In this document: one piece after another, positions 1 to 63,360 of the stretch
Position numbering within the stretch: the first letter of the stretch is position 1
How the letters are laid out: each line of letters opens with the position of its first letter
Assembly: GCA_013391385.1 (NCBI GenBank)
Contig: JACBFI010000020.1
Coordinates: 1 to 63,360, forward strand
Length of the DNA stretch: 63,360 bases
Origin: Sediminibacterium sp. Gen4
Lineage (GTDB): Bacteria > Bacteroidota > Bacteroidia > Chitinophagales > Chitinophagaceae
Direction: 5' to 3'
Made by a program: the position numbers and the translations under genes
Notes under the pieces: model-generated
The model's database searches: none
Told to the model about the DNA's origin: nothing
Seen by the model: the letters and a program-made list of their open reading frames with translations, nothing else

Positions 1-55
1 TCCTAAGCCTAAATTTGAGTAATTTGTAGGAAATAGCAAGCGGTGTTTTGGTGTT
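1..55. repeat. Terminal direct repeat (circular closure)
   Basis: Bases 1-55 are identical to 63306-63360. An exact overlap of this size at contig ends is what an assembler leaves when a circle is cut open, so the true molecule is a circle of about 63,305 bp and the sequence around 63300 runs straight into the mobilisation region at 1. Confidence 0.95.
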
Positions 56-92
56 ACCAAAACTCATTTTTCTAGCGAAAAATCCGCTTGCT
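35..92. other. oriT: Candidate origin of transfer (oriT), nested inverted repeats
   Basis: Two perfect inverted repeats are nested just upstream of the mobilisation genes. The outer pair is AGCAAGCGG at 35-43 and CCGCTTGCT at 84-92; inside it GTTTTGGT (45-52) and ACCAAAAC (56-63) form an 8-bp hairpin with a 3-base loop. Relaxases of this type act at hairpin-flanked nic sites beside their own gene, so position and structure fit oriT. No nic consensus was recognised, so the cleavage position is unknown. It could instead be a regulatory hairpin for the mob operon. Confidence 0.6.
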
Positions 93-139
93 CCGTCACA
101 AGTTCCGTGAGGGTTAAAAAACGATTCAAGCATTGCCCA

Positions 140-478
140 ATGGCAAGACCAAAGAAGATTGAAAAGGAAAAGAAAAAATTAAGAACCTCTGTATGCATGA
201 CCGAGGATGAAAAAAAATTATTGGTCCAAAAGGCTCAATCAGCCGGTTTAGAACTTAGCCCCTATCTGGTCGCCTGTGGACTTACAAAAGTTATTAAAGC
301 CCCCATTACCTACTTTGATCGCCAGGGAATTGCACAGCTGGCTAGGGTCGGAAATAATATTAATCAAATCACTAAAGCTGTCAATATGGCAAATTTGGAT
401 AGGAGATTATTTGATGAAGCAATACAGCAAATTGAGGAATTACAAGAATTGTTATACGAAATTACTCGTGGTAAATGA
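140..478 (+). CDS. Relaxosome accessory protein (MobA/MobC-like)
   Basis: A basic protein of 112 residues starting MARPKK at 140; an in-frame GTG at 107 would add 11 residues inside the oriT region and is less likely. It resembles the small mobilisation proteins that sit before Bacteroidota relaxases: a lysine-rich N-terminus, a ribbon-helix-helix-like stretch (about residues 15-45) and the motif around GNNINQITKAVN seen in MobC-type proteins. Its role would be to bind oriT and help the relaxase open the DNA. The stop overlaps the relaxase start (ATGA), so the two are translationally coupled. Confidence 0.8.
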   Translation: MARPKKIEKEKKKLRTSVCMTEDEKKLLVQKAQSAGLELSPYLVACGLTKVIKAPITYFDRQGIAQLARVGNNINQITKAVNMANLDRRLFDEAIQQIEELQELLYEITRGK

Positions 479-2202
479 TATCAAAAATTTCCATAGGATC
501 TGGCATTGGGGGCTGTCTGGATTACCTGATGAATGAAAAAAAGGGTCCTGTGGTCCTAGTTGCTCAGGGCATGAGTGATACTAAGAAGAAAGCTAAAGCA
601 GACTTTAGAGCCTGGGCATCTATTAACCCGAAATTGACAAAAAACGTTTTACATATCCCCCTCTCCTTTTCTCCAGCTGATAAGCAAAAATTAATATCAG
701 ATCCTCACTTAAAAGAAAAAATAATTTCTCGGTATGTTGAATTGATGTCTAAGCAAGGATATGGGCTTAATAAAAGTCAATACATAGCAATTGAACATCA
801 TGATACAAAACATCCTCATATACATTTAGTATTTAACAGAATTGACGAAAATGGTAAAACAATCAAAGATGGTTTCATTGCTCTTAATTCAAAAAAGGTA
901 TGTAAACAAATTACAAAAGAGTTCGATCTCACTTTAGCAGAAAGTAAATCAAAAACAATCAACAAAGATTTACAGTACGGAAAAGAAAAATTAAAAACGG
1001 AAATTTATCAAACTCTTTTCGATCTCAAGTTGAGAAATAAATATGTTTCTTTAAATGATATCGAAAAAAAGTTATCAGAAAAAAATATCGAGCTTCAATT
1101 AATCATTGATGATAATGGAATTGTTTACGGATCATACTATACACAAAAAATTGGTGAAAAAACAATTAAGATAAAAACGTCTTCGATAGACAAAGATCTA
1201 ACGCTGAAAAAGCTTGTAGAGTCACACAGATTACATCTAATACGTGAAAGTTTACAAGAGGAATATAAACAAAGAAGAGAAATAACGAATGTCATTAATG
1301 ATCTTGATCACTCATTCGTTAAGTATGCCAGAGATGAATCAAGAATGCAAGATGATCTTGCCACAATCATTACTCTCGGTTTGTTCAAACAAACTAAACC
1401 AAGGGTTTTGAACAGAAGTAATTTTGCCACAGCTTTTGAATTAAACAATAAACGAAAAGCAGTTAAATCAGTTCTAGCTTCTTCCCTGCTCCAAGCTTTT
1501 GATAAGGCAAAAAGTTTTGAAGATCTTCAAACAAGATTGAACAAACAGAACATAAAAACTTTAGCGTTAAGACGAGAGAAAAAAATATTGGTAAGTTCTG
1601 GTGATATGCATTTTTTATCAACTGATTTACATCCTGATTTAAGCTATGATTATGTTCATATCCATTTTCAGAATAATAAACAAGATGCTCTCTCCTATTT
1701 AACACTTCAATTTGATCATCTTAAAGACCAGGTTAAATCAATAGATGAATTATCACGGATGTTGCCAAAAGAGATTACAATTGACATTAAAAAAATACCT
1801 ACTGAAAATGGTGGCTTTAAAGAGCAAATAACTTTTTTGGTCCTGGGTGAACAAATTAAAAGAAACCAGCTCAGCAAAGTTGCTAATAATTGGCTTAATG
1901 GACTTGCTTTTGGTGTGAACGAACCGACCTTAGAATTAAACACCGGAGCTGATCTAAAAGCAATCATACTGGAAGCTATTAATCATGCCGTTTCTCAAGA
2001 AGGACTAAAAGAAATTTTGAAATCAAAAGGAATAGAAAGTATTTTTAAATATGATAATCAGGATAACCTCGTAGGTGTTCGATTTAACCATGAAGGTCAA
2101 TCTTTCAAAGGATCTGATATCGGGTTAAGCGCCAAATCGATCACAAAAAAACTACCTGCTAAGAATGATGATCAGAAACCAAACCCGGGTTTAAAGCTCT
2201 GA
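475..2202 (+). CDS. Relaxase / mobilisation nuclease
   Basis: A 575-residue relaxase that would nick oriT and pilot the transferred strand. The N-terminal third carries the relaxase fold: the start MISKISIGSGIGGCLDYLM, a Tyr-rich stretch, and the metal-binding histidine cluster HPHIHLVFNRI near residues 112-122. The rest is a long helical, lysine-rich region with repeated short modules typical of Bacteroidota MobB-like relaxases. It overlaps the preceding gene by 4 bp and is followed 25 bp later by the coupling protein. Its last residues (GLKL) are shared with the protein at 5287-6423. The exact MOB class is not certain; a MOBP-type assignment is inferred from the motif spacing. Confidence 0.88.
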   Translation: MISKISIGSGIGGCLDYLMNEKKGPVVLVAQGMSDTKKKAKADFRAWASINPKLTKNVLHIPLSFSPADKQKLISDPHLKEKIISRYVELMSKQGYGLNKSQYIAIEHHDTKHPHIHLVFNRIDENGKTIKDGFIALNSKKVCKQITKEFDLTLAESKSKTINKDLQYGKEKLKTEIYQTLFDLKLRNKYVSLNDIEKKLSEKNIELQLIIDDNGIVYGSYYTQKIGEKTIKIKTSSIDKDLTLKKLVESHRLHLIRESLQEEYKQRREITNVINDLDHSFVKYARDESRMQDDLATIITLGLFKQTKPRVLNRSNFATAFELNNKRKAVKSVLASSLLQAFDKAKSFEDLQTRLNKQNIKTLALRREKKILVSSGDMHFLSTDLHPDLSYDYVHIHFQNNKQDALSYLTLQFDHLKDQVKSIDELSRMLPKEITIDIKKIPTENGGFKEQITFLVLGEQIKRNQLSKVANNWLNGLAFGVNEPTLELNTGADLKAIILEAINHAVSQEGLKEILKSKGIESIFKYDNQDNLVGVRFNHEGQSFKGSDIGLSAKSITKKLPAKNDDQKPNPGLKL

Positions 2203-2227
2203 GCTTTTCCCAAAAAATGAAAGTAAA

Positions 2228-5023
2228 ATGAAAACCAGTTCAACACAATCCTGGCAGCTTGCCAGTTTTACGATTGACTTCGTAATTCTTTTATTACTTA
2301 CGTTAGAAAACCCGTTAGCTTACGAGTTCTACGAAAAACATCTTACTCTTTTTACAAAGATACCATTACGGGTTCAGTATGGAATAGGTCTTCTTTGGAT
2401 GCTCGGCTCTGCCGCTTTTACTATGATACCCATTTTGGTCTATAAAATGAAGTTTTATAGGAAAGAACAAAAGAGATCGCGATTACTTAAAATGTTTGGC
2501 TTCCTAATAATTTCCTGGGCATCATATACCGGTCATTTCATCTTTGACAATCCTCCAGTGGTGGATTTATTCGTTTTATTATCATTTATAGCAAGTTTTC
2601 TTTTTGCCCTTGGCCAGTTTGCAAAACTCTTCAGGATTGATCTGAAATTAAGCGATGAAGAATTGACAGATAAAATGAGTTTGATCAAAGCAAATTCCAG
2701 TCTTATTGAATCTGAATTTTCTTTCAACTTCAAAACAAACCAAGGTTATGTTAATTTAATGAATCCTTTTAGAGGAATATTCGTTGTTGGCACAGCCGGT
2801 GCAGGTAAAACATATACTCTAATTGAATCTATAATTGATCAGGCATTCCGAAAAGGATATACAGCTTTTATTTATGATTTTAAATTTCCGGGGCTTGCTG
2901 AATATACATGGAATTCCTATCAATTAAATTGTAAACACTCAAAATTAAAAAAACCATCTTTTTATGTTCTCTATTTTAAAGATATAAGGTACAGTCACCG
3001 ATGTAATCCATTACACCCTTCAATTCTCGTAGAAAAAGCATTTGCGTTACAAGCCACTAAAACAATTTTGTTCAACATTAATCCGGAATGGGCGAAAAAA
3101 CAAGGTGAATTTTTCTCATCCAGTGCCATGGCAATTTGCCAAGCTGCAATGTGGTTTTTAAGACAAGAAGCTGTTAGACTCAATAGGAACTATTCAACAC
3201 TTCCTCACGTGATTGAATTTGTCTCTTTTCCTAACAGTAATATGTTGGTTGACGTGCTACTAGATGAACAAGACGTACAAACAATAATGACCCCCATTAA
3301 GGATGCAATCAATAAGGGTGCCAACGAACAACTTGCCGGTCAATTAGGCTCACTTCAAATAGGTTTATCTAGCATCGTAGATAATAAACTGTATTACGTT
3401 ATGTCAGGTCATGATTTTAGTTTAGATATAAATAATCCTGATGATCCAAAAGTCCTAGTCCTTGGAAATGACGATGCTCTCAAACAGGCTTATGCCCCTG
3501 CGCTATCCTTATACGCATCCACTGTAGCAAATACAATTAACCAAAAGGGTAGAAGGCACTGTTTATTTGCCGTAGATGAATACCCAACAATGTTCGTGAT
3601 GAACATCGAAAACCTTCCAAACACCGGTAGGAGTAACAAAATTTGTACTCTTTTGGGATTACAGAACTTTTATCAATCTGAACAAGTTTATGGTAAGGAA
3701 GCAAGTCAGGTTATTAACGCCTCATTCGCTAATATAATGATGGGACAAACCAATGATGAGAAAACAGCCCAGTTTGCTCAAAATGTCTTGGGACAATATA
3801 CTCACCGGAAAAAGGATATGTCTATTCAATTTGAAAGTGATGGCGGAAGTCATTCTTTAAGAGAAGAAAAACGTAAGGTCATAGAGGTTAACGATATGAT
3901 GGAACTAGATGCCGGTGTTTTTGTTGGAAAAGTAGCCGATGCCGGTGGAGAAGGGAAGGAGAAGAAGTTTTTTGCAAAGTTTGAGACTATCAAACAGCCA
4001 CATAATGAAAAATTACCTATGATGAATAAAGATCTGGCTAATAAGTCAGACGATGAAATCGAAAAAATACTTTACGACAATACATCTCAAATCAAAAATG
4101 AGATATATGAACTTATTGCATCCAGGTATTTCAGAATAAAAGTCTATCTCCGATTAACCAATAATCAACAAGTAAATGAGTATCTCAATAAGTCTATTTT
4201 AAAATATTACTTTGAAAACCGACAGTTTACTGATTTGAGTTTAAACGAGATGGGACTCTTCGATAAAACAAAAAAAGAAGTATTCAATAAAATTACTGAG
4301 GATATTGTCAAAGATTGTGTTCAGTTTTATCAAATTACAGAGGCGAGAGGAGGGAAGGCAATCTCAGGAAAATTAACCGTAGAGGAATACACTATTCGTT
4401 GGCAATTAGATCCGATGAGGACTATGGATGATGGAAATGTCGAAGAAAATCCAAAATCACCAATCAATTTGATATCAAAATATTTCGAGTCTCTACAACC
4501 GGCCAAGGATTCTCAACCCATAATTGAAGAAATGTCAATAGAACAATCGGATTTAGTGCTAGATTATGACCAAGAGATTGACGCAACTAACACGGAAGAT
4601 GAAAAGTCTATAGCATTGTTCAATTCCTATATTTCAGAGCTAATTACCATGGCAAGAGAAAATATAGAACTACACCGTGTTATAGAAGAGTTTATGATCA
4701 AACATGAAGAAGATCTGTCTTTGATTGAAGATTATTGTAAAACTGTCAGCCAAGGCTCCAGTGATAATATATACGACTATATCTATGATTTTATTTCCTT
4801 TAACGCCGTTCAAGATGTTATCAATCTTCATAATGAATACAGAGATTTTTATGCCTATTTATCTGATCAAGAGTTCAAGGAAAAAATACTACACCTGGTA
4901 GGTGATCCGGGTGACAGTGAACTTGAGAACGTCGACCCCAAAAAAGTACCCGATATATTGGCTTTGGGAAACACAGTTTTAAATGGAATCAGAAAAAAAT
5001 TACAACTTTCCATAAACGCCTAA
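2228..5023 (+). CDS. Type IV coupling protein (TraD/TraG-like ATPase)
   Basis: A 931-residue inner-membrane ATPase that links the relaxosome to the transfer channel. About four hydrophobic segments lie in the first 130 residues, then Walker A GTAGAGKTYT at about 188-197 and a Walker B-like CLFAVDEYPTMF near 450. The usual T4CP core ends near residue 600; here about 330 further residues form an acidic, helical tail, which in other coupling proteins docks cargo. It follows the relaxase directly, as expected for the mob operon, and ends before a strong terminator. Confidence 0.88.
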   Translation: MKTSSTQSWQLASFTIDFVILLLLTLENPLAYEFYEKHLTLFTKIPLRVQYGIGLLWMLGSAAFTMIPILVYKMKFYRKEQKRSRLLKMFGFLIISWASYTGHFIFDNPPVVDLFVLLSFIASFLFALGQFAKLFRIDLKLSDEELTDKMSLIKANSSLIESEFSFNFKTNQGYVNLMNPFRGIFVVGTAGAGKTYTLIESIIDQAFRKGYTAFIYDFKFPGLAEYTWNSYQLNCKHSKLKKPSFYVLYFKDIRYSHRCNPLHPSILVEKAFALQATKTILFNINPEWAKKQGEFFSSSAMAICQAAMWFLRQEAVRLNRNYSTLPHVIEFVSFPNSNMLVDVLLDEQDVQTIMTPIKDAINKGANEQLAGQLGSLQIGLSSIVDNKLYYVMSGHDFSLDINNPDDPKVLVLGNDDALKQAYAPALSLYASTVANTINQKGRRHCLFAVDEYPTMFVMNIENLPNTGRSNKICTLLGLQNFYQSEQVYGKEASQVINASFANIMMGQTNDEKTAQFAQNVLGQYTHRKKDMSIQFESDGGSHSLREEKRKVIEVNDMMELDAGVFVGKVADAGGEGKEKKFFAKFETIKQPHNEKLPMMNKDLANKSDDEIEKILYDNTSQIKNEIYELIASRYFRIKVYLRLTNNQQVNEYLNKSILKYYFENRQFTDLSLNEMGLFDKTKKEVFNKITEDIVKDCVQFYQITEARGGKAISGKLTVEEYTIRWQLDPMRTMDDGNVEENPKSPINLISKYFESLQPAKDSQPIIEEMSIEQSDLVLDYDQEIDATNTEDEKSIALFNSYISELITMARENIELHRVIEEFMIKHEEDLSLIEDYCKTVSQGSSDNIYDYIYDFISFNAVQDVINLHNEYRDFYAYLSDQEFKEKILHLVGDPGDSELENVDPKKVPDILALGNTVLNGIRKKLQLSINA

Positions 5024-5129
5024 TTTATAGTCGATTTATTGTTAAATCGTTGTCATAATATAGTCAAAATGGGTATTTAAAATTTTAATCACTTGATTTT
5101 CAATGCTTATGCATTTGAAAAGCCCTAAA

Positions 5130-5149
5130 ATGACAATGATTTAACTATA
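5130..5149 (-). repeat. 20-bp motif shared with the region upstream of the tra operon
   Basis: The bases here are the exact reverse complement of tatagttaaatcattgtcat at 63153-63172. A degenerate relative lies at about 5037-5055, next to a GTCATAATATAGTC motif (5052-5065) whose reverse complement occurs near 63226. The mob block is therefore bracketed by related AT-rich motifs, which suggests common regulation of the mob and tra transcripts. Confidence 0.7.
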
Positions 5150-5184
5150 ATAAAGCAATAATATAACAATGTTATTATCTTATT

Positions 5185-5214
5185 ACACCAAGATTTTCTT
5201 GGTGTTTTTTATTT
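5185..5214 (+). terminator. Rho-independent terminator after the coupling protein
   Basis: A perfect 9-bp stem (ACACCAAGA / TCTTGGTGT, 3-base loop) is followed by six T. It ends the mob-relaxase-coupling transcript and separates it from the gene at 5287. Confidence 0.9.
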
Positions 5215-5286
5215 CCCTGAGATCCGATATTTGGAAATATCAACATAACCGACTAACTTCACAGTTATATAATATAAATCATATTC

Positions 5287-6423
5287 ATGCGCTCCACTTA
5301 TCCTTTATCCAAAACTGATCAAATAATAGAAGACTTAGCAGCTGATCAATTCCAGTTTTCTAACCTTACTATCGACTCTCTTTCTAAGTATTTGAAATCT
5401 CCCATACAAGGAGAATCACTCATCAAATTAAATCTGCTCTTCTCTAATAAAGCCCAGGGAATTTTGGCATTTCAAAAAAACAATGATGTTGTTTCCGTCA
5501 TTCTTACAGCTTTTAATGCTGAATCCGGAATCAATTTTAAATATGATCCTAAACACTTTCCTTATACTCCTGATTTTACTCAACTTGTAAATTATCTAAA
5601 TGGAAAAGCTATCCTATTAAATAGGACGAATAAGGATGGAATTCTAGGAGAATATTTTATTCAGGCTATTCCTGAACACTATGACAAACAAAAGATTAAA
5701 CATTTAAAACTGCATCCACAACAGACTTACCTAATGGTAAGCAATAATTATCTCAAGATGCAACCGGGCTCTGAAAATTTTAAAGTAGGAGGGAGGTCAA
5801 TCTCAGAGCTTGAATATGCAGATTTGAAAAAAGGTAATACTGTAACAGTTCATAATCCCTGGTTTTTTGTCGCAAAACAAAACCAACCTAATAAGGTTGA
5901 AAAAATAAACCTATACGGCCAATATGCATATGATATCGACTTGTTCAAAAAATCATATAAACGTATTGAAGGAATAAAACCTGCTATTGAACCGGAATTT
6001 TTAGCCAGGAACATTTCCCAATTTGTAGAACATATTGGTAAAATGATAGGAGAAAAAGATTTTGAAAATAAGCTGATGCTAGGAATGGAGAATGCGCATA
6101 CAGCAAAGAAAGGGGACTGGAACTATTTATTTAATCATCTTCTTTTTGCTGCTAATACTTCTTACGTTAAGAATGGAAATAATCCGAAAGAGTATATTTA
6201 TCCATTTCAACAACGTGGCTATGAAATAACTACAAGCCTCACTGAAAAGAGCATTCATTTACATCCACAAGGATTATCACATGATTCTTCAGTATCAATT
6301 GAAATAACAGATCCTGTTAAAATTCTAGATAGTCTGCTTAAATCCCAGCAAGTATCAGAAACAGTATATGATTTATCAATTGAACAGCTCTCCAATAACA
6401 AGAATGAAGGATTAAAACTATAA
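5287..6423 (+). CDS. Conserved hypothetical plasmid protein
   Basis: 378 residues, soluble, no signal peptide or membrane segment. No family is recognised with confidence; the mixed alpha/beta middle part (about 115-220) recalls the DUF3945/DUF4099-type proteins often found beside Bacteroidota mobilisation genes, but that is inference. It is the first gene of a new transcript after the terminator at 5185 and is followed 2 bp later by the Toprim gene, so the pair is probably one operon. Its C-terminus (GLKL) matches that of the relaxase, which might mark both as transfer-channel substrates. Confidence 0.7.
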   Translation: MRSTYPLSKTDQIIEDLAADQFQFSNLTIDSLSKYLKSPIQGESLIKLNLLFSNKAQGILAFQKNNDVVSVILTAFNAESGINFKYDPKHFPYTPDFTQLVNYLNGKAILLNRTNKDGILGEYFIQAIPEHYDKQKIKHLKLHPQQTYLMVSNNYLKMQPGSENFKVGGRSISELEYADLKKGNTVTVHNPWFFVAKQNQPNKVEKINLYGQYAYDIDLFKKSYKRIEGIKPAIEPEFLARNISQFVEHIGKMIGEKDFENKLMLGMENAHTAKKGDWNYLFNHLLFAANTSYVKNGNNPKEYIYPFQQRGYEITTSLTEKSIHLHPQGLSHDSSVSIEITDPVKILDSLLKSQQVSETVYDLSIEQLSNNKNEGLKL

Positions 6424-6425
6424 GT

Positions 6426-8924
6426 ATGAAAACGCTTGATTTTGCTCAATTGAAGGAAATGGTATCAGTCATCGATGTTGCGAAACATTTAGGGTATTCT
6501 GATAGAACACAGTGGGCAAGAAGCAAACGTTCCAAAAAGAATCCCTGTTACGAATCTCCAAATGGTGATAAAATCATAATTACAAATCCAACTGATTATT
6601 CGCGCCAAGTTTTTCGTAATCCCTATGATTCATCTGACTTTGGCGATGTTATAAGTTTTGTAGGAAAGAGACTCAATTTAGATGCTAAAGGGATAACAGA
6701 ATACCTGACAAATTTCAATAAGAATATACCCGTTATAAAACAACAAAGCCCACAGAATAAAATTGAAAGTGATTCTAAACAATTTCAATCACATTATTTT
6801 AAATTATCTGTTTTATCAGGTCCTAACCACAATTACTTGCTTCGCAGAAATTTAAGCGATGAAACATTGTATTCACCTGCCTTTAAAGATGTATTTAAGG
6901 ACGTTCAAATTCCAGTTTTTTCCCAAAACAAATTTATTAAACATAGTGATGATCGTTACATCGGAGTAACATACCATACAGCGATAGATTCTCCTATATC
7001 TGCAATTGACTATAGAAATTCAGAAGTAAAAAAATTTGGAATTACTTCACAAAAAAGCGTAAGCATTGGTTTTTCCAATATCCCAGCAGTAATTCGCAAT
7101 ATTAAAATTGCCGAAAGCCCTATCGATGCTGCAAGTCATTATCAGATTAATCCTGATAAAAATAATGAAACCCTATACATTTTCACAGGTGGCAATTTAT
7201 CTCTTGGACAATTATTGGCTATTGATAAAATTATTCTTTCTCAACCTAATGAAGTAAACACAACATTATTATTTGATAAAGATGTAGCGGGTACAATTTA
7301 TGATTTGAATTATTTATGTCACAGACTTCAACATCCTTTGACTAATTCAATGCCAAATGAAGCATTACAATTGTTTGATAAGGAACAAGAGAATTTTCCG
7401 GAAATTAATGTACAACAAAGTTTAAAATCTGTAAGCCTATCAATCAATACAGACTCTTTATCATCTGATCAGTTGAAGCGCATATTTAATTGCGAAAAAG
7501 CATTTAACCTTTCCTGCGTAGCTAAAGAAAATATGCTTACGATTAGTGCAGATAAAAATTATGAAGAAATTTCAAAACTTGTGGAATTAACAAAACATGT
7601 ATTTCCTATTCTAAGTTCAATTTCAGTAGAAAAAACACCGGTAGGAAAAGATTGGAATAATTATCTCAATAAACATCAAGAAGAGTCAAAAACTATTGTT
7701 TTTGATTCTCCAAAAGTTTCAGATACCAACCCACTTTATGATCGTGAGTATACATCGCCTTTCATGGAAGCTATGGAAGAAGGCCTTTTTCCTGAAAATG
7801 AAACTAAGCAAACTAAAGAATCGCCATTAATAGGTTATCAGTTTAAAGATGAAAAAAAAGTTTATGAAATCTATGCGATTCGTGCTGATGGAAAAATCTA
7901 TTATCATGATAAAAATGATAATACTCTTGAGTATAATATTCATATTGATCAATTCTTTCAACAAATCAAGAATAAAGAAATTCTCCCGTCAAAATTTAAT
8001 ACAGTTGAGAAACGTAATTACGCAATCAATTACATGAATGAATTTTATCCTGAAAAATTACCGACTCAAAATTTAAACAATAACCAGGCCGCCAAGCCTG
8101 AAATTCTTTCACAAAATAAAATGAACCACATGTCAACACAAAATGCTGGCGAGCAAAATACGCAGAAAACAGCCGCTGAAAAGCTCCAAGGTACAATGAA
8201 ACTCTTGGGCCTTAAAGATGTTTGGGAAATTATTAAACCCGCATTTGAATCATGGGCAAATGATCCAAACGAAGATGGACGTAAATCATTCAAAGTTGAT
8301 AATCTTACGTTTCGTCGCACAGGATTCAAAGACGACACAAAAGGCATTTCAACAGATATGCTTGCAAATGTTGAACTCAACTTCAACAAAAAAAATGGAA
8401 CTGTCTATTTCAACAGCTTTACTCCTGAACTAATGAACTCAATCATCGTTAAGATCAAAGAGCCACAATCCGTTAAACACACATTTGATGTGTTCTTGAA
8501 AAAGGATGATCAACATAAAAATCTCACCCTCAAAGCAGCATTGAATCTATTAGATGGCCGTAGTGTTCACCTAATTGATAACAACTGGATCAAATACGAT
8601 CATACTTCCAAGAAAATTGGCGAATTCAAATTTGATCTCGAAAGGGCTATCAAAGAAAATAAAAAAATGGATTTTTCATCAACTAATCCTGAACATATGG
8701 ATTCAGCTCTGAACTCTCTATTAAAAGGTGACTTTGCAATGATTGGTTGCAAAATTGATGATAAACAAGTAACTATTTTCTTGACTGCTGATGCTCAGTA
8801 TAAAAAGATTGAATCCAACGATTCGAATCTTTACAAGCACCTTAATCAGGAAGAAAGAAAAGCAAGAGACGAAAAGTTGAACCTAAAGCAAGATGAGGTC
8901 CAGGGAAAAAGCATGCATCCCTGA
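6426..8924 (+). CDS. Toprim-domain (primase-like) protein
   Basis: 832 residues. The N-terminal 60 residues look like the zinc-free primase-associated domain found before Toprim in plasmid proteins (DUF3991-like). The Toprim signature follows: the acidic KIAESPIDAASHY at about 228-240 and LLFDKDVAGTIYDL near 280, giving the E and DxD metal ligands. The C-terminal half holds one small beta module (about 460-530) and a DUF3945-like region. It may prime the incoming strand after transfer or act in plasmid replication. It ends just before the terminator at 8953. Confidence 0.7.
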   Translation: MKTLDFAQLKEMVSVIDVAKHLGYSDRTQWARSKRSKKNPCYESPNGDKIIITNPTDYSRQVFRNPYDSSDFGDVISFVGKRLNLDAKGITEYLTNFNKNIPVIKQQSPQNKIESDSKQFQSHYFKLSVLSGPNHNYLLRRNLSDETLYSPAFKDVFKDVQIPVFSQNKFIKHSDDRYIGVTYHTAIDSPISAIDYRNSEVKKFGITSQKSVSIGFSNIPAVIRNIKIAESPIDAASHYQINPDKNNETLYIFTGGNLSLGQLLAIDKIILSQPNEVNTTLLFDKDVAGTIYDLNYLCHRLQHPLTNSMPNEALQLFDKEQENFPEINVQQSLKSVSLSINTDSLSSDQLKRIFNCEKAFNLSCVAKENMLTISADKNYEEISKLVELTKHVFPILSSISVEKTPVGKDWNNYLNKHQEESKTIVFDSPKVSDTNPLYDREYTSPFMEAMEEGLFPENETKQTKESPLIGYQFKDEKKVYEIYAIRADGKIYYHDKNDNTLEYNIHIDQFFQQIKNKEILPSKFNTVEKRNYAINYMNEFYPEKLPTQNLNNNQAAKPEILSQNKMNHMSTQNAGEQNTQKTAAEKLQGTMKLLGLKDVWEIIKPAFESWANDPNEDGRKSFKVDNLTFRRTGFKDDTKGISTDMLANVELNFNKKNGTVYFNSFTPELMNSIIVKIKEPQSVKHTFDVFLKKDDQHKNLTLKAALNLLDGRSVHLIDNNWIKYDHTSKKIGEFKFDLERAIKENKKMDFSSTNPEHMDSALNSLLKGDFAMIGCKIDDKQVTIFLTADAQYKKIESNDSNLYKHLNQEERKARDEKLNLKQDEVQGKSMHP

Positions 8925-8952
8925 TCGCCAGACTTCAACCTTTGCTTGAAAC

Positions 8953-8980
8953 GCTACCCCTTCGGGGGTAGCTTTATTTT
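8953..8980 (+). terminator. Rho-independent terminator
   Basis: GCTACCCC / GGGGTAGC with a TTCG tetraloop, followed by TTTATTTT, 28 bp after the Toprim gene stop. Confidence 0.95.
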
Positions 8981-9019
8981 CGATTTACTTGCTTAACCTC
9001 TTACTAATCCATGTAAGTT

Positions 9020-12000
9020 ATGAATCCCAAGAAAGAAAAATCAACTTCCAATCAACTATCATTATTCGACCTTTTTTTTAACAATCAAACAGAATTAAAC
9101 AATGAAAACACTTCAAGCGACAACAAAGGAAACATTCGCAATCAATCTGACCAACCAAGCTCTAGAGACATCGGAAATGGAGGGAATAACAGCGACATTA
9201 TTCAACCGACTGTCGACCTTACAACCTCAGCGATTGGACAGCATGAAATCGGAGGGAACACTGCAGAACTTTCTAAATCAACATACGGAAGCCTATCACA
9301 ACAAAATGGCTCTCAGATATCAACATCTATCTCAAACAGAGAAAATGACTCAACACGGTCAAATACAATCGGAAGTCCTTCAGGAAGTTCTATACAACGC
9401 CCAACTCGTTTAAAAAACTATTCTTTTTCATACGACCCAAATCTAAATGAAACACTAAAGTCATTTAGTAAGCCGCAAGCATATACACGCAATATTGAGG
9501 CTTTTAAAGCCCTTGTAAGAGTAAGTAACGGCGAGCCATTAACAACCGATCTGCAAGAAAAGATCGCCGCTTACAGTGGCTTCGGAGGACTCAAAGAGAT
9601 CCTTTTAGATCCTACAGATCAAAATCCGGATACATGGGATGGAATCCCCGCCATAACTAAAGCACGTGTAACTGAAATTCATGATCTAATCAAAACACTT
9701 GCAAACGGTGATCAACAATACATTGAAAAGTACATAGATGGCCTTAAAAGAACGATTTTAAGCGCACATTTTACTCCAGATGCTATTTCCTCTGCCATTT
9801 ATGAAATAATCCTAAAGACGGGCTTTAAAGGAGGTAAAATACTTGATCCTGCTTCGGGTACCGGACGCTTTATTTCTATTGCACCTTCAAAAATAGCCAG
9901 TAACTCCAGCTTTACGGCTATAGAAATCGATCCTATTACAGGTTTATTGCTTCAAAAAATATTACCTGATGCTAATGTTCAAATACAACCTTTTGAAAGA
10001 AGTATACTCCCACAAGATCATTATGACCTCATCATAACAAACGTACCCTTCTCTAAAATACCTATCTATGACCCAACACTAACCAGGTATCAAGACAAAC
10101 GCTTTGAAAAAGCGGCTTCTAACCTTCATAATTTCTTTATTGCAAAATCAATACTACTCGCTAAACCCGGTGGTTTACTAGCTTTCGTTACAAGCCGATT
10201 CACGTTGGATTCACACCAAAATAGCGAAATAAGAGAAATAATTGGCGACTACTGTAACCTTGTCACTGCATTACGTTTACCAGAATCAGCTTTCATTACA
10301 GAAGCGGGTACAGAAGTGGTTACGGATATCCTTATTCTCCAGAAGAGAGATAAACCTATCATGTTTAACCAAGATAATCCATTGCTACATGTTTATGACT
10401 ATGAGTTAACGGATGTAAATAAAACCACTAGCACAGCTTTAATTAATGGATACTTTTTAAAAAATCCTCATCATGTTCTTGGTAAACACGCATTCTCTAG
10501 TGGAATGTTTAAAGAAAACAATTATACAGTTGTTGCTGATACGAATGATCTTCATGTACTACATCAACAAATAGTTTCAATAGGAACAGAGTCTATACAA
10601 GAACCATTATACCAGTCTACAACAATAGCTTCTTCAATAAAACTGGAAGAAGATCTTCGACGCAAATTCGCGATTTCTGATTTTGACTCCATTGGAAACT
10701 TAGTACAGTTTCCTGATGGTTACGTTGGTCGAATCACGGCTGATCTATATAAAGAAGTAGGAGAGGGGGGAATAGAAAATATTTTCAGATATGTTGATCC
10801 CGTTACTATCAGAAAAGAGGATGCACGTAAAGTTGGGTTACTAATTAAAATTAGACAAGGGCTAAAACAAGTGATCTATTACGAATCTAATGGATATGCT
10901 GATGAAACAATTGATCCGATTCGTAGTCAGTTAAAAAAAGATTACAATCAGTTTATAAAACTTTTTGGAAGGATACAATCACCAGGCAATTCTAAACTGT
11001 TGAAACTTGATGCAGCTGATACTTATCTCATTTCTAGCATTGAAAAAGTAGATCCTCAAACAAAACAAATTACTGCATCTGATATACTCTTTCAACGTAC
11101 CATTACACCTTCTGCACAGGTATTGACTGCAGTAGATAATCTGGAAGATGCAATAACTCTTTCCATTAACCAGTTTGGTACACTTAGGATGGAATATATT
11201 GCTGATCTTCTTAACTCTTCAGTTCAGGATGTAATGAACACTCAGCAAGATGAGAAGGCCCTTATTTTTTTAACGCCTGAAGGATTTTATCAAACCAGGG
11301 ATGAATACCTATCCGGTAATGTTGTTGAAAAGCTTTCTGTTGCCACTACCTATGCTCAGGAAGATTCTCGATTCCAAATACACGTTAAAGCTTTAAAATC
11401 TGTTCAACCTAAACCCATTGCAGCACAGGATATATATTCACCAATACACGCACGTTGGATACCTAAAGAACATATTGTTTCCTTTTTATCCTATCTAACC
11501 CAATCTGATTCTGGAAGAATTGGTATATCTTATTCGAAAAGCGCAGATGAATACCAAATCAATTTTTTTCCCAATAACGAGCATGTATCAATTTTTCAAA
11601 CTAAACACCGATCTCCGGTCTGGATCATTGAACACGTATTAAATGGGGTCGAACCAATCGTTAAAATACAACAGAAAGATGCTGTATTTATCGATCAGGA
11701 AGATACACTGCTTGCCAAAGAACATTTTCGTAAAATTCAGGGCCTGTGGGACGACTTTAAATTCCAGGATTATAACCGTAGAACGGAACTGGAAAAAATA
11801 TACAATACACGATTTAATAATTCTGTATTAAGAGATTTTACAGGATCTGGCCAGAAAATGATTTTCCCTGGATTGATTGGATTTGTTCCCATGCCCCACC
11901 AGAAAGATTGTGTTTTCAGAATGCTCCAGAATAGGGGAGGCCTTGGTGATCATATTGTTGGAGCGGGAAAAGCACAACCATTCTTTTCTAAAATCCTTAC

Positions 12001-15000
12001 GCCAACAGGATGGAAAAAAATGGGCGATATTCAAATTAATGATGAAGTTATTTCAGTTGATGGAAAATCAACAAAAGTAATAGGGGTTTATCCTCAAGGA
12101 AAGAAAGAAATATTTGAGATAGTATTTAGTGATGGTTCAAAAACTCATTGCTGTGAAGAACATCTTTGGCTTACGCAAAACTATGCTGAACGATGCTATC
12201 AGGGAATGAATAAACAGAATAAAGATTGGGATTGCTCGAAACCTAAAGTAAGAACTACAAAAGAAATCATGCTATCACTAATTGCACCGCACCTTAATGC
12301 AAAAAATCATTCAATTCCTTTAGTGACTCAACCTGTTGAATTTACTAAACAAGATGTTCCTATTGATCCATACTTATGTGGAGTCTTAATTGGGGATGGA
12401 TCTTTAAAACATGTACCTATTTTATCATGTAATGATCCGTTTATTGTTCAGAGTATTGAGAAAGTATTACCTGAAAACGTAAAAGTCTATAAACTTAAAA
12501 CAAAACGATGTGATACTTACTCTTTTCCTATGATAGATAAAAAATGTAAAAAGAATGGTATTAACAATAATCCTTTAACAAGGATTGTGTGTAGTTTAGG
12601 AATTAATCAAAAATCTGACAAAAAAAGAGTGCCTCAAAATTACCTATACAATTCTACTGAAGTAAGGATTGCCATATTAAGAGGCTTAATGGATACTGAT
12701 GGATATGCTAACTCAAAAGGTACTTCTTCAGAATTTACTACGATTTCAAAAGGATTAGCTGAAGATGTAATTTTTCTCGTTCAATCATTAGGGGGTATTG
12801 CGCATTTAAGAATAAAAAATGGAGGGTATAGAAAAAATGGAATTAGGATTTTAACGGCAATTACATATACTGTAACCCTTTGTATGCCGCCAAACATCAA
12901 CCCTTTTTTATTACCAAGAAAAGCCAATTTAGTTAAACCAAAAACAAAATATAAACCCAGACGATATATTACATCTATAAACTCAATTGGATTTCATGAG
13001 GCACAATGTATAGCTGTTGATCACGAGTCTCATCTATATTTAACAGATGATTTTATTGTCACCCACAACACTTTAGTCCAGGTAATGACGTCATATGAAC
13101 TAAGACGGTTAAAATTGGCTAATAAACCAATGATCATTGGTATAAAGGCCCAGGTACCAGATCTATACGCTGCCTATAAAAAGGCCTATCCCTTTGCCAA
13201 AATTCTTTTTCCTACCGAAAAGGATTTTGAAGCCAAAAACAGAAAAAAACTTCTTTCTTCCATAGCAACCAATGACTGGGATTGTATCATACTTACCCAT
13301 GATCAATTCGCAAAAATTCCTCAGAACGCTAAATCCGTAGAAAAAATTTACAAAGAGTTTCTCGAACAGCTTTCTGATGAAATTTCAATGAGTTCAGACA
13401 GGCAGGATAAAAAACGTCTGGAAGCAAGAAAATATAAGTACGAACAAAAACTTGCCAAACTGGGTGATATTTCAAAGGATAATGATATTCTTGATTTTAC
13501 CCAACTCGGCGTAGACTTTTTAATGGTCGATGAATCTCATCAGTTCAAGAACCTTGAATTTACTTCACGCCTACGAAATGTACATGGTTTAGGTAACCAG
13601 GAAGGCTCAAAAAGAGCATTTAACCTGCTTATGGCAATTCGACACTTACAGGATCTGCACCGGGGAGACTATGGTGTTGCCTTTTTCTCAGGAACTCCAA
13701 TCAGTAACTCTATCTCAGAACTCTATCTTATCCAAAAATACCTTACTCCCTCAAAATTAAAAGAAAGAGGCATCGATTCTTTTGATCAATGGGCATCCAT
13801 ATTCGCATCAATTTACTCTGACCTAGAGTATTATCTCGGTCAATACAAGGTTGTTAATAGAATTCGTGAATTTAAAAACCTTCCCGAACTGATAACCATG
13901 TACAGAGAATTTGCTGACGTCCGCAATGACTCAAACCTGGTTATTGATAAACCGAAAGGAAGACACACACTGGTTAAAATACAACCTTCATCACAACAAC
14001 TCCGATACATAGAAATGTTGTTTCACTTTGTTCAATCAAAGGGCCACGATTATCGTAATGAACTCGGATTGACTGCAGGTTATGATTCAAAGACAGGAAA
14101 GAACAATTCTGCCCAATTACTGGCCATTAATATGGCTAAGAAATTAAGCCTTGATCCACGTATGATCAGTCCTGCACTCGATAGTGGCACCAAAATAGGA
14201 GAGGTGGCCAGAAATGTCTTTAATATCTATCAAAATACCGCACATTTCAACGGAACCCAATTGATCTTTTGCGACATGAGCACTCCTAAGTCAAATAACA
14301 CAATGGATAACCTTTATGATCTTTTTGAAGGCGATCAGCCCCTGGAAATTGGAATTAGATCTATTACAGAACATGAGCGCAATACAATTTTCGGTCAAGA
14401 TTATTATGATTCAAGCCCTAAACCAACATTAGCGACTGTTAAGAATCGACTTATCGATATCCTCGATATAACTGAATCCCAGTTTAATCTTTGTGTCCAA
14501 TTTGCTAATGAAAATAATTCGGGATTCGTTGCTTATGAAACCATAAAAACGGAACTGATCCGGATGGGTGTTCCTGCTGACGAAATTGCTTTCATCCATG
14601 ACTATAATTCAAGGACACAACGTGAAAAACTTTACTCAAAAATTAATGACGGACAAATCAGGATCACTCTTGGATCTACTCCTAAACTTGGAGTTGGCAC
14701 CAATGTCCAATACAGGTTAGCAGCATTACACCATGTTGATATCAATTGGAGGCCCTCTGACCTCGGCCAACGTAATGGCAGGGCAGAAAGACAGGGCAAC
14801 TGGGCCGCAAAAGTTCATTGCGACAATACAGTTGATATATTTTATTATGCAACTGAAAGAACTTTCGACTCCTACATGTACAATCTAAACGGAATCAAAA
14901 CACGATTTATCGAACAGGTAAAGACTGATAAAGTAACGCTTCGGGAAGTCAAAGACATAAATGAAGAAATTGATTTATCTGCTATGGGTGCTGAATTATC

Positions 15001-15763
15001 CGGTAATCCTTTGGTAAAAGAAAAAGCAAGTCTTGATAGGCGAGTTACTGAACTATCAGCTTTGAAGAAATCTCATCTTGCTCAAAAATACAGTGCCCAG
15101 GAATCGATCAGAAGGACAGAAAGGAGTTTAGACTATGCGAAGAATTCGGTTGATAAATACGAACGCCTTATTCGTCATGTTGATCAGCTACCCAAAGATT
15201 CAGAATCAGGATCACCCATAATCCCTTTTGTGGTTAACGGAAACACGTATATAAAACCCGGGGAAGCTGGTAAAGCACTTCTCGATCATCAAGCCAGGCT
15301 TTGTAGAAAAGCCCTGGCGGATGTTAACGGTAGAGGCATTTCAGAAGTTTCTCACGATTTTGTACCGATAGGAGAGGTTGCCGGTTATAAGATCATGGCC
15401 AGAATAGATAATGTTATTAGTATTGAATACTATATTAAAGACACGGAAACTGATCAGAAAATTGGGCCGCTTAAAACCTTATCTTCTTCTGAATCAGGAG
15501 CAGCGATATCCATTCGTAATATTATCTGCGGTGGAGGGGAATTACTAACACAGGTGAAGGAATCAATTGAAACACATACTCAGTCTTTGAAAAACGCTTC
15601 TGCGCTCCTGGAGCAAAACTTTGACAAAGAAGAAGAACTAACAGCAGCCAAAACACGCCTTTTTGAAATCAATAAATTAATTCATGATGAACTCACTAAG
15701 AAAAAAGAGAATACTGTGAATGAAGACGTAGTTGTTTATAACACCGCTGTTATGAGAATATAA
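9020..15763 (+). CDS. Giant N6-adenine DNA methylase-helicase, intein-interrupted
   Basis: 2247 residues as read; 1881 after removal of the intein at residues 985-1350. Order: a Ser/Asn-rich disordered tail (1-130); a methylase domain with SAM motif I ILDPASGTGRF near 273-283 and a catalytic NVPF near 341 in place of the usual NPPF/Y; an intermediate region; a superfamily 2 helicase with P-loop GAGK(T), DESH near 1502, SGTP near 1557 and motif VI QRNGRAERQGN near 1917; then coiled coil. Such proteins are common on Bacteroidota conjugative elements and are thought to modify or protect transferred DNA. It has its own transcript, between the terminators at 8953 and 15791. Confidence 0.88.
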   Translation: MNPKKEKSTSNQLSLFDLFFNNQTELNNENTSSDNKGNIRNQSDQPSSRDIGNGGNNSDIIQPTVDLTTSAIGQHEIGGNTAELSKSTYGSLSQQNGSQISTSISNRENDSTRSNTIGSPSGSSIQRPTRLKNYSFSYDPNLNETLKSFSKPQAYTRNIEAFKALVRVSNGEPLTTDLQEKIAAYSGFGGLKEILLDPTDQNPDTWDGIPAITKARVTEIHDLIKTLANGDQQYIEKYIDGLKRTILSAHFTPDAISSAIYEIILKTGFKGGKILDPASGTGRFISIAPSKIASNSSFTAIEIDPITGLLLQKILPDANVQIQPFERSILPQDHYDLIITNVPFSKIPIYDPTLTRYQDKRFEKAASNLHNFFIAKSILLAKPGGLLAFVTSRFTLDSHQNSEIREIIGDYCNLVTALRLPESAFITEAGTEVVTDILILQKRDKPIMFNQDNPLLHVYDYELTDVNKTTSTALINGYFLKNPHHVLGKHAFSSGMFKENNYTVVADTNDLHVLHQQIVSIGTESIQEPLYQSTTIASSIKLEEDLRRKFAISDFDSIGNLVQFPDGYVGRITADLYKEVGEGGIENIFRYVDPVTIRKEDARKVGLLIKIRQGLKQVIYYESNGYADETIDPIRSQLKKDYNQFIKLFGRIQSPGNSKLLKLDAADTYLISSIEKVDPQTKQITASDILFQRTITPSAQVLTAVDNLEDAITLSINQFGTLRMEYIADLLNSSVQDVMNTQQDEKALIFLTPEGFYQTRDEYLSGNVVEKLSVATTYAQEDSRFQIHVKALKSVQPKPIAAQDIYSPIHARWIPKEHIVSFLSYLTQSDSGRIGISYSKSADEYQINFFPNNEHVSIFQTKHRSPVWIIEHVLNGVEPIVKIQQKDAVFIDQEDTLLAKEHFRKIQGLWDDFKFQDYNRRTELEKIYNTRFNNSVLRDFTGSGQKMIFPGLIGFVPMPHQKDCVFRMLQNRGGLGDHIVGAGKAQPFFSKILTPTGWKKMGDIQINDEVISVDGKSTKVIGVYPQGKKEIFEIVFSDGSKTHCCEEHLWLTQNYAERCYQGMNKQNKDWDCSKPKVRTTKEIMLSLIAPHLNAKNHSIPLVTQPVEFTKQDVPIDPYLCGVLIGDGSLKHVPILSCNDPFIVQSIEKVLPENVKVYKLKTKRCDTYSFPMIDKKCKKNGINNNPLTRIVCSLGINQKSDKKRVPQNYLYNSTEVRIAILRGLMDTDGYANSKGTSSEFTTISKGLAEDVIFLVQSLGGIAHLRIKNGGYRKNGIRILTAITYTVTLCMPPNINPFLLPRKANLVKPKTKYKPRRYITSINSIGFHEAQCIAVDHESHLYLTDDFIVTHNTLVQVMTSYELRRLKLANKPMIIGIKAQVPDLYAAYKKAYPFAKILFPTEKDFEAKNRKKLLSSIATNDWDCIILTHDQFAKIPQNAKSVEKIYKEFLEQLSDEISMSSDRQDKKRLEARKYKYEQKLAKLGDISKDNDILDFTQLGVDFLMVDESHQFKNLEFTSRLRNVHGLGNQEGSKRAFNLLMAIRHLQDLHRGDYGVAFFSGTPISNSISELYLIQKYLTPSKLKERGIDSFDQWASIFASIYSDLEYYLGQYKVVNRIREFKNLPELITMYREFADVRNDSNLVIDKPKGRHTLVKIQPSSQQLRYIEMLFHFVQSKGHDYRNELGLTAGYDSKTGKNNSAQLLAINMAKKLSLDPRMISPALDSGTKIGEVARNVFNIYQNTAHFNGTQLIFCDMSTPKSNNTMDNLYDLFEGDQPLEIGIRSITEHERNTIFGQDYYDSSPKPTLATVKNRLIDILDITESQFNLCVQFANENNSGFVAYETIKTELIRMGVPADEIAFIHDYNSRTQREKLYSKINDGQIRITLGSTPKLGVGTNVQYRLAALHHVDINWRPSDLGQRNGRAERQGNWAAKVHCDNTVDIFYYATERTFDSYMYNLNGIKTRFIEQVKTDKVTLREVKDINEEIDLSAMGAELSGNPLVKEKASLDRRVTELSALKKSHLAQKYSAQESIRRTERSLDYAKNSVDKYERLIRHVDQLPKDSESGSPIIPFVVNGNTYIKPGEAGKALLDHQARLCRKALADVNGRGISEVSHDFVPIGEVAGYKIMARIDNVISIEYYIKDTETDQKIGPLKTLSSSESGAAISIRNIICGGGELLTQVKESIETHTQSLKNASALLEQNFDKEEELTAAKTRLFEINKLIHDELTKKKENTVNEDVVVYNTAVMRI
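11972..13069 (+). mobile_element. Intein with LAGLIDADG homing endonuclease, class 3-type
   Basis: 366 residues inserted between Lys and Thr of the P-loop GAGK|T. It starts with Ala, not Cys or Ser, and ends THN before a +1 Thr. Block B reads SDGSKTHCCEEHLWLT, putting Trp66 two residues after the block B His; block F AQCIAVDHE carries Cys346 at the position usually Asp; block G is IVTHN (Thr364). Trp-Cys-Thr at these places is the signature of class 3 inteins, which splice without an N-terminal nucleophile. Two dodecapeptides, CGVLIGDGSL (about 134-143) and LRGLMDTDGY (about 230-239), mark a DOD homing endonuclease that looks intact. Confidence 0.93.
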
Positions 15764-15790
15764 ACTAATTGTTTGGTTGGTTTTTGTTTT

Positions 15791-15816
15791 GGGGCGGCTT
15801 TTGCCGTCCCTTTTTT
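15791..15816 (+). terminator. Rho-independent terminator after the methylase-helicase
   Basis: GGGGCGGC / GCCGTCCC (one G-T pair) with a TTTT loop and a six-T tail. It ends only 4 bp before the first TCGAC motif of array A. Confidence 0.9.
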
Positions 15817-15817
15817 C

Positions 15818-15939
15818 ATTCGACTATTCTCTCTCCTGGCCAGCAGCTGCAGCTCCGGATTGCTGCGAAATCATTCGACTGTTTCAGCGGCCGGCCAACC
15901 GGTCCCGGTGTTTCCAGGTCAAAAAATAGTCGACTATTT
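15818..15939. repeat. Array A: three TCGAC motifs at 55-bp spacing, palindrome-rich
   Basis: TCGAC occurs at 15820, 15875 and 15930, each in the context AttCGACTATTT/GTTT and exactly 55 bp apart. The 44-bp fillings are GC-rich, unlike the surrounding AT-rich DNA, and contain TGGCCA, CAGCTG, CTGCAG, TCCGGA, CGGCCG (within GGCCGGCC), ACCGGT and GTCGAC. It lies between the terminator of the methylase gene and the promoter region of the gene at 16030. Five further copies share the same geometry. Confidence 0.92.
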
Positions 15940-15974
15940 CCTTGCATGATTCAAGACATTTTTGTACTTTTATT

Positions 15975-15999
15975 TATTCTCTTACCCCTATAGAGAATA
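15975..15999. promoter_or_regulatory. Inverted repeat (possible operator) upstream of 16030
   Basis: TATTCTC at 15975-15981 and GAGAATA at 15993-15999 form a dyad about 30 bp before the start at 16030. A TTGTACTTTTA stretch just before it could be a -7 region. Position and symmetry fit an operator for the accessory operon; no regulator is assigned. Confidence 0.4.
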
Positions 16000-16029
16000 G
16001 ATCTTTTAACTATCAAATGAAATGAACCA

Positions 16030-16401
16030 ATGCATTCAAAACGCAAGCCGACAGTGAGCGCCAACTCATCGAAGCAAAAAAAATTCAAACCTACTTTTAA
16101 AGAGGTTTACATCAAACAATCTGTTTTATCAGACAAGGATAGACAGGCCATTTGTTTCCTTATGGAACACTTTGGCGAATGGGCATCAACTAAAACAGTC
16201 CTTCGTGCAGTTCACGAACTAATTGATTTGCTCCCTAAATACAAAAGCCTCCAGGAGCAAAATTTGACCCTTAACAGACAGCTTTCTGATTCCCGGTCCA
16301 AACTCGAAGCTGTGCGAAGGAATCTCGGCAATATCCAGTCTTTGCGAAAATCCATTGATCAGGAGCGTGATTCTATTTTCAAGACTTTAAACACTAAGTA
16401 A
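16030..16401 (+). CDS. Small basic coiled-coil protein
   Basis: 123 residues. Basic, disordered N-terminus (1-25), a helical middle, and a heptad-like coiled coil at about 75-120. The sequence from about 35 to 65 (CFLMEHFGEWASTKTVLRAV) is compatible with a small DNA-binding or ribbon-helix-helix fold. No family recognised. It is the first gene after array A and its stop overlaps the next start (TAATG), so the two form an operon. Confidence 0.65.
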   Translation: MHSKRKPTVSANSSKQKKFKPTFKEVYIKQSVLSDKDRQAICFLMEHFGEWASTKTVLRAVHELIDLLPKYKSLQEQNLTLNRQLSDSRSKLEAVRRNLGNIQSLRKSIDQERDSIFKTLNTK

Positions 16402-16601
16402 TGAAATTAGATTATAAAACAACAACGACTGGTCCTGACAGACTCAGGACTTTGCATATAGTAGTAGTCGAAGATGAAATTTTATCTACCACAAGAGCAA
16501 AAGAGATTCTTTCCTTTGTAAAAATCAGAAAACCAACAAAATATGAATGGAAAATGGTGAAAGAGGCTGTCCGTAAAGGGGAACAACTTAAAATATTATA
16601 A
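16401..16601 (+). CDS. Hypothetical protein, 66 residues
   Basis: Starts inside the stop codon of the gene before it (TAATG). A short alpha/beta protein with a charged C-terminal helix; no membrane segment. No family recognised. The tight coupling supports a real gene working with its neighbour. Confidence 0.6.
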   Translation: MKLDYKTTTTGPDRLRTLHIVVVEDEILSTTRAKEILSFVKIRKPTKYEWKMVKEAVRKGEQLKIL

Positions 16602-16629
16602 TTTCAATTACTTAATTCAATTTTTAAAA

Positions 16630-16767
16630 ATGAACACTACCATACAGCAAACAATAGAATTTATCAAGTCCTATCGCAACATGGAAAAAGGATCTCTGGC
16701 TAATGCCAAATCCATTATCGCTAAACTCAGTGATGAACACCAGCATGATCATCTATATAGATCTTAA
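16630..16767 (+). CDS. Very small protein, 45 residues
   Basis: ATG at 16630, TAA at 16765-16767. The product begins MNTTIQQTIEFIKSYRN and ends in a His-rich tail (HQHDHLYRS). It is helical and soluble. It lies 28 bp after the previous stop, has an AAA-rich leader like its neighbours, and ends 47 bp before the next gene, so it fits the operon, but it is short enough that chance cannot be excluded. Confidence 0.5.
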   Translation: MNTTIQQTIEFIKSYRNMEKGSLANAKSIIAKLSDEHQHDHLYRS

Positions 16768-16783
16768 TTTCATTAAATATTAT

Positions 16784-16791
16784 TAATTTTG
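16784..16791 (+). promoter_or_regulatory. Candidate Bacteroidota -7 promoter box
   Basis: TAATTTTG matches the Bacteroidota -7 consensus TAnnTTTG and lies 23 bp before the start at 16815. No clear -33 TTG is present at the right distance. Confidence 0.4.
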
Positions 16792-16814
16792 CTAATTCTA
16801 AACCTTAACTAAAA

Positions 16815-17348
16815 ATGAAGAAAGTTCTTTTATCTCTCGCATTTATGTGTGTCTTTTTTATCACCGCATTTGGACAGGCTGACAAAATCACGTTGAATAA
16901 CGGGAAAACGGTAGAAGGTTCTATCGTTAAAGTCACTGAATTCACCGTTATTTTCAAATATGTTAATGAAGATGCGGAACAAACTGTAAGTAAATACCTG
17001 GTTGAAAAAATTGTTTATGGTAAAAGTGGGCGAGTAGAAAACCTTTCACCTAAAATTGTTATTTCCTCTGAAGATGATTGGGAAAAAGTTATTATCCTCG
17101 AAGATAATTCCGCAACTGCAGGTTTAACAAAAGTTGGTGAAATCAAAGGTAAAACCTCACTTATTAATTATAGAACCGCTTCCGGTAATGATAGAAAAGC
17201 TGAGGAAAAACTAAAAAAAGAGGCAGCAAAACTTGGATGTCAGTTCATTTTGATGACTTCGGATAAAGATGCAGGATTACAGTCAAACGGTAGTAGGGGA
17301 TTGGGTGGTACTCAATCAGCCAAAAAAGGAATAGCCTACAAATATTAA
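16815..17348 (+). CDS. Secreted protein of unknown function
   Basis: 177 residues. A clear Sec signal peptide (KKVLLSLAFMCVFFITAFGQ, about 1-21) places it in the periplasm or outside. Residues 22-70 form a beta-rich small domain (KITLNNGKTVEGSIVKVTEFTV), a pattern common in short Bacteroidota secreted proteins that are told from larger families only by structure. The second half is alpha/beta with a Gly/Ser-rich end. It has its own promoter candidate and a strong terminator at 17362, so it is probably a single-gene transcript. Confidence 0.7.
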   Translation: MKKVLLSLAFMCVFFITAFGQADKITLNNGKTVEGSIVKVTEFTVIFKYVNEDAEQTVSKYLVEKIVYGKSGRVENLSPKIVISSEDDWEKVIILEDNSATAGLTKVGEIKGKTSLINYRTASGNDRKAEEKLKKEAAKLGCQFILMTSDKDAGLQSNGSRGLGGTQSAKKGIAYKY

Positions 17349-17361
17349 TATTATCAATTTT

Positions 17362-17388
17362 AGAGCCGGTTATTAACCGGCTCTTTAT
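17362..17388 (+). terminator. Rho-independent terminator
   Basis: AGAGCCGGT / ACCGGCTCT, perfect 9-bp stem with a 5-base loop, followed by TTATT, just after the secreted-protein gene. Confidence 0.9.
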
Positions 17389-17485
17389 TCAGATGAAATT
17401 TGTTTTAGTAATTGCTCGCAAACAGAATGTACATCCTTCAATGACTTTTTCTACATTGTCAATTATTAACTAAGTTTTTCTTAAT

Positions 17486-17758
17486 ATGAAATTCTATATT
17501 CAATACCCTCATTTTGATAATAACATTAATGATCCTCTCTCCAAAATTGCTCAGGAATTGATCATTACTAAGTTTGTTAAATTCAAATTCCAATCCATGT
17601 GGGCATTGAGAAGCATTGAGAATGATATTAAGGAAGAAGGTGGCATTTTAATTATTAATGAAAAATTCCAGATTGAAACAAAACAATTTTCTGAAGACTT
17701 AACCCGTAAAATTAAAACTCTCATTGGCGTTGCTAAGGCTGATGGAATCTATGAGTGA
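17486..17758 (+). CDS. Hypothetical protein, 90 residues
   Basis: A small alpha/beta protein without signal peptide or membrane segment. The centre (about 25-45) is hydrophobic enough for a folded core. No family recognised. An 18-codon AT-rich leader precedes it and a gap of 51 bp separates it from the next gene on the same strand. Confidence 0.55.
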   Translation: MKFYIQYPHFDNNINDPLSKIAQELIITKFVKFKFQSMWALRSIENDIKEEGGILIINEKFQIETKQFSEDLTRKIKTLIGVAKADGIYE

Positions 17759-17809
17759 TTTAACATAAGATAAATTATCGGTTTATAAAACATTTAAAAT
17801 CAATTAGTT

Positions 17810-18127
17810 ATGAATGAGCCTTTTAATGACGATTCTTTGCTTCATAAATTTCCTAAAGAAGTCAAACACCAGGACGAAACTTTTTCTCTTTACATGATCA
17901 CTGACGAGTTCGTTTTTTTTCTTAACCTGATGGAATCTGATGATAACGGATGCACTAGAATGTATGATCATGACATGAACTTAGTATCCAACAATTATTT
18001 TGCAACTAATGAAATTGCCGTACTGATACACGAAAACCAGGATGCGATTCGCTGGGTGTCTGATGTCGCTAAATATAATATGCAGCAAGAGGGCGTTTGG
18101 CCAGAACAGAATGGTTTGAAAATTTAG
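17810..18127 (+). CDS. Hypothetical acidic protein, 105 residues
   Basis: An acidic, soluble protein with several aromatic residues; no recognised family. Its acidity and size recall DNA-mimic or anti-restriction proteins of plasmids, but no diagnostic motif is visible, so this is only a thought. It is the last gene before a 276-bp gap. Confidence 0.55.
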   Translation: MNEPFNDDSLLHKFPKEVKHQDETFSLYMITDEFVFFLNLMESDDNGCTRMYDHDMNLVSNNYFATNEIAVLIHENQDAIRWVSDVAKYNMQQEGVWPEQNGLKI

Positions 18128-18403
18128 TTTTTTTTCTTTTGGGGCGACTATATCCTGCTTTTCGTTGCAATGCCTCGCTATGCTCGGGATTTTCACTGCA
18201 ATCATGGTCGCACTTCGTCGTTTACTTTTCTCTTTCTCTTCAAGGTTAATGCACGCAAAGATAAAATTCTTTGCTTCGGGCGACCAAACCGCGGCGCTTA
18301 AACACAACTCCTTACACATACCCTTCATTTATGCCGCTTCATGTTTGGTCTTACTCGCAAAAATTTTGTTCAAAGGGCATTATTAACCTTAAAATTATTC
18401 TAC
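18128..18403. other. Non-coding gap with unusual composition
   Basis: 276 bp without a credible gene. It starts with a T-run and a GGGGCGAC block and contains phrases such as CCTCGCTATGCTCGGG and CTTCGTCG that are much richer in GC than the flanks. It looks like an inserted interspersed element rather than a leader, but no ends or target duplication are visible. It precedes the RadC-like gene. Confidence 0.4.
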
Positions 18404-18856
18404 ATGCCCAACAAATTCTCCCTTCCCAAATTGAAACTAATCGTCGAAAACCCATTTCCCCACACAGATCGAATTTCAGTTCGTACCAATCAGGATGCAG
18501 TTGACATTTTTAGAGAAATTTGGGAACCAGGTACTCTTGAATTATACGAATCCGTTTATGTTATCTTTCTCAACAAATCCATGAGGGTTTTGGGTTTCAT
18601 AAGACAATCTTTCGGCTCAATTGATGGATGCGTATTTGATGCTAGACTTATTCTTGCAACAGCACTACTTTCAGCCTCTACTGGGATCATCGTTGCTCAC
18701 AACCATCCCTCAGCCAATACACAACCCTCTATGAGTGATGAAACTGTTACCAGAAAACTAAAAGAAGCTTGCGAACTTCTTAATATAAAATTCCTTGATC
18801 ACATCATTTTAACCGCTAACTCCTACTATTCTTTTAAAGATGAGGGCAATACATAG
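18404..18856 (+). CDS. RadC-like JAB domain protein
   Basis: 150 residues starting MPNKFS at 18404; an upstream ATG at 18341 would add 21 residues that do not fit the family. The JAMM metal motif is complete: HNH, seven residues, S, two residues, D (VAHNHPSANTQPSMSDE, about residues 98-114). RadC/YeeS-type proteins are frequent on plasmids and genomic islands; the JAB fold is a metal hydrolase or DNA-associated module, but its true substrate is not settled. The protein lacks the helix-hairpin-helix start of chromosomal RadC, as usual for plasmid versions. Confidence 0.88.
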   Translation: MPNKFSLPKLKLIVENPFPHTDRISVRTNQDAVDIFREIWEPGTLELYESVYVIFLNKSMRVLGFIRQSFGSIDGCVFDARLILATALLSASTGIIVAHNHPSANTQPSMSDETVTRKLKEACELLNIKFLDHIILTANSYYSFKDEGNT

Positions 18857-19084
18857 CCCTTTTTTTGCTCTGCCCCACCCACCCGTTTTTAATGGTGCTA
18901 CTGCGTAGCGACATATTACCCTAACCCTATCTTTTTTTCTTGCACAACAGGGAAACAAAAGACTTTTTGTTGTTTTTTTATTACTGTTTTTTTTACTTTT
19001 TTTAATAAAATATTTTCCTTTTTATTTTGCTGAAACCCAGTATTGACGTATATTGTAGCATATTTACATTATTTAATTATTCAA

Positions 19085-19107
19085 GTGAGGCACACTTAAA
19101 ACAGCAG
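19085..19107 (+). promoter_or_regulatory. Conserved leader motif, copy 1
   Basis: GTGAGGCACACTTA followed by AAACAGCAG, ending 7 bp before the start at 19115. The same 23 bases with one change occur at 20701-20723, again directly before a start codon. It is probably a shared 5' leader, operator or ribosome-binding region for two small genes. Confidence 0.65.
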
Positions 19108-19114
19108 AAAATCT

Positions 19115-19381
19115 ATGGCTACATTATCCTTCCCCAATGGGTTTGAATCTTGGCACGAATCTCACTTTAAATTTGTAGAAATCATCATCCGATCCCTCGA
19201 TACCGAAGGATCTTACCCACATCATATTCATAGTACCAAGGGTACCGGTGGACTCTACGAACTCACTCACGACCTAACCAATCAGTTTGAACAACTTAAC
19301 ACCGGCAGAGAATGGAACGGTGAATTTTTCGATGAAGTAGAAGCCTTCGCTAACAATTTCTTTCAACAACAACCCGTCTAA
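19115..19381 (+). CDS. Hypothetical protein, 88 residues
   Basis: A soluble acidic protein with His and aromatic residues (YPHHIHSTKGTGGLYELTHDLTNQFE). It fits the short proteins often found in Bacteroidota plasmid accessory regions, of unknown function. Its leader shares the GTGAGGCACACTT motif with the gene at 20733. Its stop is 4 bp before the first motif of array B, so it is the last gene of the A-B cassette. Confidence 0.65.
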   Translation: MATLSFPNGFESWHESHFKFVEIIIRSLDTEGSYPHHIHSTKGTGGLYELTHDLTNQFEQLNTGREWNGEFFDEVEAFANNFFQQQPV

Positions 19382-19383
19382 TC

Positions 19384-19505
19384 AGTCGTACAATTTCAGC
19401 GACCGCCGGCGTGATCATCCGGAGCTCGATCCTCATTTGGTCGAACATTTCACGCAGGTAGCCAGCTGATCATGCGAGATCCTGGTTTAATTCAGTCGTA
19501 TCATT
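19384..19505. repeat. Array B: three TCGWA motifs at 55-bp spacing, palindrome-rich
   Basis: TCGTA at 19386, TCGAA at 19441 and TCGTA at 19496 are 55 bp apart. The fillings hold CGCCGGCG, TGATCA twice, TCCGGA, GAGCTC and CAGCTG. The array separates two + strand genes (stop 19381, start 19528). Motif bases differ from array A but the geometry is the same. Confidence 0.88.
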
Positions 19506-19527
19506 TTACCACTTTAATTCATAAATC

Positions 19528-19965
19528 ATGAAAACAACTAAGGAACTTATCCAAGAATTGAGACAAAATGGTAGATGTATCGTAGATGCATCCACTCGAA
19601 ATTACAGAACAGAAATGTTCTATTACAACGACCAACAAATCGTTGTAACCACCAACAAAACCAACGGTCATTTTCAGATCTTCTTTACTCCCAATGATAA
19701 TCTTACAAAAACAGAAAATGACTGTTTCTACCATGGTGTAACAGCTAATCAGCCAAAGCTTGAAGCAGTCGATATCGACCAGTTTATTGAACAAATCATT
19801 AACGGTCCTACCGGGCTGGCTGTTATGGAGCAAAGAGAATTTTTGGTCCACCACAAACCTGATCGGATCGTAACAGCTGCATTCGTTATTCGCTGTCTCG
19901 CCAATCCCCTTTGTAATGGCAGTGCCGAAGTATTACAGGCGATCATGAACAAAAGAAAAGCATAG
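19528..19965 (+). CDS. Hypothetical protein, 145 residues
   Basis: Soluble, alpha/beta, no signal peptide. It begins MKTTKELIQELRQNGRCIVD and has two Cys near its end. No family recognised. First gene after array B; the next gene starts 2 bp after its stop, so the genes at 19528 and 19968 are one operon. Confidence 0.65.
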   Translation: MKTTKELIQELRQNGRCIVDASTRNYRTEMFYYNDQQIVVTTNKTNGHFQIFFTPNDNLTKTENDCFYHGVTANQPKLEAVDIDQFIEQIINGPTGLAVMEQREFLVHHKPDRIVTAAFVIRCLANPLCNGSAEVLQAIMNKRKA

Positions 19966-19967
19966 CT

Positions 19968-20459
19968 ATGGCAAAATATACTCCAGAGAAATTGACTGCA
20001 CTCAGGCGACTCCGAGCGGCCAGACGTATGCATAGGCGATTCCCTCTAATGGCTTTTCTCTTTATGAAAGAAAAATATCCTGAGTATTCCTATAATGACT
20101 TCATAGAGGATATCACACCGAAACGAAAACGCTATTACAAATCTTATCGGTATATAAAAAAATGCCCTTTGCGAAAATACGGGCGCTTTACAGCAATGGA
20201 TAATCTAATCCAACAATACCGTCAAACAGGTGACCCAGCCGCTTTGCTAAAAGCTGAGAAGATCCGTAAAGTAATGACCAAGCCTTATCGCATTCTCGTT
20301 TCTATCAAAGGACAAGCCACAGAGTTCTATCTATCAGAGTACATTCCTTACCATATCGTACAGGATCTTACCATTGCCATCAAAAAAACCAATACAATGG
20401 AAATGGCTGAACAACTCATTAACGATATTAGATCTCGCTATAATGGCTTTGGTGCCTAA
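19968..20459 (+). CDS. Hypothetical basic protein, 163 residues
   Basis: A strongly basic protein: the first 30 residues are Arg-rich (ALRRLRAARRMHRRF) and a second basic cluster lies near 50-70. This suggests nucleic-acid binding. No catalytic motif or known domain is recognised. Co-transcribed with the gene before it. Confidence 0.65.
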   Translation: MAKYTPEKLTALRRLRAARRMHRRFPLMAFLFMKEKYPEYSYNDFIEDITPKRKRYYKSYRYIKKCPLRKYGRFTAMDNLIQQYRQTGDPAALLKAEKIRKVMTKPYRILVSIKGQATEFYLSEYIPYHIVQDLTIAIKKTNTMEMAEQLINDIRSRYNGFGA

Positions 20460-20491
20460 CTTTTTCGTAACTTTAAAACACAATTTCAATC

Positions 20492-20683
20492 ATGGAAAAC
20501 AACAATCTCCAACATCCCCAAAACTTCAAACCCAGTCACGAAGATCTAAATCGTGTAGCGACTTTACTCTCTGCATTCTTCAGTCCAAAAAATGCACTGC
20601 ATGACCCCGAGACCGGAGAATTATTGGCTCGTGGTAAGAGGCAGGATGATAATGCACAACCAATCGAATCTGACAACAATTAA
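20492..20683 (+). CDS. Hypothetical protein, 63 residues
   Basis: A short polar protein with a helical centre and a disordered acidic end. No family recognised. Spacing of 32 bp on both sides and same strand as its neighbours support a real gene in the small-gene operon. Confidence 0.55.
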   Translation: MENNNLQHPQNFKPSHEDLNRVATLLSAFFSPKNALHDPETGELLARGKRQDDNAQPIESDNN

Positions 20684-20700
20684 GCGTTAATAATCAAAAA

Positions 20701-20723
20701 GTGAGGCACACTTACAACAGCAG
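20701..20723 (+). promoter_or_regulatory. Conserved leader motif, copy 2
   Basis: GTGAGGCACACTTA followed by CAACAGCAG, 9 bp before the start at 20733. It differs from the copy at 19085-19107 by one base, and a TTAATNATCAA-like stretch precedes both. Confidence 0.65.
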
Positions 20724-20732
20724 CATCCGTCT

Positions 20733-21314
20733 ATGAAATCAGTATCTATTTCCTCCAAACATTGGAGAAACTTTGATCTCGAACTACAAGTCAAATTCCT
20801 TATTACTCAGTTCAGAAAAGCAAACTTAGAGATCACAGCATTACCATCTCCCGAATTACTCGTTACACTGCGCAGCCTTAATTGTGCTACTCTTGAGGTT
20901 TTAGAAATACTTAGTACAGCTACAGTATATAGAATCAAACCAACAGGATACACATATCTCGTTTACAAAGACGGTCAAACATTTACATTCTCCTCTTATC
21001 AAGTCTATATTTCCCTATACCCTGAATTAAGAAAAAGTGCAACAATCCTTGAATCCAAAGATCCTGTCTACACCATCGATTTCAACAGTTATATTCCAAT
21101 GATCACAAGGCATAAGCCACCTCGATTCTTAGGGTCGATTAATAAACAATCCATTCACCTCGATACAGGTCCAGAATGGAAAATAGATATCACTGATATT
21201 AACTGGCTCGATGGTCATGAGAACCTCTCTGCGACTCAATATGCATCACTGATGAAGAAAACCGTGTTATTTGTTCTTGGTAATACCAATATTCTCGACG
21301 AACAGATGAATTAA
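20733..21314 (+). CDS. Hypothetical protein, 193 residues
   Basis: Soluble, mostly beta by eye, no signal peptide and no membrane segment. No family recognised. It shares its leader motif with the gene at 19115, so the two are probably expressed together. It ends in a 4-bp convergent overlap with the - strand gene at 21311. Confidence 0.6.
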   Translation: MKSVSISSKHWRNFDLELQVKFLITQFRKANLEITALPSPELLVTLRSLNCATLEVLEILSTATVYRIKPTGYTYLVYKDGQTFTFSSYQVYISLYPELRKSATILESKDPVYTIDFNSYIPMITRHKPPRFLGSINKQSIHLDTGPEWKIDITDINWLDGHENLSATQYASLMKKTVLFVLGNTNILDEQMN

Positions 21315-21592
21315 ACGTCCATTCTATCTAAGTAAGATGATAAAGCAGCAATGATCCTTTCAAGGGCATAGGCATTGTTTCCTGTGCCCTCAATCAGCTT
21401 CCAGTTCGGTCGCCGGTGCTTTAAACCCTTGCCTCGGAATAATGGTCGATTGTTCTGTAACACAATTGACCGGTCACGACCCTTTACACAGATACGCTCT
21501 ACCTGATCAGAACGGTAAATGACCTCTGCCGTCAATCGGTAATACCGATTGTCAACATATACACTGAATACCCAACTTTCCATGCTTTTCAT
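21311..21592 (-). CDS. Hypothetical protein, 93 residues
   Basis: The only - strand gene in the 16-23 kb accessory run. The product is basic, with a beta-rich N-terminus (SWVFSVYVDNRYYRLTAEVIYR) and a helical end. No family recognised. It lies between two + genes with good spacing upstream (91 bp to the SRAP start on the other strand), so it has room for its own promoter. Confidence 0.55.
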   Translation of the reverse strand: MKSMESWVFSVYVDNRYYRLTAEVIYRSDQVERICVKGRDRSIVLQNNRPLFRGKGLKHRRPNWKLIEGTGNNAYALERIIAALSSYLDRMDV

Positions 21593-21683
21593 GGTGCTTT
21601 ATGCCGGTTTCCCAGCTGCTACAAGAGACTAAAATATTTAGTATTTTGAATTATCACTAATTTCATCCTAAATAATACCCCTT

Positions 21684-22442
21684 ATGTGCTATTATAACGG
21701 GATCAGGGTATCCAAAGCCGAATACATCCGGCTTAAAGAGATTGAGAAAGAATTAAGCCATTTAAACTCCCTCAGGAAGCTTGCAAGCGGCTTTGACTTC
21801 TCCGACTGGCCAATCATCAAACCTGCCAATAATGGCCAGGATTTTACCGTACAGGATGCACATTGGGAGTTCATCCCGGCATGGATAAAAAACAGCTCAG
21901 AACTGGCCATTACCCGTAAAAAATTCACTACCCTCAATGCTACTGCAGAAAAACTTCTGGAAAGCAAAATGTATCGTAATTCAGCCTTAAATCGTCGATG
22001 CCTTGTTTTGTCTTCCGGATTTTTTGAATGGAGACATTTCAGACCTGATAACGCAAAAAAAGATTTGACATATCCATACTTCATAGATATTCCCGCACAC
22101 CCCGTTTTCTTCATGGCCGGGATATGGCAACCATGGACTGATCAAGACACCGGAGAAACCTTTGATACCTTTGCCATCGTCACAACCAAAGCCAATGACC
22201 TTATGGAACAAGTCCATAATACCAAGAAGCGGATGCCAACCATTCTCCCTGATCATCTTGCATGGGAATGGATACAACCCAAACTATCAGAAGAGCAAAT
22301 CCTATCGATAGCATCTTATCAGTATTGTTCTGAAGAGATGACGGCTCATACCATTAGTAAGGATTTTCGAGAACAGTTCAAACTCATGGAGAAAGACCCT
22401 ACCGATGAGTATGAATACGACGAACTTCCGCCTTTGTTATAG
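21684..22442 (+). CDS. SOS response-associated peptidase (SRAP/YedK-HMCES)
   Basis: 252 residues. The catalytic Cys2 is at the mature N-terminus (MCYYN), which fixes the start; other family features are CLVLSSGFFEWRH near 107-119 with the glutamate that acts at the DNA adduct, and VHNTKKRMPTIL near 177-188 with the conserved His. SRAP proteins form a covalent link with abasic sites in single-stranded DNA and so shield it. On a conjugative plasmid this would protect the single strand during or after transfer. Its promoter must lie in the 91-bp gap with the divergent gene at 21592. Confidence 0.93.
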   Translation: MCYYNGIRVSKAEYIRLKEIEKELSHLNSLRKLASGFDFSDWPIIKPANNGQDFTVQDAHWEFIPAWIKNSSELAITRKKFTTLNATAEKLLESKMYRNSALNRRCLVLSSGFFEWRHFRPDNAKKDLTYPYFIDIPAHPVFFMAGIWQPWTDQDTGETFDTFAIVTTKANDLMEQVHNTKKRMPTILPDHLAWEWIQPKLSEEQILSIASYQYCSEEMTAHTISKDFREQFKLMEKDPTDEYEYDELPPLL

Positions 22443-22514
22443 TGATTTAATAAAAATTATTTAGTATATTATATATGTACACCCTTTTATGATCAAGGCA
22501 ATCAAGATTAATTA

Positions 22515-22985
22515 ATGAGTATCGAAAATCCAACAGTTCAGGAACTTTTAACCATAGCGAAGCAAGAAAACGAGGAATTAAAAAAACAGTATGTTTTAGA
22601 TTTCGGGCAATTCCCAAATTCAACAGCTCGAGATATCTCCCAGGATACTGGTGTTAACGTAATCGGTGCCCGTCTTATTCTAAACCCATTTGGCATTGCC
22701 CATGTTTTGAAATACCATTCACACAAAAAAGAAAAAGAACGTGGCCAAATCCCTGTAGTCGATCAGGATTTTGACCTTGTAACTACAATTGTTCGTGAAC
22801 ACGATAGTTATCAAATTGCATCTCCTAACCAACGGGGAGAACCAGGCATCTATTTCTACAAAACAATCAATAAAGTTCTTTATACTGTTTGTATGACATA
22901 TACTGATAAAAAAGACCGATACACTAAAGAACGAACAGACAAAAAATTAACGTTGTCAACTATGTACAAAAAAAATAGCCAGTAA
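22515..22985 (+). CDS. Possible PBECR-type nuclease-like protein
   Basis: 156 residues. The stretch FGIAHVLKYHSHKKEKERG, then DFDLVTTIVREHD, YFYKTINKVLYTVCMTY and the end LTLSTMYKKN recall the barnase/EndoU/colicin/RelE-like (PBECR) nucleases of phages and plasmids: a His near the start of the fold and a Thr-x-Tyr end. The match is by eye and no catalytic set is proven. No immunity gene is evident. Its stop codon lies within the hairpin of the terminator at 22976, and the - strand structured RNA copies end against it. Confidence 0.5.
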   Translation: MSIENPTVQELLTIAKQENEELKKQYVLDFGQFPNSTARDISQDTGVNVIGARLILNPFGIAHVLKYHSHKKEKERGQIPVVDQDFDLVTTIVREHDSYQIASPNQRGEPGIYFYKTINKVLYTVCMTYTDKKDRYTKERTDKKLTLSTMYKKNSQ

Positions 22986-23004
22986 TTAACTGGCTAAAAT
23001 TTTT
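22976..23004. terminator. Bidirectional terminator hairpin
   Basis: TAGCCAGT / ACTGGCTA with a 5-base loop. On the + strand it is followed by AAAATTTTT and ends the gene at 22515; on the - strand it is followed by eight T, so it would also stop transcripts coming from the right. Confidence 0.8.
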
Positions 23005-23005
23005 A

Positions 23006-23062
23006 AAAGCAGATGGGAAACTTGATAACCCTTTCGGGCCGTAGCTCAAAACGTCCGATGGA
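23006..23062 (-). ncRNA. Partial omega-RNA-like 3' module
   Basis: Read on the - strand, CGGACGTTTTGAGC (complement of about 23043-23056) is followed by GCCCGAAAGGGTTATCAAG (complement of 23020-23038) and TTTCCC. The first phrase and the GCCC-AAAG-GGG hairpin match the 3' end of the full element at 23222-23370. The two hairpins and the TCGTGGAGC core are absent here, so this is a fragment or a diverged copy. The sequence after it runs antisense into the 3' end of the PBECR-like gene. Confidence 0.55.
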
Positions 23063-23221
23063 AACCCATCCCCGTTCATCCGCAAGTCAAAAGTAAAAAC
23101 TTTCTGCAAAAAAATAAAAACATTTAACAATTTTTCGTCCAGAGAGGGGAATCTTACTGAAAACCAAGCTAATACAAATGAAATAGCCGGTATATAACCG
23201 GCATTTATTTTAATTGCAAAA
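23063..23221. other. Non-coding spacer with a second hairpin
   Basis: No gene. A hairpin GCCGGT / ACCGGC at 23186-23202 lies in the same relative place after the full element as the terminator hairpin lies after the partial copy, so the two copies look like a tandem duplication including the terminator. Confidence 0.5.
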
Positions 23222-23370
23222 GGGAAACATCAACCCCTTTGGGCACCGCTCTAAACGTCCGGTTACTTGCTCTTTTCAAGCTAATCGTTTCAACGCTTAC
23301 TTTTTGAGCAGTTTATTAAATACTGCTAATTATTTCAGCTCCACGACTGTTATCGATAAGTACTATCGAT
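23222..23370 (-). ncRNA. Omega-RNA-like element without tnpB, copy 1 (full)
   Basis: Read on the - strand: hairpin A (ATCGATA/TATCGAT, 23352-23370), core TCGTGGAGCTGAAA (23333-23346), hairpin B (AGCAGT/ACTGCT, 23307-23327), core AAAGTAAGCGTTGAAACGA (about 23283-23303), then CGGACGTTTAGAGC and a GCCC-AAAG-GGG 3' hairpin. The same order is found at the 3' end of tnpB (37256-37419) and at 61120-61245. Hairpin B has a different sequence in each copy but always pairs, which is evidence for a structured RNA. TnpB proteins use such RNA from their 3' end as guide scaffold; here no tnpB is attached. Confidence 0.72.
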
Positions 23371-23443
23371 TTTGTCAACAATTGTAGAACAAAAATAATA
23401 CTAATTAAGATAATACCGATCAGGAAAATAGTAAGAGTCTCTT

Positions 23444-23562
23444 AGTCGACCGATTTCGTACCGGCCAGCTGCTGCAGCTGATGACGCCGGTGATTTCTGG
23501 TCGTACAAATTTCCTGGTCCCGGGATCTGCAGTAGCAAGATCTTCGCCTTTTTAGTCGAATC
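23444..23562. repeat. Array C: three TCGWM motifs at 55-bp spacing, palindrome-rich
   Basis: TCGAC at 23446, TCGTA at 23501 and TCGAA at 23556, 55 bp apart. Fillings contain GTCGAC, CAGCTG twice, CTGCAG twice, CCCGGG and AAGATCTT. The third motif lies within the last codons of the HEPN gene (its final Gly-Phe-Asp), so the array is flush with that gene. Confidence 0.9.
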
Positions 23563-24403
23563 CTTTACCACTATTATTACTACCCCTTACCCAGTCCTTA
23601 ACTATTTGATTCACCCTTTCTACCTTACTGAAGACAGCATCAAGATCTTTAAAATTCACCGCATAATCTGTACCATATCGGCTTTCAATATATGCCCTTT
23701 GAAGAAGCTTAAAGAGCCGCTTCTCTGTTTCATTATTCCGAGGAAAAATCTCATGAATTTCTCCCAATATGAAACCTGCATATCGAATTAGCCTTTCAAT
23801 ACTGTGCGTACAACAATAATATCCCATTCCTATCTTAAGGACGCCCGACAAAACATGTTCCATTGCCTGGTGCAACATAAACATCGAAAATTTGTACTGC
23901 TTGCGGATCTTAAATAACTCAGCTCCAGCCATAAATTCCTGGTATTTATTACAAGCATCCCAATAGTGCTGTTCCTTAACTGATTTATCCGATTTTTTCA
24001 ACCCAATTGGTCCTAAACAAATGGTTTCAACTTTATAGATAGGATCTATTGAATATATCAAATGCGCGAATCCGTGACCCTCCAATATCCATTGCTCGAA
24101 TGTTTGTGTCTCCAACACAAGACACGTAGTACTTGCAACCGATTCACACTGTTGTTCAATTCGTTCCTGAATTTTGACAAGTGTAGTATCAGGATCTTGT
24201 CTTAATAATACAAAAAGAAAATATGATAAATCTGTTTGCGATTGATAAATATTATTTCGAAAAATTGACTCAATAATCCTGTTCTTACGAACTACTCCAA
24301 GTACATAAATCAAATCTGGGTTCGCAACCTCTTTTACAATGGTAATTAGTCGATTTTCTAAGTCCTCATTTTTGGATGAAAATGTACAATTCGATGATAT
24401 CAT
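23552..24403 (-). CDS. HEPN domain protein
   Basis: 283 residues. The C-terminal half (about 150-270) has the HEPN helical pattern: FSMFMLHQAMEHVLSGVLKI, then a helix with a His-containing turn, then YIESRYGTDYAV near the end. The N-terminal half looks like a nucleotidyltransferase-like fold that lacks the GS...DxD site. Fusions of this type are common in Bacteroidota; HEPN proteins may be RNases or accessory factors, and the arginine motif needed for RNase action is not clear here. It overlaps the upstream gene by 4 bp (ATGA). Confidence 0.72.
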   Translation of the reverse strand: MISSNCTFSSKNEDLENRLITIVKEVANPDLIYVLGVVRKNRIIESIFRNNIYQSQTDLSYFLFVLLRQDPDTTLVKIQERIEQQCESVASTTCLVLETQTFEQWILEGHGFAHLIYSIDPIYKVETICLGPIGLKKSDKSVKEQHYWDACNKYQEFMAGAELFKIRKQYKFSMFMLHQAMEHVLSGVLKIGMGYYCCTHSIERLIRYAGFILGEIHEIFPRNNETEKRLFKLLQRAYIESRYGTDYAVNFKDLDAVFSKVERVNQIVKDWVRGSNNSGKGFD

Positions 24404-25275
24404 ATATTTTCCCTTTTAAATGTAGTTCGCACATAAATTAAATGACACCCTTCTATCACTTTTCGTAACTGTTCTGATATCGTAAATGTCTCCAAGTATA
24501 TCCCGGATTCAGTTAGACTCTTTTTACTAAGCGCTCCATTCATTATATAATCCAAGATCTCTTTCCAATCTTCCTTTACTCGTATAGACTTAAATAAAGC
24601 CAATGCTTTGTAAGGGTCGCGAAACTCTTTCGTAGATAAACTGCGAGGAAAATAATCCCAAGACATTAACTGATCATAATTAGCACAGTAGAGGGAATAA
24701 TTTGTCAAATCAGGATTCTTGTATTTCCTACTTAAAGCCGCCTTTTCCATTATATTATCATCGGTAACTATATTATATACTGATTCAAACAAACTATCAA
24801 GACTTTCAAAAAAATTAAGAAGATCATTAGGTGTCGACATTTCCCATATTCCCATTGCCTCAGCTGCTCTAATTGCTGAGGTTAAGTATTCCAAAGCTTT
24901 AGGAAGTGTTATTGAATCAAAGAACTCCTGGATATTCTTATAATCTTTTGGCAAATCCTTATCTTCTATTCTTGTTAGTTGAATAATCGAAGAGGTTTTC
25001 ATCAACTTTTTTTTCCTTAACAACCAAGCAGCGTCAATCAATTTCTCAAGATCGTCGTGTGTAGCAACATGCATCGGTGCATCATTATCATCCATCCATA
25101 TAGCATCATACAACATGTCTTTTAAACAGGTTCTTATCTGCGGTAAATCATACCGATCAAAAAACTGATCAATTACTTTATGCGGATTATTCATTTCCGC
25201 AATAGTCAATCTGAATGGTTTATAATGCCAATCAGGATAGTCGGCCATTATCTTCTCTTTGAATAGTGGATTCAT
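24400..25275 (-). CDS. Hypothetical protein coupled to the HEPN gene
   Basis: 291 residues, helical, soluble, no signal peptide. No recognised domain. Because its stop overlaps the HEPN start by 4 bp the two are likely partners, for example a regulator or antitoxin-like partner of the HEPN protein; the sequence itself does not show this. Upstream (25340-25370) lies a direct repeat that could be an operator. Confidence 0.65.
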   Translation of the reverse strand: MNPLFKEKIMADYPDWHYKPFRLTIAEMNNPHKVIDQFFDRYDLPQIRTCLKDMLYDAIWMDDNDAPMHVATHDDLEKLIDAAWLLRKKKLMKTSSIIQLTRIEDKDLPKDYKNIQEFFDSITLPKALEYLTSAIRAAEAMGIWEMSTPNDLLNFFESLDSLFESVYNIVTDDNIMEKAALSRKYKNPDLTNYSLYCANYDQLMSWDYFPRSLSTKEFRDPYKALALFKSIRVKEDWKEILDYIMNGALSKKSLTESGIYLETFTISEQLRKVIEGCHLIYVRTTFKRENI

Positions 25276-25339
25276 AATATTTGATTTTTTGTTTCATGCC
25301 GAATATTCCCTGAAACCTCGTTTATCACCAACACATAAT

Positions 25340-25370
25340 GTGAATTCGGTAGCAACGATTGTGAATTCGG
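25340..25370. promoter_or_regulatory. Direct repeat, possible operator
   Basis: GTGAATTCGG occurs twice 21 bp apart (25341 and 25361 approximately), two helical turns, between topB's terminator and the start of the 24400-25275 gene. Two-turn spacing suggests cooperative protein binding. Confidence 0.45.
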
Positions 25371-25373
25371 GCA

Positions 25374-25400
25374 TAAAAAAGGCTGCGACGAATCGCAGCC
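25374..25400 (-). terminator. Terminator of topB
   Basis: On the - strand GGCTGCGA / TCGCAGCC with a TTCG loop is followed by TTTTTTA, 40 bp after the topB stop. Confidence 0.93.
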
Positions 25401-25439
25401 TACCCTTATGAAACAATGAAAACCAGAACAAACTCTTGC

Positions 25440-27563
25440 TTATTTCTTATCAAAAACAAATGAAACTTTATAATCTGATCCTAGTATTAATGCTGCTTCA
25501 AAAGGCTTATTCGTCTTACTACTCACAAACCCTTTCACTGTCCCTGTTTTGCCCTTTTGAATTAACGCCTGAATCTGTGTGTCGGTTAATTTCTTCGATG
25601 CTATCGTCCTCCAGATCGTAAAGGCACATCCTGACTTATACTCAGAGCATCCCGCAGCTTTCTCTCGAATAGTAATAACTCCTTTTTTACATTTCGGGCA
25701 ACCAATACCTGTAGCACCCGGTTGCATAGCTGAAACATTGATAGTTCCTGATTGCTCCAGTATCTCCTTTGTCAATACTGATGTGTATTCGCTAATCTCA
25801 TTCATGAACGTTCCTGCTGAATAAATCTCACAGCGGATATCCTCTAACTTCTTCTCCCACTCTCCCGTTAGTACCGGTTTACTGATACTCTTTTCTTTTA
25901 CTAGATTATACACTTCCAACCCCTTTGGTGTAGGAACAATACTCTTTTTCTGGCGATCAATGTAGCCTATGCTAAACAGCTTACCAATTACAGCCGCCCT
26001 GGTTGCCGGTGTTCCCAATCCGCAGTCCTTCATGGCCGCCCTTAACTCATCATCATCAACTTCCCGTCCCGCTGTCTCCATTGCTTTTAATAGCGTTCCC
26101 TCAGTAAATAAGGGCTGAGGCTTGGTTTTCTTTGCTTCTGTAAAAACTTCCTTTACTGGCAATTCCTCTCCAACCGATAACGCAGGTATAGACTGATTAT
26201 CCTCGCCATCTTCTTCCTCTTTAACACCCCATACAGATCTCCATCCGGGATAAACAATCTGAACACCCCTTGACATGAAATCAAATTCCGGTTTCGGTTC
26301 TATCTTAACCTCAAATACCACTGTTGTTACCATTTTTTTACACGCCTCTCCGAAAGATTCAAGCATACGGCCAACTACCAGGTCATATACTATCTTTTCA
26401 TCTCCTGAAAGCTTTCCGGGCTTGTTCTCGGTAGGTAAAAGCGCATGATGATCCGTTACCTTTCCATCATTGACAGATCGCTTATTCAGCTTCTTTTTAA
26501 TTAACTCTGCCGCCGGTTGCGCAAATGGTTCATACCCCATTGCATTCCTGATCAATCCTGGTACTGTTTCAAATACATCCTCTCCAATATATCTGCTTCC
26601 TGTTCGTGGATAAGTAATCAATTTTTTCTCATACAATTCCTGGGCAATGCGTAGCGTTGCTTCTGCACTTAATCCATTTCGCTTATTGGCATCCTGTTGA
26701 AGCGAACCTAAATCATACAACAATGGCGGCTGCTCTTGCTGTTCCTCCTTTTCAAGTTCCTTCAATTTTACAACCTTCCCCCTTACTCTTCCCTCTAGTG
26801 ACTGTGCTTCCGGTAGATTATTGAAATGGTGAACCTTTCCGCCCTTAATCGCTATAGCACCAAAGGGGATACCCTTCTCCAAACCAATCTTTACCAGGTA
26901 ATAAGGAACAGCTTTAAAGCCCGTATTTGCCAAGTATCTTTCGCAGATCATGGCAAGGGTCGGTGTTTGTACCCTACCTAGAGATAATAAGCCCTTATTT
27001 CCGGACGAAAGCGTTAATGCCTGTGTAGCATTGATACCTACCAACCAATCAGCTTCTGCACGGCATCTTGCAGAATGATATAATGGATCAAAATCTTTAC
27101 CCGGCTTTAATTCATTAATACCGTCTCTGATCGCTTTCTCCGTTAAAGAAGAGATCCACAGACGATCAAATGGTTTTCGGCATCCCAGGTATTCATAGAT
27201 GAACCGGAAGATCAATTCTCCCTCTCTACCTGCATCTGTAGCCACGACAATGCGCTCTACTCGATCCAATAGTTGACCAATGAGTTTTATCTGTTTCTCA
27301 GCTCCTTCATCGTTACTATATCCGCTCTTACCCTTTACCTGTTTAACAGACAGTGAGAAAGATTCGGGAAGTATAGGAAGATTTTCTTTTGACCATGTTG
27401 TAAAACCATACTCTTCTGGTCCAGACAACTGAACAAGATGCCCAAAAGCCCAGGTAACCAAGTAACCATTACCCTCGAGGTATCCACTGCGTACAGTATC
27501 AGCACCTAATATCTTTGCAATTTCTCTACCAACAGATGGTTTTTCAGCTATAACTAATTTCAT
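25440..27563 (-). CDS. topB: DNA topoisomerase III
   Basis: 707 residues, full length for TopB. The Toprim domain starts at once (MKLVIAEKPSVGREIAKILG) with ATDAGREGELIFR near 110-122; the catalytic tyrosine is in LITYPRTGSRYI near 315-326; a Cys-rich C-terminal region (GCPKCKKG..GC..GC) is a partly degenerate zinc ribbon. Type IA topoisomerases on Bacteroidota conjugative elements decatenate or unwind plasmid DNA during transfer and replication. It has its own terminator and lies between arrays C and D. Confidence 0.95.
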   Translation of the reverse strand: MKLVIAEKPSVGREIAKILGADTVRSGYLEGNGYLVTWAFGHLVQLSGPEEYGFTTWSKENLPILPESFSLSVKQVKGKSGYSNDEGAEKQIKLIGQLLDRVERIVVATDAGREGELIFRFIYEYLGCRKPFDRLWISSLTEKAIRDGINELKPGKDFDPLYHSARCRAEADWLVGINATQALTLSSGNKGLLSLGRVQTPTLAMICERYLANTGFKAVPYYLVKIGLEKGIPFGAIAIKGGKVHHFNNLPEAQSLEGRVRGKVVKLKELEKEEQQEQPPLLYDLGSLQQDANKRNGLSAEATLRIAQELYEKKLITYPRTGSRYIGEDVFETVPGLIRNAMGYEPFAQPAAELIKKKLNKRSVNDGKVTDHHALLPTENKPGKLSGDEKIVYDLVVGRMLESFGEACKKMVTTVVFEVKIEPKPEFDFMSRGVQIVYPGWRSVWGVKEEEDGEDNQSIPALSVGEELPVKEVFTEAKKTKPQPLFTEGTLLKAMETAGREVDDDELRAAMKDCGLGTPATRAAVIGKLFSIGYIDRQKKSIVPTPKGLEVYNLVKEKSISKPVLTGEWEKKLEDIRCEIYSAGTFMNEISEYTSVLTKEILEQSGTINVSAMQPGATGIGCPKCKKGVITIREKAAGCSEYKSGCAFTIWRTIASKKLTDTQIQALIQKGKTGTVKGFVSSKTNKPFEAALILGSDYKVSFVFDKK

Positions 27564-27582
27564 ACATCAATTTTTGTGTTTT

Positions 27583-27701
27583 ATTCGACTATTTTTCACA
27601 GCTGCAGGAAGATCCGGACGCTGGCCAAGCCATCAACAGTCGACTATTTTCGCTGAGGCCTGGTGATCGAGCTGCCGGCACCGGTGATTTTCATTCGACC
27701 G
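27583..27701. repeat. Array D: three TCGAC motifs at 55-bp spacing, palindrome-rich
   Basis: TCGAC at 27585, 27640 and 27695. Fillings contain CAGCTG, CTGCAG, TCCGGA, TGGCCA, GTCGAC, AGGCCT, GCCGGC and ACCGGT. Its second unit is about 85% identical to the second unit of array E, so these two share descent. It begins 20 bp upstream of the topB start and its third motif ends 3 bp from the stop of the gene at 27702. Confidence 0.93.
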
Positions 27702-28679
27702 TTAATAACAGTAATTGTAGAAATAACTGATCCGGTGCGGTGTTGATTTTGGTACCTGTGAATCCGCAGCCCAAATCAATGCACTCAATGTAGTATTCGC
27801 CTGATTTGCTGATCTGCCTAGTGCTGTATTGATCATACTAAACGTTAATGTTCCTGATGCCGGTAACCTATTACCGGGAGCAATATAAATTGATCCTGAT
27901 CCCCCACTTGTCCCACACACATTCTGTGCAACAGCATAGTAAGTTCCGCTCGTAGTGGTAGAGGTAGAAGATCCTGATGTATAGTAACCACCATTTAAAT
28001 ACCAAAGAATATTTCCTGATCCACTGGCACTTAATGTTGCACTCTGACCAGGACAGATTTTGTAACTATTTGTTGAAATAGACGGAGCACCAGGTACAGT
28101 TAACTCAACTACAGAGGCACCGCCACTACTCGATGATATACCGCAACTATTCTGCTCTGTAACGGTATAAGTACCGCCACTACTCGCAGAATAACTATTA
28201 CCAAAACCTGTTACAGGACTTCCATCACGGTACCACTGATAAGATCCTGATCCTCCTGATGCCGTTAATGATTGACTACCACTAGGACATATTTCAGCAT
28301 ACCCGGGTGATATCGTCGGCTGACCCGGTGTGTTCAATCTTGATATCACAAAGTCTTTTGTATCAGAATAAGAACCAGAAGTGACGCTAATACGGATATA
28401 ATGACCAACAGTTAAAGACGTTGATTGTGAGAAACTGAAATTACTTGTAAAAACTGTTCCTGAAAAAATAACCGGGTTCAATGAAGGGTTCGAAGAAGCA
28501 CCAATTCTTACTGAATAATTTTGTGCAGATCCGGTAAATGCATAGCTATAGAAGGTAACAGTTCCACTTCCATATTCGGAATCACATACATAAGCCACAT
28601 GACCCGAAATGCTTACCTGAGCATCGATTCGAGGAATCGTAAAAAGTGTCATCAAACAAAGAATGATTTTTATTTTCAT
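27702..28679 (-). CDS. Secreted Ig-like protein with a fibre-type C-terminus
   Basis: 325 residues with a signal peptide (about 1-20, ending IDAQ). Residues 21-195 match the start of the giant adhesin at 42477-48869 almost module for module (VSISGHVAYVC..., then Ig-like SGSYQWYRDGSPV units). The end (LTFSMINTALGRSANQANTTLSALIW...ISYFYNY) resembles the N-T-x-L-G module seen at the ends of phage tail and cell-surface fibres of Bacteroidota. It has no T9SS sorting domain. Last gene of the long surface operon. Confidence 0.7.
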   Translation of the reverse strand: MKIKIILCLMTLFTIPRIDAQVSISGHVAYVCDSEYGSGTVTFYSYAFTGSAQNYSVRIGASSNPSLNPVIFSGTVFTSNFSFSQSTSLTVGHYIRISVTSGSYSDTKDFVISRLNTPGQPTISPGYAEICPSGSQSLTASGGSGSYQWYRDGSPVTGFGNSYSASSGGTYTVTEQNSCGISSSSGGASVVELTVPGAPSISTNSYKICPGQSATLSASGSGNILWYLNGGYYTSGSSTSTTTSGTYYAVAQNVCGTSGGSGSIYIAPGNRLPASGTLTFSMINTALGRSANQANTTLSALIWAADSQVPKSTPHRISYFYNYCY

Positions 28680-28689
28680 AACCCTTGCT

Positions 28690-31578
28690 TTACTTTTTGG
28701 ATACAGAAATAGTTTTTCTTACCTGTTGTGGCTTCATGTTCTTTTCCAGATCATTTACACGCTTTAATAAAGACTCTATCACTTTTCCATTCTCTTCATT
28801 CTTTTTACGCAACTCATCCACCAAATCCATTTGTTCTTTTTGCGCTTCAATTAAAACTGCAATGATCTTCTCATACTCTACTACTTTATATTTTGTTTCG
28901 TCTTTTTCTCCAAGAGGTGAATGAAATAATAACTTGGTTTCCTTAACTACTTCTGGAAGAACCTTTTCTACGTCCTGTGCTTTCAATCCAATATCATGTT
29001 TCCCAGTACTCTTCCAATCAAAATAATATCCGTTTAGTTTACGCACAATATCAGAAGCACCAGTAATTCGTTTCATGTTCTTTTTTAACCTCACATCTGA
29101 TGGTGTAGAAGTAAATCCGATAATATCGCCTCCTGCATTGACAGAACCGGCAGCGTAAATATTTTGATCAACAAAAAAATGTTTACTGCCATATGTGCGC
29201 ACATATGTGGCATCGGTCATATAGATTCCTCCTCCATAGTCTTGATTATACCATCCAGTAGCTCCGTAAGTTCTTAACCAATTAGAAGTATAAATTGTAG
29301 AAAACGTTGGAGAAGCATCTGACCTTACTGATTGGTTGAACCAGGAACTCGTCCAAGCTCCAGCCCAACCCATATACAAATCACCATTAGACCCCAGATA
29401 AGCAGAACCGTACCAGGAATCCCAAAGAGTAAGATTGCTCGGCCTTCCTGAAATTCCTGACCAGGGTACAGATCCCGCACTATTTGCATACCTTACCCCA
29501 AGATCACTGGCTTCAACCCAACCACTACCAGAATATGCCCCATTGTTATAGACTAATCTACCCAAGTAAGAATAATATACATGCATACTAGAGGCTTCTC
29601 TCCATGCAGCAGCACCTGAATATGCGCCATTATCATAAATATATCTACCATAGGTCGCATTTGTGGCATTTGTGGCATTGGTTGCACTATTCGCTGTGTT
29701 AGCACTATTTGCATAATTCACACTGAAATTCGATGGATTCCATACATAATGATTGATCCCATCATTAGAACCCCATAACCAAGTAGGTTGTCCACTCTGA
29801 CCACTCCAATAGAAATTCATGTCTGCTCCATCCGATCTGCGCGGATACGCACGACCATTAGTCGTGATCCATCCTCCATAGTTTCCTAAATCATTAGTAA
29901 ACTGGGAAAGAGATCCAGGACGGCCACTAACATTTGACCAACTCACACTACCTGCTGAGTTTGCATAGTTTACTGACTGTGAACTGATATTTCCTGAGTG
30001 AATAAATTCTCTCCATCCATTCCAAGAACCAGCATCACCATTGCGAGTTCTGAACCCAATATTGTTTCCACCTGAATAAGAAGCAGATAATTGTAAACCA
30101 TAACCACCGGCATCAAAATGTGCCAATGGTCCTGAGTAAGGTGCATTATTGGCGTAACTAAAGCCTGATTTACTACCACCAATCGTATTGGCATCATAAC
30201 CAGGATAATTTACCCATCCATCATACCACTTGTTATAACCAACATCATTACTCAGCTGACTGATAACAGTCGGTATCGTAGGTCGATTATTCAAGTCATT
30301 ATAATTGCCAGTTGTGGCTACTGTATGAAAGGACGGCTTACCTGAAATATTATTCCATGTTAAAGAAGCACCTGTAATGTATCCAGGATCATTGCTTAAT
30401 TGACTCAACGCAGTTGGAATCGTCGGTCGATTACTCAAATCATTATAATTACCTGAAGTAGCAACAGTATGAAAAGAAGGCTTACCGCTAATATTACTCC
30501 ATGTTAATGATGATGTAGTAATATAACCAGGATCGTTTGTCAACTGACTTAATGCGGTTGGAATCGATGGTCGATTATTCAAATCATTATAATTACCTGA
30601 AGTTGCAACAGCGTGAAAAGAAGGCTTGCCAGTAATATTACTCCAGGTTAATGACGTATTCGTTATAAATCCCAAATCATTTGAAAGGTCGCTTACTGCC
30701 GTTGGAATAAATGGCTTGTTGTTTAAAGTATTGTAATTACCAGAAGTCGCTACACCATGAAAATTTGGTTTACCAGAAATATTATTCCAGGTAAGGGATG
30801 AAAGCGTAATGAAATTCGCATCATTACTTAATTGACTTAATGCAGTTGGAATGGATGGTCGATTAGTTAAATCATTGTAATTTCCTGTTGTAGCAACTGC
30901 ATGAAAAGATGGCTTGCCGCTGATATTGCTCCACGTAAGAGCAGCATTAGTAATAAATCCAGGATCGTTAGTCAACTGACTTAAAGCCGTTGGAATATTA
31001 GGCTTATTCAAAAGATCATTATAATCTCCTGATGTTGCAACAATATGAAAAGAAGGTTTGCCCGTAATATTACTCCACGTTAGGGATGTTGTCGTAATGA
31101 ATCCTACATCATTTGTTAACTGACTAACCAATGTTGGAATACTCGGCTTATTAAGTAGATCATTATAATCCCCACTAAGCGCAACAGCAGCAAATGTAGG
31201 CTTACCCACAATCTTTGACCACAAAAGATCTCCTATGGCTGCAAGTGTTTCCCAAACACCATTTTGGCGAACGTAAAACTTATTGTCCTGGTTGTTATAA
31301 ACAGCCATACCATCCACTGGAGCGACAATAGCAGAAAGAGAACCCACTCGATTAAACAGGAATGCTTTATCAGTCCCTGCCAATTCCAATGCAACACTGG
31401 TATTATTGATCATCGTTGCATTACCAATCACCATACCCGAAACAGCGACAATCTTCTTATCGTTCATGTTCAAATCCTTTTCGGCCTTGTGAGTACCCAG
31501 GTTATCTCCCGTCCGGGTTTGTGCCTTAATACTAAAGCAGGATAGAATCATTAAACCAACTAATATATATCTAGTCAT
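28690..31578 (-). CDS. Secreted tail-fibre-like protein with Peptidase_S74 chaperone end
   Basis: 962 residues. Signal peptide 1-20; a head shared with the next gene (GDNLGTHKAEKDLNM, NNQDNKFYVRQNGVW); seven 48-residue repeats (ISGKPSFHAVATSGNYNDL...IPTALSQLTNDPGYIT, about 122-458); knob-like and ANSA-rich fibre segments; then the S74 intramolecular chaperone from about 860, with the self-cleavage motif SDVRLKKN and a C-terminal coiled coil. Such architecture is typical of phage tail fibres and trimeric surface fibres. The signal peptide shows that this one is exported by the cell and not built into a phage. Likely role: attachment to a surface or to recipient cells. Confidence 0.82.
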   Translation of the reverse strand: MTRYILVGLMILSCFSIKAQTRTGDNLGTHKAEKDLNMNDKKIVAVSGMVIGNATMINNTSVALELAGTDKAFLFNRVGSLSAIVAPVDGMAVYNNQDNKFYVRQNGVWETLAAIGDLLWSKIVGKPTFAAVALSGDYNDLLNKPSIPTLVSQLTNDVGFITTTSLTWSNITGKPSFHIVATSGDYNDLLNKPNIPTALSQLTNDPGFITNAALTWSNISGKPSFHAVATTGNYNDLTNRPSIPTALSQLSNDANFITLSSLTWNNISGKPNFHGVATSGNYNTLNNKPFIPTAVSDLSNDLGFITNTSLTWSNITGKPSFHAVATSGNYNDLNNRPSIPTALSQLTNDPGYITTSSLTWSNISGKPSFHTVATSGNYNDLSNRPTIPTALSQLSNDPGYITGASLTWNNISGKPSFHTVATTGNYNDLNNRPTIPTVISQLSNDVGYNKWYDGWVNYPGYDANTIGGSKSGFSYANNAPYSGPLAHFDAGGYGLQLSASYSGGNNIGFRTRNGDAGSWNGWREFIHSGNISSQSVNYANSAGSVSWSNVSGRPGSLSQFTNDLGNYGGWITTNGRAYPRRSDGADMNFYWSGQSGQPTWLWGSNDGINHYVWNPSNFSVNYANSANTANSATNATNATNATYGRYIYDNGAYSGAAAWREASSMHVYYSYLGRLVYNNGAYSGSGWVEASDLGVRYANSAGSVPWSGISGRPSNLTLWDSWYGSAYLGSNGDLYMGWAGAWTSSWFNQSVRSDASPTFSTIYTSNWLRTYGATGWYNQDYGGGIYMTDATYVRTYGSKHFFVDQNIYAAGSVNAGGDIIGFTSTPSDVRLKKNMKRITGASDIVRKLNGYYFDWKSTGKHDIGLKAQDVEKVLPEVVKETKLLFHSPLGEKDETKYKVVEYEKIIAVLIEAQKEQMDLVDELRKKNEENGKVIESLLKRVNDLEKNMKPQQVRKTISVSKK
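30204..31215 (-). repeat. Seven tandem 144-bp repeats in the fibre gene
   Basis: Seven in-frame 48-codon units encode the fibre shaft. Units differ by scattered substitutions and all keep the ISGKP...GNYNDL...LTNDPGYIT pattern; the last one is truncated. Such repeats can expand or contract by slippage and change fibre length. Confidence 0.85.
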
Positions 31579-31580
31579 GG

Positions 31581-32567
31581 TTACTTTCTTATGAATGTTA
31601 CATTCAATTTCTTACCATCAATCGCAACTGGTGCAAAAGATGGATCTTGTGGATTACGGATGTCAGACATGATCACCTTTACAGTATTATCAGCTGTAGC
31701 AATAGCACTCATGATGCTCAGTCCAGTGAATGAACTCTGATCATCACTAAGGAAATTAACAACCACCCCATCATCTTTCTTTACACCACTGATAGTAAGT
31801 GTTACAGTTACCATAACATTATCCTCAGTAAAAGAGGCACTCGTTCCAACCGGAACATCGATCAAGAGTTTATTAATCGATCCTGCAATCAATGCAGATT
31901 TCTTAACAGCACCTGTAGCATCCTGTACCAGGATTACATCGTTAACATCATTAGAGAGTGTTAAACCACTTAGTATGGCAGCACCGGTAACAGTAACATT
32001 ATTGAGCTTAGTGTTTCCCGTAAAATCCTTGTCCCCACCGATTCTCTGAGCAACAGCAGTTAATACACCGGGATAATTCTCATCTGCAGGTTGAAGGGTA
32101 ATAGTAATATCACCCTTATTGGAAGAAAGCACCAAACCGTTGGCATTTGGGGTAGTGCCAACGGAAGCAGCTGTAAGACTTACAACAATATCTCCCATGG
32201 TTCCAAATGTGACCCAAACCCCGTTCTGGCGAACATAGAATTTATTATCCTGATTGTTGTAAACAGCCATACCATCCACAGGTGTTACTACAGCTGCAAG
32301 AGTTGCGACCCTATTAAATAGAATTGCTTTGTCATTACCGGCCAGTTCAAGCGATACACTAGCATTACCAAGCGTAGCCGATCCAATAGCAACCCCATCA
32401 ACATTCAGGATCTTTTTTTGATTCATGTTCAAATCCTTATCAGCCTTGTGAGTACCCAGGTTATCTCCTATTTTAACCTGGGCTTTACTCATTGAAACCA
32501 TTGTAACAGTTAACAAGGCTAATAGTAAGGATTTGATGAAAATTGGCGTTTTCATTTTGTGGTTCAT
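31581..32567 (-). CDS. Secreted fibre-associated protein
   Basis: 328 residues with an N-terminal signal peptide; a second ATG 4 codons in (32555) is an equal start. The first 120 residues are a close paralogue of the head of the neighbouring fibre (GDNLGTHKADKDLNMNQKK, PVDGMAVYNNQDNKFYVRQ). The rest is beta-rich with no known domain. Two bp separate it from the fibre gene, so they are co-expressed; it may be a base or a shorter relative of the fibre. Confidence 0.72.
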   Translation of the reverse strand: MNHKMKTPIFIKSLLLALLTVTMVSMSKAQVKIGDNLGTHKADKDLNMNQKKILNVDGVAIGSATLGNASVSLELAGNDKAILFNRVATLAAVVTPVDGMAVYNNQDNKFYVRQNGVWVTFGTMGDIVVSLTAASVGTTPNANGLVLSSNKGDITITLQPADENYPGVLTAVAQRIGGDKDFTGNTKLNNVTVTGAAILSGLTLSNDVNDVILVQDATGAVKKSALIAGSINKLLIDVPVGTSASFTEDNVMVTVTLTISGVKKDDGVVVNFLSDDQSSFTGLSIMSAIATADNTVKVIMSDIRNPQDPSFAPVAIDGKKLNVTFIRK

Positions 32568-32581
32568 TTTAAATGGATTTA

Positions 32582-33484
32582 TTATTTAACGATAAGAATT
32601 GAAAATTTTCTTCGGCTTAATACTGCCGGTTGATCTTGTAGATTGCTTAGTCTGATGGTTACCTCTCCATTAACTGCGACAAAAGCAGAATACACATTGA
32701 ATCCTATATTATCTTCTACACTGGTTACAAATACAGGATCTCCAACCTCTACCTCTGGTATCAATATCTTCGTTGTTACCAATGAAGTTGCTGGAATAAT
32801 AGTATCACCGGTAACAGTAGCATACAGCGTCACCACCCTGAGCACACCACTTACTAGCCTTGTATTCTTCACCTCAGTCCATGCTACCTGCCCGGAGGAA
32901 TCAGTAGTTAACAAACTTCCTGATTTTCCACCTTTAAAGCCGATGTTAGCATTGTTCGTTCCCAGTACTACATTATTCATAGAATTGCCTCCGTTTACCG
33001 TTAATAGACCTGTAGTATTAAGAGACGAACTGATGATATTAGCCTGATTAGAGTTTCCTGCATATAAAGCATATGGTACACTCCATAATTGTGTTGTACC
33101 GATATCAGTATAGTTTAGTGATGGATCAAACCATTTAATACTTGTATTCGATGGAATAACGGTCTTAAGATTAAGATAAAATAGATCCTTACCCCAATCA
33201 ATAGCGTATAAACTCATTTCACCGCTTATTCGTGTTCCTTGACCAATAATAATAGAAAAGATTCCATCATCATTCGTTCTTACTTGATGTACTTCCTCAT
33301 AAGAAACAGAACCGGTTGGTAAAGAACGAATGATCCGACATTTCACATAAGCGTCAGTCGATTTTGCAAGAACACCATTATTATCCTTAATAATGGATTG
33401 AAACGGAAACCCGGCAGGTGCCTGGCTTATTCCCGTTAAACTTGCCAACAACGACAGAATTAGAACTTTAATTTTAGTTGCCAT
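32582..33484 (-). CDS. Secreted fibre-module protein
   Basis: 300 residues. Signal peptide 1-20, then the widespread Bacteroidota surface module PAGFPFQSIIKDNNGVLAKS...VSYEEVHQVRTNDDGIFSIIIGQGT...IDWGKDLFYLNLKT...TQLWSVPYALYA (about 22-140). The end is beta-rich without a known domain. This module often precedes fibre or adhesin parts and is secreted. Overlaps the next upstream gene's stop by 11 bp. Confidence 0.75.
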   Translation of the reverse strand: MATKIKVLILSLLASLTGISQAPAGFPFQSIIKDNNGVLAKSTDAYVKCRIIRSLPTGSVSYEEVHQVRTNDDGIFSIIIGQGTRISGEMSLYAIDWGKDLFYLNLKTVIPSNTSIKWFDPSLNYTDIGTTQLWSVPYALYAGNSNQANIISSSLNTTGLLTVNGGNSMNNVVLGTNNANIGFKGGKSGSLLTTDSSGQVAWTEVKNTRLVSGVLRVVTLYATVTGDTIIPATSLVTTKILIPEVEVGDPVFVTSVEDNIGFNVYSAFVAVNGEVTIRLSNLQDQPAVLSRRKFSILIVK

Positions 33485-34001
33485 TGAGCTTAATGATTTT
33501 AATAGTTTTTATTTCGCCTTGAAACTGAACCTTTGCATAATAGAATCCTGCTGCTTGATTACGTAGATCAACTCTCAAACCAACCCTTAAATCGGCTATT
33601 ACAATATCTCTAGCTTTAATCACTTGACCCAGAGCGTTCGTTACAATCAGAGATCCTTTTAGAAAATTATAAGTATCAAAACACCCACTACTTCTAATAA
33701 ACGTAAAGTCTCTTGTTGGGTTTGGATATCCGATCAATTCACAGGAATTGAACTTGCTAATTACCTCAGGACATACAGGAGTAAACCTTCCCGAAACTTT
33801 TACTTTCTTATTGATTACTCCCAATCCGCTTTCTAATTGAAGACATTTTCCATTATTAAAAAAAGCGTAATTAATATGAGAAGGTGCAGAATTTGTTAAT
33901 GATCCTATGCTGCCTAGAACATAAGGAACTTTCATCTGCCCGTATGAAGACAATCCAACTATTAACAGTGATGTGATTATGATAACTCTACTTAATGACA
34001 T
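33474..34001 (-). CDS. Small T9SS type A-sorted protein
   Basis: 175 residues: signal peptide 1-21, a short middle with two Cys, and a type A T9SS sorting domain at about 90-175 (YPNPTRDFTFIRS, VTNALGQVIKARD, NQAAGFYYAKVQFQGEIKTIKIIKL). Cargo with this end crosses the outer membrane by the type IX system and is cut or anchored by the sortase PorU. It overlaps the gene at 33988 by 14 bp. Confidence 0.8.
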   Translation of the reverse strand: MSLSRVIIITSLLIVGLSSYGQMKVPYVLGSIGSLTNSAPSHINYAFFNNGKCLQLESGLGVINKKVKVSGRFTPVCPEVISKFNSCELIGYPNPTRDFTFIRSSGCFDTYNFLKGSLIVTNALGQVIKARDIVIADLRVGLRVDLRNQAAGFYYAKVQFQGEIKTIKIIKLNGN

Positions 34002-34356
34002 GATAAGTAATTTTAGGTGCTGTTGAGTCGTCTAATCTTTGTTTTATCAATAGATCTTTCTTTATTGAAATAATCTTATAATCAGTTACCAAAGTGTCTT
34101 TCCCTTTGAAATGTGTTTCTCTCAACACCCCTGAAATAGGTAATATCCACCATCCCCAACTACTATCGCTATCTGCAAATCTTCTAGGATATTCCCAGTA
34201 ATAGGTTCGAGTAATACCACTATCACGATTCTCCCAAGACTTGTTGGTCCACTCAGTTAATAATTGTTCCACATCGTCAACCCATAATAAATTCTTTTGG
34301 CAGGAAATAGCCATAAGAAGGAAGGACAGGAATATTAGTGTTTTACATTTTTTCAT
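33988..34356 (-). CDS. Small lipoprotein
   Basis: 122 residues with a lipoprotein signal (FLLMAISC, Cys at about 19). The middle is rich in Trp and Tyr (TYYWEYPRRFADSDSSWGWW). No known family. Its start overlaps the traN-like stop by 4 bp, so it belongs to the transfer/surface operon and may be an envelope accessory. Confidence 0.65.
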   Translation of the reverse strand: MKKCKTLIFLSFLLMAISCQKNLLWVDDVEQLLTEWTNKSWENRDSGITRTYYWEYPRRFADSDSSWGWWILPISGVLRETHFKGKDTLVTDYKIISIKKDLLIKQRLDDSTAPKITYHVIK

Positions 34357-35333
34357 AACGGGAGTCTTTTTTCAAATTCTTTTATTTCCATGGTGAATGT
34401 GATGCCCTTACTCTTATCTCCTTTTCCTTTGAATGTGAATACGAGTTTACCTCCAGCGGTGATCTCTACATTTTCTCCAATTGCGATAAAATCAACTTTC
34501 TCATAACGCTTTAAGAGATTGAACGCTGTTTCTTCGTGAATGATCGTCAGCTTACTATCGGAATTACTCTCAACTTTATTGATAGCAAAATCTTCCAATT
34601 GAAATTCGCTCATGCTGTAATTCGCTATCTTAAACATGAAATATGTGAGTTCACGACTTTTATAGAACTTTTGTAAATAAATACGAACACCGGCACGGAT
34701 GTCTCCGAGTGTTATATTCTGATTCTTGCTTCGCATGGCCGTAAAAAGCTTATCCCTCGGATTCATGAGCTTTGTTGCATTTTTCTCTAGAAAAGATCTG
34801 CTATCATCGGGATCTTCACCCTCAACACCTTCTCCATTAGCGAGGTTGATGAAATGCTTATCAAGCTGGCTCACATTTCCGTCTTTACTCTCAATCTGAT
34901 TATTGACTTTATTCCCCTTTTGTGTGTTATTCTTTGCCGTTGTCCGAATCGTCTTTGAATTATCATTATTTCCTATTCCTCCCAGGTTATATGAATAATA
35001 TGTGCGTGATGGGTCTTCATCATACTTAACGAGGTATTGCACTGTCGTGTCGCTGAATACTGTTAATATGATCTTTCCTGTAAAGGCTTTAACCGCTTTA
35101 ATCTTGATGATATTCGCCGTAGAGTCCATAACCTTGAAATACAGATCCTTATTCCTGGCTTGCTCTAAATTAGAAGTGGCAGATCCTGATATATCCAACT
35201 GGCGAATGATTGCATCCCCCTTAAACTCTATAAGCGTTGTCACTCCTGTACCTACGCGGATTGTATCAAAGTATTGAGAAAACGACAACAGGGGTAGTGT
35301 CAGGATCAATAGTATTATGATGTGTTTCTTCAT
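34353..35333 (-). CDS. traN: Conjugation protein TraN-like (DUF4138)
   Basis: 326 residues: signal peptide 1-19 (LLSFSQ), then the beta-rich N-terminal domain with YFKVMDSTANIIKIKAV and TVQYLVKYDEDPS, a charged linker (130-185), and a C-terminal domain with LTYFMFKIANYSMSEFQLEDFAI and the end KGITFTMEIKEFEKRLPL. This pattern fits TraN of Bacteroidota transfer systems, the VirB9-like periplasmic core component. Gene order traM-traN supports it. Confidence 0.75.
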   Translation of the reverse strand: MKKHIIILLILTLPLLSFSQYFDTIRVGTGVTTLIEFKGDAIIRQLDISGSATSNLEQARNKDLYFKVMDSTANIIKIKAVKAFTGKIILTVFSDTTVQYLVKYDEDPSRTYYSYNLGGIGNNDNSKTIRTTAKNNTQKGNKVNNQIESKDGNVSQLDKHFINLANGEGVEGEDPDDSRSFLEKNATKLMNPRDKLFTAMRSKNQNITLGDIRAGVRIYLQKFYKSRELTYFMFKIANYSMSEFQLEDFAINKVESNSDSKLTIIHEETAFNLLKRYEKVDFIAIGENVEITAGGKLVFTFKGKGDKSKGITFTMEIKEFEKRLPL

Positions 35334-35335
35334 GA

Positions 35336-36463
35336 CTAATAATTTGATTTAATGATGACTTTTTTTCCTCCATCAATGGAAACGCTTACCCTTCCTGATC
35401 CACCCATTACAGCTCTTACCATACCACCGGTTACCTGACCCGTAGCGTTACTTAATAATTGAGCAGCTGCATTCTTCGTTTGATTCAATCCTTGGCTTGC
35501 ATTGCGCTTTAAATCGGCATTGCTGATCGCCATACCTTCGGCTCCATCATCATCGTAGATCTTCCAGTTTATGCGAATAATACGTCCTCCTATATTGATG
35601 GATCTTACGTTTACGTTCATTCTTTGATCCATGAGGTCGGCAAAGCCGGTGATCGTAGTTCCTGCAGGAACAGTAATTCCCTGACCGATATAAGCTGCTT
35701 TGGTTGTCCGGAGGCTAATAGTACCACTACTTGCTACAGTAACTCGTTCAGGAACAATTGCTGGTATATTTATTTCTACCTCTTCAAATCTTTCCTTGCC
35801 AGTGTATGTTTTTGATTCAACTGTTCCTTGACCTGTAGCATTGCGCTCCTGAGTTACAGACGTTTTATTTTTAAAAAAAACTGTATTGAAATCATCTACA
35901 TCATTACCCAAACTTGCGATAGCTTCATTGTATTCATTCTCTATCTTTTCTGCTTCAGTTTGTTTGATGGTCTTAGACGACTTAACGGTAGTGTTATTAC
36001 TGGAGGGCTTGGGGCGGTCGCTTGCAGAACCGCTCCCACGGCCAACTCCAGTGGTTCGCCTGGGGGGTGTGGCGACCGATGAATAACTAAGTTCTTCTTT
36101 CTGTGTTTTTTTTGTACGTTCTGCAATGGCAATACTATCCCTCAACTTGACTTCACGCAGACTATCTTCTCGCTCCTTCTTAGCACGTACATAGGCTTTG
36201 TCCAGGCTATCAGCAATGAATTTTTTTTGCTGATCAGTTGATGTGATCGCATCGATCTGCTGACCCATACTACCCGTAGTAGATCCTGGTCCACCGGTGG
36301 CTGAAACAGTTGATAATTTCTCCCACCCATTGGCGTTATTGGACGATTTACTATTAACCGCAGTTGTATTATCCGGAACTTTTTTATCGTCTGCAAAAAC
36401 ATCCTCTTTCAGCTTACAGCTGAAGAGAAGCGCGACAAAAACTATAGTGTATAAAGATTTCAT
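35336..36463 (-). CDS. traM: Conjugation protein TraM-like, lipoprotein form
   Basis: 375 residues. A lipobox (VALLFSC, Cys near 16) replaces the usual transmembrane anchor. A charged coiled-coil region (about 85-130) and a Ser/Gly-rich linker follow. The C-terminal domain (about 235-375) matches TraM: GTISLRTTKAAYIGQGITVPAGTTITGF, then INIGGRIIRINWKIYDDDGAEGMAI, and the ending VSVSIDGGKKVIIKS. TraM is the VirB10-like core component. The lipoprotein N-terminus would place it in the outer membrane rather than across the inner one. Confidence 0.78.
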   Translation of the reverse strand: MKSLYTIVFVALLFSCKLKEDVFADDKKVPDNTTAVNSKSSNNANGWEKLSTVSATGGPGSTTGSMGQQIDAITSTDQQKKFIADSLDKAYVRAKKEREDSLREVKLRDSIAIAERTKKTQKEELSYSSVATPPRRTTGVGRGSGSASDRPKPSSNNTTVKSSKTIKQTEAEKIENEYNEAIASLGNDVDDFNTVFFKNKTSVTQERNATGQGTVESKTYTGKERFEEVEINIPAIVPERVTVASSGTISLRTTKAAYIGQGITVPAGTTITGFADLMDQRMNVNVRSINIGGRIIRINWKIYDDDGAEGMAISNADLKRNASQGLNQTKNAAAQLLSNATGQVTGGMVRAVMGGSGRVSVSIDGGKKVIIKSNY

Positions 36464-36473
36464 GATTAATTGT

Positions 36474-36752
36474 TTAACGGTACTTGAATGATACGCTAGG
36501 TCTTGCTTCTATCCTGCTCTCGCAGTCAGTAGAGCATACCCATGCTGGTCCACACCTGTAAGCCCCTTCGAGTTCATTGATGGCTTTTTCACACACTGTG
36601 CAGTGTGCATCGTCGCCTATCTCATCCGGATCGGTGATCTCTACGAACTCTGAACTGTATGCCTCAACATCCTGATCTAAGTATTCCTCCAGCGAGTGCT
36701 TGAATTGCTCCAGGTTGCGCATGAGTTCTTCACGGTTATCGGCTTTTCTCAT
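36474..36752 (-). CDS. Small Cys-rich protein
   Basis: 92 residues with four cysteines in CTVC..CG..CSTDC arrangement (about 51-77), probably a zinc ribbon, after an acidic helix. No signal peptide. Its start overlaps the stop of the gene at 36749 by 4 bp and traM follows after 10 bp, so it belongs to the transfer operon. Confidence 0.65.
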   Translation of the reverse strand: MRKADNREELMRNLEQFKHSLEEYLDQDVEAYSSEFVEITDPDEIGDDAHCTVCEKAINELEGAYRCGPAWVCSTDCESRIEARPSVSFKYR

Positions 36753-36991
36753 GAGTTTCCGTTTATTGGTTTCTCACCCCTTCTGTTCTTTACTTCATTT
36801 CGCTCTTTGATCTTACCGGCTGAACGCTTGATGGCACTCATAAGCAGAACAAATAAACCGATGAATACAGCGATGAATAAAGCAATACGCCACCAGGGTA
36901 CTTGATCGATTTTGTCAACGAGTCGGTTAAACATCCCATAGGTGGCGCCCAGGATGAAAACGACTGTTACGATGATGCGGAGTTTGTTCAT
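36749..36991 (-). CDS. Small membrane protein, possible TraL analogue
   Basis: 80 residues with two hydrophobic segments (about 5-22 and 33-52) and a basic tail. In Bacteroidota transfer clusters a short membrane protein, TraL, sits between traK and traM; size, topology and position just before traM fit, but sequence similarity is not clear to me. Confidence 0.55.
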   Translation of the reverse strand: MNKLRIIVTVVFILGATYGMFNRLVDKIDQVPWWRIALFIAVFIGLFVLLMSAIKRSAGKIKERNEVKNRRGEKPINGNS

Positions 36992-37023
36992 TTTATTGTG
37001 GGTTTTTATTCGAGGTTTTTTGT

Positions 37024-37053
37024 TAAAAGAAGCCGGGGTAGAAACCCCAGCCG
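37024..37053 (-). terminator. Hairpin after the tnpB element
   Basis: On the - strand GGGG / CCCC inside a GGCTGGGG...CCCCGGC stem (two pairs interrupted by one mismatch) is followed by TTCTTTT, between the tnpB element and the gene at 36991. Confidence 0.55.
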
Positions 37054-37132
37054 TTATCCATGTTTAAGTAGTAGACTCTTTTGTTTTGTTTTAAATTTTT
37101 ACGACGTTGTTGTCGCCTGTCGATTATCCATT

Positions 37133-37265
37133 GTTGTACTCACCTTGCAATCATCCATCACTTGTTGCACTCACCTTGCAATCATCCGTCAGTAACACCG
37201 AATGTAAAGTTACTTGTCGCCACACTACCGTTGCACTCACCTTGCAATCATCCGTCAGTAACACC
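37133..37265 (-). repeat. 36-bp repeat, two full and one partial copy, at the tnpB right end
   Basis: GTTGCACTCACCTTGCAATC with ATCCGTCAGTAACACC occurs at 37230-37265 (overlapping the tnpB stop) and 37164-37199, exactly alike and 66 bp apart; a partial copy with changes lies at 37133-37160. The copy at the stop spans the predicted end of the omega-RNA and the first guide bases. Confidence 0.9.
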
Positions 37266-38609
37266 CTGTGGGGCTACAATTCTTTTGGTACGAGATTTTC
37301 TTTCTTTATTAGTTGGATAATTTTCAGGTGTACTCGCTTCTTTGCTTACTCTTCCACCAGATTTTTTATTTCTGGTTTTTCTTTCAGCTCCACGAGTGTA
37401 CTCGGTCAACACATCCGAGGCAGCCATACCGGCTGCGAGTATATTCTTGGCTGCGTTTCCATCCCTGTCGTGGGATTCACCGCAGTTATTACATGTCCAT
37501 TTTGTTTTTGAACCAAGAGTTGTATTCTTTACTCCACAATGACTGCAATTCTTGCTACTTGGCTCCCAGCGGCTCACCACAACTACTTTCCTTCCCTTTT
37601 GTGCAGCCTTGTATTCAATCTGTGTACGCAGCATGGCAAGACCACTATTGACAATAACACGATTTAATCCCTGTTTGGCTTTTACATTCTTACCCGGCTC
37701 TTCTACAGTACCTTTTGCCGTTCTGCTCATATTCTTTACCGCGAGATCTTCGATACAGATGGTATCATATTGATTGGTCAGACCGCAGGAGATTTCGTGT
37801 AAAAGATTGGCTCTGATAAAGGACTCTTTTTCTTTTAACCTGGCCAGTCTGATACGGCATTTCTCCTGGCGTTTACTACGCTCTTTTTTATCCCGCTTAC
37901 GATGTTCAGTCTTGCGGCTTAGATGCCTTTGTACCCGGCGTATAAGAGCTTGGATATGCTCCAGTCTTCGTTTCATTCCTTCACTCTTACCCGACTTAAT
38001 TATTCCGGCTAAATCAACTTTATCCTGGCTAACAGAATCATGAATCGTAACCAGGTTACGAACGCCCATATCCACCCCAACAGCTTTTCCGGTGCCGGGT
38101 AACTGATGTTTGGATTCTTCCATTTCCACAATGGCTGAGGCGTAGAATTTTCCTGATGCAGAACGGCTAACTGTGATCCGCTTTACCACACCTTCCAACC
38201 TGCGGTGTATCGAACCCTTAACCAAGCCTACTTTTGGTAGATCAATATGCTGATCATCCGGAACAAAACTGTTCTGTAAGAAGGTGCAACTTTGCTTATC
38301 ATAACGACTCTTGAATTTTGGGAAACCTTTTTTTGTCTTAAAGAAAGCTTTGTAAGCGAGATCTAGACAGGTCATTTCGTAGTTCAGCGTCTGAGCTGCA
38401 AACTCTTTTAACCACTCATTCTCTTTCTTTGCTTCCTGCAACTGTTTCACGAGATCATACTCACTTACGGTTACACCGTGGGCACGGTATGCATAGATCT
38501 TAACCTCCAGTGCAATATTGTAAACATAACGACAGGCAGCAAAATATCGCAGGAAAAGCGCTTCCTGTTCTTTATTCGGATATAAACGATATTTAACTGC
38601 TTTGAGCAT
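37248..38609 (-). CDS. tnpB: RNA-guided nuclease TnpB (IS200/IS605 family)
   Basis: 453 residues, normal length. The three RuvC residues are present: Asp180 in VGVDMGVRNL, Glu287 in ICIEDLAVKN and Asp383 in SHDRDGNAAKNIL. The zinc finger has CSHC (355-358) and CNNC (373-376). Nothing suggests inactivity. TnpB cuts DNA next to a target-adjacent motif with a guide RNA made from its own 3' end; here the last 150 bases of the gene carry the scaffold found as separate copies elsewhere on the plasmid. It lies between traO-like and the small membrane protein gene. Confidence 0.95.
   Translation of the reverse strand: MLKAVKYRLYPNKEQEALFLRYFAACRYVYNIALEVKIYAYRAHGVTVSEYDLVKQLQEAKKENEWLKEFAAQTLNYEMTCLDLAYKAFFKTKKGFPKFKSRYDKQSCTFLQNSFVPDDQHIDLPKVGLVKGSIHRRLEGVVKRITVSRSASGKFYASAIVEMEESKHQLPGTGKAVGVDMGVRNLVTIHDSVSQDKVDLAGIIKSGKSEGMKRRLEHIQALIRRVQRHLSRKTEHRKRDKKERSKRQEKCRIRLARLKEKESFIRANLLHEISCGLTNQYDTICIEDLAVKNMSRTAKGTVEEPGKNVKAKQGLNRVIVNSGLAMLRTQIEYKAAQKGRKVVVVSRWEPSSKNCSHCGVKNTTLGSKTKWTCNNCGESHDRDGNAAKNILAAGMAASDVLTEYTRGAERKTRNKKSGGRVSKEASTPENYPTNKERKSRTKRIVAPQGVTDG
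37256..37419 (-). ncRNA. Omega-RNA embedded in the tnpB 3' end
   Basis: Read on the - strand: hairpin A (CTCGG/CCGAG, 37401-37419), core TCGTGGAGCTGAAA (37382-37395), hairpin B (ACCAGA/TCTGGT, 37356-37376), core AGAGTAAGCAAAGAAGCGA (about 37334-37353) and a 3' GCCCC-ACA-GGG hairpin (37260-37274). The same parts recur at 23222, 41211 and 61120 without tnpB. A location in the 3' coding end and downstream is the known place for omega-RNA. Confidence 0.75.
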
Positions 38610-38615
38610 TGCCTA

Positions 38616-39152
38616 TTATTGATTGTTACCAAAATGAATCCTGATACCGAAATAGAATGAGTAATTGTATTTGCCCAGGGTTTCGTTAAACAGTACCTTT
38701 TGTTCTCCTGCAATAAAAAAACCTAGTGTTGGATCATAGAAATACTCTCCCAACAATTGACCAGAAACACCATAATTCATTCTCTTACTCGTGGGTAAAC
38801 TCTTGTATACAGATGATTCATTCTCCAATTGTATAACACCACCCAAACCTGCCATTACATTGATCTTCTTCTTTGAAGTCATATATGTATTACCGACGAG
38901 GTAATAACGGCCAGTAAGTCCGAGAGAAATACTACTATAGCGGATATCCTTATACCTGGAGAGTTCAAGACCCGCTTCGGTCAGGAATGAGTATTTGGCA
39001 TCATTTGAGTATTCAAGACCGATCTTCACCTGATCACCCGGTGTGCCCGTTCTGCCATAGCTGAAGTTCCAGCTGTGATATGGATCGCCAATTTGCGCCT
39101 GGCTATAGATAGCCAGAAAAGCAGTTAATGCTATGAGTAAATAGTATTTCAT
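38616..39152 (-). CDS. traO: Conjugation protein TraO-like
   Basis: 178 residues: signal peptide 1-19 (AIYSQA), then repeated beta hairpins compatible with an outer-membrane barrel (YRYYLVGNTY, KINVMAGLGGVIQLE, SGQLLGEYFYDPTLGFFIAGEQKVLF, YSFYFGIRIHF). Length, signal and the GLGGV...GEYF pattern fit TraO of Bacteroidota conjugation. Its stop is 6 bp from the tnpB start and the preceding gene overlaps by 4 bp. It is placed before traM rather than after traN, out of the common order. Confidence 0.65.
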   Translation of the reverse strand: MKYYLLIALTAFLAIYSQAQIGDPYHSWNFSYGRTGTPGDQVKIGLEYSNDAKYSFLTEAGLELSRYKDIRYSSISLGLTGRYYLVGNTYMTSKKKINVMAGLGGVIQLENESSVYKSLPTSKRMNYGVSGQLLGEYFYDPTLGFFIAGEQKVLFNETLGKYNYSFYFGIRIHFGNNQ

Positions 39153-39361
39153 AGTATGGTTTTTATAATTTTTTTGTCATCCATTTGATCGAGCAATTCG
39201 ATCAGATTTTTTCGTTCTCCTTTCTCAAATTCCATCACCAATACACCTGCTACACTTCGGATCTGAATACTGCTTTTATCCACTGTTGCAAACGTGGTAC
39301 TCTGTGCTACATGTAATCGCAACTGCTTACGTATCGCCGATATGGTTTGTGGTTTATTCAT
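39149..39361 (-). CDS. Hypothetical protein, 70 residues
   Basis: A small soluble protein with a beta-rich middle (TVDKSSIQIRSVAGVLVMEFE) and helical ends. No family recognised. It overlaps the traO-like start by 4 bp and follows the porV-like gene by 5 bp, so it belongs to the operon. Confidence 0.55.
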   Translation of the reverse strand: MNKPQTISAIRKQLRLHVAQSTTFATVDKSSIQIRSVAGVLVMEFEKGERKNLIELLDQMDDKKIIKTIL

Positions 39362-39366
39362 CGTAA

Positions 39367-40509
39367 TTATTTTTTACCAAACTGAAATTGGAATTGAAGC
39401 GCAAACGTGTTGCGCAAGGGTGAATAGGAAGCGGTCTTACCAACCGGCTGTAAGTATGCTAGGTTAACTGTATAATCGCTTTCCTGATAACCCCAGTTGA
39501 TACCCGCTCCTACTGCTAAATAGGTTCTACCACCTACTGCCGGATTCTCGTAAGCATATCCCGCACGAACGCTAAAGCGTTTCTCAAACATAGCTTCACC
39601 ATAAAGTGTATAGCGCAGTTGTTTGATGTTCTCTCCCATTCCACCCGGTGCATCTGACCAGGTGCTGAATATGTTACTGATTACACTGCGATTTGGATCT
39701 TTACCTGCTATGATCGCACCTGAACTATCCCTGATCGGTAAAGCCGGTACAAGAGGCTTATCAATCTGTAAACCGGCTAACCATGCGAATGACTGCATCG
39801 AGTACTTATCATCATCATAATAGCCGTCAGAGAATGTTGCTCCAAGGCTCAGGTTCATGGGCTGATAAAGTTTGCCATTCAACTTACTTCCAATGTTCTG
39901 CAGTGCAGCACCTACTCTTACTTTCTGGTAAACATCACGCAGGAATATGCTATGCAGATACCCGATATCAAAACCCATTGCAGGGCCACCACTGATGGTA
40001 TTGCTGCTGTTGAGATCGGTAAGTCTTGATTGCTGTAGATATCTCAGGGAAGCACCCAGGTATCCATTGTTGGCCACCTGTAAGCCATAGCTGGCCGTAA
40101 AAGAGAACTCAGATTGTTTGATACTGGTAATATCAGCACCGTATTCATTGCGAAGTGTAATACTCCCGTTGGTGAAATAGTTTATAGCAAATCCCAATGT
40201 ATGCTTATCACTTGCGAGGAATGCGTATTTAAGCCCCATTTTTTTGGCATCCTTACTGATACTTGGGAAATTCATGTACTCAAAAGCAATATTGTGCTGC
40301 GTTACCAATAATGCCAGTCTGGCGGGGTTTCCACTTACAGCACTGATATCTGCATCGAGGGCGGTTGTAGCACCGGCAAAGCCCGCTGCCCTGGCTTCTG
40401 ATGGAAGCTGTAAACTCGGGAAACTGGTCGGTGCTGTTCCCGACGTTTGTGCATTAGTACGACAAATGCAGAACACTGACAGAATGAATATGATGTATAT
40501 CTTTCTCAT
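39367..40509 (-). CDS. PorV-like outer-membrane protein (T9SS shuttle family)
   Basis: 380 residues: signal peptide 1-20, then the PorV/PorQ family start SLQLPSEARAAGFAGATTALDADISAVSGNPARLAL, and alternating beta strands of a 14-strand barrel ending FALQFQFQFGKK. In the type IX system PorV carries cargo by its C-terminal domain from the translocon to the surface protease. A plasmid copy next to two T9SS cargo genes suggests a dedicated shuttle. The pattern also matches PorQ, so the exact subtype is open. Confidence 0.75.
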   Translation of the reverse strand: MRKIYIIFILSVFCICRTNAQTSGTAPTSFPSLQLPSEARAAGFAGATTALDADISAVSGNPARLALLVTQHNIAFEYMNFPSISKDAKKMGLKYAFLASDKHTLGFAINYFTNGSITLRNEYGADITSIKQSEFSFTASYGLQVANNGYLGASLRYLQQSRLTDLNSSNTISGGPAMGFDIGYLHSIFLRDVYQKVRVGAALQNIGSKLNGKLYQPMNLSLGATFSDGYYDDDKYSMQSFAWLAGLQIDKPLVPALPIRDSSGAIIAGKDPNRSVISNIFSTWSDAPGGMGENIKQLRYTLYGEAMFEKRFSVRAGYAYENPAVGGRTYLAVGAGINWGYQESDYTVNLAYLQPVGKTASYSPLRNTFALQFQFQFGKK

Positions 40510-41186
40510 AATACCGTTACTGTTTTAATGGTTTGCATTGATTTTGCTCCGAGATCATCTGTTACCACAACACCAACTGTATGATCTCCTGCATAGAATG
40601 TTGTTTTGATTGTTGGTGTCAAAAGTGTTGTTGCAACACCATCGATATAGAATGTATAACTGATGATCCGGCTCATGGGGCTTTTTGACATCGAGGCATC
40701 GATACTATACTGAGCCTTACCAGGAGAATAATCAGTGGGATTCATCCTAAAATCAGCCACGGGAGGGGTATTGGCGACTACTCTTACCGGTATGGTTTTG
40801 GTGTTGGTTTTTTCCAGTTTATCAATCACTGTAATAGATAATGGGAATACACCTACCTGCTTACTGGCAACGTAGATAACACTTGCCTGATTCAACGGTA
40901 TGGCTTTGGTCATCTTAACGCTATCGTAGAATACTTCCAGGTTACCTGTGCTGTCAATAGCGACAATATGCATACCTGGAGCCATACTGTCTTTCACGGT
41001 TATCCTTAAGAATCCTGCGCCCTGGAAATGATTCATGTAGTCTCGCTCACGGATCTTCAGGCTATCTCGATCCGTTAAGATCACCGGTGGTTGATTTACT
41101 CTCTGCAGAGACTCATATTTATCCGAGCATCCGGTGAGAATAAACACTAAGCAGATAATACTATTTGCGATATACTTTATCCTCAT
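40506..41186 (-). CDS. PKD-domain lipoprotein
   Basis: 226 residues from the ATG at 41186; a longer frame to 41261 would start inside the omega-RNA-like element and is unlikely. Lipobox FILTGC (Cys near 20). The rest has two Ig/PKD-like beta domains, the second with NTPPVADFRMNPTDYSPG and TTFYAGDHTVGVVVTDDLG. Its stop overlaps the porV-like start by 4 bp. Probably an outer-membrane anchored partner of the adhesins. Confidence 0.7.
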   Translation of the reverse strand: MRIKYIANSIICLVFILTGCSDKYESLQRVNQPPVILTDRDSLKIRERDYMNHFQGAGFLRITVKDSMAPGMHIVAIDSTGNLEVFYDSVKMTKAIPLNQASVIYVASKQVGVFPLSITVIDKLEKTNTKTIPVRVVANTPPVADFRMNPTDYSPGKAQYSIDASMSKSPMSRIISYTFYIDGVATTLLTPTIKTTFYAGDHTVGVVVTDDLGAKSMQTIKTVTVL

Positions 41187-41210
41187 TGCTTTTATTTTTT
41201 TATTAATAAT

Positions 41211-41287
41211 CATCGCTTCATCGCCTACTCTTTCACAGTTACCTGCTTTTTTCAGCTCCACGACTGTAATCTGTTAGCACAACCGAT
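41211..41287 (-). ncRNA. Omega-RNA-like element without tnpB, copy 2 (no 3' module)
   Basis: On the - strand: an imperfect hairpin A (41269-41287), core TCGTGGAGCTGAAA (41250-41263), a short hairpin B (CAG/CTG, 41236-41245) and core AGAGTAGGCGATGAAGCGA (about 41213-41231). The 3' hairpin is missing and a gene starts 25 bp later. It begins 27 bp after the stop of the gene at 41314. Confidence 0.6.
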
Positions 41288-41313
41288 GCTGTTTTTTCCT
41301 GTCAGCAACAGTT

Positions 41314-42480
41314 TTATTTTTTATAGACTTTGTCTTCGTAATCAAAAGTTTTAGATTTAATACGAATCGTATAAACCACCCCACCAAAGAGTCGATCACT
41401 TGGTAATTTGATCACCTGATCGCCGCCTGGTAGTGTTATTTGCTCGGCATAGATGATTCGACCGGCCAGATCGTTGACATAGTACATAGCTTTTTCATCC
41501 GGTCCTCTTAAGCTATACTTCAGTCTGAGATCACTCGTGAACGGAATCGGGAATGCAGCCATAGAATAGTTGCGCTGCACGGCTATGCTGTCACTCGGTC
41601 TTGCTGACGGATCTCCGACCACATAAACATGTCCATTGAAAGAATTTGCACAACCAAATGTGTTGGTAATATTTACTTTGAGTGGCATGTAACCGCTATT
41701 CCTCGTATTGTAGAAATGCTCAACAGGATTGAGTTGCGTGTTCGCACTCATTTGATCGCCAAACAACCAATTGTATTTCTTACCAATGGTATCTGTGGTA
41801 ATGAATTTCAGTTTAAGGATCTGTCCGCTCTTAACAGTATCAACCGGATTGATTTCAATAAAACCAAAAGGTCTAGGTACAACCGTTGTCCATACGGTAT
41901 CATAACCCGTACATCCTTTATCGTTACTTTGAATATAATATGGCACTCGACGGATCTCGAATTGATCATTGTATAGTGATTCATTTACTTTATCTATGCC
42001 TGTTTTTGCTTCATTGCGTATGCCTTGAACAACAGGCCTTGACCAGGCGAAACTGGCCGTCTTGACATTACTTTCAGGTACATAATTTAAGGTAGCAGAA
42101 TCGCACACTTGTGCTACCAGTGGCGTAATAAGTCTTGGCGTAGGATTCACCGTCACTTGTAATGTATCAGTATGATCACAGCCACCAGGAAGAGCCATAG
42201 TTATGATATATTTCACCTTTACGGGCAGTGCTGTTGTGTTATTTAAATACTCGTTGATCTCACCTGTATTTCCTGTTGCAGCAGCATTGCGAATACCTGC
42301 TACTTGAGGACGAACCCAACGAATACTAACACCGATTTTTGACTTAACAGAGGGCTTAATTGTATAACTAAACAGACTCATATCACAGACATCTGCAACT
42401 GTCTTAGTTCGCGGTGCTTTTTGACCCATAGCAACATGGGTTAGTAACATAACTATGAGAATAGATGTTAGCTTTTTCAT
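41314..42480 (-). CDS. T9SS-sorted protein with PKD-like modules
   Basis: 388 residues from the ATG at 42480, chosen because it begins a signal peptide (KKLTSILIVMLLTHVAMGQ); the frame opens upstream but the extra residues do not look secretory. Two modules related to the last repeats of the giant adhesin, a PKD domain (NWLFGDQMSANTQLNPVEHFYN) and a type A T9SS sorting domain at the end (AAFPIPFTSDLRLKYSL...YTIRIKSKTFDYEDKVYK). Its ATG overlaps the TGA of the giant gene (ATGA). Confidence 0.78.
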   Translation of the reverse strand: MKKLTSILIVMLLTHVAMGQKAPRTKTVADVCDMSLFSYTIKPSVKSKIGVSIRWVRPQVAGIRNAAATGNTGEINEYLNNTTALPVKVKYIITMALPGGCDHTDTLQVTVNPTPRLITPLVAQVCDSATLNYVPESNVKTASFAWSRPVVQGIRNEAKTGIDKVNESLYNDQFEIRRVPYYIQSNDKGCTGYDTVWTTVVPRPFGFIEINPVDTVKSGQILKLKFITTDTIGKKYNWLFGDQMSANTQLNPVEHFYNTRNSGYMPLKVNITNTFGCANSFNGHVYVVGDPSARPSDSIAVQRNYSMAAFPIPFTSDLRLKYSLRGPDEKAMYYVNDLAGRIIYAEQITLPGGDQVIKLPSDRLFGGVVYTIRIKSKTFDYEDKVYKK

Positions 42481-45400
42481 GCTGCGAAATTTTTGGATGA
42501 AAAAATTGTTGAAGGAGAAGCAGGGAAAAATCTCCCTACTTCCTTCAACTTGGATCGCCATGGGGGGAAGCGCATTGTCAACATAGGTGTTGGGCGAACC
42601 ACCACCTGTACTTGTTGAATATATGAACAGCCATTCGCTGTTATCGTAATAGTATAGGTAACTGTGATATCATCATCTGAATTATTCACTAAAACTTCAC
42701 TTATATTTCCTGTACCAGTAGCTGCGGGATTGGCAATACCTGGTATCGCAGCCCTGCTCCAGCTGAAGCTTGCACCGGCCACCCTACTCATAGGTATATA
42801 CACAAAGCCTGTAGAATCACAAATAGCAGCAGGAGTAAGCGTTGTTGAAAGCTTTGGCGTAGGATTCACACGAATCGTATAATTCATTTCCTTCCCTACA
42901 CAGTTGTTTGCAGTTGGAATAACATACACACTATCGTATATCGGCATGATCGTATCATTAATGGCTCTGAACGGTGCGATACTTCCTGTTCCTGATGCTG
43001 GTATACCAATTGCTGGTAAAGTATTGCGCCAACTGTATGTTGTTCCAGTCACTGGTCCATTAAATGCCATGGTTCCAATCGTTGCATCATTACACACAAC
43101 GATATTGCCCCACTGATTCACGCTCGGTGTAGGATTCACCCGGATGGTGAAACTTACCACAGAACCTGTACAGCTATTCGCTGATGGAGTAACCCGAATC
43201 GTTGATGTAATAGGAATGATGCTATCATTACGGCCAGAGAATGTGTTGATATCTCCTGTTCCTGAAGCTCCAAGACCGATATATGTTTCATCATTCGTCC
43301 AGGTATAAGTTGTACCGGCTACTGATCCGTTAAATACTACTTTCTGTGTAAGATCCTTATTGCACAGTACCTGGTTCGTAACAGCAACTACATTCGGTGT
43401 AGGATTTACTCGAATGGTAAATCCAGAAGGAGTACCAATACAACCATTGGCAGTTGGGACTATTCTTATGTTTGCTGTTACCGGTGCTGTGCCAGAGTTA
43501 ATGGCAGCAAACTGGCTGATATTGCCCGTACCGGCAGCAGCAAGTCCGATGCTGGTCAGCTCATTTGTCCAATCAAAGGTTGAACCTGCAACTGGTCCCG
43601 TGAAATATATGGCTGTTGTACTGGCACCATTACATACTACCTGGTTAACCTGCGGTGTGACAGTTGGTGTTGGGTTCACACGAATCGTGAATGTTGTAAC
43701 TGGTCCGGTACAACTGTTGGCTGTAGGTGTAATTCTGATTGTTGCAGTAACTGGATCATTACTAACATTCGTAGCCATGAAGCTCGAAATATTCCCCGTT
43801 CCTGATGCAGCTAAACCGATACTCGTTGTAGTATTCGTCCATGCAATTGTTGTACCTGTGACTGCTCCACTGAAATTGATGTTCCCCGTATTGTCACGAT
43901 TACAAAGTATAAGATTAGATACAGCGTTCGCTGTTGGAGTTGGGTTCACTCTTATGGTCATGCTGATCGTTGATCCAGTACAACCATTAGCAGTAGGTAC
44001 CACTTGAATAGTAGCTGTAACAGGTGATGTTCCAAGGTTAGTGGCACTAAAGGGAGTGATATCGCCCGCTCCTGTAACACCTAAACCGATACTGGGTGTA
44101 TTGTTGCTCCACGTATAAGTGGTTCCGCTCACAAGTCCTGTAAGAGATATTAATGCAGTTGAAGCGTTATTACAAACAACTTGGTTCACAACCGGATTGA
44201 CATTCGGCGTAGGATTTACTGTTATCTTAAACACAGTCCCTGATCCGTCAATGCCTCCATTGAAAGTAGTAGATGAAGTAATCGAATATGAGCCCGTCCA
44301 AGCAACAAATGCCTGTGTTCCATTTGCGCCGCTTCCTGATCCAACGGGCGCCGTAAGCCTGATAATAGATCCTGTATTCTGAGCGGTATAACCGTGAGCG
44401 CCGGTACCGGCATTGACTTGATTCACGAGTGCTGTTGCTATGTCAGTAGTCGTGAGATCCGTTGCAAGCTTTGTGTACTCAGCAATGATGGTACTACCTA
44501 CTCTCACACGGTGTATGCTTCCATCTTCACCAATGAAGGATACCGTCATATTTCCTGATACAGCTCTTATCTCCGGAGTAGAGGTAACTGTACATCCATT
44601 CGCAGACGCTGAAACAGCCACAGTAGCTACTACTGGTGCAGCACTGCTATTCAATGATCTGAAGCTGGCGATATTTCCTGTTCCGGATGCCGCCAAACCA
44701 ATGGAGGGTGTAGTGTTAGTCCATGTATATACAGTACCGGCTACTGCTCCAGTGAAACTTACAGCATTCGTGAAAGTGTTATTACAAAGCACCTGGTTGC
44801 TTACCGGGTTAATACCTGGTGTTGGATTCACCCTGATCGTAAATGTCCTTACTGGTCCTGCACAACCATTTGCTGTAGGTGTAACACGGATAGTAGCAGT
44901 AACCGGAGCATTACTGGTGTTGATCGCCTGGAAGGAAGCAATATTTCCTGTTCCGATAGAAGGAAGCCCAATTGAAACTACATCATTCGTCCAGTTAAAC
45001 AGCGTACCCGTCACAGGACTCGTCATATTGACCTGGCTAGTGAAGTCGTTATTACATACAATCTGATTGGAGAGCGCTGTCATGTTAGGTATCGGATTAA
45101 CTCGGATGCCGAATACTGCTCCCCTACCATCAATACCACCTGCGAAAGAACTATTAGCCGTAATGGTTACAACACCTTCCCATGTCAAAGAGGCGGCTGT
45201 TCCGTTAAGGCTACTGCCACTACCCGCAGGTGCAATCAAGCTGATCACATCACCGCTACTGGTAGCACTATAACCATGAGACTGTGTGCCACCATTTACC
45301 AAGCTTACAAGCACCTGTGCAACATCCGTTGATGTAATCGCTGAAGCATCTTTGTTATACACTGCAAGTGTTGTAGTTCCTGCTCTTAGTGTGTATTTAT

Positions 45401-48400
45401 TTCCATTGCTGCCAACACCCGCAACAGGAAGATTAGGAGCAATTGCTTTTGTTTCCGGCTGAGAAACCATCGTACAGCCGTTGGCACTGGCTGTTACTGT
45501 TATAATGCCTTCAACAGGATTATTGCCGGTGTTGATCGTAGCAAAGCTGCTGATCACTGATCCCATACCTGATGCAGGTAAACCAATCGTTGCATTACTA
45601 TTGGTCCAATTAAATTGAGTACCTATTACTGTTCCACTCAGGTTAATGGTATTGGTCAGTTCTCCTGCACAACGTACCTGGCTGGCCACAGCTGCCACAT
45701 TGGGTGTTGGACTTACACGAATCGTGAAGCTGGTTGAAGATCCTGGACAACCTGCAGCTGTTGGTGTAACCGTTATTGTGGCAGTAACCGGAGAGTTACC
45801 GGTATTGGTAGCTGTGAAAGATGCGATATCGCCCAGACCTGATGCAGCAAGACCAATAGAGGGAGTATTATTCACCCAATTGAATTGAGTACCAGGTACT
45901 GATCCTGAGAAGGTAATAGCTGTACTCGCATCATTGTGGCACAGTACCTGGTTAGTAACTGTGTTAACGTCCGGAGTAGGCTTAACCGTAATGGTGGCCA
46001 CAGAACTATATTGTTGTGGGCAGGTTCCACTCTTAATCACAGCACGATACTGTGTTGTGACAGTTATATTCAAATAAGTTTGTTGAGTTGTTGTATTGGC
46101 AAGTGTGGTCCATGTACCTCCACTGTTCTCGCTGTATTCCCATCTTAATATATCACCGATATGGCTGGATAGGTTAAGTGTTCCATTATTGCTACCTGAG
46201 CATACTGCAGCATCCATACTTACAGTACCGCCAACTGTGTTGGCACTTACTGTAACAACAATATTCGCTACTTCGACAATGCTTGTTGCGTTTCTTGCAA
46301 CGAATACAGTATATGTTCCTGATGTACCAACAGTAATTGATTGTGTTGTTGCACCTGTGCTCCAATAGTAGCTATCTCCTGCTGTTGCTGTTAATGTGGC
46401 CGTAGAGCCATTACAGAAATCAGTACCAAGGGTAGAGTTGATAGAAGTCGCTCCGGTATTGGGTGTTGAGTTCACTGCATACTGAGCCGTATTGTCGCAA
46501 CCGTTTCCATCTGTACCGGTAACAGTATAGGTGGCTGTAGAAGACATTGGCTTGGTGATCACAGCGGTATTCTCTCCGCTTGACCAGGCATAAGTAGAAG
46601 CACCGGTGGCAGTGAATATGGCACTGGTTGCATTCACCGTTGCAGTAACGCCGATGGTAGGCAATGCCCATACTGTTACAGTTTTAGTAACTGTGCTTAC
46701 GCAGTTGTAAACGTTCACATAAGTATAAGTGATCGTTACTGATCCGGGATTAACACCGGTAACAAGCCCTGCACTATTGATTGTTGCAATAGATGCGTCA
46801 CTGCTACTCCATGTTCCGCCGCTTTGTGCATTGGTGAGGGTAATAGTTTTTCCTCTACATACGCCGTTTAATCCACCAATAGCAGGAAGAACGGTTCGTG
46901 GTCTTACCGTAATAGATTTACTAACAATTGTTGTCCCACAGACATTCGAAACAGAATAGTTGATGGTAGTTGTACCTACTGCAACACCTGTTACAATGCC
47001 ACTTGCATCTACAGTAGCGATTGAGTTATCTCCACTGCTCCATGTTCCGCCTGGTGTTGTATTGGTGAATGTTGTGGTAGATCCATGACACACTTCATTG
47101 GCTCCGGAAATAGCATTAACCACAGGATTGCTGAGTGTTACAATAGTAACTGCATCAGAATTAGGTCCATCGCCGCAGTTGTTGTTCTCCCACGCAAAAT
47201 ATGTTCCAGCAGCACTTACCGTGATACTGTTTCCTGTTGCACCGGTATTCCATCTAATAACACCACCTGATGATGGGTTAGTGGTAATGGTGACACTATT
47301 ACCATTACAGAGTACGATTGTTCCGGTCGGAGACAGTATTGGTTTGGTCGGAAGGTTCCCTGTTGTTACAACCACAACGTTGCTCGATGGCGATGCTCCA
47401 CATGCGTTTGATTCGGTTACAGAATAACTACCTGCAGATGCTACTACAATACTATTAGTTGTGGCTCCTGTATTCCAATTATAATTACCTCCTGTTCCGT
47501 TTGCCGTAAGAGTTGCAGTATTCCCGTTACACAGTAATATTGGTCCAGCCGGTGTTACAGATGGTGCTACAGGTTTATTGAGGGTTGTAACAACTACGAC
47601 ATTGCTATTCGCTGAATTGGGTGCTGTTCCACAAGCATTAGATGTTCCTGGACTATACGCGAAATAATTCCCTGCTGCACTAACAGTTATGCTGCTTGTT
47701 GTTGCTCCTGTACTCCATATATATGAACCACTACCACCGCTTGCAGTAAGTGTTGTTGAAGCTCCATCACAAAGAAGAATAGGCCCAACTGGACTTATAG
47801 ATGGTGTGCTTGGTTGTGTAGGGGTTATTCCAGTTGTTACTGTTACAACATTGCTTGAAGCTGATGCACCACAAGCATTTGATTCTGTTACAGAGTAACT
47901 TCCTGCTGATCCGACTAATAATGTATTTCCCGTAGCACTCGTATTCCAAGTGTATGTTCCTCCTGTTCCATTTGCGGTGAGTGTCGTTGTTTGACCATCA
48001 CAAAGTAGAATCGGTCCTGCGGGTGTAACGGTTGGTGCAGCTGGCTTATTTAGAGTAGTTACCACTACTGCATCACTTGTTGGTGAGCTTCCACAAGTAT
48101 TCGATTCAATGACTGTATAGTTTCCCGCTGTAGATACAGAGATGCTTATACCGGTCTGACCTGTTGGGTTACCGTTCCTATACCAAGTGAATGTATTGGT
48201 TGCATCCCCTACTGCGGTTAGTGTTCCACTGGCACCATCACACAGTGGCATTGGCGGTGCGGTAATAGATGGTTTGGTGGGAATTGTTTTAACAGTAACA
48301 GTTGCTGCATTACTAACTGAGGAAGTACCACAATAATTCTCTTCTGATACGGTATAGCTTCCTGCTGCTGTTGCAGTGTACGTGTTGCCAAAACCAGTAA

Positions 48401-48869
48401 CAGGACTACCATCCTTATACCACTGATAAGTTCCTGATCCTCCTGATGCCGTTAATAACTGGCTTCCTGATCCACAGATTTCTGCACTAAGGGGGGTAAT
48501 AGTTGGTGGGTCGGGTGTGTCAAAGCGACTAACGGTAAAACTTTTGATGTCTGAAAATGATCCTGAAGAAACACTAATATATACTCTTTGTCCAACTGTG
48601 AGGTTAGTCGACTGTGAAAAAGTAAAGTTGCTGTTACTAACGGTTCCAGAGAAAATAACCGGATTGAGAAGTGGGTCGGGGTCGTTCCCTATTCTTACAG
48701 TATAGTTTTGCGGCTGCCCAGTAAAGGCATTACTGTAGAAAGTAACGTTACCTGTTCCGTTATCGGCATTACAAACATATGCGACGTGACCGCTTATGTT
48801 AACTTGCGCTGTTGCATTAACAACTACCATGAGCATGAGTATGCCCAGGAGGGTCCATTTTATTTTCAT
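42477..48869 (-). CDS. Giant Ig/PKD-repeat adhesin
   Basis: 2130 residues. Signal peptide 1-22; a head shared with the protein at 27702; Ig-like units with Cys pairs and the phrase SAGSYSVTESNACG (to about 640); two Big_2-like units (IVTGVAVGTTTINYSV); then about a dozen 110-residue PKD-like units, each with NPTPNV...NQVVCN...GTTYTWTN...IGLAASGTGNI. Two units carry a longer insert. It lacks a T9SS sorting domain; the last 35 residues (FPPWRSKLKEVGRFF...) do not resemble the repeats. Very likely a surface adhesin. Confidence 0.82.
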   Translation of the reverse strand: MKIKWTLLGILMLMVVVNATAQVNISGHVAYVCNADNGTGNVTFYSNAFTGQPQNYTVRIGNDPDPLLNPVIFSGTVSNSNFTFSQSTNLTVGQRVYISVSSGSFSDIKSFTVSRFDTPDPPTITPLSAEICGSGSQLLTASGGSGTYQWYKDGSPVTGFGNTYTATAAGSYTVSEENYCGTSSVSNAATVTVKTIPTKPSITAPPMPLCDGASGTLTAVGDATNTFTWYRNGNPTGQTGISISVSTAGNYTVIESNTCGSSPTSDAVVVTTLNKPAAPTVTPAGPILLCDGQTTTLTANGTGGTYTWNTSATGNTLLVGSAGSYSVTESNACGASASSNVVTVTTGITPTQPSTPSISPVGPILLCDGASTTLTASGGSGSYIWSTGATTSSITVSAAGNYFAYSPGTSNACGTAPNSANSNVVVVTTLNKPVAPSVTPAGPILLCNGNTATLTANGTGGNYNWNTGATTNSIVVASAGSYSVTESNACGASPSSNVVVVTTGNLPTKPILSPTGTIVLCNGNSVTITTNPSSGGVIRWNTGATGNSITVSAAGTYFAWENNNCGDGPNSDAVTIVTLSNPVVNAISGANEVCHGSTTTFTNTTPGGTWSSGDNSIATVDASGIVTGVAVGTTTINYSVSNVCGTTIVSKSITVRPRTVLPAIGGLNGVCRGKTITLTNAQSGGTWSSSDASIATINSAGLVTGVNPGSVTITYTYVNVYNCVSTVTKTVTVWALPTIGVTATVNATSAIFTATGASTYAWSSGENTAVITKPMSSTATYTVTGTDGNGCDNTAQYAVNSTPNTGATSINSTLGTDFCNGSTATLTATAGDSYYWSTGATTQSITVGTSGTYTVFVARNATSIVEVANIVVTVSANTVGGTVSMDAAVCSGSNNGTLNLSSHIGDILRWEYSENSGGTWTTLANTTTQQTYLNITVTTQYRAVIKSGTCPQQYSSVATITVKPTPDVNTVTNQVLCHNDASTAITFSGSVPGTQFNWVNNTPSIGLAASGLGDIASFTATNTGNSPVTATITVTPTAAGCPGSSTSFTIRVSPTPNVAAVASQVRCAGELTNTINLSGTVIGTQFNWTNSNATIGLPASGMGSVISSFATINTGNNPVEGIITVTASANGCTMVSQPETKAIAPNLPVAGVGSNGNKYTLRAGTTTLAVYNKDASAITSTDVAQVLVSLVNGGTQSHGYSATSSGDVISLIAPAGSGSSLNGTAASLTWEGVVTITANSSFAGGIDGRGAVFGIRVNPIPNMTALSNQIVCNNDFTSQVNMTSPVTGTLFNWTNDVVSIGLPSIGTGNIASFQAINTSNAPVTATIRVTPTANGCAGPVRTFTIRVNPTPGINPVSNQVLCNNTFTNAVSFTGAVAGTVYTWTNTTPSIGLAASGTGNIASFRSLNSSAAPVVATVAVSASANGCTVTSTPEIRAVSGNMTVSFIGEDGSIHRVRVGSTIIAEYTKLATDLTTTDIATALVNQVNAGTGAHGYTAQNTGSIIRLTAPVGSGSGANGTQAFVAWTGSYSITSSTTFNGGIDGSGTVFKITVNPTPNVNPVVNQVVCNNASTALISLTGLVSGTTYTWSNNTPSIGLGVTGAGDITPFSATNLGTSPVTATIQVVPTANGCTGSTISMTIRVNPTPTANAVSNLILCNRDNTGNINFSGAVTGTTIAWTNTTTSIGLAASGTGNISSFMATNVSNDPVTATIRITPTANSCTGPVTTFTIRVNPTPTVTPQVNQVVCNGASTTAIYFTGPVAGSTFDWTNELTSIGLAAAGTGNISQFAAINSGTAPVTANIRIVPTANGCIGTPSGFTIRVNPTPNVVAVTNQVLCNKDLTQKVVFNGSVAGTTYTWTNDETYIGLGASGTGDINTFSGRNDSIIPITSTIRVTPSANSCTGSVVSFTIRVNPTPSVNQWGNIVVCNDATIGTMAFNGPVTGTTYSWRNTLPAIGIPASGTGSIAPFRAINDTIMPIYDSVYVIPTANNCVGKEMNYTIRVNPTPKLSTTLTPAAICDSTGFVYIPMSRVAGASFSWSRAAIPGIANPAATGTGNISEVLVNNSDDDITVTYTITITANGCSYIQQVQVVVRPTPMLTMRFPPWRSKLKEVGRFFPASPSTIFSSKNFAA

Positions 48870-48885
48870 CTTTTTATTTGTTTAA

Positions 48886-48901
48886 AGCCGTTGGCGCGGC
48901 T
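48886..48901 (-). repeat. Short hairpin CCGTTGGCGCGG, copy 1
   Basis: AGCCG-TTGGCG-CGGCT forms a 5-bp hairpin 17 bp upstream of the giant adhesin start. Related blocks lie at 50172-50184 and 50219-50226 upstream of the lipoprotein gene. Confidence 0.5.
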
Positions 48902-48912
48902 GTTAACAATTA

Positions 48913-49995
48913 CTATTCGAATGAGAACACTGTTCTCTCCATCTTTGATCCGTCTTTGAATGTTATCCTGAATGTATAATCGTTATTACCAGTTGTTGTC
49001 GCTTTGCTTCCTCCAGCAGTTCCCACTACAGGGAAGATGAGATACCATTTATTTCCGAGTGTGTAAATAGTAGGGGTCTTCTTATCAAAAGCCGACGCAG
49101 ATGTACTATGAGTAAAGTCCCAAACGTCATAGATCTTATTTAACAATCGGGGTTGTGTGATATCACCTGAACGGTTACCAAATGCAACAAAATGAACATT
49201 GCTAATTACTTCTTGTGGTGATTTACCTGCAAGATCCTGGCTATTAAGTTCGATGGCAACGGGAATGGTGTCAACAATTTTATATTGTTCAAAATTAAAC
49301 TCGCCCGGAATGCCTGTTGAATAAAATCCAATCCTGCTTATTTGTTTTTCGGTGTTGAAATAATTATTCATCGCGACACCTGTAATCCTTGGTAATCTTA
49401 AATCCTGGAGGATTGTGGTTCCTGCAGGTAATTTAATACCTGCATCAACAATCTTTTTTATGAACATTGAGTCAAATCCGCCAGTTACTCTTGCTTGATA
49501 AACGATCTTGAATGTATCGGTACCGATATATGGATTCCCGAAATGTTTACTTGTTGGGTCATAGTATCTCCATGGCAACACTTTCATTGATCCTGGAACT
49601 GACGCTGCAATGCTCAGGGTAACTTTAGATGCCAGTGTTGGCTGAGGTGTACTAGAGATCACGGCGCTCTTTGGTCCTTCACCTGCTGCGTTAACAGCTG
49701 CTACCTGGTAGTAATAGGTTGTACCATTGGTAAGTCCGGTACGTTTGTACGAATTGGTTGTAACTGTTCCAACCTTGGAGAGGCTGGTAGAACTGGTCCC
49801 CGCATATACTGCGTAGCTGGTTACATTATCACTTGAGGGATTAATAATCCAGGTCAGTGAGTCCGCCTGATCCATTGGGTTTGCACTTACTCCCGTTACC
49901 TGGGTAGGTATTTTTTTGGGTGTTGGAGTTTCTGGATTTTTCGTACACGCTGCAAGCGTAACGATCAGGGCAATGGCGATCATGATCTTGTTCAT
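48913..49995 (-). CDS. Fibronectin III lipoprotein
   Basis: 360 residues from the ATG at 49995, chosen for the lipobox (IVTLAAC, Cys near 17); the frame is open for another 49 residues with no sense. A fibronectin type III domain at about 30-120 (VSANPMDQADSLTWIINPSSDNVTSYAVY...NGTTYYYQVAAVN), then a beta-rich domain of unknown family. First gene of the surface operon, so it probably anchors it at the outer membrane. Confidence 0.75.
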   Translation of the reverse strand: MNKIMIAIALIVTLAACTKNPETPTPKKIPTQVTGVSANPMDQADSLTWIINPSSDNVTSYAVYAGTSSTSLSKVGTVTTNSYKRTGLTNGTTYYYQVAAVNAAGEGPKSAVISSTPQPTLASKVTLSIAASVPGSMKVLPWRYYDPTSKHFGNPYIGTDTFKIVYQARVTGGFDSMFIKKIVDAGIKLPAGTTILQDLRLPRITGVAMNNYFNTEKQISRIGFYSTGIPGEFNFEQYKIVDTIPVAIELNSQDLAGKSPQEVISNVHFVAFGNRSGDITQPRLLNKIYDVWDFTHSTSASAFDKKTPTIYTLGNKWYLIFPVVGTAGGSKATTTGNNDYTFRITFKDGSKMERTVFSFE

Positions 49996-50778
49996 AACAA
50001 ACGATTTACTTTGAATAATAGCACTAAAGGGGGTAACAGCTTTGGAGGGGTTGGGTATCAGGGCATTGTGTGTCTTTGACACATTGAAAAAATTGGCGGC
50101 AAATAGCGCAAATTCTTCTAGAAAAAATACTACCTTCGGCATGGTTCATTTTATTTTCATTCGGGGGGTGGCCGTTGGCGCGGTTAACCCCCCACTTTTT
50201 TATATATACTCCCTCACTGTTGGCGCAGTTTGGAGCGTTTCGTTTTTTCTTTTCTGTTGTTCAATAAACATAACAGATCGGTTTTAGCATCCAGTGGATG
50301 CAAGTCTCATGTGATTGTGTAATGTGAGTTCTACTGCGGGGAGATGAATTGATGTAGAATATCTATGTAGGAGTAGACGGATAGCTACTGTGTTTTAATG
50401 ATGCTTTGTTGCATCACCATGGATATTCGGATCTCATTCCGTTAGTCTCGGTCTCACTTCTTTTTGTTGCGGTAATAGACGGATCTATTTTCTTGCAACG
50501 GGTGTGTAGCAATTTGGGGGGTAATTGCTATACCAATGTTATGTTGAATTTTTCAATCAGCCAAATTTGATATGAACTTTTTTTGTCGTAATTAAATAGC
50601 TACTTATTTACTTAAAATTTCAACTATGGAATAGTGTTATTTTTGTTAACATTAGCTAGTTTCAACAATAATTTTATCACATAAACCGAACTGTCAAAGA
50701 ACTATTTCTAACATAAAGATATAAAAAAAAATCAGAAAAACAAATTTCTGACTGATTTTTTTAATAAAGTATATCTTT
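49996..50778. other. Divergent intergenic region
   Basis: 783 bp between the surface operon (- strand) and the XRE gene (+ strand). It must hold promoters for both. It contains two relatives of the TTGGCGCGG block, a single iteron-like TTTTTTTGTCGTAATTA at about 50578-50594 and the hairpin at 50715-50778. No small gene was found. Confidence 0.6.
50715..50778. promoter_or_regulatory. Nested inverted repeat abutting the XRE start codon
   Basis: AAAGATATA (50715-50723) pairs with TATATCTTT (50770-50778), and inside it AAAAAATCAG pairs with CTGATTTTTT; the centre can also form TCAGAAA / TTTCTGA, which excludes the middle stem. The outer arm ends at the base before the ATG. It is probably an autoregulatory operator or leader of the XRE gene. 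Confidence 0.65.
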
Positions 50779-51216
50779 ATGCCAAGAAAACGAATCAACA
50801 AGAAAATGGCACAAGTAAAAGACAAGCGTCTGGAGTATATTGCTGCACGAGTAGTACAAGTCCGAAAGAGCCTAAATCTAACTCAAGCAGCTATTGCAGA
50901 TAGGTTGGGAGTTACATCTGTATCAGTATATCAAGCTGAGCGACATCATAGTTCTCTTCTATTAGATATCATCATACTTTTTACCAACAGCTATGGGATC
51001 AATCCTGCGTGGATCTTGGTTGAAGATAACAGTAAGGTTTCGCAAGTAATAGAACGTAAGGGTCCGGGACAGATCATGCCTGAGATCACACCGGTTGAAG
51101 CTGATAACCTGGATAGTGGTCAACTTGCAACCAGAATTAGACGAGATATTTTGAAATTAAAAGAAGTAGCGGCCAATGAAGCTCTTGCAAAAGCAAAGAA
51201 GAAGAAAACTAAGTAG
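50779..51216 (+). CDS. XRE-family transcriptional regulator
   Basis: 145 residues. The helix-turn-helix is at about 20-75: VVQVRKSLNLTQAAIADRLGVTSVSVYQAERHHSSLLLDII. The C-terminal 60 residues are charged with a lysine tail. It starts inside the outer arm of a hairpin, which fits autoregulation, and is divergent from the surface operon, so it may control that operon. It could also be a solitary antitoxin. Confidence 0.85.
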   Translation: MPRKRINKKMAQVKDKRLEYIAARVVQVRKSLNLTQAAIADRLGVTSVSVYQAERHHSSLLLDIIILFTNSYGINPAWILVEDNSKVSQVIERKGPGQIMPEITPVEADNLDSGQLATRIRRDILKLKEVAANEALAKAKKKKTK

Positions 51217-51281
51217 GTCAAGGATCTTACAATGTCCCCCCGGCATTTGCACTAAACAGGATAACCTTCTGCGATCAGGTC

Positions 51282-51566
51282 TTATTCATAAACGTTTTTT
51301 CTGTGGCCAATTGTTATGACTGTAATTATGAGTTTGCTATCTTGTATTTCATAGATTACTCTATAGTCACCAATTCGAATACGCCAGGCATTGCGACCTT
51401 TTAGTTTTTTACATCCTGAAGGTCTTGGCTCTGAGCCGAGTTCCATTAATTTATCCTCTATGCGCTTTTTCGATGAAACTTGTATGTTATTAAGTTGACG
51501 TAAAGCAGAAGGTAGAATTAGAACCTGATATTCAGACTTTTCTTTTTTTTCTTTGCTGTATGACAT
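51282..51566 (-). CDS. RelE/ParE-family toxin
   Basis: 94 residues. Typical RelE fold: VLILPSALRQLNNIQ, KLMELGSEPRPSGCKKLKGRNAWRIRIGDYRVIYEI, then IITVITIGHRKNVYE. The basic residues of the ribosome-dependent mRNase and the C-terminal His-Arg are present. It overlaps the antitoxin by 35 bp, the usual coupling. Confidence 0.9.
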   Translation of the reverse strand: MSYSKEKKEKSEYQVLILPSALRQLNNIQVSSKKRIEDKLMELGSEPRPSGCKKLKGRNAWRIRIGDYRVIYEIQDSKLIITVITIGHRKNVYE

Positions 51567-51735
51567 CTGCTAAAGGAATAGGCTTTTCTTTTTTCGCTTT
51601 CACCTTATCGTAGGCTCGAATATCTTCAAGTTCCTCAAGTTCTTCCAATATCATATTGTACTTTTTGATTGGAAGCACAGCAGATATTTTTTTTCCATGT
51701 TGATCAGTTATGAATGTTGTGTTTGACAAAGTCAA
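51532..51735 (-). CDS. Phd/YefM- or RelB-like antitoxin
   Basis: 67 residues before and overlapping the RelE toxin gene. The N-terminus ([32 protein letters not shown]) resembles the Phd/YefM DNA-binding start used for autoregulation; the rest is a lysine-rich toxin-binding tail. Together they form a plasmid-stabilising toxin-antitoxin pair. Confidence 0.82.
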
Positions 51736-51797
51736 TTCATTTAGTCGTGAATCCTAAAATTAATAAAATATTGCAAAAAAGCAATAATATTGTTACG

Positions 51798-51816
51798 TGT
51801 TACGTTATTGGTAACA
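51798..51816. promoter_or_regulatory. Inverted repeat, candidate operator of the HigA-like gene
   Basis: TGTTACGTTATTGGTAACA, 6-bp arms with a 7-bp spacer, 14 bp before the start at 51831. A second dyad, TATTGC / GCAATA, lies about 15 bp further upstream. Both fit binding by the HigA-like protein. Confidence 0.6.
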
Positions 51817-51830
51817 GTAATTCAATTAAT

Positions 51831-52163
51831 ATGAAGAAAAAACAACCCTCACCGGTACATCCCGGTACCTGGCTCAAAGAGCAGTACATGATCCCGCTCG
51901 ATATCACAGTAACAGAGCTGGCCGCTAACCTAGGTGTAAGTCGTAAGAATCTTTCTATCCTGGTAAACGGACATATGGGTGTAAGCCCGGAAATGGCCAT
52001 GCGTCTGGCCAAAGCTTTTAATACCACTGCTGAGTTCTGGCTCAATATGCAAGTGGCTTATGAACTGCATAGAACACAGCCTCAATCAGCATTTAAGAGT
52101 ATTAAAGCCTACCCTACCGGTCGTAATAAGGTTGAGGAAAAAGAGACAACCAATACTATCTAA
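51831..52163 (+). CDS. HigA-like antitoxin / XRE protein
   Basis: 110 residues starting [20 protein letters not shown] at 51831. The HigA family pattern is clear: [60 protein letters not shown]. HigB usually precedes it, but there is no toxin gene here; the RelE pair is on the other strand. It is 15 bp upstream of rep, so it may serve as a repressor of replication rather than an antitoxin. Confidence 0.88.
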
Positions 52164-52178
52164 CCCAAACTCTTTGTT

Positions 52179-53228
52179 ATGGCAAAAACAAGTAAGAAAA
52201 TCGTAAAACAAACCCGAAAGCGGGGCGAAGAAGTGCTTCTGCCGGGCAACAAATATATCTATCAATCCAACCGGATCACCAACGGTCGGTTCCCACAATT
52301 CAACACCTACCACATTAAGATCTTCGTGTGTTTGCTCAATCAGCTTCAGGAAGCCATTCAGGCTAATATGGCGGGTAAGAACTGGACTCAGCTGGGACTA
52401 TTCGAAGAGGTCGATAACGACAGATTAAGAATAGGTATCCCCCTATCTGAGATTGCTTCACCACAGAACTACAAAGAGGTAATCGGCTCATTCCAGGAAC
52501 TCCGTAAAATCGATTATAACATACAGTCTCCGACGCAGAAGGGTTATATCCTCTATACCGGACTTATTGAGAGTTTTGAGGCTCCGGTGAAAGAGAGCGG
52601 TAAGAGTATTATCTATGTCAATATTGTGAAGTCCGTAGCCAGGGATCTGATTGAGGTTGACCGCAGGGACGGCCACCCAATGCTTTTTACGAAGTATATC
52701 TACGAAGTTGTAATGCGCAGTTCTTCGAAGTATACCTGGAAGATCTACACCCTGATCGCATCCTGGCGATCAAAGGGGGGCTTTAAGATCACGCTGGAGC
52801 GTTTCCGTGAACTGTTGGGCCTCGAGCCAGATGAATATCCTAACTACGCCGATCTCAAACGCCGTGTAATCCTTCCAGCGCAGAAAGAACTGGATCATCA
52901 GGCTGACTGTTGGTTTGAGTGTAGCCAGGGAGAATTTGAGGAGAAGAAAGGCAGGAAAGTAGTAGGGCTGAACTTCAAGATCATTACCCCTGAATTTGAA
53001 GAGGTCAGCGATATGAAGAAGAACCAGGTAGTCACCCTACTCAGGGAGCAGTTACGCTTCAAAGTGGAAGACTTGGCGGCTCTGGAGCCTATCTTCCATG
53101 GCCAAACCGATTACGGGCTTCTCCTGGGTAAGATATTTGAACTCATAAGCTACGTGAGTGAGAATAAAGACAGCATCGCCCATCCCAAGAAGTATGTTAC
53201 AGCTTCGATCCTGAAGCAGTTCGCCTAA
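52179..53228 (+). CDS. rep: Rep_3-family plasmid replication initiator
   Basis: 349 residues. Two winged-helix domains: N-terminal (about 25-190, with KYIYQSNRITNGRFPQFNTYHIKIFVCLLNQLQEAI and LRKIDYNIQS) and C-terminal (about 190-290, with KYTWKIYTLIASWRSKGGFKITLERFRELLGL and YPNYADLKRRVILPAQKEL). The family binds iterons as monomer to open the origin and as dimer to repress. At least ten iterons lie just downstream. The HigA-like gene 15 bp upstream is probably co-transcribed. Confidence 0.93.
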   Translation: MAKTSKKIVKQTRKRGEEVLLPGNKYIYQSNRITNGRFPQFNTYHIKIFVCLLNQLQEAIQANMAGKNWTQLGLFEEVDNDRLRIGIPLSEIASPQNYKEVIGSFQELRKIDYNIQSPTQKGYILYTGLIESFEAPVKESGKSIIYVNIVKSVARDLIEVDRRDGHPMLFTKYIYEVVMRSSSKYTWKIYTLIASWRSKGGFKITLERFRELLGLEPDEYPNYADLKRRVILPAQKELDHQADCWFECSQGEFEEKKGRKVVGLNFKIITPEFEEVSDMKKNQVVTLLREQLRFKVEDLAALEPIFHGQTDYGLLLGKIFELISYVSENKDSIAHPKKYVTASILKQFA

Positions 53229-53238
53229 TGGTTCGGAG

Positions 53239-53797
53239 TTCTGATTTTGTCGCAATACACTGGGGGTGATCTCTATTTTTGTCGTAATAGATTCCTGTTT
53301 TTGGGGAAATATTCTGAATGAAGAGTTCTGATTCTGTCGTAGAACAGGCACTAAAGGGGAGGAAAAATGAAAAATGTGGTGAGAAAATGGCATTTAAAGC
53401 TGGTTTAAAAGGCTCTGATTCCGTCGCAATAGAGATAATGGAGTTCTGATTCAGTCGTGATGAGAGTTCTGATTTTGCCACAGTAACCTTCTGATTTAGT
53501 CGCAATTACCTTCTGATTTTGTCGCAATAAATCGGCTGTAATCCTTACTGGTATTGTATTTGGCGCACCTTACAATCTATACAATTGATAAAACAATAAA
53601 AGAATCAAAGGAAGTTTTTAGTTGAAATGTGTGGAAAGTTTTGAAGAAAGCAGGTCAAATTGGCAGAAAAAAGCGAAGAAAAGAAGAAAAAATCATCAAA
53701 AACAAGTTGATTTTACCGGCGGCGGGCTGAATAGTTCTGATTTTGTCGCATTAGTGGTTTTATCCTGGATATTGAGTATTCTGATTTTGTCGCATTA
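53239..53797 (+). other. oriV: Iteron origin of replication (oriV)
   Basis: About ten direct copies of a 19-20 bp iteron, consensus GTTCTGATTTTGTCGCAATA, at approximately 53239, 53271 (poor), 53325, 53412, 53442, 53466, 53489, 53511, 53733 and 53778. The half between 53530 and 53730 is AT-rich with polyadenine runs and may be the melting region. One inverted copy lies at 54030-54050. Position after a Rep_3 gene identifies it as oriV. Confidence 0.92.
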
Positions 53798-54081
53798 GAT
53801 TGTAACTATATGATTATTAATTAATTATAAGCGGTTCAATATTTTAGCTTGTCTCCCCTATTGTGTACCTGCCTGCAGATAATGTATCAGGTAGAGCAGC
53901 AGGATCAGCCATATAAGCCAGTATTGGTGGTTTCCTTGGCTTTATTTATGCTGGTGGGATAAGTCTAAGGAGCGTAGTAAATAAAGTGCCAGAATCGGGC
54001 TTATTTGAAGATTAAGCGATGTAGTTCCTCTACGACAGAATCAGAAGTTGACGATATTCTATCAATTATTGTTTCAATAAA
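53798..54081. other. Origin-flanking region
   Basis: About 280 bp without a gene. It holds one inverted iteron (54030-54050, reading CTCTACGACAGAATCAGAAG on the + strand). The rest is a short GC-mixed stretch with no other structure that I can support. Confidence 0.6.
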
Positions 54082-54203
54082 GTTCGACTGTTTATACTCT
54101 CTGCAGCAGGATCTATCAGCTGGCCGGTGACAAATCAGTCGACTATATTGGCTGAGGCCTGTAACTCGAGCTGCCGGAACCGGTGAATTTCATTCGACCA
54201 ATT
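54082..54203. repeat. Array E: three TCGAC motifs at 55-bp spacing, palindrome-rich
   Basis: TCGAC at 54084, 54139 and 54194. Fillings contain CTGCAG, CAGCTG, GTCGAC, AGGCCT, CTCGAG and ACCGGT. The third motif ends 6 bp from the Fic stop codon. The second unit is about 85% identical to that of array D, 26 kb away. Confidence 0.93.
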
Positions 54204-54204
54204 T

Positions 54205-55020
54205 TTACCATAATAGAAACCCGGACATCCCTTTATTATGAATACGAACATCTTTATTCTGGTATTCCCGGATCTGCTCCTTCAAGAGCTTAGTATACTG
54301 AGATAACATGAACTCATTAAAAGGTTCTATACTTTCTTTTTCTCTAGATGTATTAAGAGCATTGATATAATCAACTTTATCTTCCTGGTAAACAATTCCT
54401 AAAGGTAAATTGAATCGTTGCTGAATATAATTCATCAATAATCGAGAGGTTCGACCATTGCCATCATAAAAAGGATGAATAGATACTAAATTATAATGAG
54501 AGGAAAAACTAAGTTGTAATTGTTGCTCAATTGTTGAAATACCGGATATGTTATTTTGAAGATCTGCAACAAAAATTTTCATGAGCAATTGAACTTTATC
54601 ATACCCGGGAAAATACTTTCCTCCAGCACTTACATTTCCTTTTCTATACTCCCCTTTTGTGCCATCAACTGAACCCAATGGTGTGTTGTATACAGAGCCA
54701 GTATTCTTCATCACAAGACTATTAATCTTCTGAATAAAGTTTTCTGTGATCGCTGAATGAGTCTCAGCTGCAAGCAAACAGAACTGCAATGCAGCATAGT
54801 GATCTCTGGCCATTAAAGAATGCTCCAGTGGTTTACCTTTCGGCGTTATCCCCTCTTCAATTAATAATCTTGTTTCTGTTTCTGAAAGTGTAGATCCTTC
54901 AATAACTGTGGAGTGATGTGTAATAGCAATAGCATTGAAATTATCATGACCAATAACATCATGAAGTCCAAGATCGTTGTATTCCTGGATCAGGGGTAAT
55001 ATGTCTTTCAAAGCTTTCAT
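54205..55020 (-). CDS. Fic-domain AMP-transferase-like protein
   Basis: 271 residues. The Fic motif HPFYDGNGRTSRL is complete (about 182-194), with the catalytic His and the phosphate-binding loop. An inhibitory helix motif, STVIEGSTL (about 37-45), precedes the core, as in class II Fic proteins that hold themselves inactive. It would transfer AMP or another nucleotide to a target protein; the target is unknown. No partner gene is adjacent. It lies alone between arrays E and F, like a cassette inserted between the origin and the transfer operon. Confidence 0.93.
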   Translation of the reverse strand: MKALKDILPLIQEYNDLGLHDVIGHDNFNAIAITHHSTVIEGSTLSETETRLLIEEGITPKGKPLEHSLMARDHYAALQFCLLAAETHSAITENFIQKINSLVMKNTGSVYNTPLGSVDGTKGEYRKGNVSAGGKYFPGYDKVQLLMKIFVADLQNNISGISTIEQQLQLSFSSHYNLVSIHPFYDGNGRTSRLLMNYIQQRFNLPLGIVYQEDKVDYINALNTSREKESIEPFNEFMLSQYTKLLKEQIREYQNKDVRIHNKGMSGFLLW

Positions 55021-55057
55021 TGCCTCTATAAAGATACGAAACCGTATGACTTAGCAG

Positions 55058-55176
55058 AGTCGACTATTTTATCCCGGGCCTAGGGCTGCAGCCGGCAGTT
55101 ACACTGATATACGGTCGACTGATTTCCCACCGATCAGCAGCTGGATCTCCCGGGTCGATTAAAATTCGGTCGAACA
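55058..55176. repeat. Array F: three TCGAM motifs at 55-bp spacing, palindrome-rich
   Basis: TCGAC at 55060 and 55115, TCGAA at 55170. Fillings contain GTCGAC twice, CCCGGG twice, CCTAGG, CTGCAG (inside GGCTGCAGCC), GCCGGC and CAGCTG. It lies between the Fic start and the terminator of the transfer operon. Confidence 0.92.
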
Positions 55177-55203
55177 AACAAAATAGCCGCCCGAAGGCGG
55201 CTA
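55176..55203 (-). terminator. Terminator of the traE-traK operon
   Basis: On the - strand TAGCCGCC / GGCGGCTA with a TTCG loop is followed by TTTTGTTTG, about 40 bp after the traK-like stop. Confidence 0.92.
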
Positions 55204-55241
55204 CCCCTATAAAAACCCGCTCACATTGATACACCGAGCGA

Positions 55242-55880
55242 TTACTCGCTTGCCATCGGCGTACCATCCGCTTGCATCTTTAGGATCACTTCATCTTTCT
55301 TAAGCAGGATATCATGAACTTTCAACCCAAAAGGATTCCATTCACTAAAGGGAGTATTATCGAGTGTTAACTGGAATATTTGTGATTTACGAATGCGTCC
55401 ATATTGGTTGATACGATCATTGGTCATAAACACGTCAGCGATATAAGGACTATGGGCTTGTATGACCCTTACACTATCAACAACAACGGTAAACTGTGCA
55501 TTCTCCGCAGCTGCTGTTTCATAAAGTTTATTATTTACTAAAGCCTTGATAAAATCTTGTGCCGGTGTGCCCGTTTCTGCCAGGTTGAATGCTGTTGTAA
55601 CAGTGGTATCAAAAGTGTATTTATTTCCCTCCAGTAAAAGCTTGACATACGAGGCTGAGAAGTACCATATCTTATCCTCTACCCTTTCTACACGCTTAAC
55701 ACCATAGGTACCGTCAAAGACATAAATCCTGTCCTTATTCGAACTTATAATCATAAAGCCGCCCAGGATCATCAAGATTAACACAACCAATAAGGCAATG
55801 ATCATGAGCCTAAATGTCCGGATCTGCTCCTTGGCCAGCTTTTCAACGTTGGTCATGGTTTCTAATTTGAATTGCTCCAT
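55242..55880 (-). CDS. traK: Conjugation protein TraK-like (VirB8-like)
   Basis: 212 residues: cytoplasmic start, one membrane segment at about 25-48 (LMIIALLVVLILMILGGFMII), then a periplasmic alpha/beta domain. The pattern NKDRIYVFDGTYGVKRV after the membrane segment and the helical middle fit TraK of Bacteroidota conjugation. It is the last gene of this half of the transfer cluster; traM and traN are 20 kb away. Confidence 0.82.
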   Translation of the reverse strand: MEQFKLETMTNVEKLAKEQIRTFRLMIIALLVVLILMILGGFMIISSNKDRIYVFDGTYGVKRVERVEDKIWYFSASYVKLLLEGNKYTFDTTVTTAFNLAETGTPAQDFIKALVNNKLYETAAAENAQFTVVVDSVRVIQAHSPYIADVFMTNDRINQYGRIRKSQIFQLTLDNTPFSEWNPFGLKVHDILLKKDEVILKMQADGTPMASE

Positions 55881-55885
55881 GAGAG

Positions 55886-57109
55886 TTATTTAAATATTTT
55901 TTGAATAATTTTATTGATGGATTGGGATGTTGCATTACCACTACCTGCCATATTTCTACCCGCTGATGCCCCAGCATTCAACATACCAGATCCAATCTTA
56001 TTTCCTACCCCTTTTGCTCCTTTTGCAGCTGCATTTTTTGTAACTCCTGATAAAATTGCCATGCCACCACCGGTGAGCGCCGTTGCCTTTCCTACTGTTG
56101 TTGAGAAGAAGCCTCCGGACTGCGAACCACTAATCAGCATATCGCTGATCATAGGGGTCATAGCGATCATGAAGATCATAACCACCAGTGCCAGAATAGC
56201 CGTAAATGATACCAGATTTGAAATATCAAGGTTACCTGCTTTTGCCAGTACATCTACTCCCTGCAATTGACCGAGAATATTAGCAAAGCCAATAGCTTGG
56301 GCAATAAGTTTCAGGACTCCTACTATCATTGGCCACAAACAAAGACTCAGTAGGTATTTGAGGTACTGCGTAACCCCCTGAGTGAAGCCTGGCAAAAATG
56401 ACATTGTTAGAACAAGCGGAAAGAATACTACTAGTAGTTGTACCAGGAAATCCGCAAAGACCGTTGTAAAGAAGCATGCTAATTCATAGAGCATCAAGAG
56501 CAACTCTAATATCCAGTAATAAAGACTACTCACAATCTTCTGGCTGCTACGCTCTACTGATGCACCAATCGTACTCATCCAGCCACTCGCATTCTTCTTA
56601 TAATTATCATCGATAGCCTTAGTTACGGTTTCTCTGTAAGATGTAAGCATCTTATCTACATTCTCATTATCATCCGTCATCGTAATAACATTTGCCGCTG
56701 CACTCTTAACGCCTAACAATATACCCGTAGCCTGAGCCGTGAATACCTTACTGAAGACAATTAATGCCAGTACTGCAAACATTTTGCCCCAAAACCATCT
56801 GTCCGACTCTTTTCCTTCACCCTTCATTATACCAAAAATTTGCATGAAGGCAACAACAATAAACACAATAACCATTAAGCCTTGAGCAAAGCCAAACACT
56901 CGACCTTTTACAGCACTATTAGCACCACCAGAAACCTGACCTGAGATCTCCTTAGAAAACTCGGCTAGCCAATTACTGAATTTTGAAACTGCTGATTCTT
57001 CAACAGCTTGTGCATGTACCAAAGTTGGTAACAAAAGAGCCAACAAACTAAAACACGTAAAAGCGGCTGTTCTCGCGAATCGTTTTTTCATGGTTCTTAA
57101 AGTTTTCAA
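55886..57109 (-). CDS. traJ: Conjugation protein TraJ-like (VirB6-like)
   Basis: 407 residues with a signal peptide (ATG at 57091, 6 codons in, is an equal start) and five to seven hydrophobic segments between about 75 and 350. The Gly/Ala-rich end is cytosolic or periplasmic. Membrane pattern, length and order (traI-traJ-traK) fit TraJ. The start overlaps the gene before it by about 60 bp. Confidence 0.8.
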   Translation of the reverse strand: MKTLRTMKKRFARTAAFTCFSLLALLLPTLVHAQAVEESAVSKFSNWLAEFSKEISGQVSGGANSAVKGRVFGFAQGLMVIVFIVVAFMQIFGIMKGEGKESDRWFWGKMFAVLALIVFSKVFTAQATGILLGVKSAAANVITMTDDNENVDKMLTSYRETVTKAIDDNYKKNASGWMSTIGASVERSSQKIVSSLYYWILELLLMLYELACFFTTVFADFLVQLLVVFFPLVLTMSFLPGFTQGVTQYLKYLLSLCLWPMIVGVLKLIAQAIGFANILGQLQGVDVLAKAGNLDISNLVSFTAILALVVMIFMIAMTPMISDMLISGSQSGGFFSTTVGKATALTGGGMAILSGVTKNAAAKGAKGVGNKIGSGMLNAGASAGRNMAGSGNATSQSINKIIQKIFK

Positions 57110-57728
57110 ATTTTGACAATTCGTTATCCAGCATATTCAGGATGGCATTTGCTTCCTGTAATTCCCGGTAACATTTATCCAACATATCATCATTGGCTTT
57201 TAAATTTTCCAATATCTTTTGAGGGTCTGGTTTTTCACTTTTTTTGCCAAATCCAAATAAGTCACCCAGCTTGCTAAAACCGCCACTGGCAATGATTTCA
57301 CCAATATCCGCTCCCGAACCGATGATATCCATTGCAGATCCTCCCTCATTAAGAATATCCATTAATTTTTCTCCAATGCGGATACCATCTGTAATCAGGT
57401 TTACATAGTCCCGCGAAGAATTAACGTGCTTATCACTTAACCACATAGCCTCATTAAAGAAAGCAATGAAATTGCGCTCAGATGCATACTCAGACATCGA
57501 TCTTACATTACGATACTTTTGATTTACACGATTGGTAAATTCAGCCGTCTTGCGGATCTCATCACCCACCTCAATCCACCTGGTGGATGATTTAAACGTG
57601 TTCATGATACTGCTGATTTGACCAGAGATCCTGGAAACCCAACTAAGGGTTTCTCCCACATCTGTTTGTGGGATTGCTTTTGCCGATGCTAACCAACAAC
57701 AGCAAAGCACTAAGATTAGTTTTTTCAT
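57048..57728 (-). CDS. traI: Conjugation protein TraI-like
   Basis: 226 residues with a signal peptide (about 1-19, CCCWLASAKA). The rest is helical with long amphipathic segments, as in the periplasmic TrbJ/VirB5-like or TraI proteins of Bacteroidota systems. No motif proves this; the assignment rests on order after traG and on topology. Overlaps traG by 4 bp (ATGA). Confidence 0.65.
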   Translation of the reverse strand: MKKLILVLCCCWLASAKAIPQTDVGETLSWVSRISGQISSIMNTFKSSTRWIEVGDEIRKTAEFTNRVNQKYRNVRSMSEYASERNFIAFFNEAMWLSDKHVNSSRDYVNLITDGIRIGEKLMDILNEGGSAMDIIGSGADIGEIIASGGFSKLGDLFGFGKKSEKPDPQKILENLKANDDMLDKCYRELQEANAILNMLDNELSKFENFKNHEKTIRENSRFYVF

Positions 57729-60262
57729 ACGAGTTGTAGTTTTTTATTTTCCTGCTCATCAAGCAGGTTTTTAATTGCGATATTGATATTATCCGCTTTA
57801 TTGCGGTATTCATTTAATTTATTATTATCGTCCGGACTAGAGGTGTATAACCAATACTGATACGGCGCTACATCTATTCTCATCACTGCTCCAACGCCAT
57901 CAAACTCCATGTAGATCTCTTTAAATTTATCATCAATCGAAAAAAGTAAATCACGATTATAATCACTCATATTCAATTTCGCCTGTAACTCACGTCTGTT
58001 GTCCTCTTGACCAACTGCAATTTGTTTTTTAAGGAATTTCATAGATGATGATTTGATCACCATTTCACCAATCTCCTTATTGTCTGCTATATCAGATACA
58101 CTCTGTGTGATAATGATCAGTGTTCCCTTATGCTTTCTAAAAGTCCTTACACAATAGTCAATAAACCCAGAGGTATTGCCATATTCACCGCTCAAAAGCA
58201 TCCAACACTCATCGAGTACAAATACAAGCGACTTATTCCCCCTTTTGTGCTTATCCTGTATCAATCTTCTAACAACTAGGGCTGACAATATGAAGTATGT
58301 TATCGTAAAGAGGATCTTATCATTCTTGATATTCTCCAACTCGAAAATCACAAATCGATTCTGTAACATACTCGATGTATCAGAGGCATTTTCATCGAAC
58401 AGATAACCATAACGCCCTGAAGTACCATCATCTCTTTTCTTACAGAATTGACCCATCACTAACTTGAATCCTGCTTTATCAATATCAAGATCCTGAAACT
58501 CTTTGTCTTTCTCCAGTCCATTGATGGCGTGTGTGTAGAAAGCATCGTAATTTGGTGAGAGATTCTTTTGATTACAATAATGCATGTAATTACGAATCAG
58601 TTTGCTCAATGTTTGGCTTGTAACATTATCCAGGCTTCGGTTTTTATCACCTCCAGCCCAGCATGTAAAAAATAATGCAATCAAAAAATCTTCGTCAAGT
58701 TCATCTTCAAATTGCCAAATACCGTCCTTTTTACTTAATACTGAAAATGGATTGAGTTTCAAAGGATTTTCCTTGGTGCATTCCATGTTAATTCCCCGAT
58801 GATACTCTGCCAGTTTCTTATAAGAATATCCCAGATCACTGACGATCACATGGTGACCGGCCATGATAAAATTGTCCAATAAATAGTTAACGGTAAATGA
58901 TTTACCGGTTCCGGAAGCACCGAAAATTAGGATGGTTTTGTTTGTCGTATTTGCGTTTATGATATTGATAAACAATAGGTTGCCGCTTAATCTTTCCTTA
59001 AATGGGACACCCTGGTAAGAGATATTTCTGTTGACAGAATCATTCATCGGAAATGCAGCAGCCATGGCCGCAGGAAGAATACATCGATCCACCATCGGAA
59101 TAGATCCTGCTGCAGCCGGTAGATAACTCATGAAATGTGCTAAATTCTGCCGGATGTTCTCACAAACATCCATTCCTTGGGCACGCATCGAGAAGATCAC
59201 ATTATCAACTTCCTCTTTCATGACGTGGCTCTGGTAACTATCACCAATGAATACAACACCATAATGGAAACTCACCAAGTTCAAAGCTGAATATTCATCA
59301 ATTACCTGGTTAATACCTTCCGCAGCTTCTTTGTTGTAGACTTCTTTATCATTGAGTGTAACGCCTCTCCTATTGTCTTTAAGGAATGCTTTTAAATAAT
59401 CATCATCATGCTTATATATGCATGTACAAACGATCTTCGGAAGATGGCCACCATAATATAATTCATTCATGAATGAACCCGGCAGGTGGTTATACTCCAT
59501 ATATTCACCATAGGCAGAAATGTCATTTGGTAATCCATCTTTATAAAGATTGATAGTGCGTATGATTTTATCTCCAACATGAAGCAAATCATTTGTTTCG
59601 TAATAATCCTTTTCTGATAATCCTTTTTGATTAATGAATCCGAGTGATAAATAATCCTCGAATATTAATTTATTAATGGCGTTAGCTTTTAATTCAATAA
59701 CACCGATACTTATATCGGTGAATACTTTCGCCAAACCCTTGGCCACGGAATTGAAATTATCCAGACTTTTTGTAGAAAAGGTATCACCTTCTAGGATACT
59801 ATAATTTGATTCCTTAGGTTTTAATACCTGGTTAAGGAATGTTGCGTTTTTGCTTTCAGATTTTTTTGTTAAGATCAAAAATGATCTTGAATGCAAAGGT
59901 GACTCTACATTGAAATGTCTTACCAATGCAATAGTATTATCATCCTGTAATGGTAATTTATTTCCATCAACGTTTAAGGGCTGAGGACTAATGAAATCAA
60001 GGCGTTGAACGATATAACCCCCCTGTAATCTTCCTATATAATCGCCCAGCGAAGCAACAAGACCTTCATAATATGCAGGTGGACGAGAATGTAGTAGTGG
60101 TAATTTCAACTCGAAGATCCTTGAGATATCTCCGTTACGAGATACAAGGATATTTTTTTCTTCATCATACCCTAAATATGGCAGTATCTGATCCAGGTGA
60201 ACACCCCGGATCGATTCAGAAGATTCTTTTTTCCCCTTTTGTGTTTTTTTCTTGAAGAACAT
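57725..60262 (-). CDS. traG: Conjugation ATPase TraG (VirB4 family)
   Basis: 845 residues. The N-terminal 400 residues are the VirB4-like domain (LDQILPYLGYDEEKNILVS at the start); Walker A FGASGTGKSFT lies near 446-456 and Walker B FVLDECWMLL near 665-675. It powers assembly of the transfer channel at the inner membrane. Length and both motifs fit TraG of the Bacteroidota type. Confidence 0.92.
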   Translation of the reverse strand: MFFKKKTQKGKKESSESIRGVHLDQILPYLGYDEEKNILVSRNGDISRIFELKLPLLHSRPPAYYEGLVASLGDYIGRLQGGYIVQRLDFISPQPLNVDGNKLPLQDDNTIALVRHFNVESPLHSRSFLILTKKSESKNATFLNQVLKPKESNYSILEGDTFSTKSLDNFNSVAKGLAKVFTDISIGVIELKANAINKLIFEDYLSLGFINQKGLSEKDYYETNDLLHVGDKIIRTINLYKDGLPNDISAYGEYMEYNHLPGSFMNELYYGGHLPKIVCTCIYKHDDDYLKAFLKDNRRGVTLNDKEVYNKEAAEGINQVIDEYSALNLVSFHYGVVFIGDSYQSHVMKEEVDNVIFSMRAQGMDVCENIRQNLAHFMSYLPAAAGSIPMVDRCILPAAMAAAFPMNDSVNRNISYQGVPFKERLSGNLLFINIINANTTNKTILIFGASGTGKSFTVNYLLDNFIMAGHHVIVSDLGYSYKKLAEYHRGINMECTKENPLKLNPFSVLSKKDGIWQFEDELDEDFLIALFFTCWAGGDKNRSLDNVTSQTLSKLIRNYMHYCNQKNLSPNYDAFYTHAINGLEKDKEFQDLDIDKAGFKLVMGQFCKKRDDGTSGRYGYLFDENASDTSSMLQNRFVIFELENIKNDKILFTITYFILSALVVRRLIQDKHKRGNKSLVFVLDECWMLLSGEYGNTSGFIDYCVRTFRKHKGTLIIITQSVSDIADNKEIGEMVIKSSSMKFLKKQIAVGQEDNRRELQAKLNMSDYNRDLLFSIDDKFKEIYMEFDGVGAVMRIDVAPYQYWLYTSSPDDNNKLNEYRNKADNINIAIKNLLDEQENKKLQLV

Positions 60263-60265
60263 ATC

Positions 60266-60628
60266 CTACCCCCTTTTGCGGTGGGCAGAAATATTGATTG
60301 TGTTTATAGCTAATTTTTTTCTACGACCATGGTAATTATTAACCATAGTCCTTTGTGGTGCCAGTAGTGTTAAGTAGATATCTTTAAACCTCACTACTCG
60401 GTGATATTTAAATACTTTTTGGTAATATTTTAATGCTATAACAGGCCATCCAATACAAAGGATGGTAAATACAATCAGTAGTTCCGCGCTTGCGTTTACT
60501 TTGAAAAGAATGATGGTAATGATTGCCAATAAAATTTCGGCTAGTAAAATAAAGATGGACGCAAAGATATTCAGCCGGTAAAACGTTGTACCGTCTCTAC
60601 GAATGACAGAATAGATCCTTGCGTCCAT
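60266..60628 (-). CDS. traF: Conjugation protein TraF-like
   Basis: 120 residues, two hydrophobic segments at about 22-42 and 50-68, with basic ends. In Bacteroidota the small two-helix protein between traE and traG is TraF (VirB3-like). Order and topology fit. Confidence 0.75.
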   Translation of the reverse strand: MDARIYSVIRRDGTTFYRLNIFASIFILLAEILLAIITIILFKVNASAELLIVFTILCIGWPVIALKYYQKVFKYHRVVRFKDIYLTLLAPQRTMVNNYHGRRKKLAINTINISAHRKRG

Positions 60629-60645
60629 AATCTTTTAAATTTACC

Positions 60646-60987
60646 TTATCCAGTAAAGCTTACTTTAATAAGGTATGGAACAGCCAGCCACCAGATAAGC
60701 TGAGCAAATCCTATATACATAAGTGTCATTAAATGACCTTTGCGTTCTCCGTCACCCTGACCCTGGCCGCCGGCTTCAGAGGACATCAAACCTTTAATAG
60801 GTTTCAAAAGTGAAACAATAGTAAAAATCACAACAGCAATACTCGCCATGTTGTAAAGGCTTTGATAGAGTGGATCTATCTCTGAATTACTTCCTGCTGT
60901 CTTAGCTTTGGAAGCAGATAAATTGGGCTGTGCCCATGAGGTAATTGAAAGTAAAACCATTACAAGAAATGCAAATAACAGTTTCAT
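60646..60987 (-). CDS. traE: Conjugation protein TraE-like (pilin-like)
   Basis: 113 residues from the ATG at 60987, chosen because it begins a clean signal peptide (KLLFAFLVMVLLSITSWAQ); an in-frame ATG at 61065 adds 26 residues that spoil it. Two more hydrophobic segments follow, with a glycine/glutamine loop. Size and pattern fit TraE, the VirB2-like pilin. It lies just after the omega-RNA-like element at 61120. Confidence 0.72.
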   Translation of the reverse strand: MKLLFAFLVMVLLSITSWAQPNLSASKAKTAGSNSEIDPLYQSLYNMASIAVVIFTIVSLLKPIKGLMSSEAGGQGQGDGERKGHLMTLMYIGFAQLIWWLAVPYLIKVSFTG

Positions 60988-61119
60988 CTTCTGGCTGATT
61001 TGCACGATACCTGGCACTACCAGACATACGGCTCCGCTCAGCTGCGGGTTCATTTTACTTTTCATTTTTATTGGGTTTATTATAGATTAAGAACTCACGT
61101 AAAGGATGATGTTTGCACA

Positions 61120-61245
61120 CCTGGCGTATCCTTTCGCCGAGTTGTTGTCTGCTCTTTTGAAGCTAATCGTTTCTGCGCTTACTTTTTATATAGGCTATTA
61201 CCTATGATTTCGGCTCCACGACTATAATCGGTAGACACTACCGAT
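61120..61245 (-). ncRNA. Omega-RNA-like element without tnpB, copy 3 (full)
   Basis: On the - strand: hairpin A (ATCGGTAG/CTACCGAT, 61227-61245), core TCGTGGAGCCGAAA (61208-61221), hairpin B (ATAGG/CCTAT, 61190-61205), core AAAGTAAGCGCAGAAACGA (about 61165-61184), then GGCGAAAGGATACGCC (3' hairpin, 61122-61138). It is in the leader between orf167 and traE, in the operon's own direction. Hairpin B differs wholly from the other copies but still pairs. Confidence 0.7.
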
Positions 61246-61292
61246 GTTTTATTTGATATCAAATATATTAATAAAAGTTATTGAAAAAACAA

Positions 61293-61796
61293 TTATTTCA
61301 ATCGAATGTAAATGTTTAAACTGTCAGCAAAATAACTCATACCTGCCGGGGCTATCTGATTCATTGATGATTTAGGGATCTGTAATACATCGTAAGCCTT
61401 TGATGATCCCTCCGGTATGAACTGAGTAATTTGTCCTGTGCCCCACGTGCTTAGTATTAATCCCTTAAACTGATCCAATGCTAACTGCTGCTCTTTGCTA
61501 AGGCCCTTTAGAGAAGCCTCTCGGTATCTATAATTGTCGCTGATGTAGAAGTACCAAACCAGTGATAATACTGTGATACTTAACACAAGGACGGACAACC
61601 AAAGATTTTTTCCGAGGCCATACAGGAAGGCCTGACCTTTTGAAGCCATTTGATATACCGGCCTATCCTGTTTTTTTATTTCATGAACCACTTCATCACG
61701 AATGGCATCAACCATCACGACAAAAGTTTTGTCAATCTTAACGCCATACTTTGAGTGCAGATCAGCAATACGCTGTTCAAGAGATTTTTCGCTCAT
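61293..61796 (-). CDS. Membrane protein in the tra operon
   Basis: 167 residues with one hydrophobic segment (about 73-92) and helical charged flanks. No family recognised; a start-region helix and a C-terminal beta part suggest a periplasmic domain. Two bp after the ATPase gene, so part of the transfer operon. Confidence 0.65.
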   Translation of the reverse strand: MSEKSLEQRIADLHSKYGVKIDKTFVVMVDAIRDEVVHEIKKQDRPVYQMASKGQAFLYGLGKNLWLSVLVLSITVLSLVWYFYISDNYRYREASLKGLSKEQQLALDQFKGLILSTWGTGQITQFIPEGSSKAYDVLQIPKSSMNQIAPAGMSYFADSLNIYIRLK

Positions 61797-61798
61797 GA

Positions 61799-62662
61799 TT
61801 AAATTTTAGCCAGTTCGTTATTCATTTTCAACTTCGCTGTGAATGACAAATTCTCTACGCCTAATCCTTTCTCGATATTAGAAAGAATATTTTTTCCGGT
61901 TTCATTTGAAATGTCAAAATCGCCAAAACGCTTTACAGAATTGACTTTTTCACCAGATGCTTTTGCAAACTGATTCAGTTCATCCAATAAATGTTCGAAG
62001 TTGTAAAACATTGCTTCATTAGCCATAATATTAACTTCAAAATGATCTCCAAGCAGATCTACTAACTTTTTAAGATAATCAGTGCAACTTCCAAAGGCTG
62101 TACCACCGGCAACAATAATGTTAAATACAAATTTTACATTCAAGTGTTCTTCAAAGGCTTTTAAATCTGTTGGTAACAAATCCTTTGTGATCAACTCAGT
62201 AAATTGTTGTGATTCAGGTGCTCCAAAATCTAAGTAATAATTATCATAATCAAGATCCTTCACCATCTGTTCCATGATGCTTAATAATTTGTCACGAACA
62301 ATTTTACCACGAGCATCAAGCAAAGAAATTTCTGCTATTCTTAATGGTTTTCTGTTCTCTAGGAATTTTAAATTCCTAATCGTTGACTTTGTTGAAGCAT
62401 CGGCATCGGCGAATAATGATCTTTCATTGTTCTGCTCTTTGTAAGCCTGCAATACGGTAAGGAATGATTTACCTGTACCTCCTTTTTCCTGGAGATTGAA
62501 AATAAATGTCTTCATTTCTTGTTTTTTTGGTTTTGGTTCTGATGAATGGGTTTGATTTGAATTTTCCGTGGTTTGATGTTCCTCGATCAAAACATCTGTA
62601 TCAGATGAATCGACCTGACTGGGAGTTTTGTGTGATTCCCTTTTTTGATTTTTTGGGTTCAT
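61799..62662 (-). CDS. ParA/TraA-like ATPase
   Basis: 287 residues. A disordered, polar N-terminus (1-48) is followed by the deviant Walker A of the ParA family, FNLQEKGGTGKSFLTV (about 52-69), and a DADAS-like switch (SLFADADASTKST). An internal ATG at 62515 begins the conserved domain directly. Such proteins open Bacteroidota tra operons (TraA) and may act in plasmid partition or in placing the transfer apparatus. A centromere or ParB partner was not found. Confidence 0.82.
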   Translation of the reverse strand: MNPKNQKRESHKTPSQVDSSDTDVLIEEHQTTENSNQTHSSEPKPKKQEMKTFIFNLQEKGGTGKSFLTVLQAYKEQNNERSLFADADASTKSTIRNLKFLENRKPLRIAEISLLDARGKIVRDKLLSIMEQMVKDLDYDNYYLDFGAPESQQFTELITKDLLPTDLKAFEEHLNVKFVFNIIVAGGTAFGSCTDYLKKLVDLLGDHFEVNIMANEAMFYNFEHLLDELNQFAKASGEKVNSVKRFGDFDISNETGKNILSNIEKGLGVENLSFTAKLKMNNELAKI

Positions 62663-62684
62663 ATTATCTAATTTTTATAGGCAA

Positions 62685-63026
62685 TTACATTAACTTAATA
62701 GAACTACCTTCTTTTCTAAAGGCTTCTTTGCTAAACTGAAATTCTGTCTTTTTGTCTGATTTCTTTATTCGATCCTTTTTGCCGCTGTTGCCGGTTGATC
62801 CCTTTTTCCAACGCAAAAGGAATGCGCGAAAACTTCGCACTTTTGAACGAATGAGTTTCTTTTCTTCTTCATTCAACTGGTAAAATTGTTCCAAGTGACG
62901 ATATAGAACCATTGGTGAAGAATTAGCGGCTATTTCACTAAACTCTGGGTCTACCAATATGGCTCCATACTTTCCATACTCTTTCTCATTATTCCTAAAA
63001 CAGTCCAGAAAAGCTTCTTTATTCAT
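62685..63026 (-). CDS. Hypothetical first gene of the tra operon
   Basis: 113 residues, helical with a strongly basic second half. No family recognised. It begins the transfer operon, so it may be a regulator or relaxosome-binding protein; its promoter must be in the 63027-63300 region. Confidence 0.6.
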   Translation of the reverse strand: MNKEAFLDCFRNNEKEYGKYGAILVDPEFSEIAANSSPMVLYRHLEQFYQLNEEEKKLIRSKVRSFRAFLLRWKKGSTGNSGKKDRIKKSDKKTEFQFSKEAFRKEGSSIKLM

Positions 63027-63096
63027 GGTTAAGAGTTTTATCTATTCGCTTTTTCTTATAAACGCAATATTATAAATTTTATTGTCAGATTACTTC

Positions 63097-63104
63097 CAAA
63101 TATA
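63097..63104 (-). promoter_or_regulatory. Candidate -7 promoter box of the tra operon
   Basis: TATATTTG on the - strand matches the Bacteroidota consensus TAnnTTTG, about 70 bp upstream of the gene at 63026. A -33 TTG is not evident at the expected distance. Confidence 0.4.
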
Positions 63105-63152
63105 GCTTATTTATTTCCCTTTTGTGCTTTTCCTCTGTTTTCTTTGTCATTT

Positions 63153-63172
63153 TATAGTTAAATCATTGTCAT
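63153..63172 (+). repeat. 20-bp motif shared with 5130-5149
   Basis: tatagttaaatcattgtcat, reverse complement of 5130-5149. It is in the 334-bp gap between the tra operon and oriT, an AT-rich region with further ATGACTATA-type repeats, which probably controls the tra and mob promoters. Confidence 0.7.
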
Positions 63173-63305
63173 TTTATAATTATGACTATAATACGGATAT
63201 ATAATAACAATTAAAGGAAACGATATGACTATATTATGACTATAAATGTAAATTCATTTTTTTGATGTTTACAAAAAAAATTTAAAAAAATGCTGATTCT
63301 ACGGC

Positions 63306-63360
63306 TCCTAAGCCTAAATTTGAGTAATTTGTAGGAAATAGCAAGCGGTGTTTTGGTGTT
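63306..63360. repeat. Terminal direct repeat (second copy)
   Basis: Identical to 1-55; see that entry. Confidence 0.95.

Follow-up and report, generated by a model that had tools for sequence, protein, structure and literature searches.

Six dispersed three-node arrays with 55-bp spacing at gene ends on a conjugative-type plasmid of Sediminibacterium sp. Gen4

The window analysed in this study, a stretch of 63,360 nucleotides (contig JACBFI010000020.1, assembly GCA_013391385.1), represents a circular Rep_3 conjugative-type plasmid whose two ends carry an exact 55-bp overlap, such as a circular assembly with k=55 would leave. It encodes two HTH_3 (Cro/C1-type) proteins (50779-51216 and 51714-52163) and gives weak ParA-like matches at 61799-62662 (E 0.01 and 0.013); TnpB/OrfB is the only transposase-type protein among the plasmid proteins scanned. 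Neither a tyrosine-integrase nor a serine-resolvase domain was found in 50 plasmid proteins (Pfam, E 0.001), nor was an integron integrase recognised. Our analysis concerns six arrays, each composed of three short nodes, which are carried by this plasmid and whose pairs A/B, C/D and E/F bracket accessory gene blocks (Table 1).

Table 1. Coordinates of the six arrays and of the gene blocks that they bracket.
Feature	Positions	Strand	Nodes and units, or gene content	Context
Array A	15812..15941	+	Nodes 15820, 15875, 15930; both units +	Preceded by terminator-like hairpin 15791-15810, behind gene 9020-15763
Block A-B	15990..19381	+	RadC-domain protein 18341-18856 and small unknown proteins	From gene order
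Array B	19378..19507	+	Nodes 19386 (TCGT), 19441 (TCGA), 19496 (TCGT); orientation of B2 uncertain	4 bp past stop of 19115-19381; occupies most of a 146-bp intergenic gap
Array C	23438..23567	-	Nodes 23446, 23501 (TCGT), 23556; both units -	TAA of HEPN-domain gene 23552-24403 lies within half of the third node
Block C-D	23570..27563	-	Bacterial DNA topoisomerase 25440-27563, unknown protein 24400-25275, HEPN-domain protein 23552-24403	
Array D	27577..27706	.	Nodes 27585, 27640, 27695; units +/-	Between genes 27702-28679 and 25440-27563, taking up most of their 138-bp gap
Array E	54076..54205	.	Nodes 54084, 54139, 54194; units +/-	7 bp past stop of Fic gene; adjoins repeat (iteron) region behind Rep_3 gene
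Block E-F	54205..55020	-	Single Fic-domain gene	From gene order
Array F	55052..55181	-	Nodes 55060, 55115, 55170; both units -	68 bp past stop of 55242-55880, from which a hairpin separates it (seen by eye, about 55184-55203); 39 bp upstream of Fic gene start

The first-pass annotation had reported six arrays of three TCG motifs with a constant spacing, and all of them were found again where it had placed them, the distance between nodes being exactly 55 bp in 12 of 12 intervals. When spacings from 20 to 120 bp were tested, 55 bp was the sole spacing with at least three equally spaced TCG triples on either strand. The plus strand holds six such triples at 55 bp, whereas 200 dinucleotide shuffles gave a maximum of one at this spacing and of three at any spacing between 20 and 120 bp. 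The geometry is therefore far beyond chance, and the claim survives the refuting test proposed with it, namely whether random sequence gives such triples at a similar rate. The arrays are about 130 bp long, with GC-rich middles and AT-rich phased nodes, and their GC content is 50-55%, against 38.8%. As had also been proposed, they lie between genes or at gene ends: five arrays lie 3-68 bp beyond a stop codon and the sixth (C) overlaps one. Target-site duplications were sought by eye at the arrays and none was seen.

The trinucleotide TCG is invariant in all 18 nodes, and the fourth base is A in 15 of them and T in three. The node is palindromic, with a consensus of about AAATTAGTCGACTAATTT, and the pooled node (AAATTAG-TCGA-CTAATTT) is symmetric through its centre. 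In scoring, 16 of the 18 nodes outscore the best non-node site of the plasmid (13.4 bits); the remaining two (23501 and 23556, both in array C) score within the range of non-node sites.

The sequences that fill the space between nodes had been described as different from one copy to another. This needs partial correction: their mean identity is 41%, but once orientation is allowed for, the 12 units, some of them flipped, align without gaps and in register as one diverged 55-bp family. The sum of pair identities of the aligned units is 1106, compared with 772 +/- 24 for rotated units (300 rotations, largest value 856). Simple tandem repeats have near-identical head-to-tail units, which is at odds with this mean identity and with the opposite unit orientations in D and E. 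The second units of D and E are indeed close, as previously noted, with a measured identity of 81% over the 43-bp core; D1 and E1 are 51% identical. This contrast gives a Fisher p of 0.006 for a pair that was picked post hoc, and D1 and E1 rank among each other's closer relatives. Additionally, C1, a left unit, is 70% identical to D2, a right unit.

The units are also rich in palindromic hexamers, and this richness goes beyond their homology: they contain 37 even palindromes of 6 bp, whereas a control that keeps the make-up of each column has 10.7 +/- 3.0. Palindromic 4-mers extend to 6 bp in 37 of 63 cases (59%), against about 30% in the column-composition control, and 6-mers extend to 8 bp in 11 of 37 (30%), the same as in the control. 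Altogether, the six arrays (684 bp) contain 41 palindromic hexamers of 16 kinds. It is important to note that the density of palindromes is not unique in itself, as other 114-bp windows of the plasmid reach eight hexamers and so do 48 of 173,521 such window positions in the host DNA. To our knowledge, no described system explains an excess of 6-bp palindromes inside diverged spacers.

DNA folds of the six arrays, RNA folds of either strand and RNAalifold on the 12 units were used to look for a structural basis, and no shared structure was obtained. As DNA, only two of the arrays clearly surpass shuffles in folding (z-scores of -3.1 for A and -3.3 for C, the other four ranging from -1.2 to +0.3), and no Rfam model matched within the window at gathering scores. 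An RNA or single-strand structure common to the arrays or units was consequently rejected; because there is no shared hairpin, the arrays look like double-stranded protein-binding DNA. The earlier suggestion of selection for a protein-DNA structure is thus supported by the palindromic nodes, the ungapped 55-bp register and the lack of a common fold, and the constant geometry would suit it.

The search for relatives returned the plasmid itself. A profile of the element (R1), in whose search stricter filters lose weak matches, matched a single genome at each level, always the own one, among 61 genomes of the genus, 394 of the family and 345 of the phylum. These sets overlap, and completeness of at least 90% together with contamination of no more than 5% holds for 36 of the 61 from the genus. 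With the same profile, no array copy was found elsewhere in the host genome. The pattern TCGAC-TCGAC-TCGA matched 3 of 394 family genomes, one being the own genome and the others carrying tandem repeats of a different kind. A loose pattern scan of viral sequences gave at least 120 stretches, which is about the chance level by estimate, and when 55-bp TCGA triples were ranked by palindromes, only the arrays of the window had this appearance among the best 30 of 215 (the window's own included). A stricter pattern, which recovers four of the six arrays, found one viral stretch, a simple repeat, and 16 genome stretches, all of them inspected and none an array element: 14 consist of similar units repeated in tandem, and in two, from Sphingobacterium, TTCG recurs about every 11 bp.

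The relaxase of the plasmid matched 1 of 394 family genomes (the own one); it also matched 165 records in PLSDB, none of which covers 80% of the protein, and no viral locus was confirmed. TraG has relatives in 88 of 394 family genomes, the non-own matches listed being 24-30% identical, and the closest match of Rep (39.8%) is in a Rhizosphaericola mali plasmid. Neither this plasmid nor that of Mucilaginibacter robiniae has an R1 match. BLAST of positions 1-25000 (near mode), array A and array E found no plasmid match, and BLAST of the array D region found no phage match. In 34 related loci, palindrome-dense windows reach up to 14 hexamers in 114 bp (locus L149), and at most four loose triples (TTTT, TTAA or similar) were listed, none of them array-like. 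Among the titles and abstract openings listed in a literature search, none describes the element. As no related plasmid was found for comparison, no empty site or exchanged block was visible.

Our preferred reading, which we put forward tentatively, is that the arrays are nucleoprotein sites that mark, and perhaps also recombine, modules of the plasmid. A dimeric DNA-binding protein of the plasmid or the host would bind the palindromic node three times at a 55-bp pitch. Looped DNA in vivo has about 11 bp per turn, and at roughly this value 55 bp would correspond to about five helical turns, so that the three dimers would share the same side of the helix and gather the GC-rich, palindrome-packed spacers into a compact complex. 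The arrays would delimit gene blocks at their 3' ends, and their most likely use would be module exchange, in which recombination at or between them adds, removes or moves blocks A-B, C-D and E-F. A role as recombination site, which had been suggested before, is possible. The likeness of units across array positions (C1 with D2, and D2/E2 compared with D1/E1) is as exchange at nodes would give, although duplication with uneven constraint may also explain it, given that D1 and E1 are among each other's closer relatives; the mixed orientation of arrays and units means that no single crossover point stands out. Against module exchange speak the 50 proteins scanned, in which no integrase or resolvase domain was recognised, the two array C nodes that score like other sites, and the spacer palindromes, which node binding leaves without explanation.

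Known recombination sites share some of these features. The pdif site is a 28-bp XerC/XerD site with two 11-bp arms and a 6-bp spacer. In Acinetobacter Rep_3 plasmids, pdif/dif modules resemble the arrays in that many copies are described as bracketing small accessory blocks (PMC13141974). The plasmid arrays differ in that each spans about 130 bp and comprises three palindromic nodes centred on TCGA. A dif or pdif identity appears unlikely, as the pooled node runs symmetrically through its centre in place of two arms and a 6-bp spacer. Tn3-type res has three dimer sites within about 120 bp, with a first spacing of about 53 bp, unequal spacings and an accompanying resolvase; the arrays likewise have three palindromic nodes per element, at which dimers would bind, but these are equally spaced and no Resolvase domain was found by Pfam in the 50 plasmid proteins scanned. 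Integron attC sites lie at the 3' ends of cassette genes and, like the arrays, have conserved ends and a variable middle, but they must fold as a single strand; four of the six arrays fold no better than shuffles and the units have no consensus fold, which does not suit this class.

A close rival, only slightly less probable, is that the arrays act as operators within a regulon of the plasmid, in which a dimeric repressor or silencer on three phased nodes would control accessory or establishment operons just after the array. The nodes are palindromic and of dimer type, the two HTH_3 proteins are candidate regulators, and arrays A, B, D and F sit 96, 28, 21 and 39 bp upstream of a start codon, a position that suits operators too. 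In pLS20, EGeRS1 is described as a dispersed GC-rich element (51.4 vs 37.7%) with inverted repeats, placed before the establishment operons of this conjugative plasmid (PMC8708921), and the EGeRS sequences are presumed to be regulator-bound operators. EGeRS1 elements are 400-600 bp long, upstream of operons and with predicted single-strand structures, whereas our arrays are about 130 bp long, lie at stop codons and have no common fold. CUP elements, sites of IncN plasmids under the regulator ArdK, are similarly dispersed and diverged, and are bound by a plasmid regulator; they differ in that the sites described lie upstream, in one case across a promoter, and share a consensus of 13 nt, a triple node at 55 bp not being mentioned (PMC6289460). 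An element of the EGeRS or CUP kind would be expected upstream of each regulated operon; four of our six arrays precede a start codon and two do not: C is between convergent genes and E is beside the origin. Furthermore, the 21-28 bp from D and B to the next start imply that a promoter would lie inside or before the array, and a sigma-70-type scan of 15600-28000, which does not include Bacteroidota promoters, gave none inside A-D.

It is improbable that the arrays are topological or partition sites, that is, places of gyrase-type wrapping at gene ends or a dispersed centromere. Their size, GC-rich middles, AT-rich phased nodes and location at 3' gene ends would suit such sites and give them a likeness to REP/BIME and gyrase sites, and the weak ParA-like matches would suit a centromere. 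REP/BIME elements are short, repeated and intergenic, as the arrays are, but they are chromosomal hairpin palindromes, whereas the arrays are plasmid-borne with ruler-spaced nodes and absent from the rest of the genome. The sequence preferences of gyrase are looser than an invariant TCG in 18 of 18 nodes. The centromere-like site that had been proposed becomes less likely, because the arrays are spread over the plasmid, the ParA-like matches are weak and the arrays do not adjoin that gene.

A plasmid-specific satellite, in which a 55-bp repeat spread by duplication and drifted with no present function, is also rather unlikely. The units are clearly homologous and found on one plasmid only, but they have drifted far apart while spacing, nodes and palindromes were kept, and the palindrome excess survives the column-composition control. 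Very unlikely are restriction-site islands, whose palindromes would serve Type II restriction enzymes as decoys or as natural joining sites: the excess is specific to hexamers, and GCCGGC, scarce in the backbone (1 vs 6.1 expected), occurs four times in the arrays, but the words most frequent in the arrays show no scarcity in the backbone (CAGCTG 24 vs 22.9 expected, CTGCAG 15 vs 18.7), GGATCC is missing from the whole plasmid (0 vs 15.2) including the arrays, and the nodes and spacing would be left without explanation. That the arrays arose as an artefact of assembly or synthesis connected with k=55 is barely credible. The terminal overlap has the same length, but we take this as a coincidence: each array has two different units, the arrays also differ among themselves and lie in ordinary gene contexts, and no mechanism is known to us by which k-mer assembly would put TCG every 55 bp.

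Returning to the arrays as module borders, it is conceivable, though unlikely, that they represent an undescribed class of site: a three-node ruler of 55 bp with hexamer-palindrome spacers, serving as a common border for the exchange of accessory blocks by recombination machinery distinct from any recognised integrase or resolvase encoded on the plasmid, with the spacers as possible exchange points. The excess of 6-bp palindromes in diverged spacers is a strange and measurable signal. If the arrays are operators, they would define a regulon of the plasmid in which three phased sites form an unusual geometry. If they are module borders, they would provide a conjugative plasmid of a little-studied lineage, probably of Bacteroidota, with a route to gain and lose accessory genes without a recognised integrase.

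The first-pass annotation had described six arrays of three TCG-type marks (nodes) at exactly 55-bp spacing, and our study found all of them, here called A to F, where they had been placed. When equally spaced TCG triples were counted at spacings of 20-120 bp on either strand, at least three were reached at 55 bp only. A similar rate of such triples in random sequence, named beforehand as a possible objection, was not seen: the + strand holds six, against a maximum of three at the best spacing and one at 55 bp in 200 dinucleotide shuffles. The TCG is kept in 18/18 nodes, whose flanks are symmetric; pooling the two strands gives AAATTAGTCGACTAATTT. A node matrix scored the nodes at 9.9-20.4 bits and the best non-node plasmid site at 13.4, with 16 of the 18 nodes above this value, although these scores are biased in the nodes' favour, the matrix having been trained on them.

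The fillings of the arrays had been said to differ among copies. They do seem unrelated in a single orientation; once flipping is permitted, the 12 units (the 55-bp stretches between nodes, two per array) form one ungapped family. Their pair-identity sum is 1106, compared with 752 ± 17 for shuffled cores (largest 801, n=200) and 772 ± 24 for rotated cores (largest 856, n=300); both controls were also orientation-optimised, but with 30 restarts against 200 for the real units. MAFFT placed no gaps in the 12 oriented units. The 43-bp cores have a mean identity of 41%, reaching 81% for D2/E2, 70% for C1/D2 and 51% for D1/E1. The orientation of B2 is doubtful: its identity to other units is 16-42%, and R1, the profile built from the 12 units, scores its minus strand at 16.2 bits versus 10.4.

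Even palindromes are enriched in the cores relative to dinucleotide shuffles (4-mers, 62 vs 30 ± 4.5; 6-mers, 37 vs 8.8 ± 2.7). Because homology could by itself spread palindromes among units, we also permuted letters within alignment columns (2000 permutations), obtaining 63 vs 35.3 ± 4.8 for 4-mers, 37 vs 10.7 ± 3.0 for 6-mers (largest of 2000, 23) and 11 vs 3.2 ± 1.7 for 8-mers (largest 11). Omitting E2 changed little (6-mers, 34 vs 9.7 ± 2.9), and these 11 units had no comparable excess of odd palindromes (5-mers, 40 vs 31.6 ± 5.0; 7-mers, 7 vs 7.9 ± 2.6), direct repeats (11 vs 17.2 ± 4.3) or mirror repeats (25 vs 27.4 ± 4.5). The enrichment is of hexamers, since 59% of the 4-mers extend to 6 against about 30% in the control, while 30% of the 6-mers extend to 8 against about 30%. 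It is important not to over-read this density, because other windows of the plasmid and, in rare cases, of the examined host stretches are equally dense. As a separate observation, GGATCC is missing from the plasmid (0 vs about 15-16 expected) and present in examined host stretches (14 vs 21.8); CGATCG and GTGCAC are likewise missing from the plasmid. Restriction-site avoidance by plasmids is treated in PMC11602122.

In DNA folding against shuffles, a clear gain was obtained for A (z -3.1) and C (z -3.3) only, the other four lying between -1.2 and +0.3. RNA folding of the two strands gave z of -2.7 and -4.1 for A and -2.5 and -2.0 for C, with B, D, E and F between -1.6 and +0.2. RNAalifold found no base pair across the 12 units, and Rfam returned no match. 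The symmetric nodes, the rigid pitch and the absence of a shared fold argue for dimers that bind the arrays as double-stranded DNA. Mitochondrial LIMP repeats, in the part of their description available, are hairpin palindromes and unlike the arrays.

The contig carrying the arrays (C14) is part of a 3.52-Mb genome assembled in 59 contigs. An identical 55-bp sequence at its two ends makes a circular molecule of 63,305 bp probable. The contig encodes MobC/NikA, a MobA/VirD2-type relaxase, a coupling protein, TraG and TraM, and a Rep_3 initiator gene followed by direct repeats, some at 22-bp intervals; from this set of Mob, relaxase, Tra and Rep_3 genes it is a plasmid predicted to be conjugative or mobilisable. 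Its types of TraM and TraG, together with the top two relatives of its Rep (Rhizosphaericola and Mucilaginibacter), point to an origin in Bacteroidota.

Arrays, bracketed blocks and other features of the plasmid
Feature	Position	Remarks
Array A	15820 (first node)	units ++; 56 bp behind stop codon
Array B	19386 (first node)	units ++ (B2 doubtful); 4 bp behind stop codon
Array C	23446 (first node)	units --; TAA stop of its gene is part of a node half
Array D	27585 (first node)	units +-; 3 bp behind stop codon
Array E	54084 (first node)	units +-; 7 bp behind stop codon
Array F	55060 (first node)	units --; 68 bp behind stop codon
Block bracketed by A/B		RadC protein
Block bracketed by C/D		bacterial DNA topoisomerase and HEPN protein
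Block bracketed by E/F		Fic protein
Perfect 25-bp inverted repeat	5126-5150 and 63152-63176	flanks mob genes on both sides; possibly transfer-origin or regulatory
2247-aa protein	9020-15763	Eco57I-type methylase and helicase domains, LAGLIDADG/intein-like insert; reminiscent of large methylase-helicase antirestriction proteins such as P1 DarB
TTCAGCTCCACGACTGT... dispersed repeat family (second)	23282-23375, 37331-37424, 41247-41292, 61150-61250	perhaps IS605-type ends; one copy inside 3' part of TnpB/OrfB gene
TnpB/OrfB gene	37248-38609	
S74-peptidase-domain gene; 2130-aa protein	30143-31162 and 42477-48869 (both features)	144-bp repeats within the former; the latter with Ig-like/PKD repeats, near PorV-like gene
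TTCTGATTTTGTCGCAATA repeats	53239-54048	probable origin iterons, several copies located behind Rep_3 gene; a copy in inverted orientation adjoins array E

Within its own genome, allowing up to two mismatches, array matches fell on C14, with five isolated matches on other contigs versus 16 for the backward control. The R1 whole-genome search recovered 11 of the 12 source units among 13 matches, all on C14, and matched none of the other genomes sampled in three overlapping sets (61 of the genus, 394 of the family and 345 of the phylum). When the GTDB genome collection and IMG/VR, which may omit the plasmid's own record, were scanned with a pattern that fits 4/6 arrays, only other repeats were returned. 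From these searches, the element is rare or undersampled; "unique" would be too strong. We also observed 55-bp tandem repeats with similar units at eight loci in seven Paraburkholderia genomes (L155-L161, L167), several, by eye, directly upstream of an apparent gene start, and Sphingobacterium arrays in which TTCG about every 11 bp turns into its complement CGAA (locus L153, 6548-6664; locus L163, 974-1090).

A stop codon precedes five of the arrays, with a hairpin in between in A and F (that of F seen by eye), and 4/6 arrays also stand 21-96 bp before a start codon. Coding density is 89% (list of 50 genes), and with 20 gaps measuring 120 bp or more, one spanning the contig ends, lying between genes is by itself weak evidence; of more weight is that arrays B and D take up most of the gaps they lie in. 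Across 15600-28000 (arrays A-D), a promoter scan detected no sigma-70-type site within any array, and a terminator scan detected one terminator-like hairpin inside an array, in D.

The data fit two uses almost equally well: the arrays may be operators of an accessory regulon or may form borders for module exchange. Neither use explains the hexamer palindromes. Operators would account for the nodes; they leave the positions of C and E unexplained. Counting against module exchange, a Pfam search of the 50 listed plasmid proteins revealed no integrase or resolvase domain. Nearest in function are the dif modules of Acinetobacter Rep_3 plasmids, EGeRS1 of pLS20 and the CUP elements, none of which, in the available parts of their descriptions, has the three-node 55-bp geometry. 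We lean to module exchange, in which the arrays would act as borders at which plasmid modules exchange, on the grounds that the arrays abut stop codons, occupy gaps and form pairs around blocks, and that similar units sit at differing array positions.
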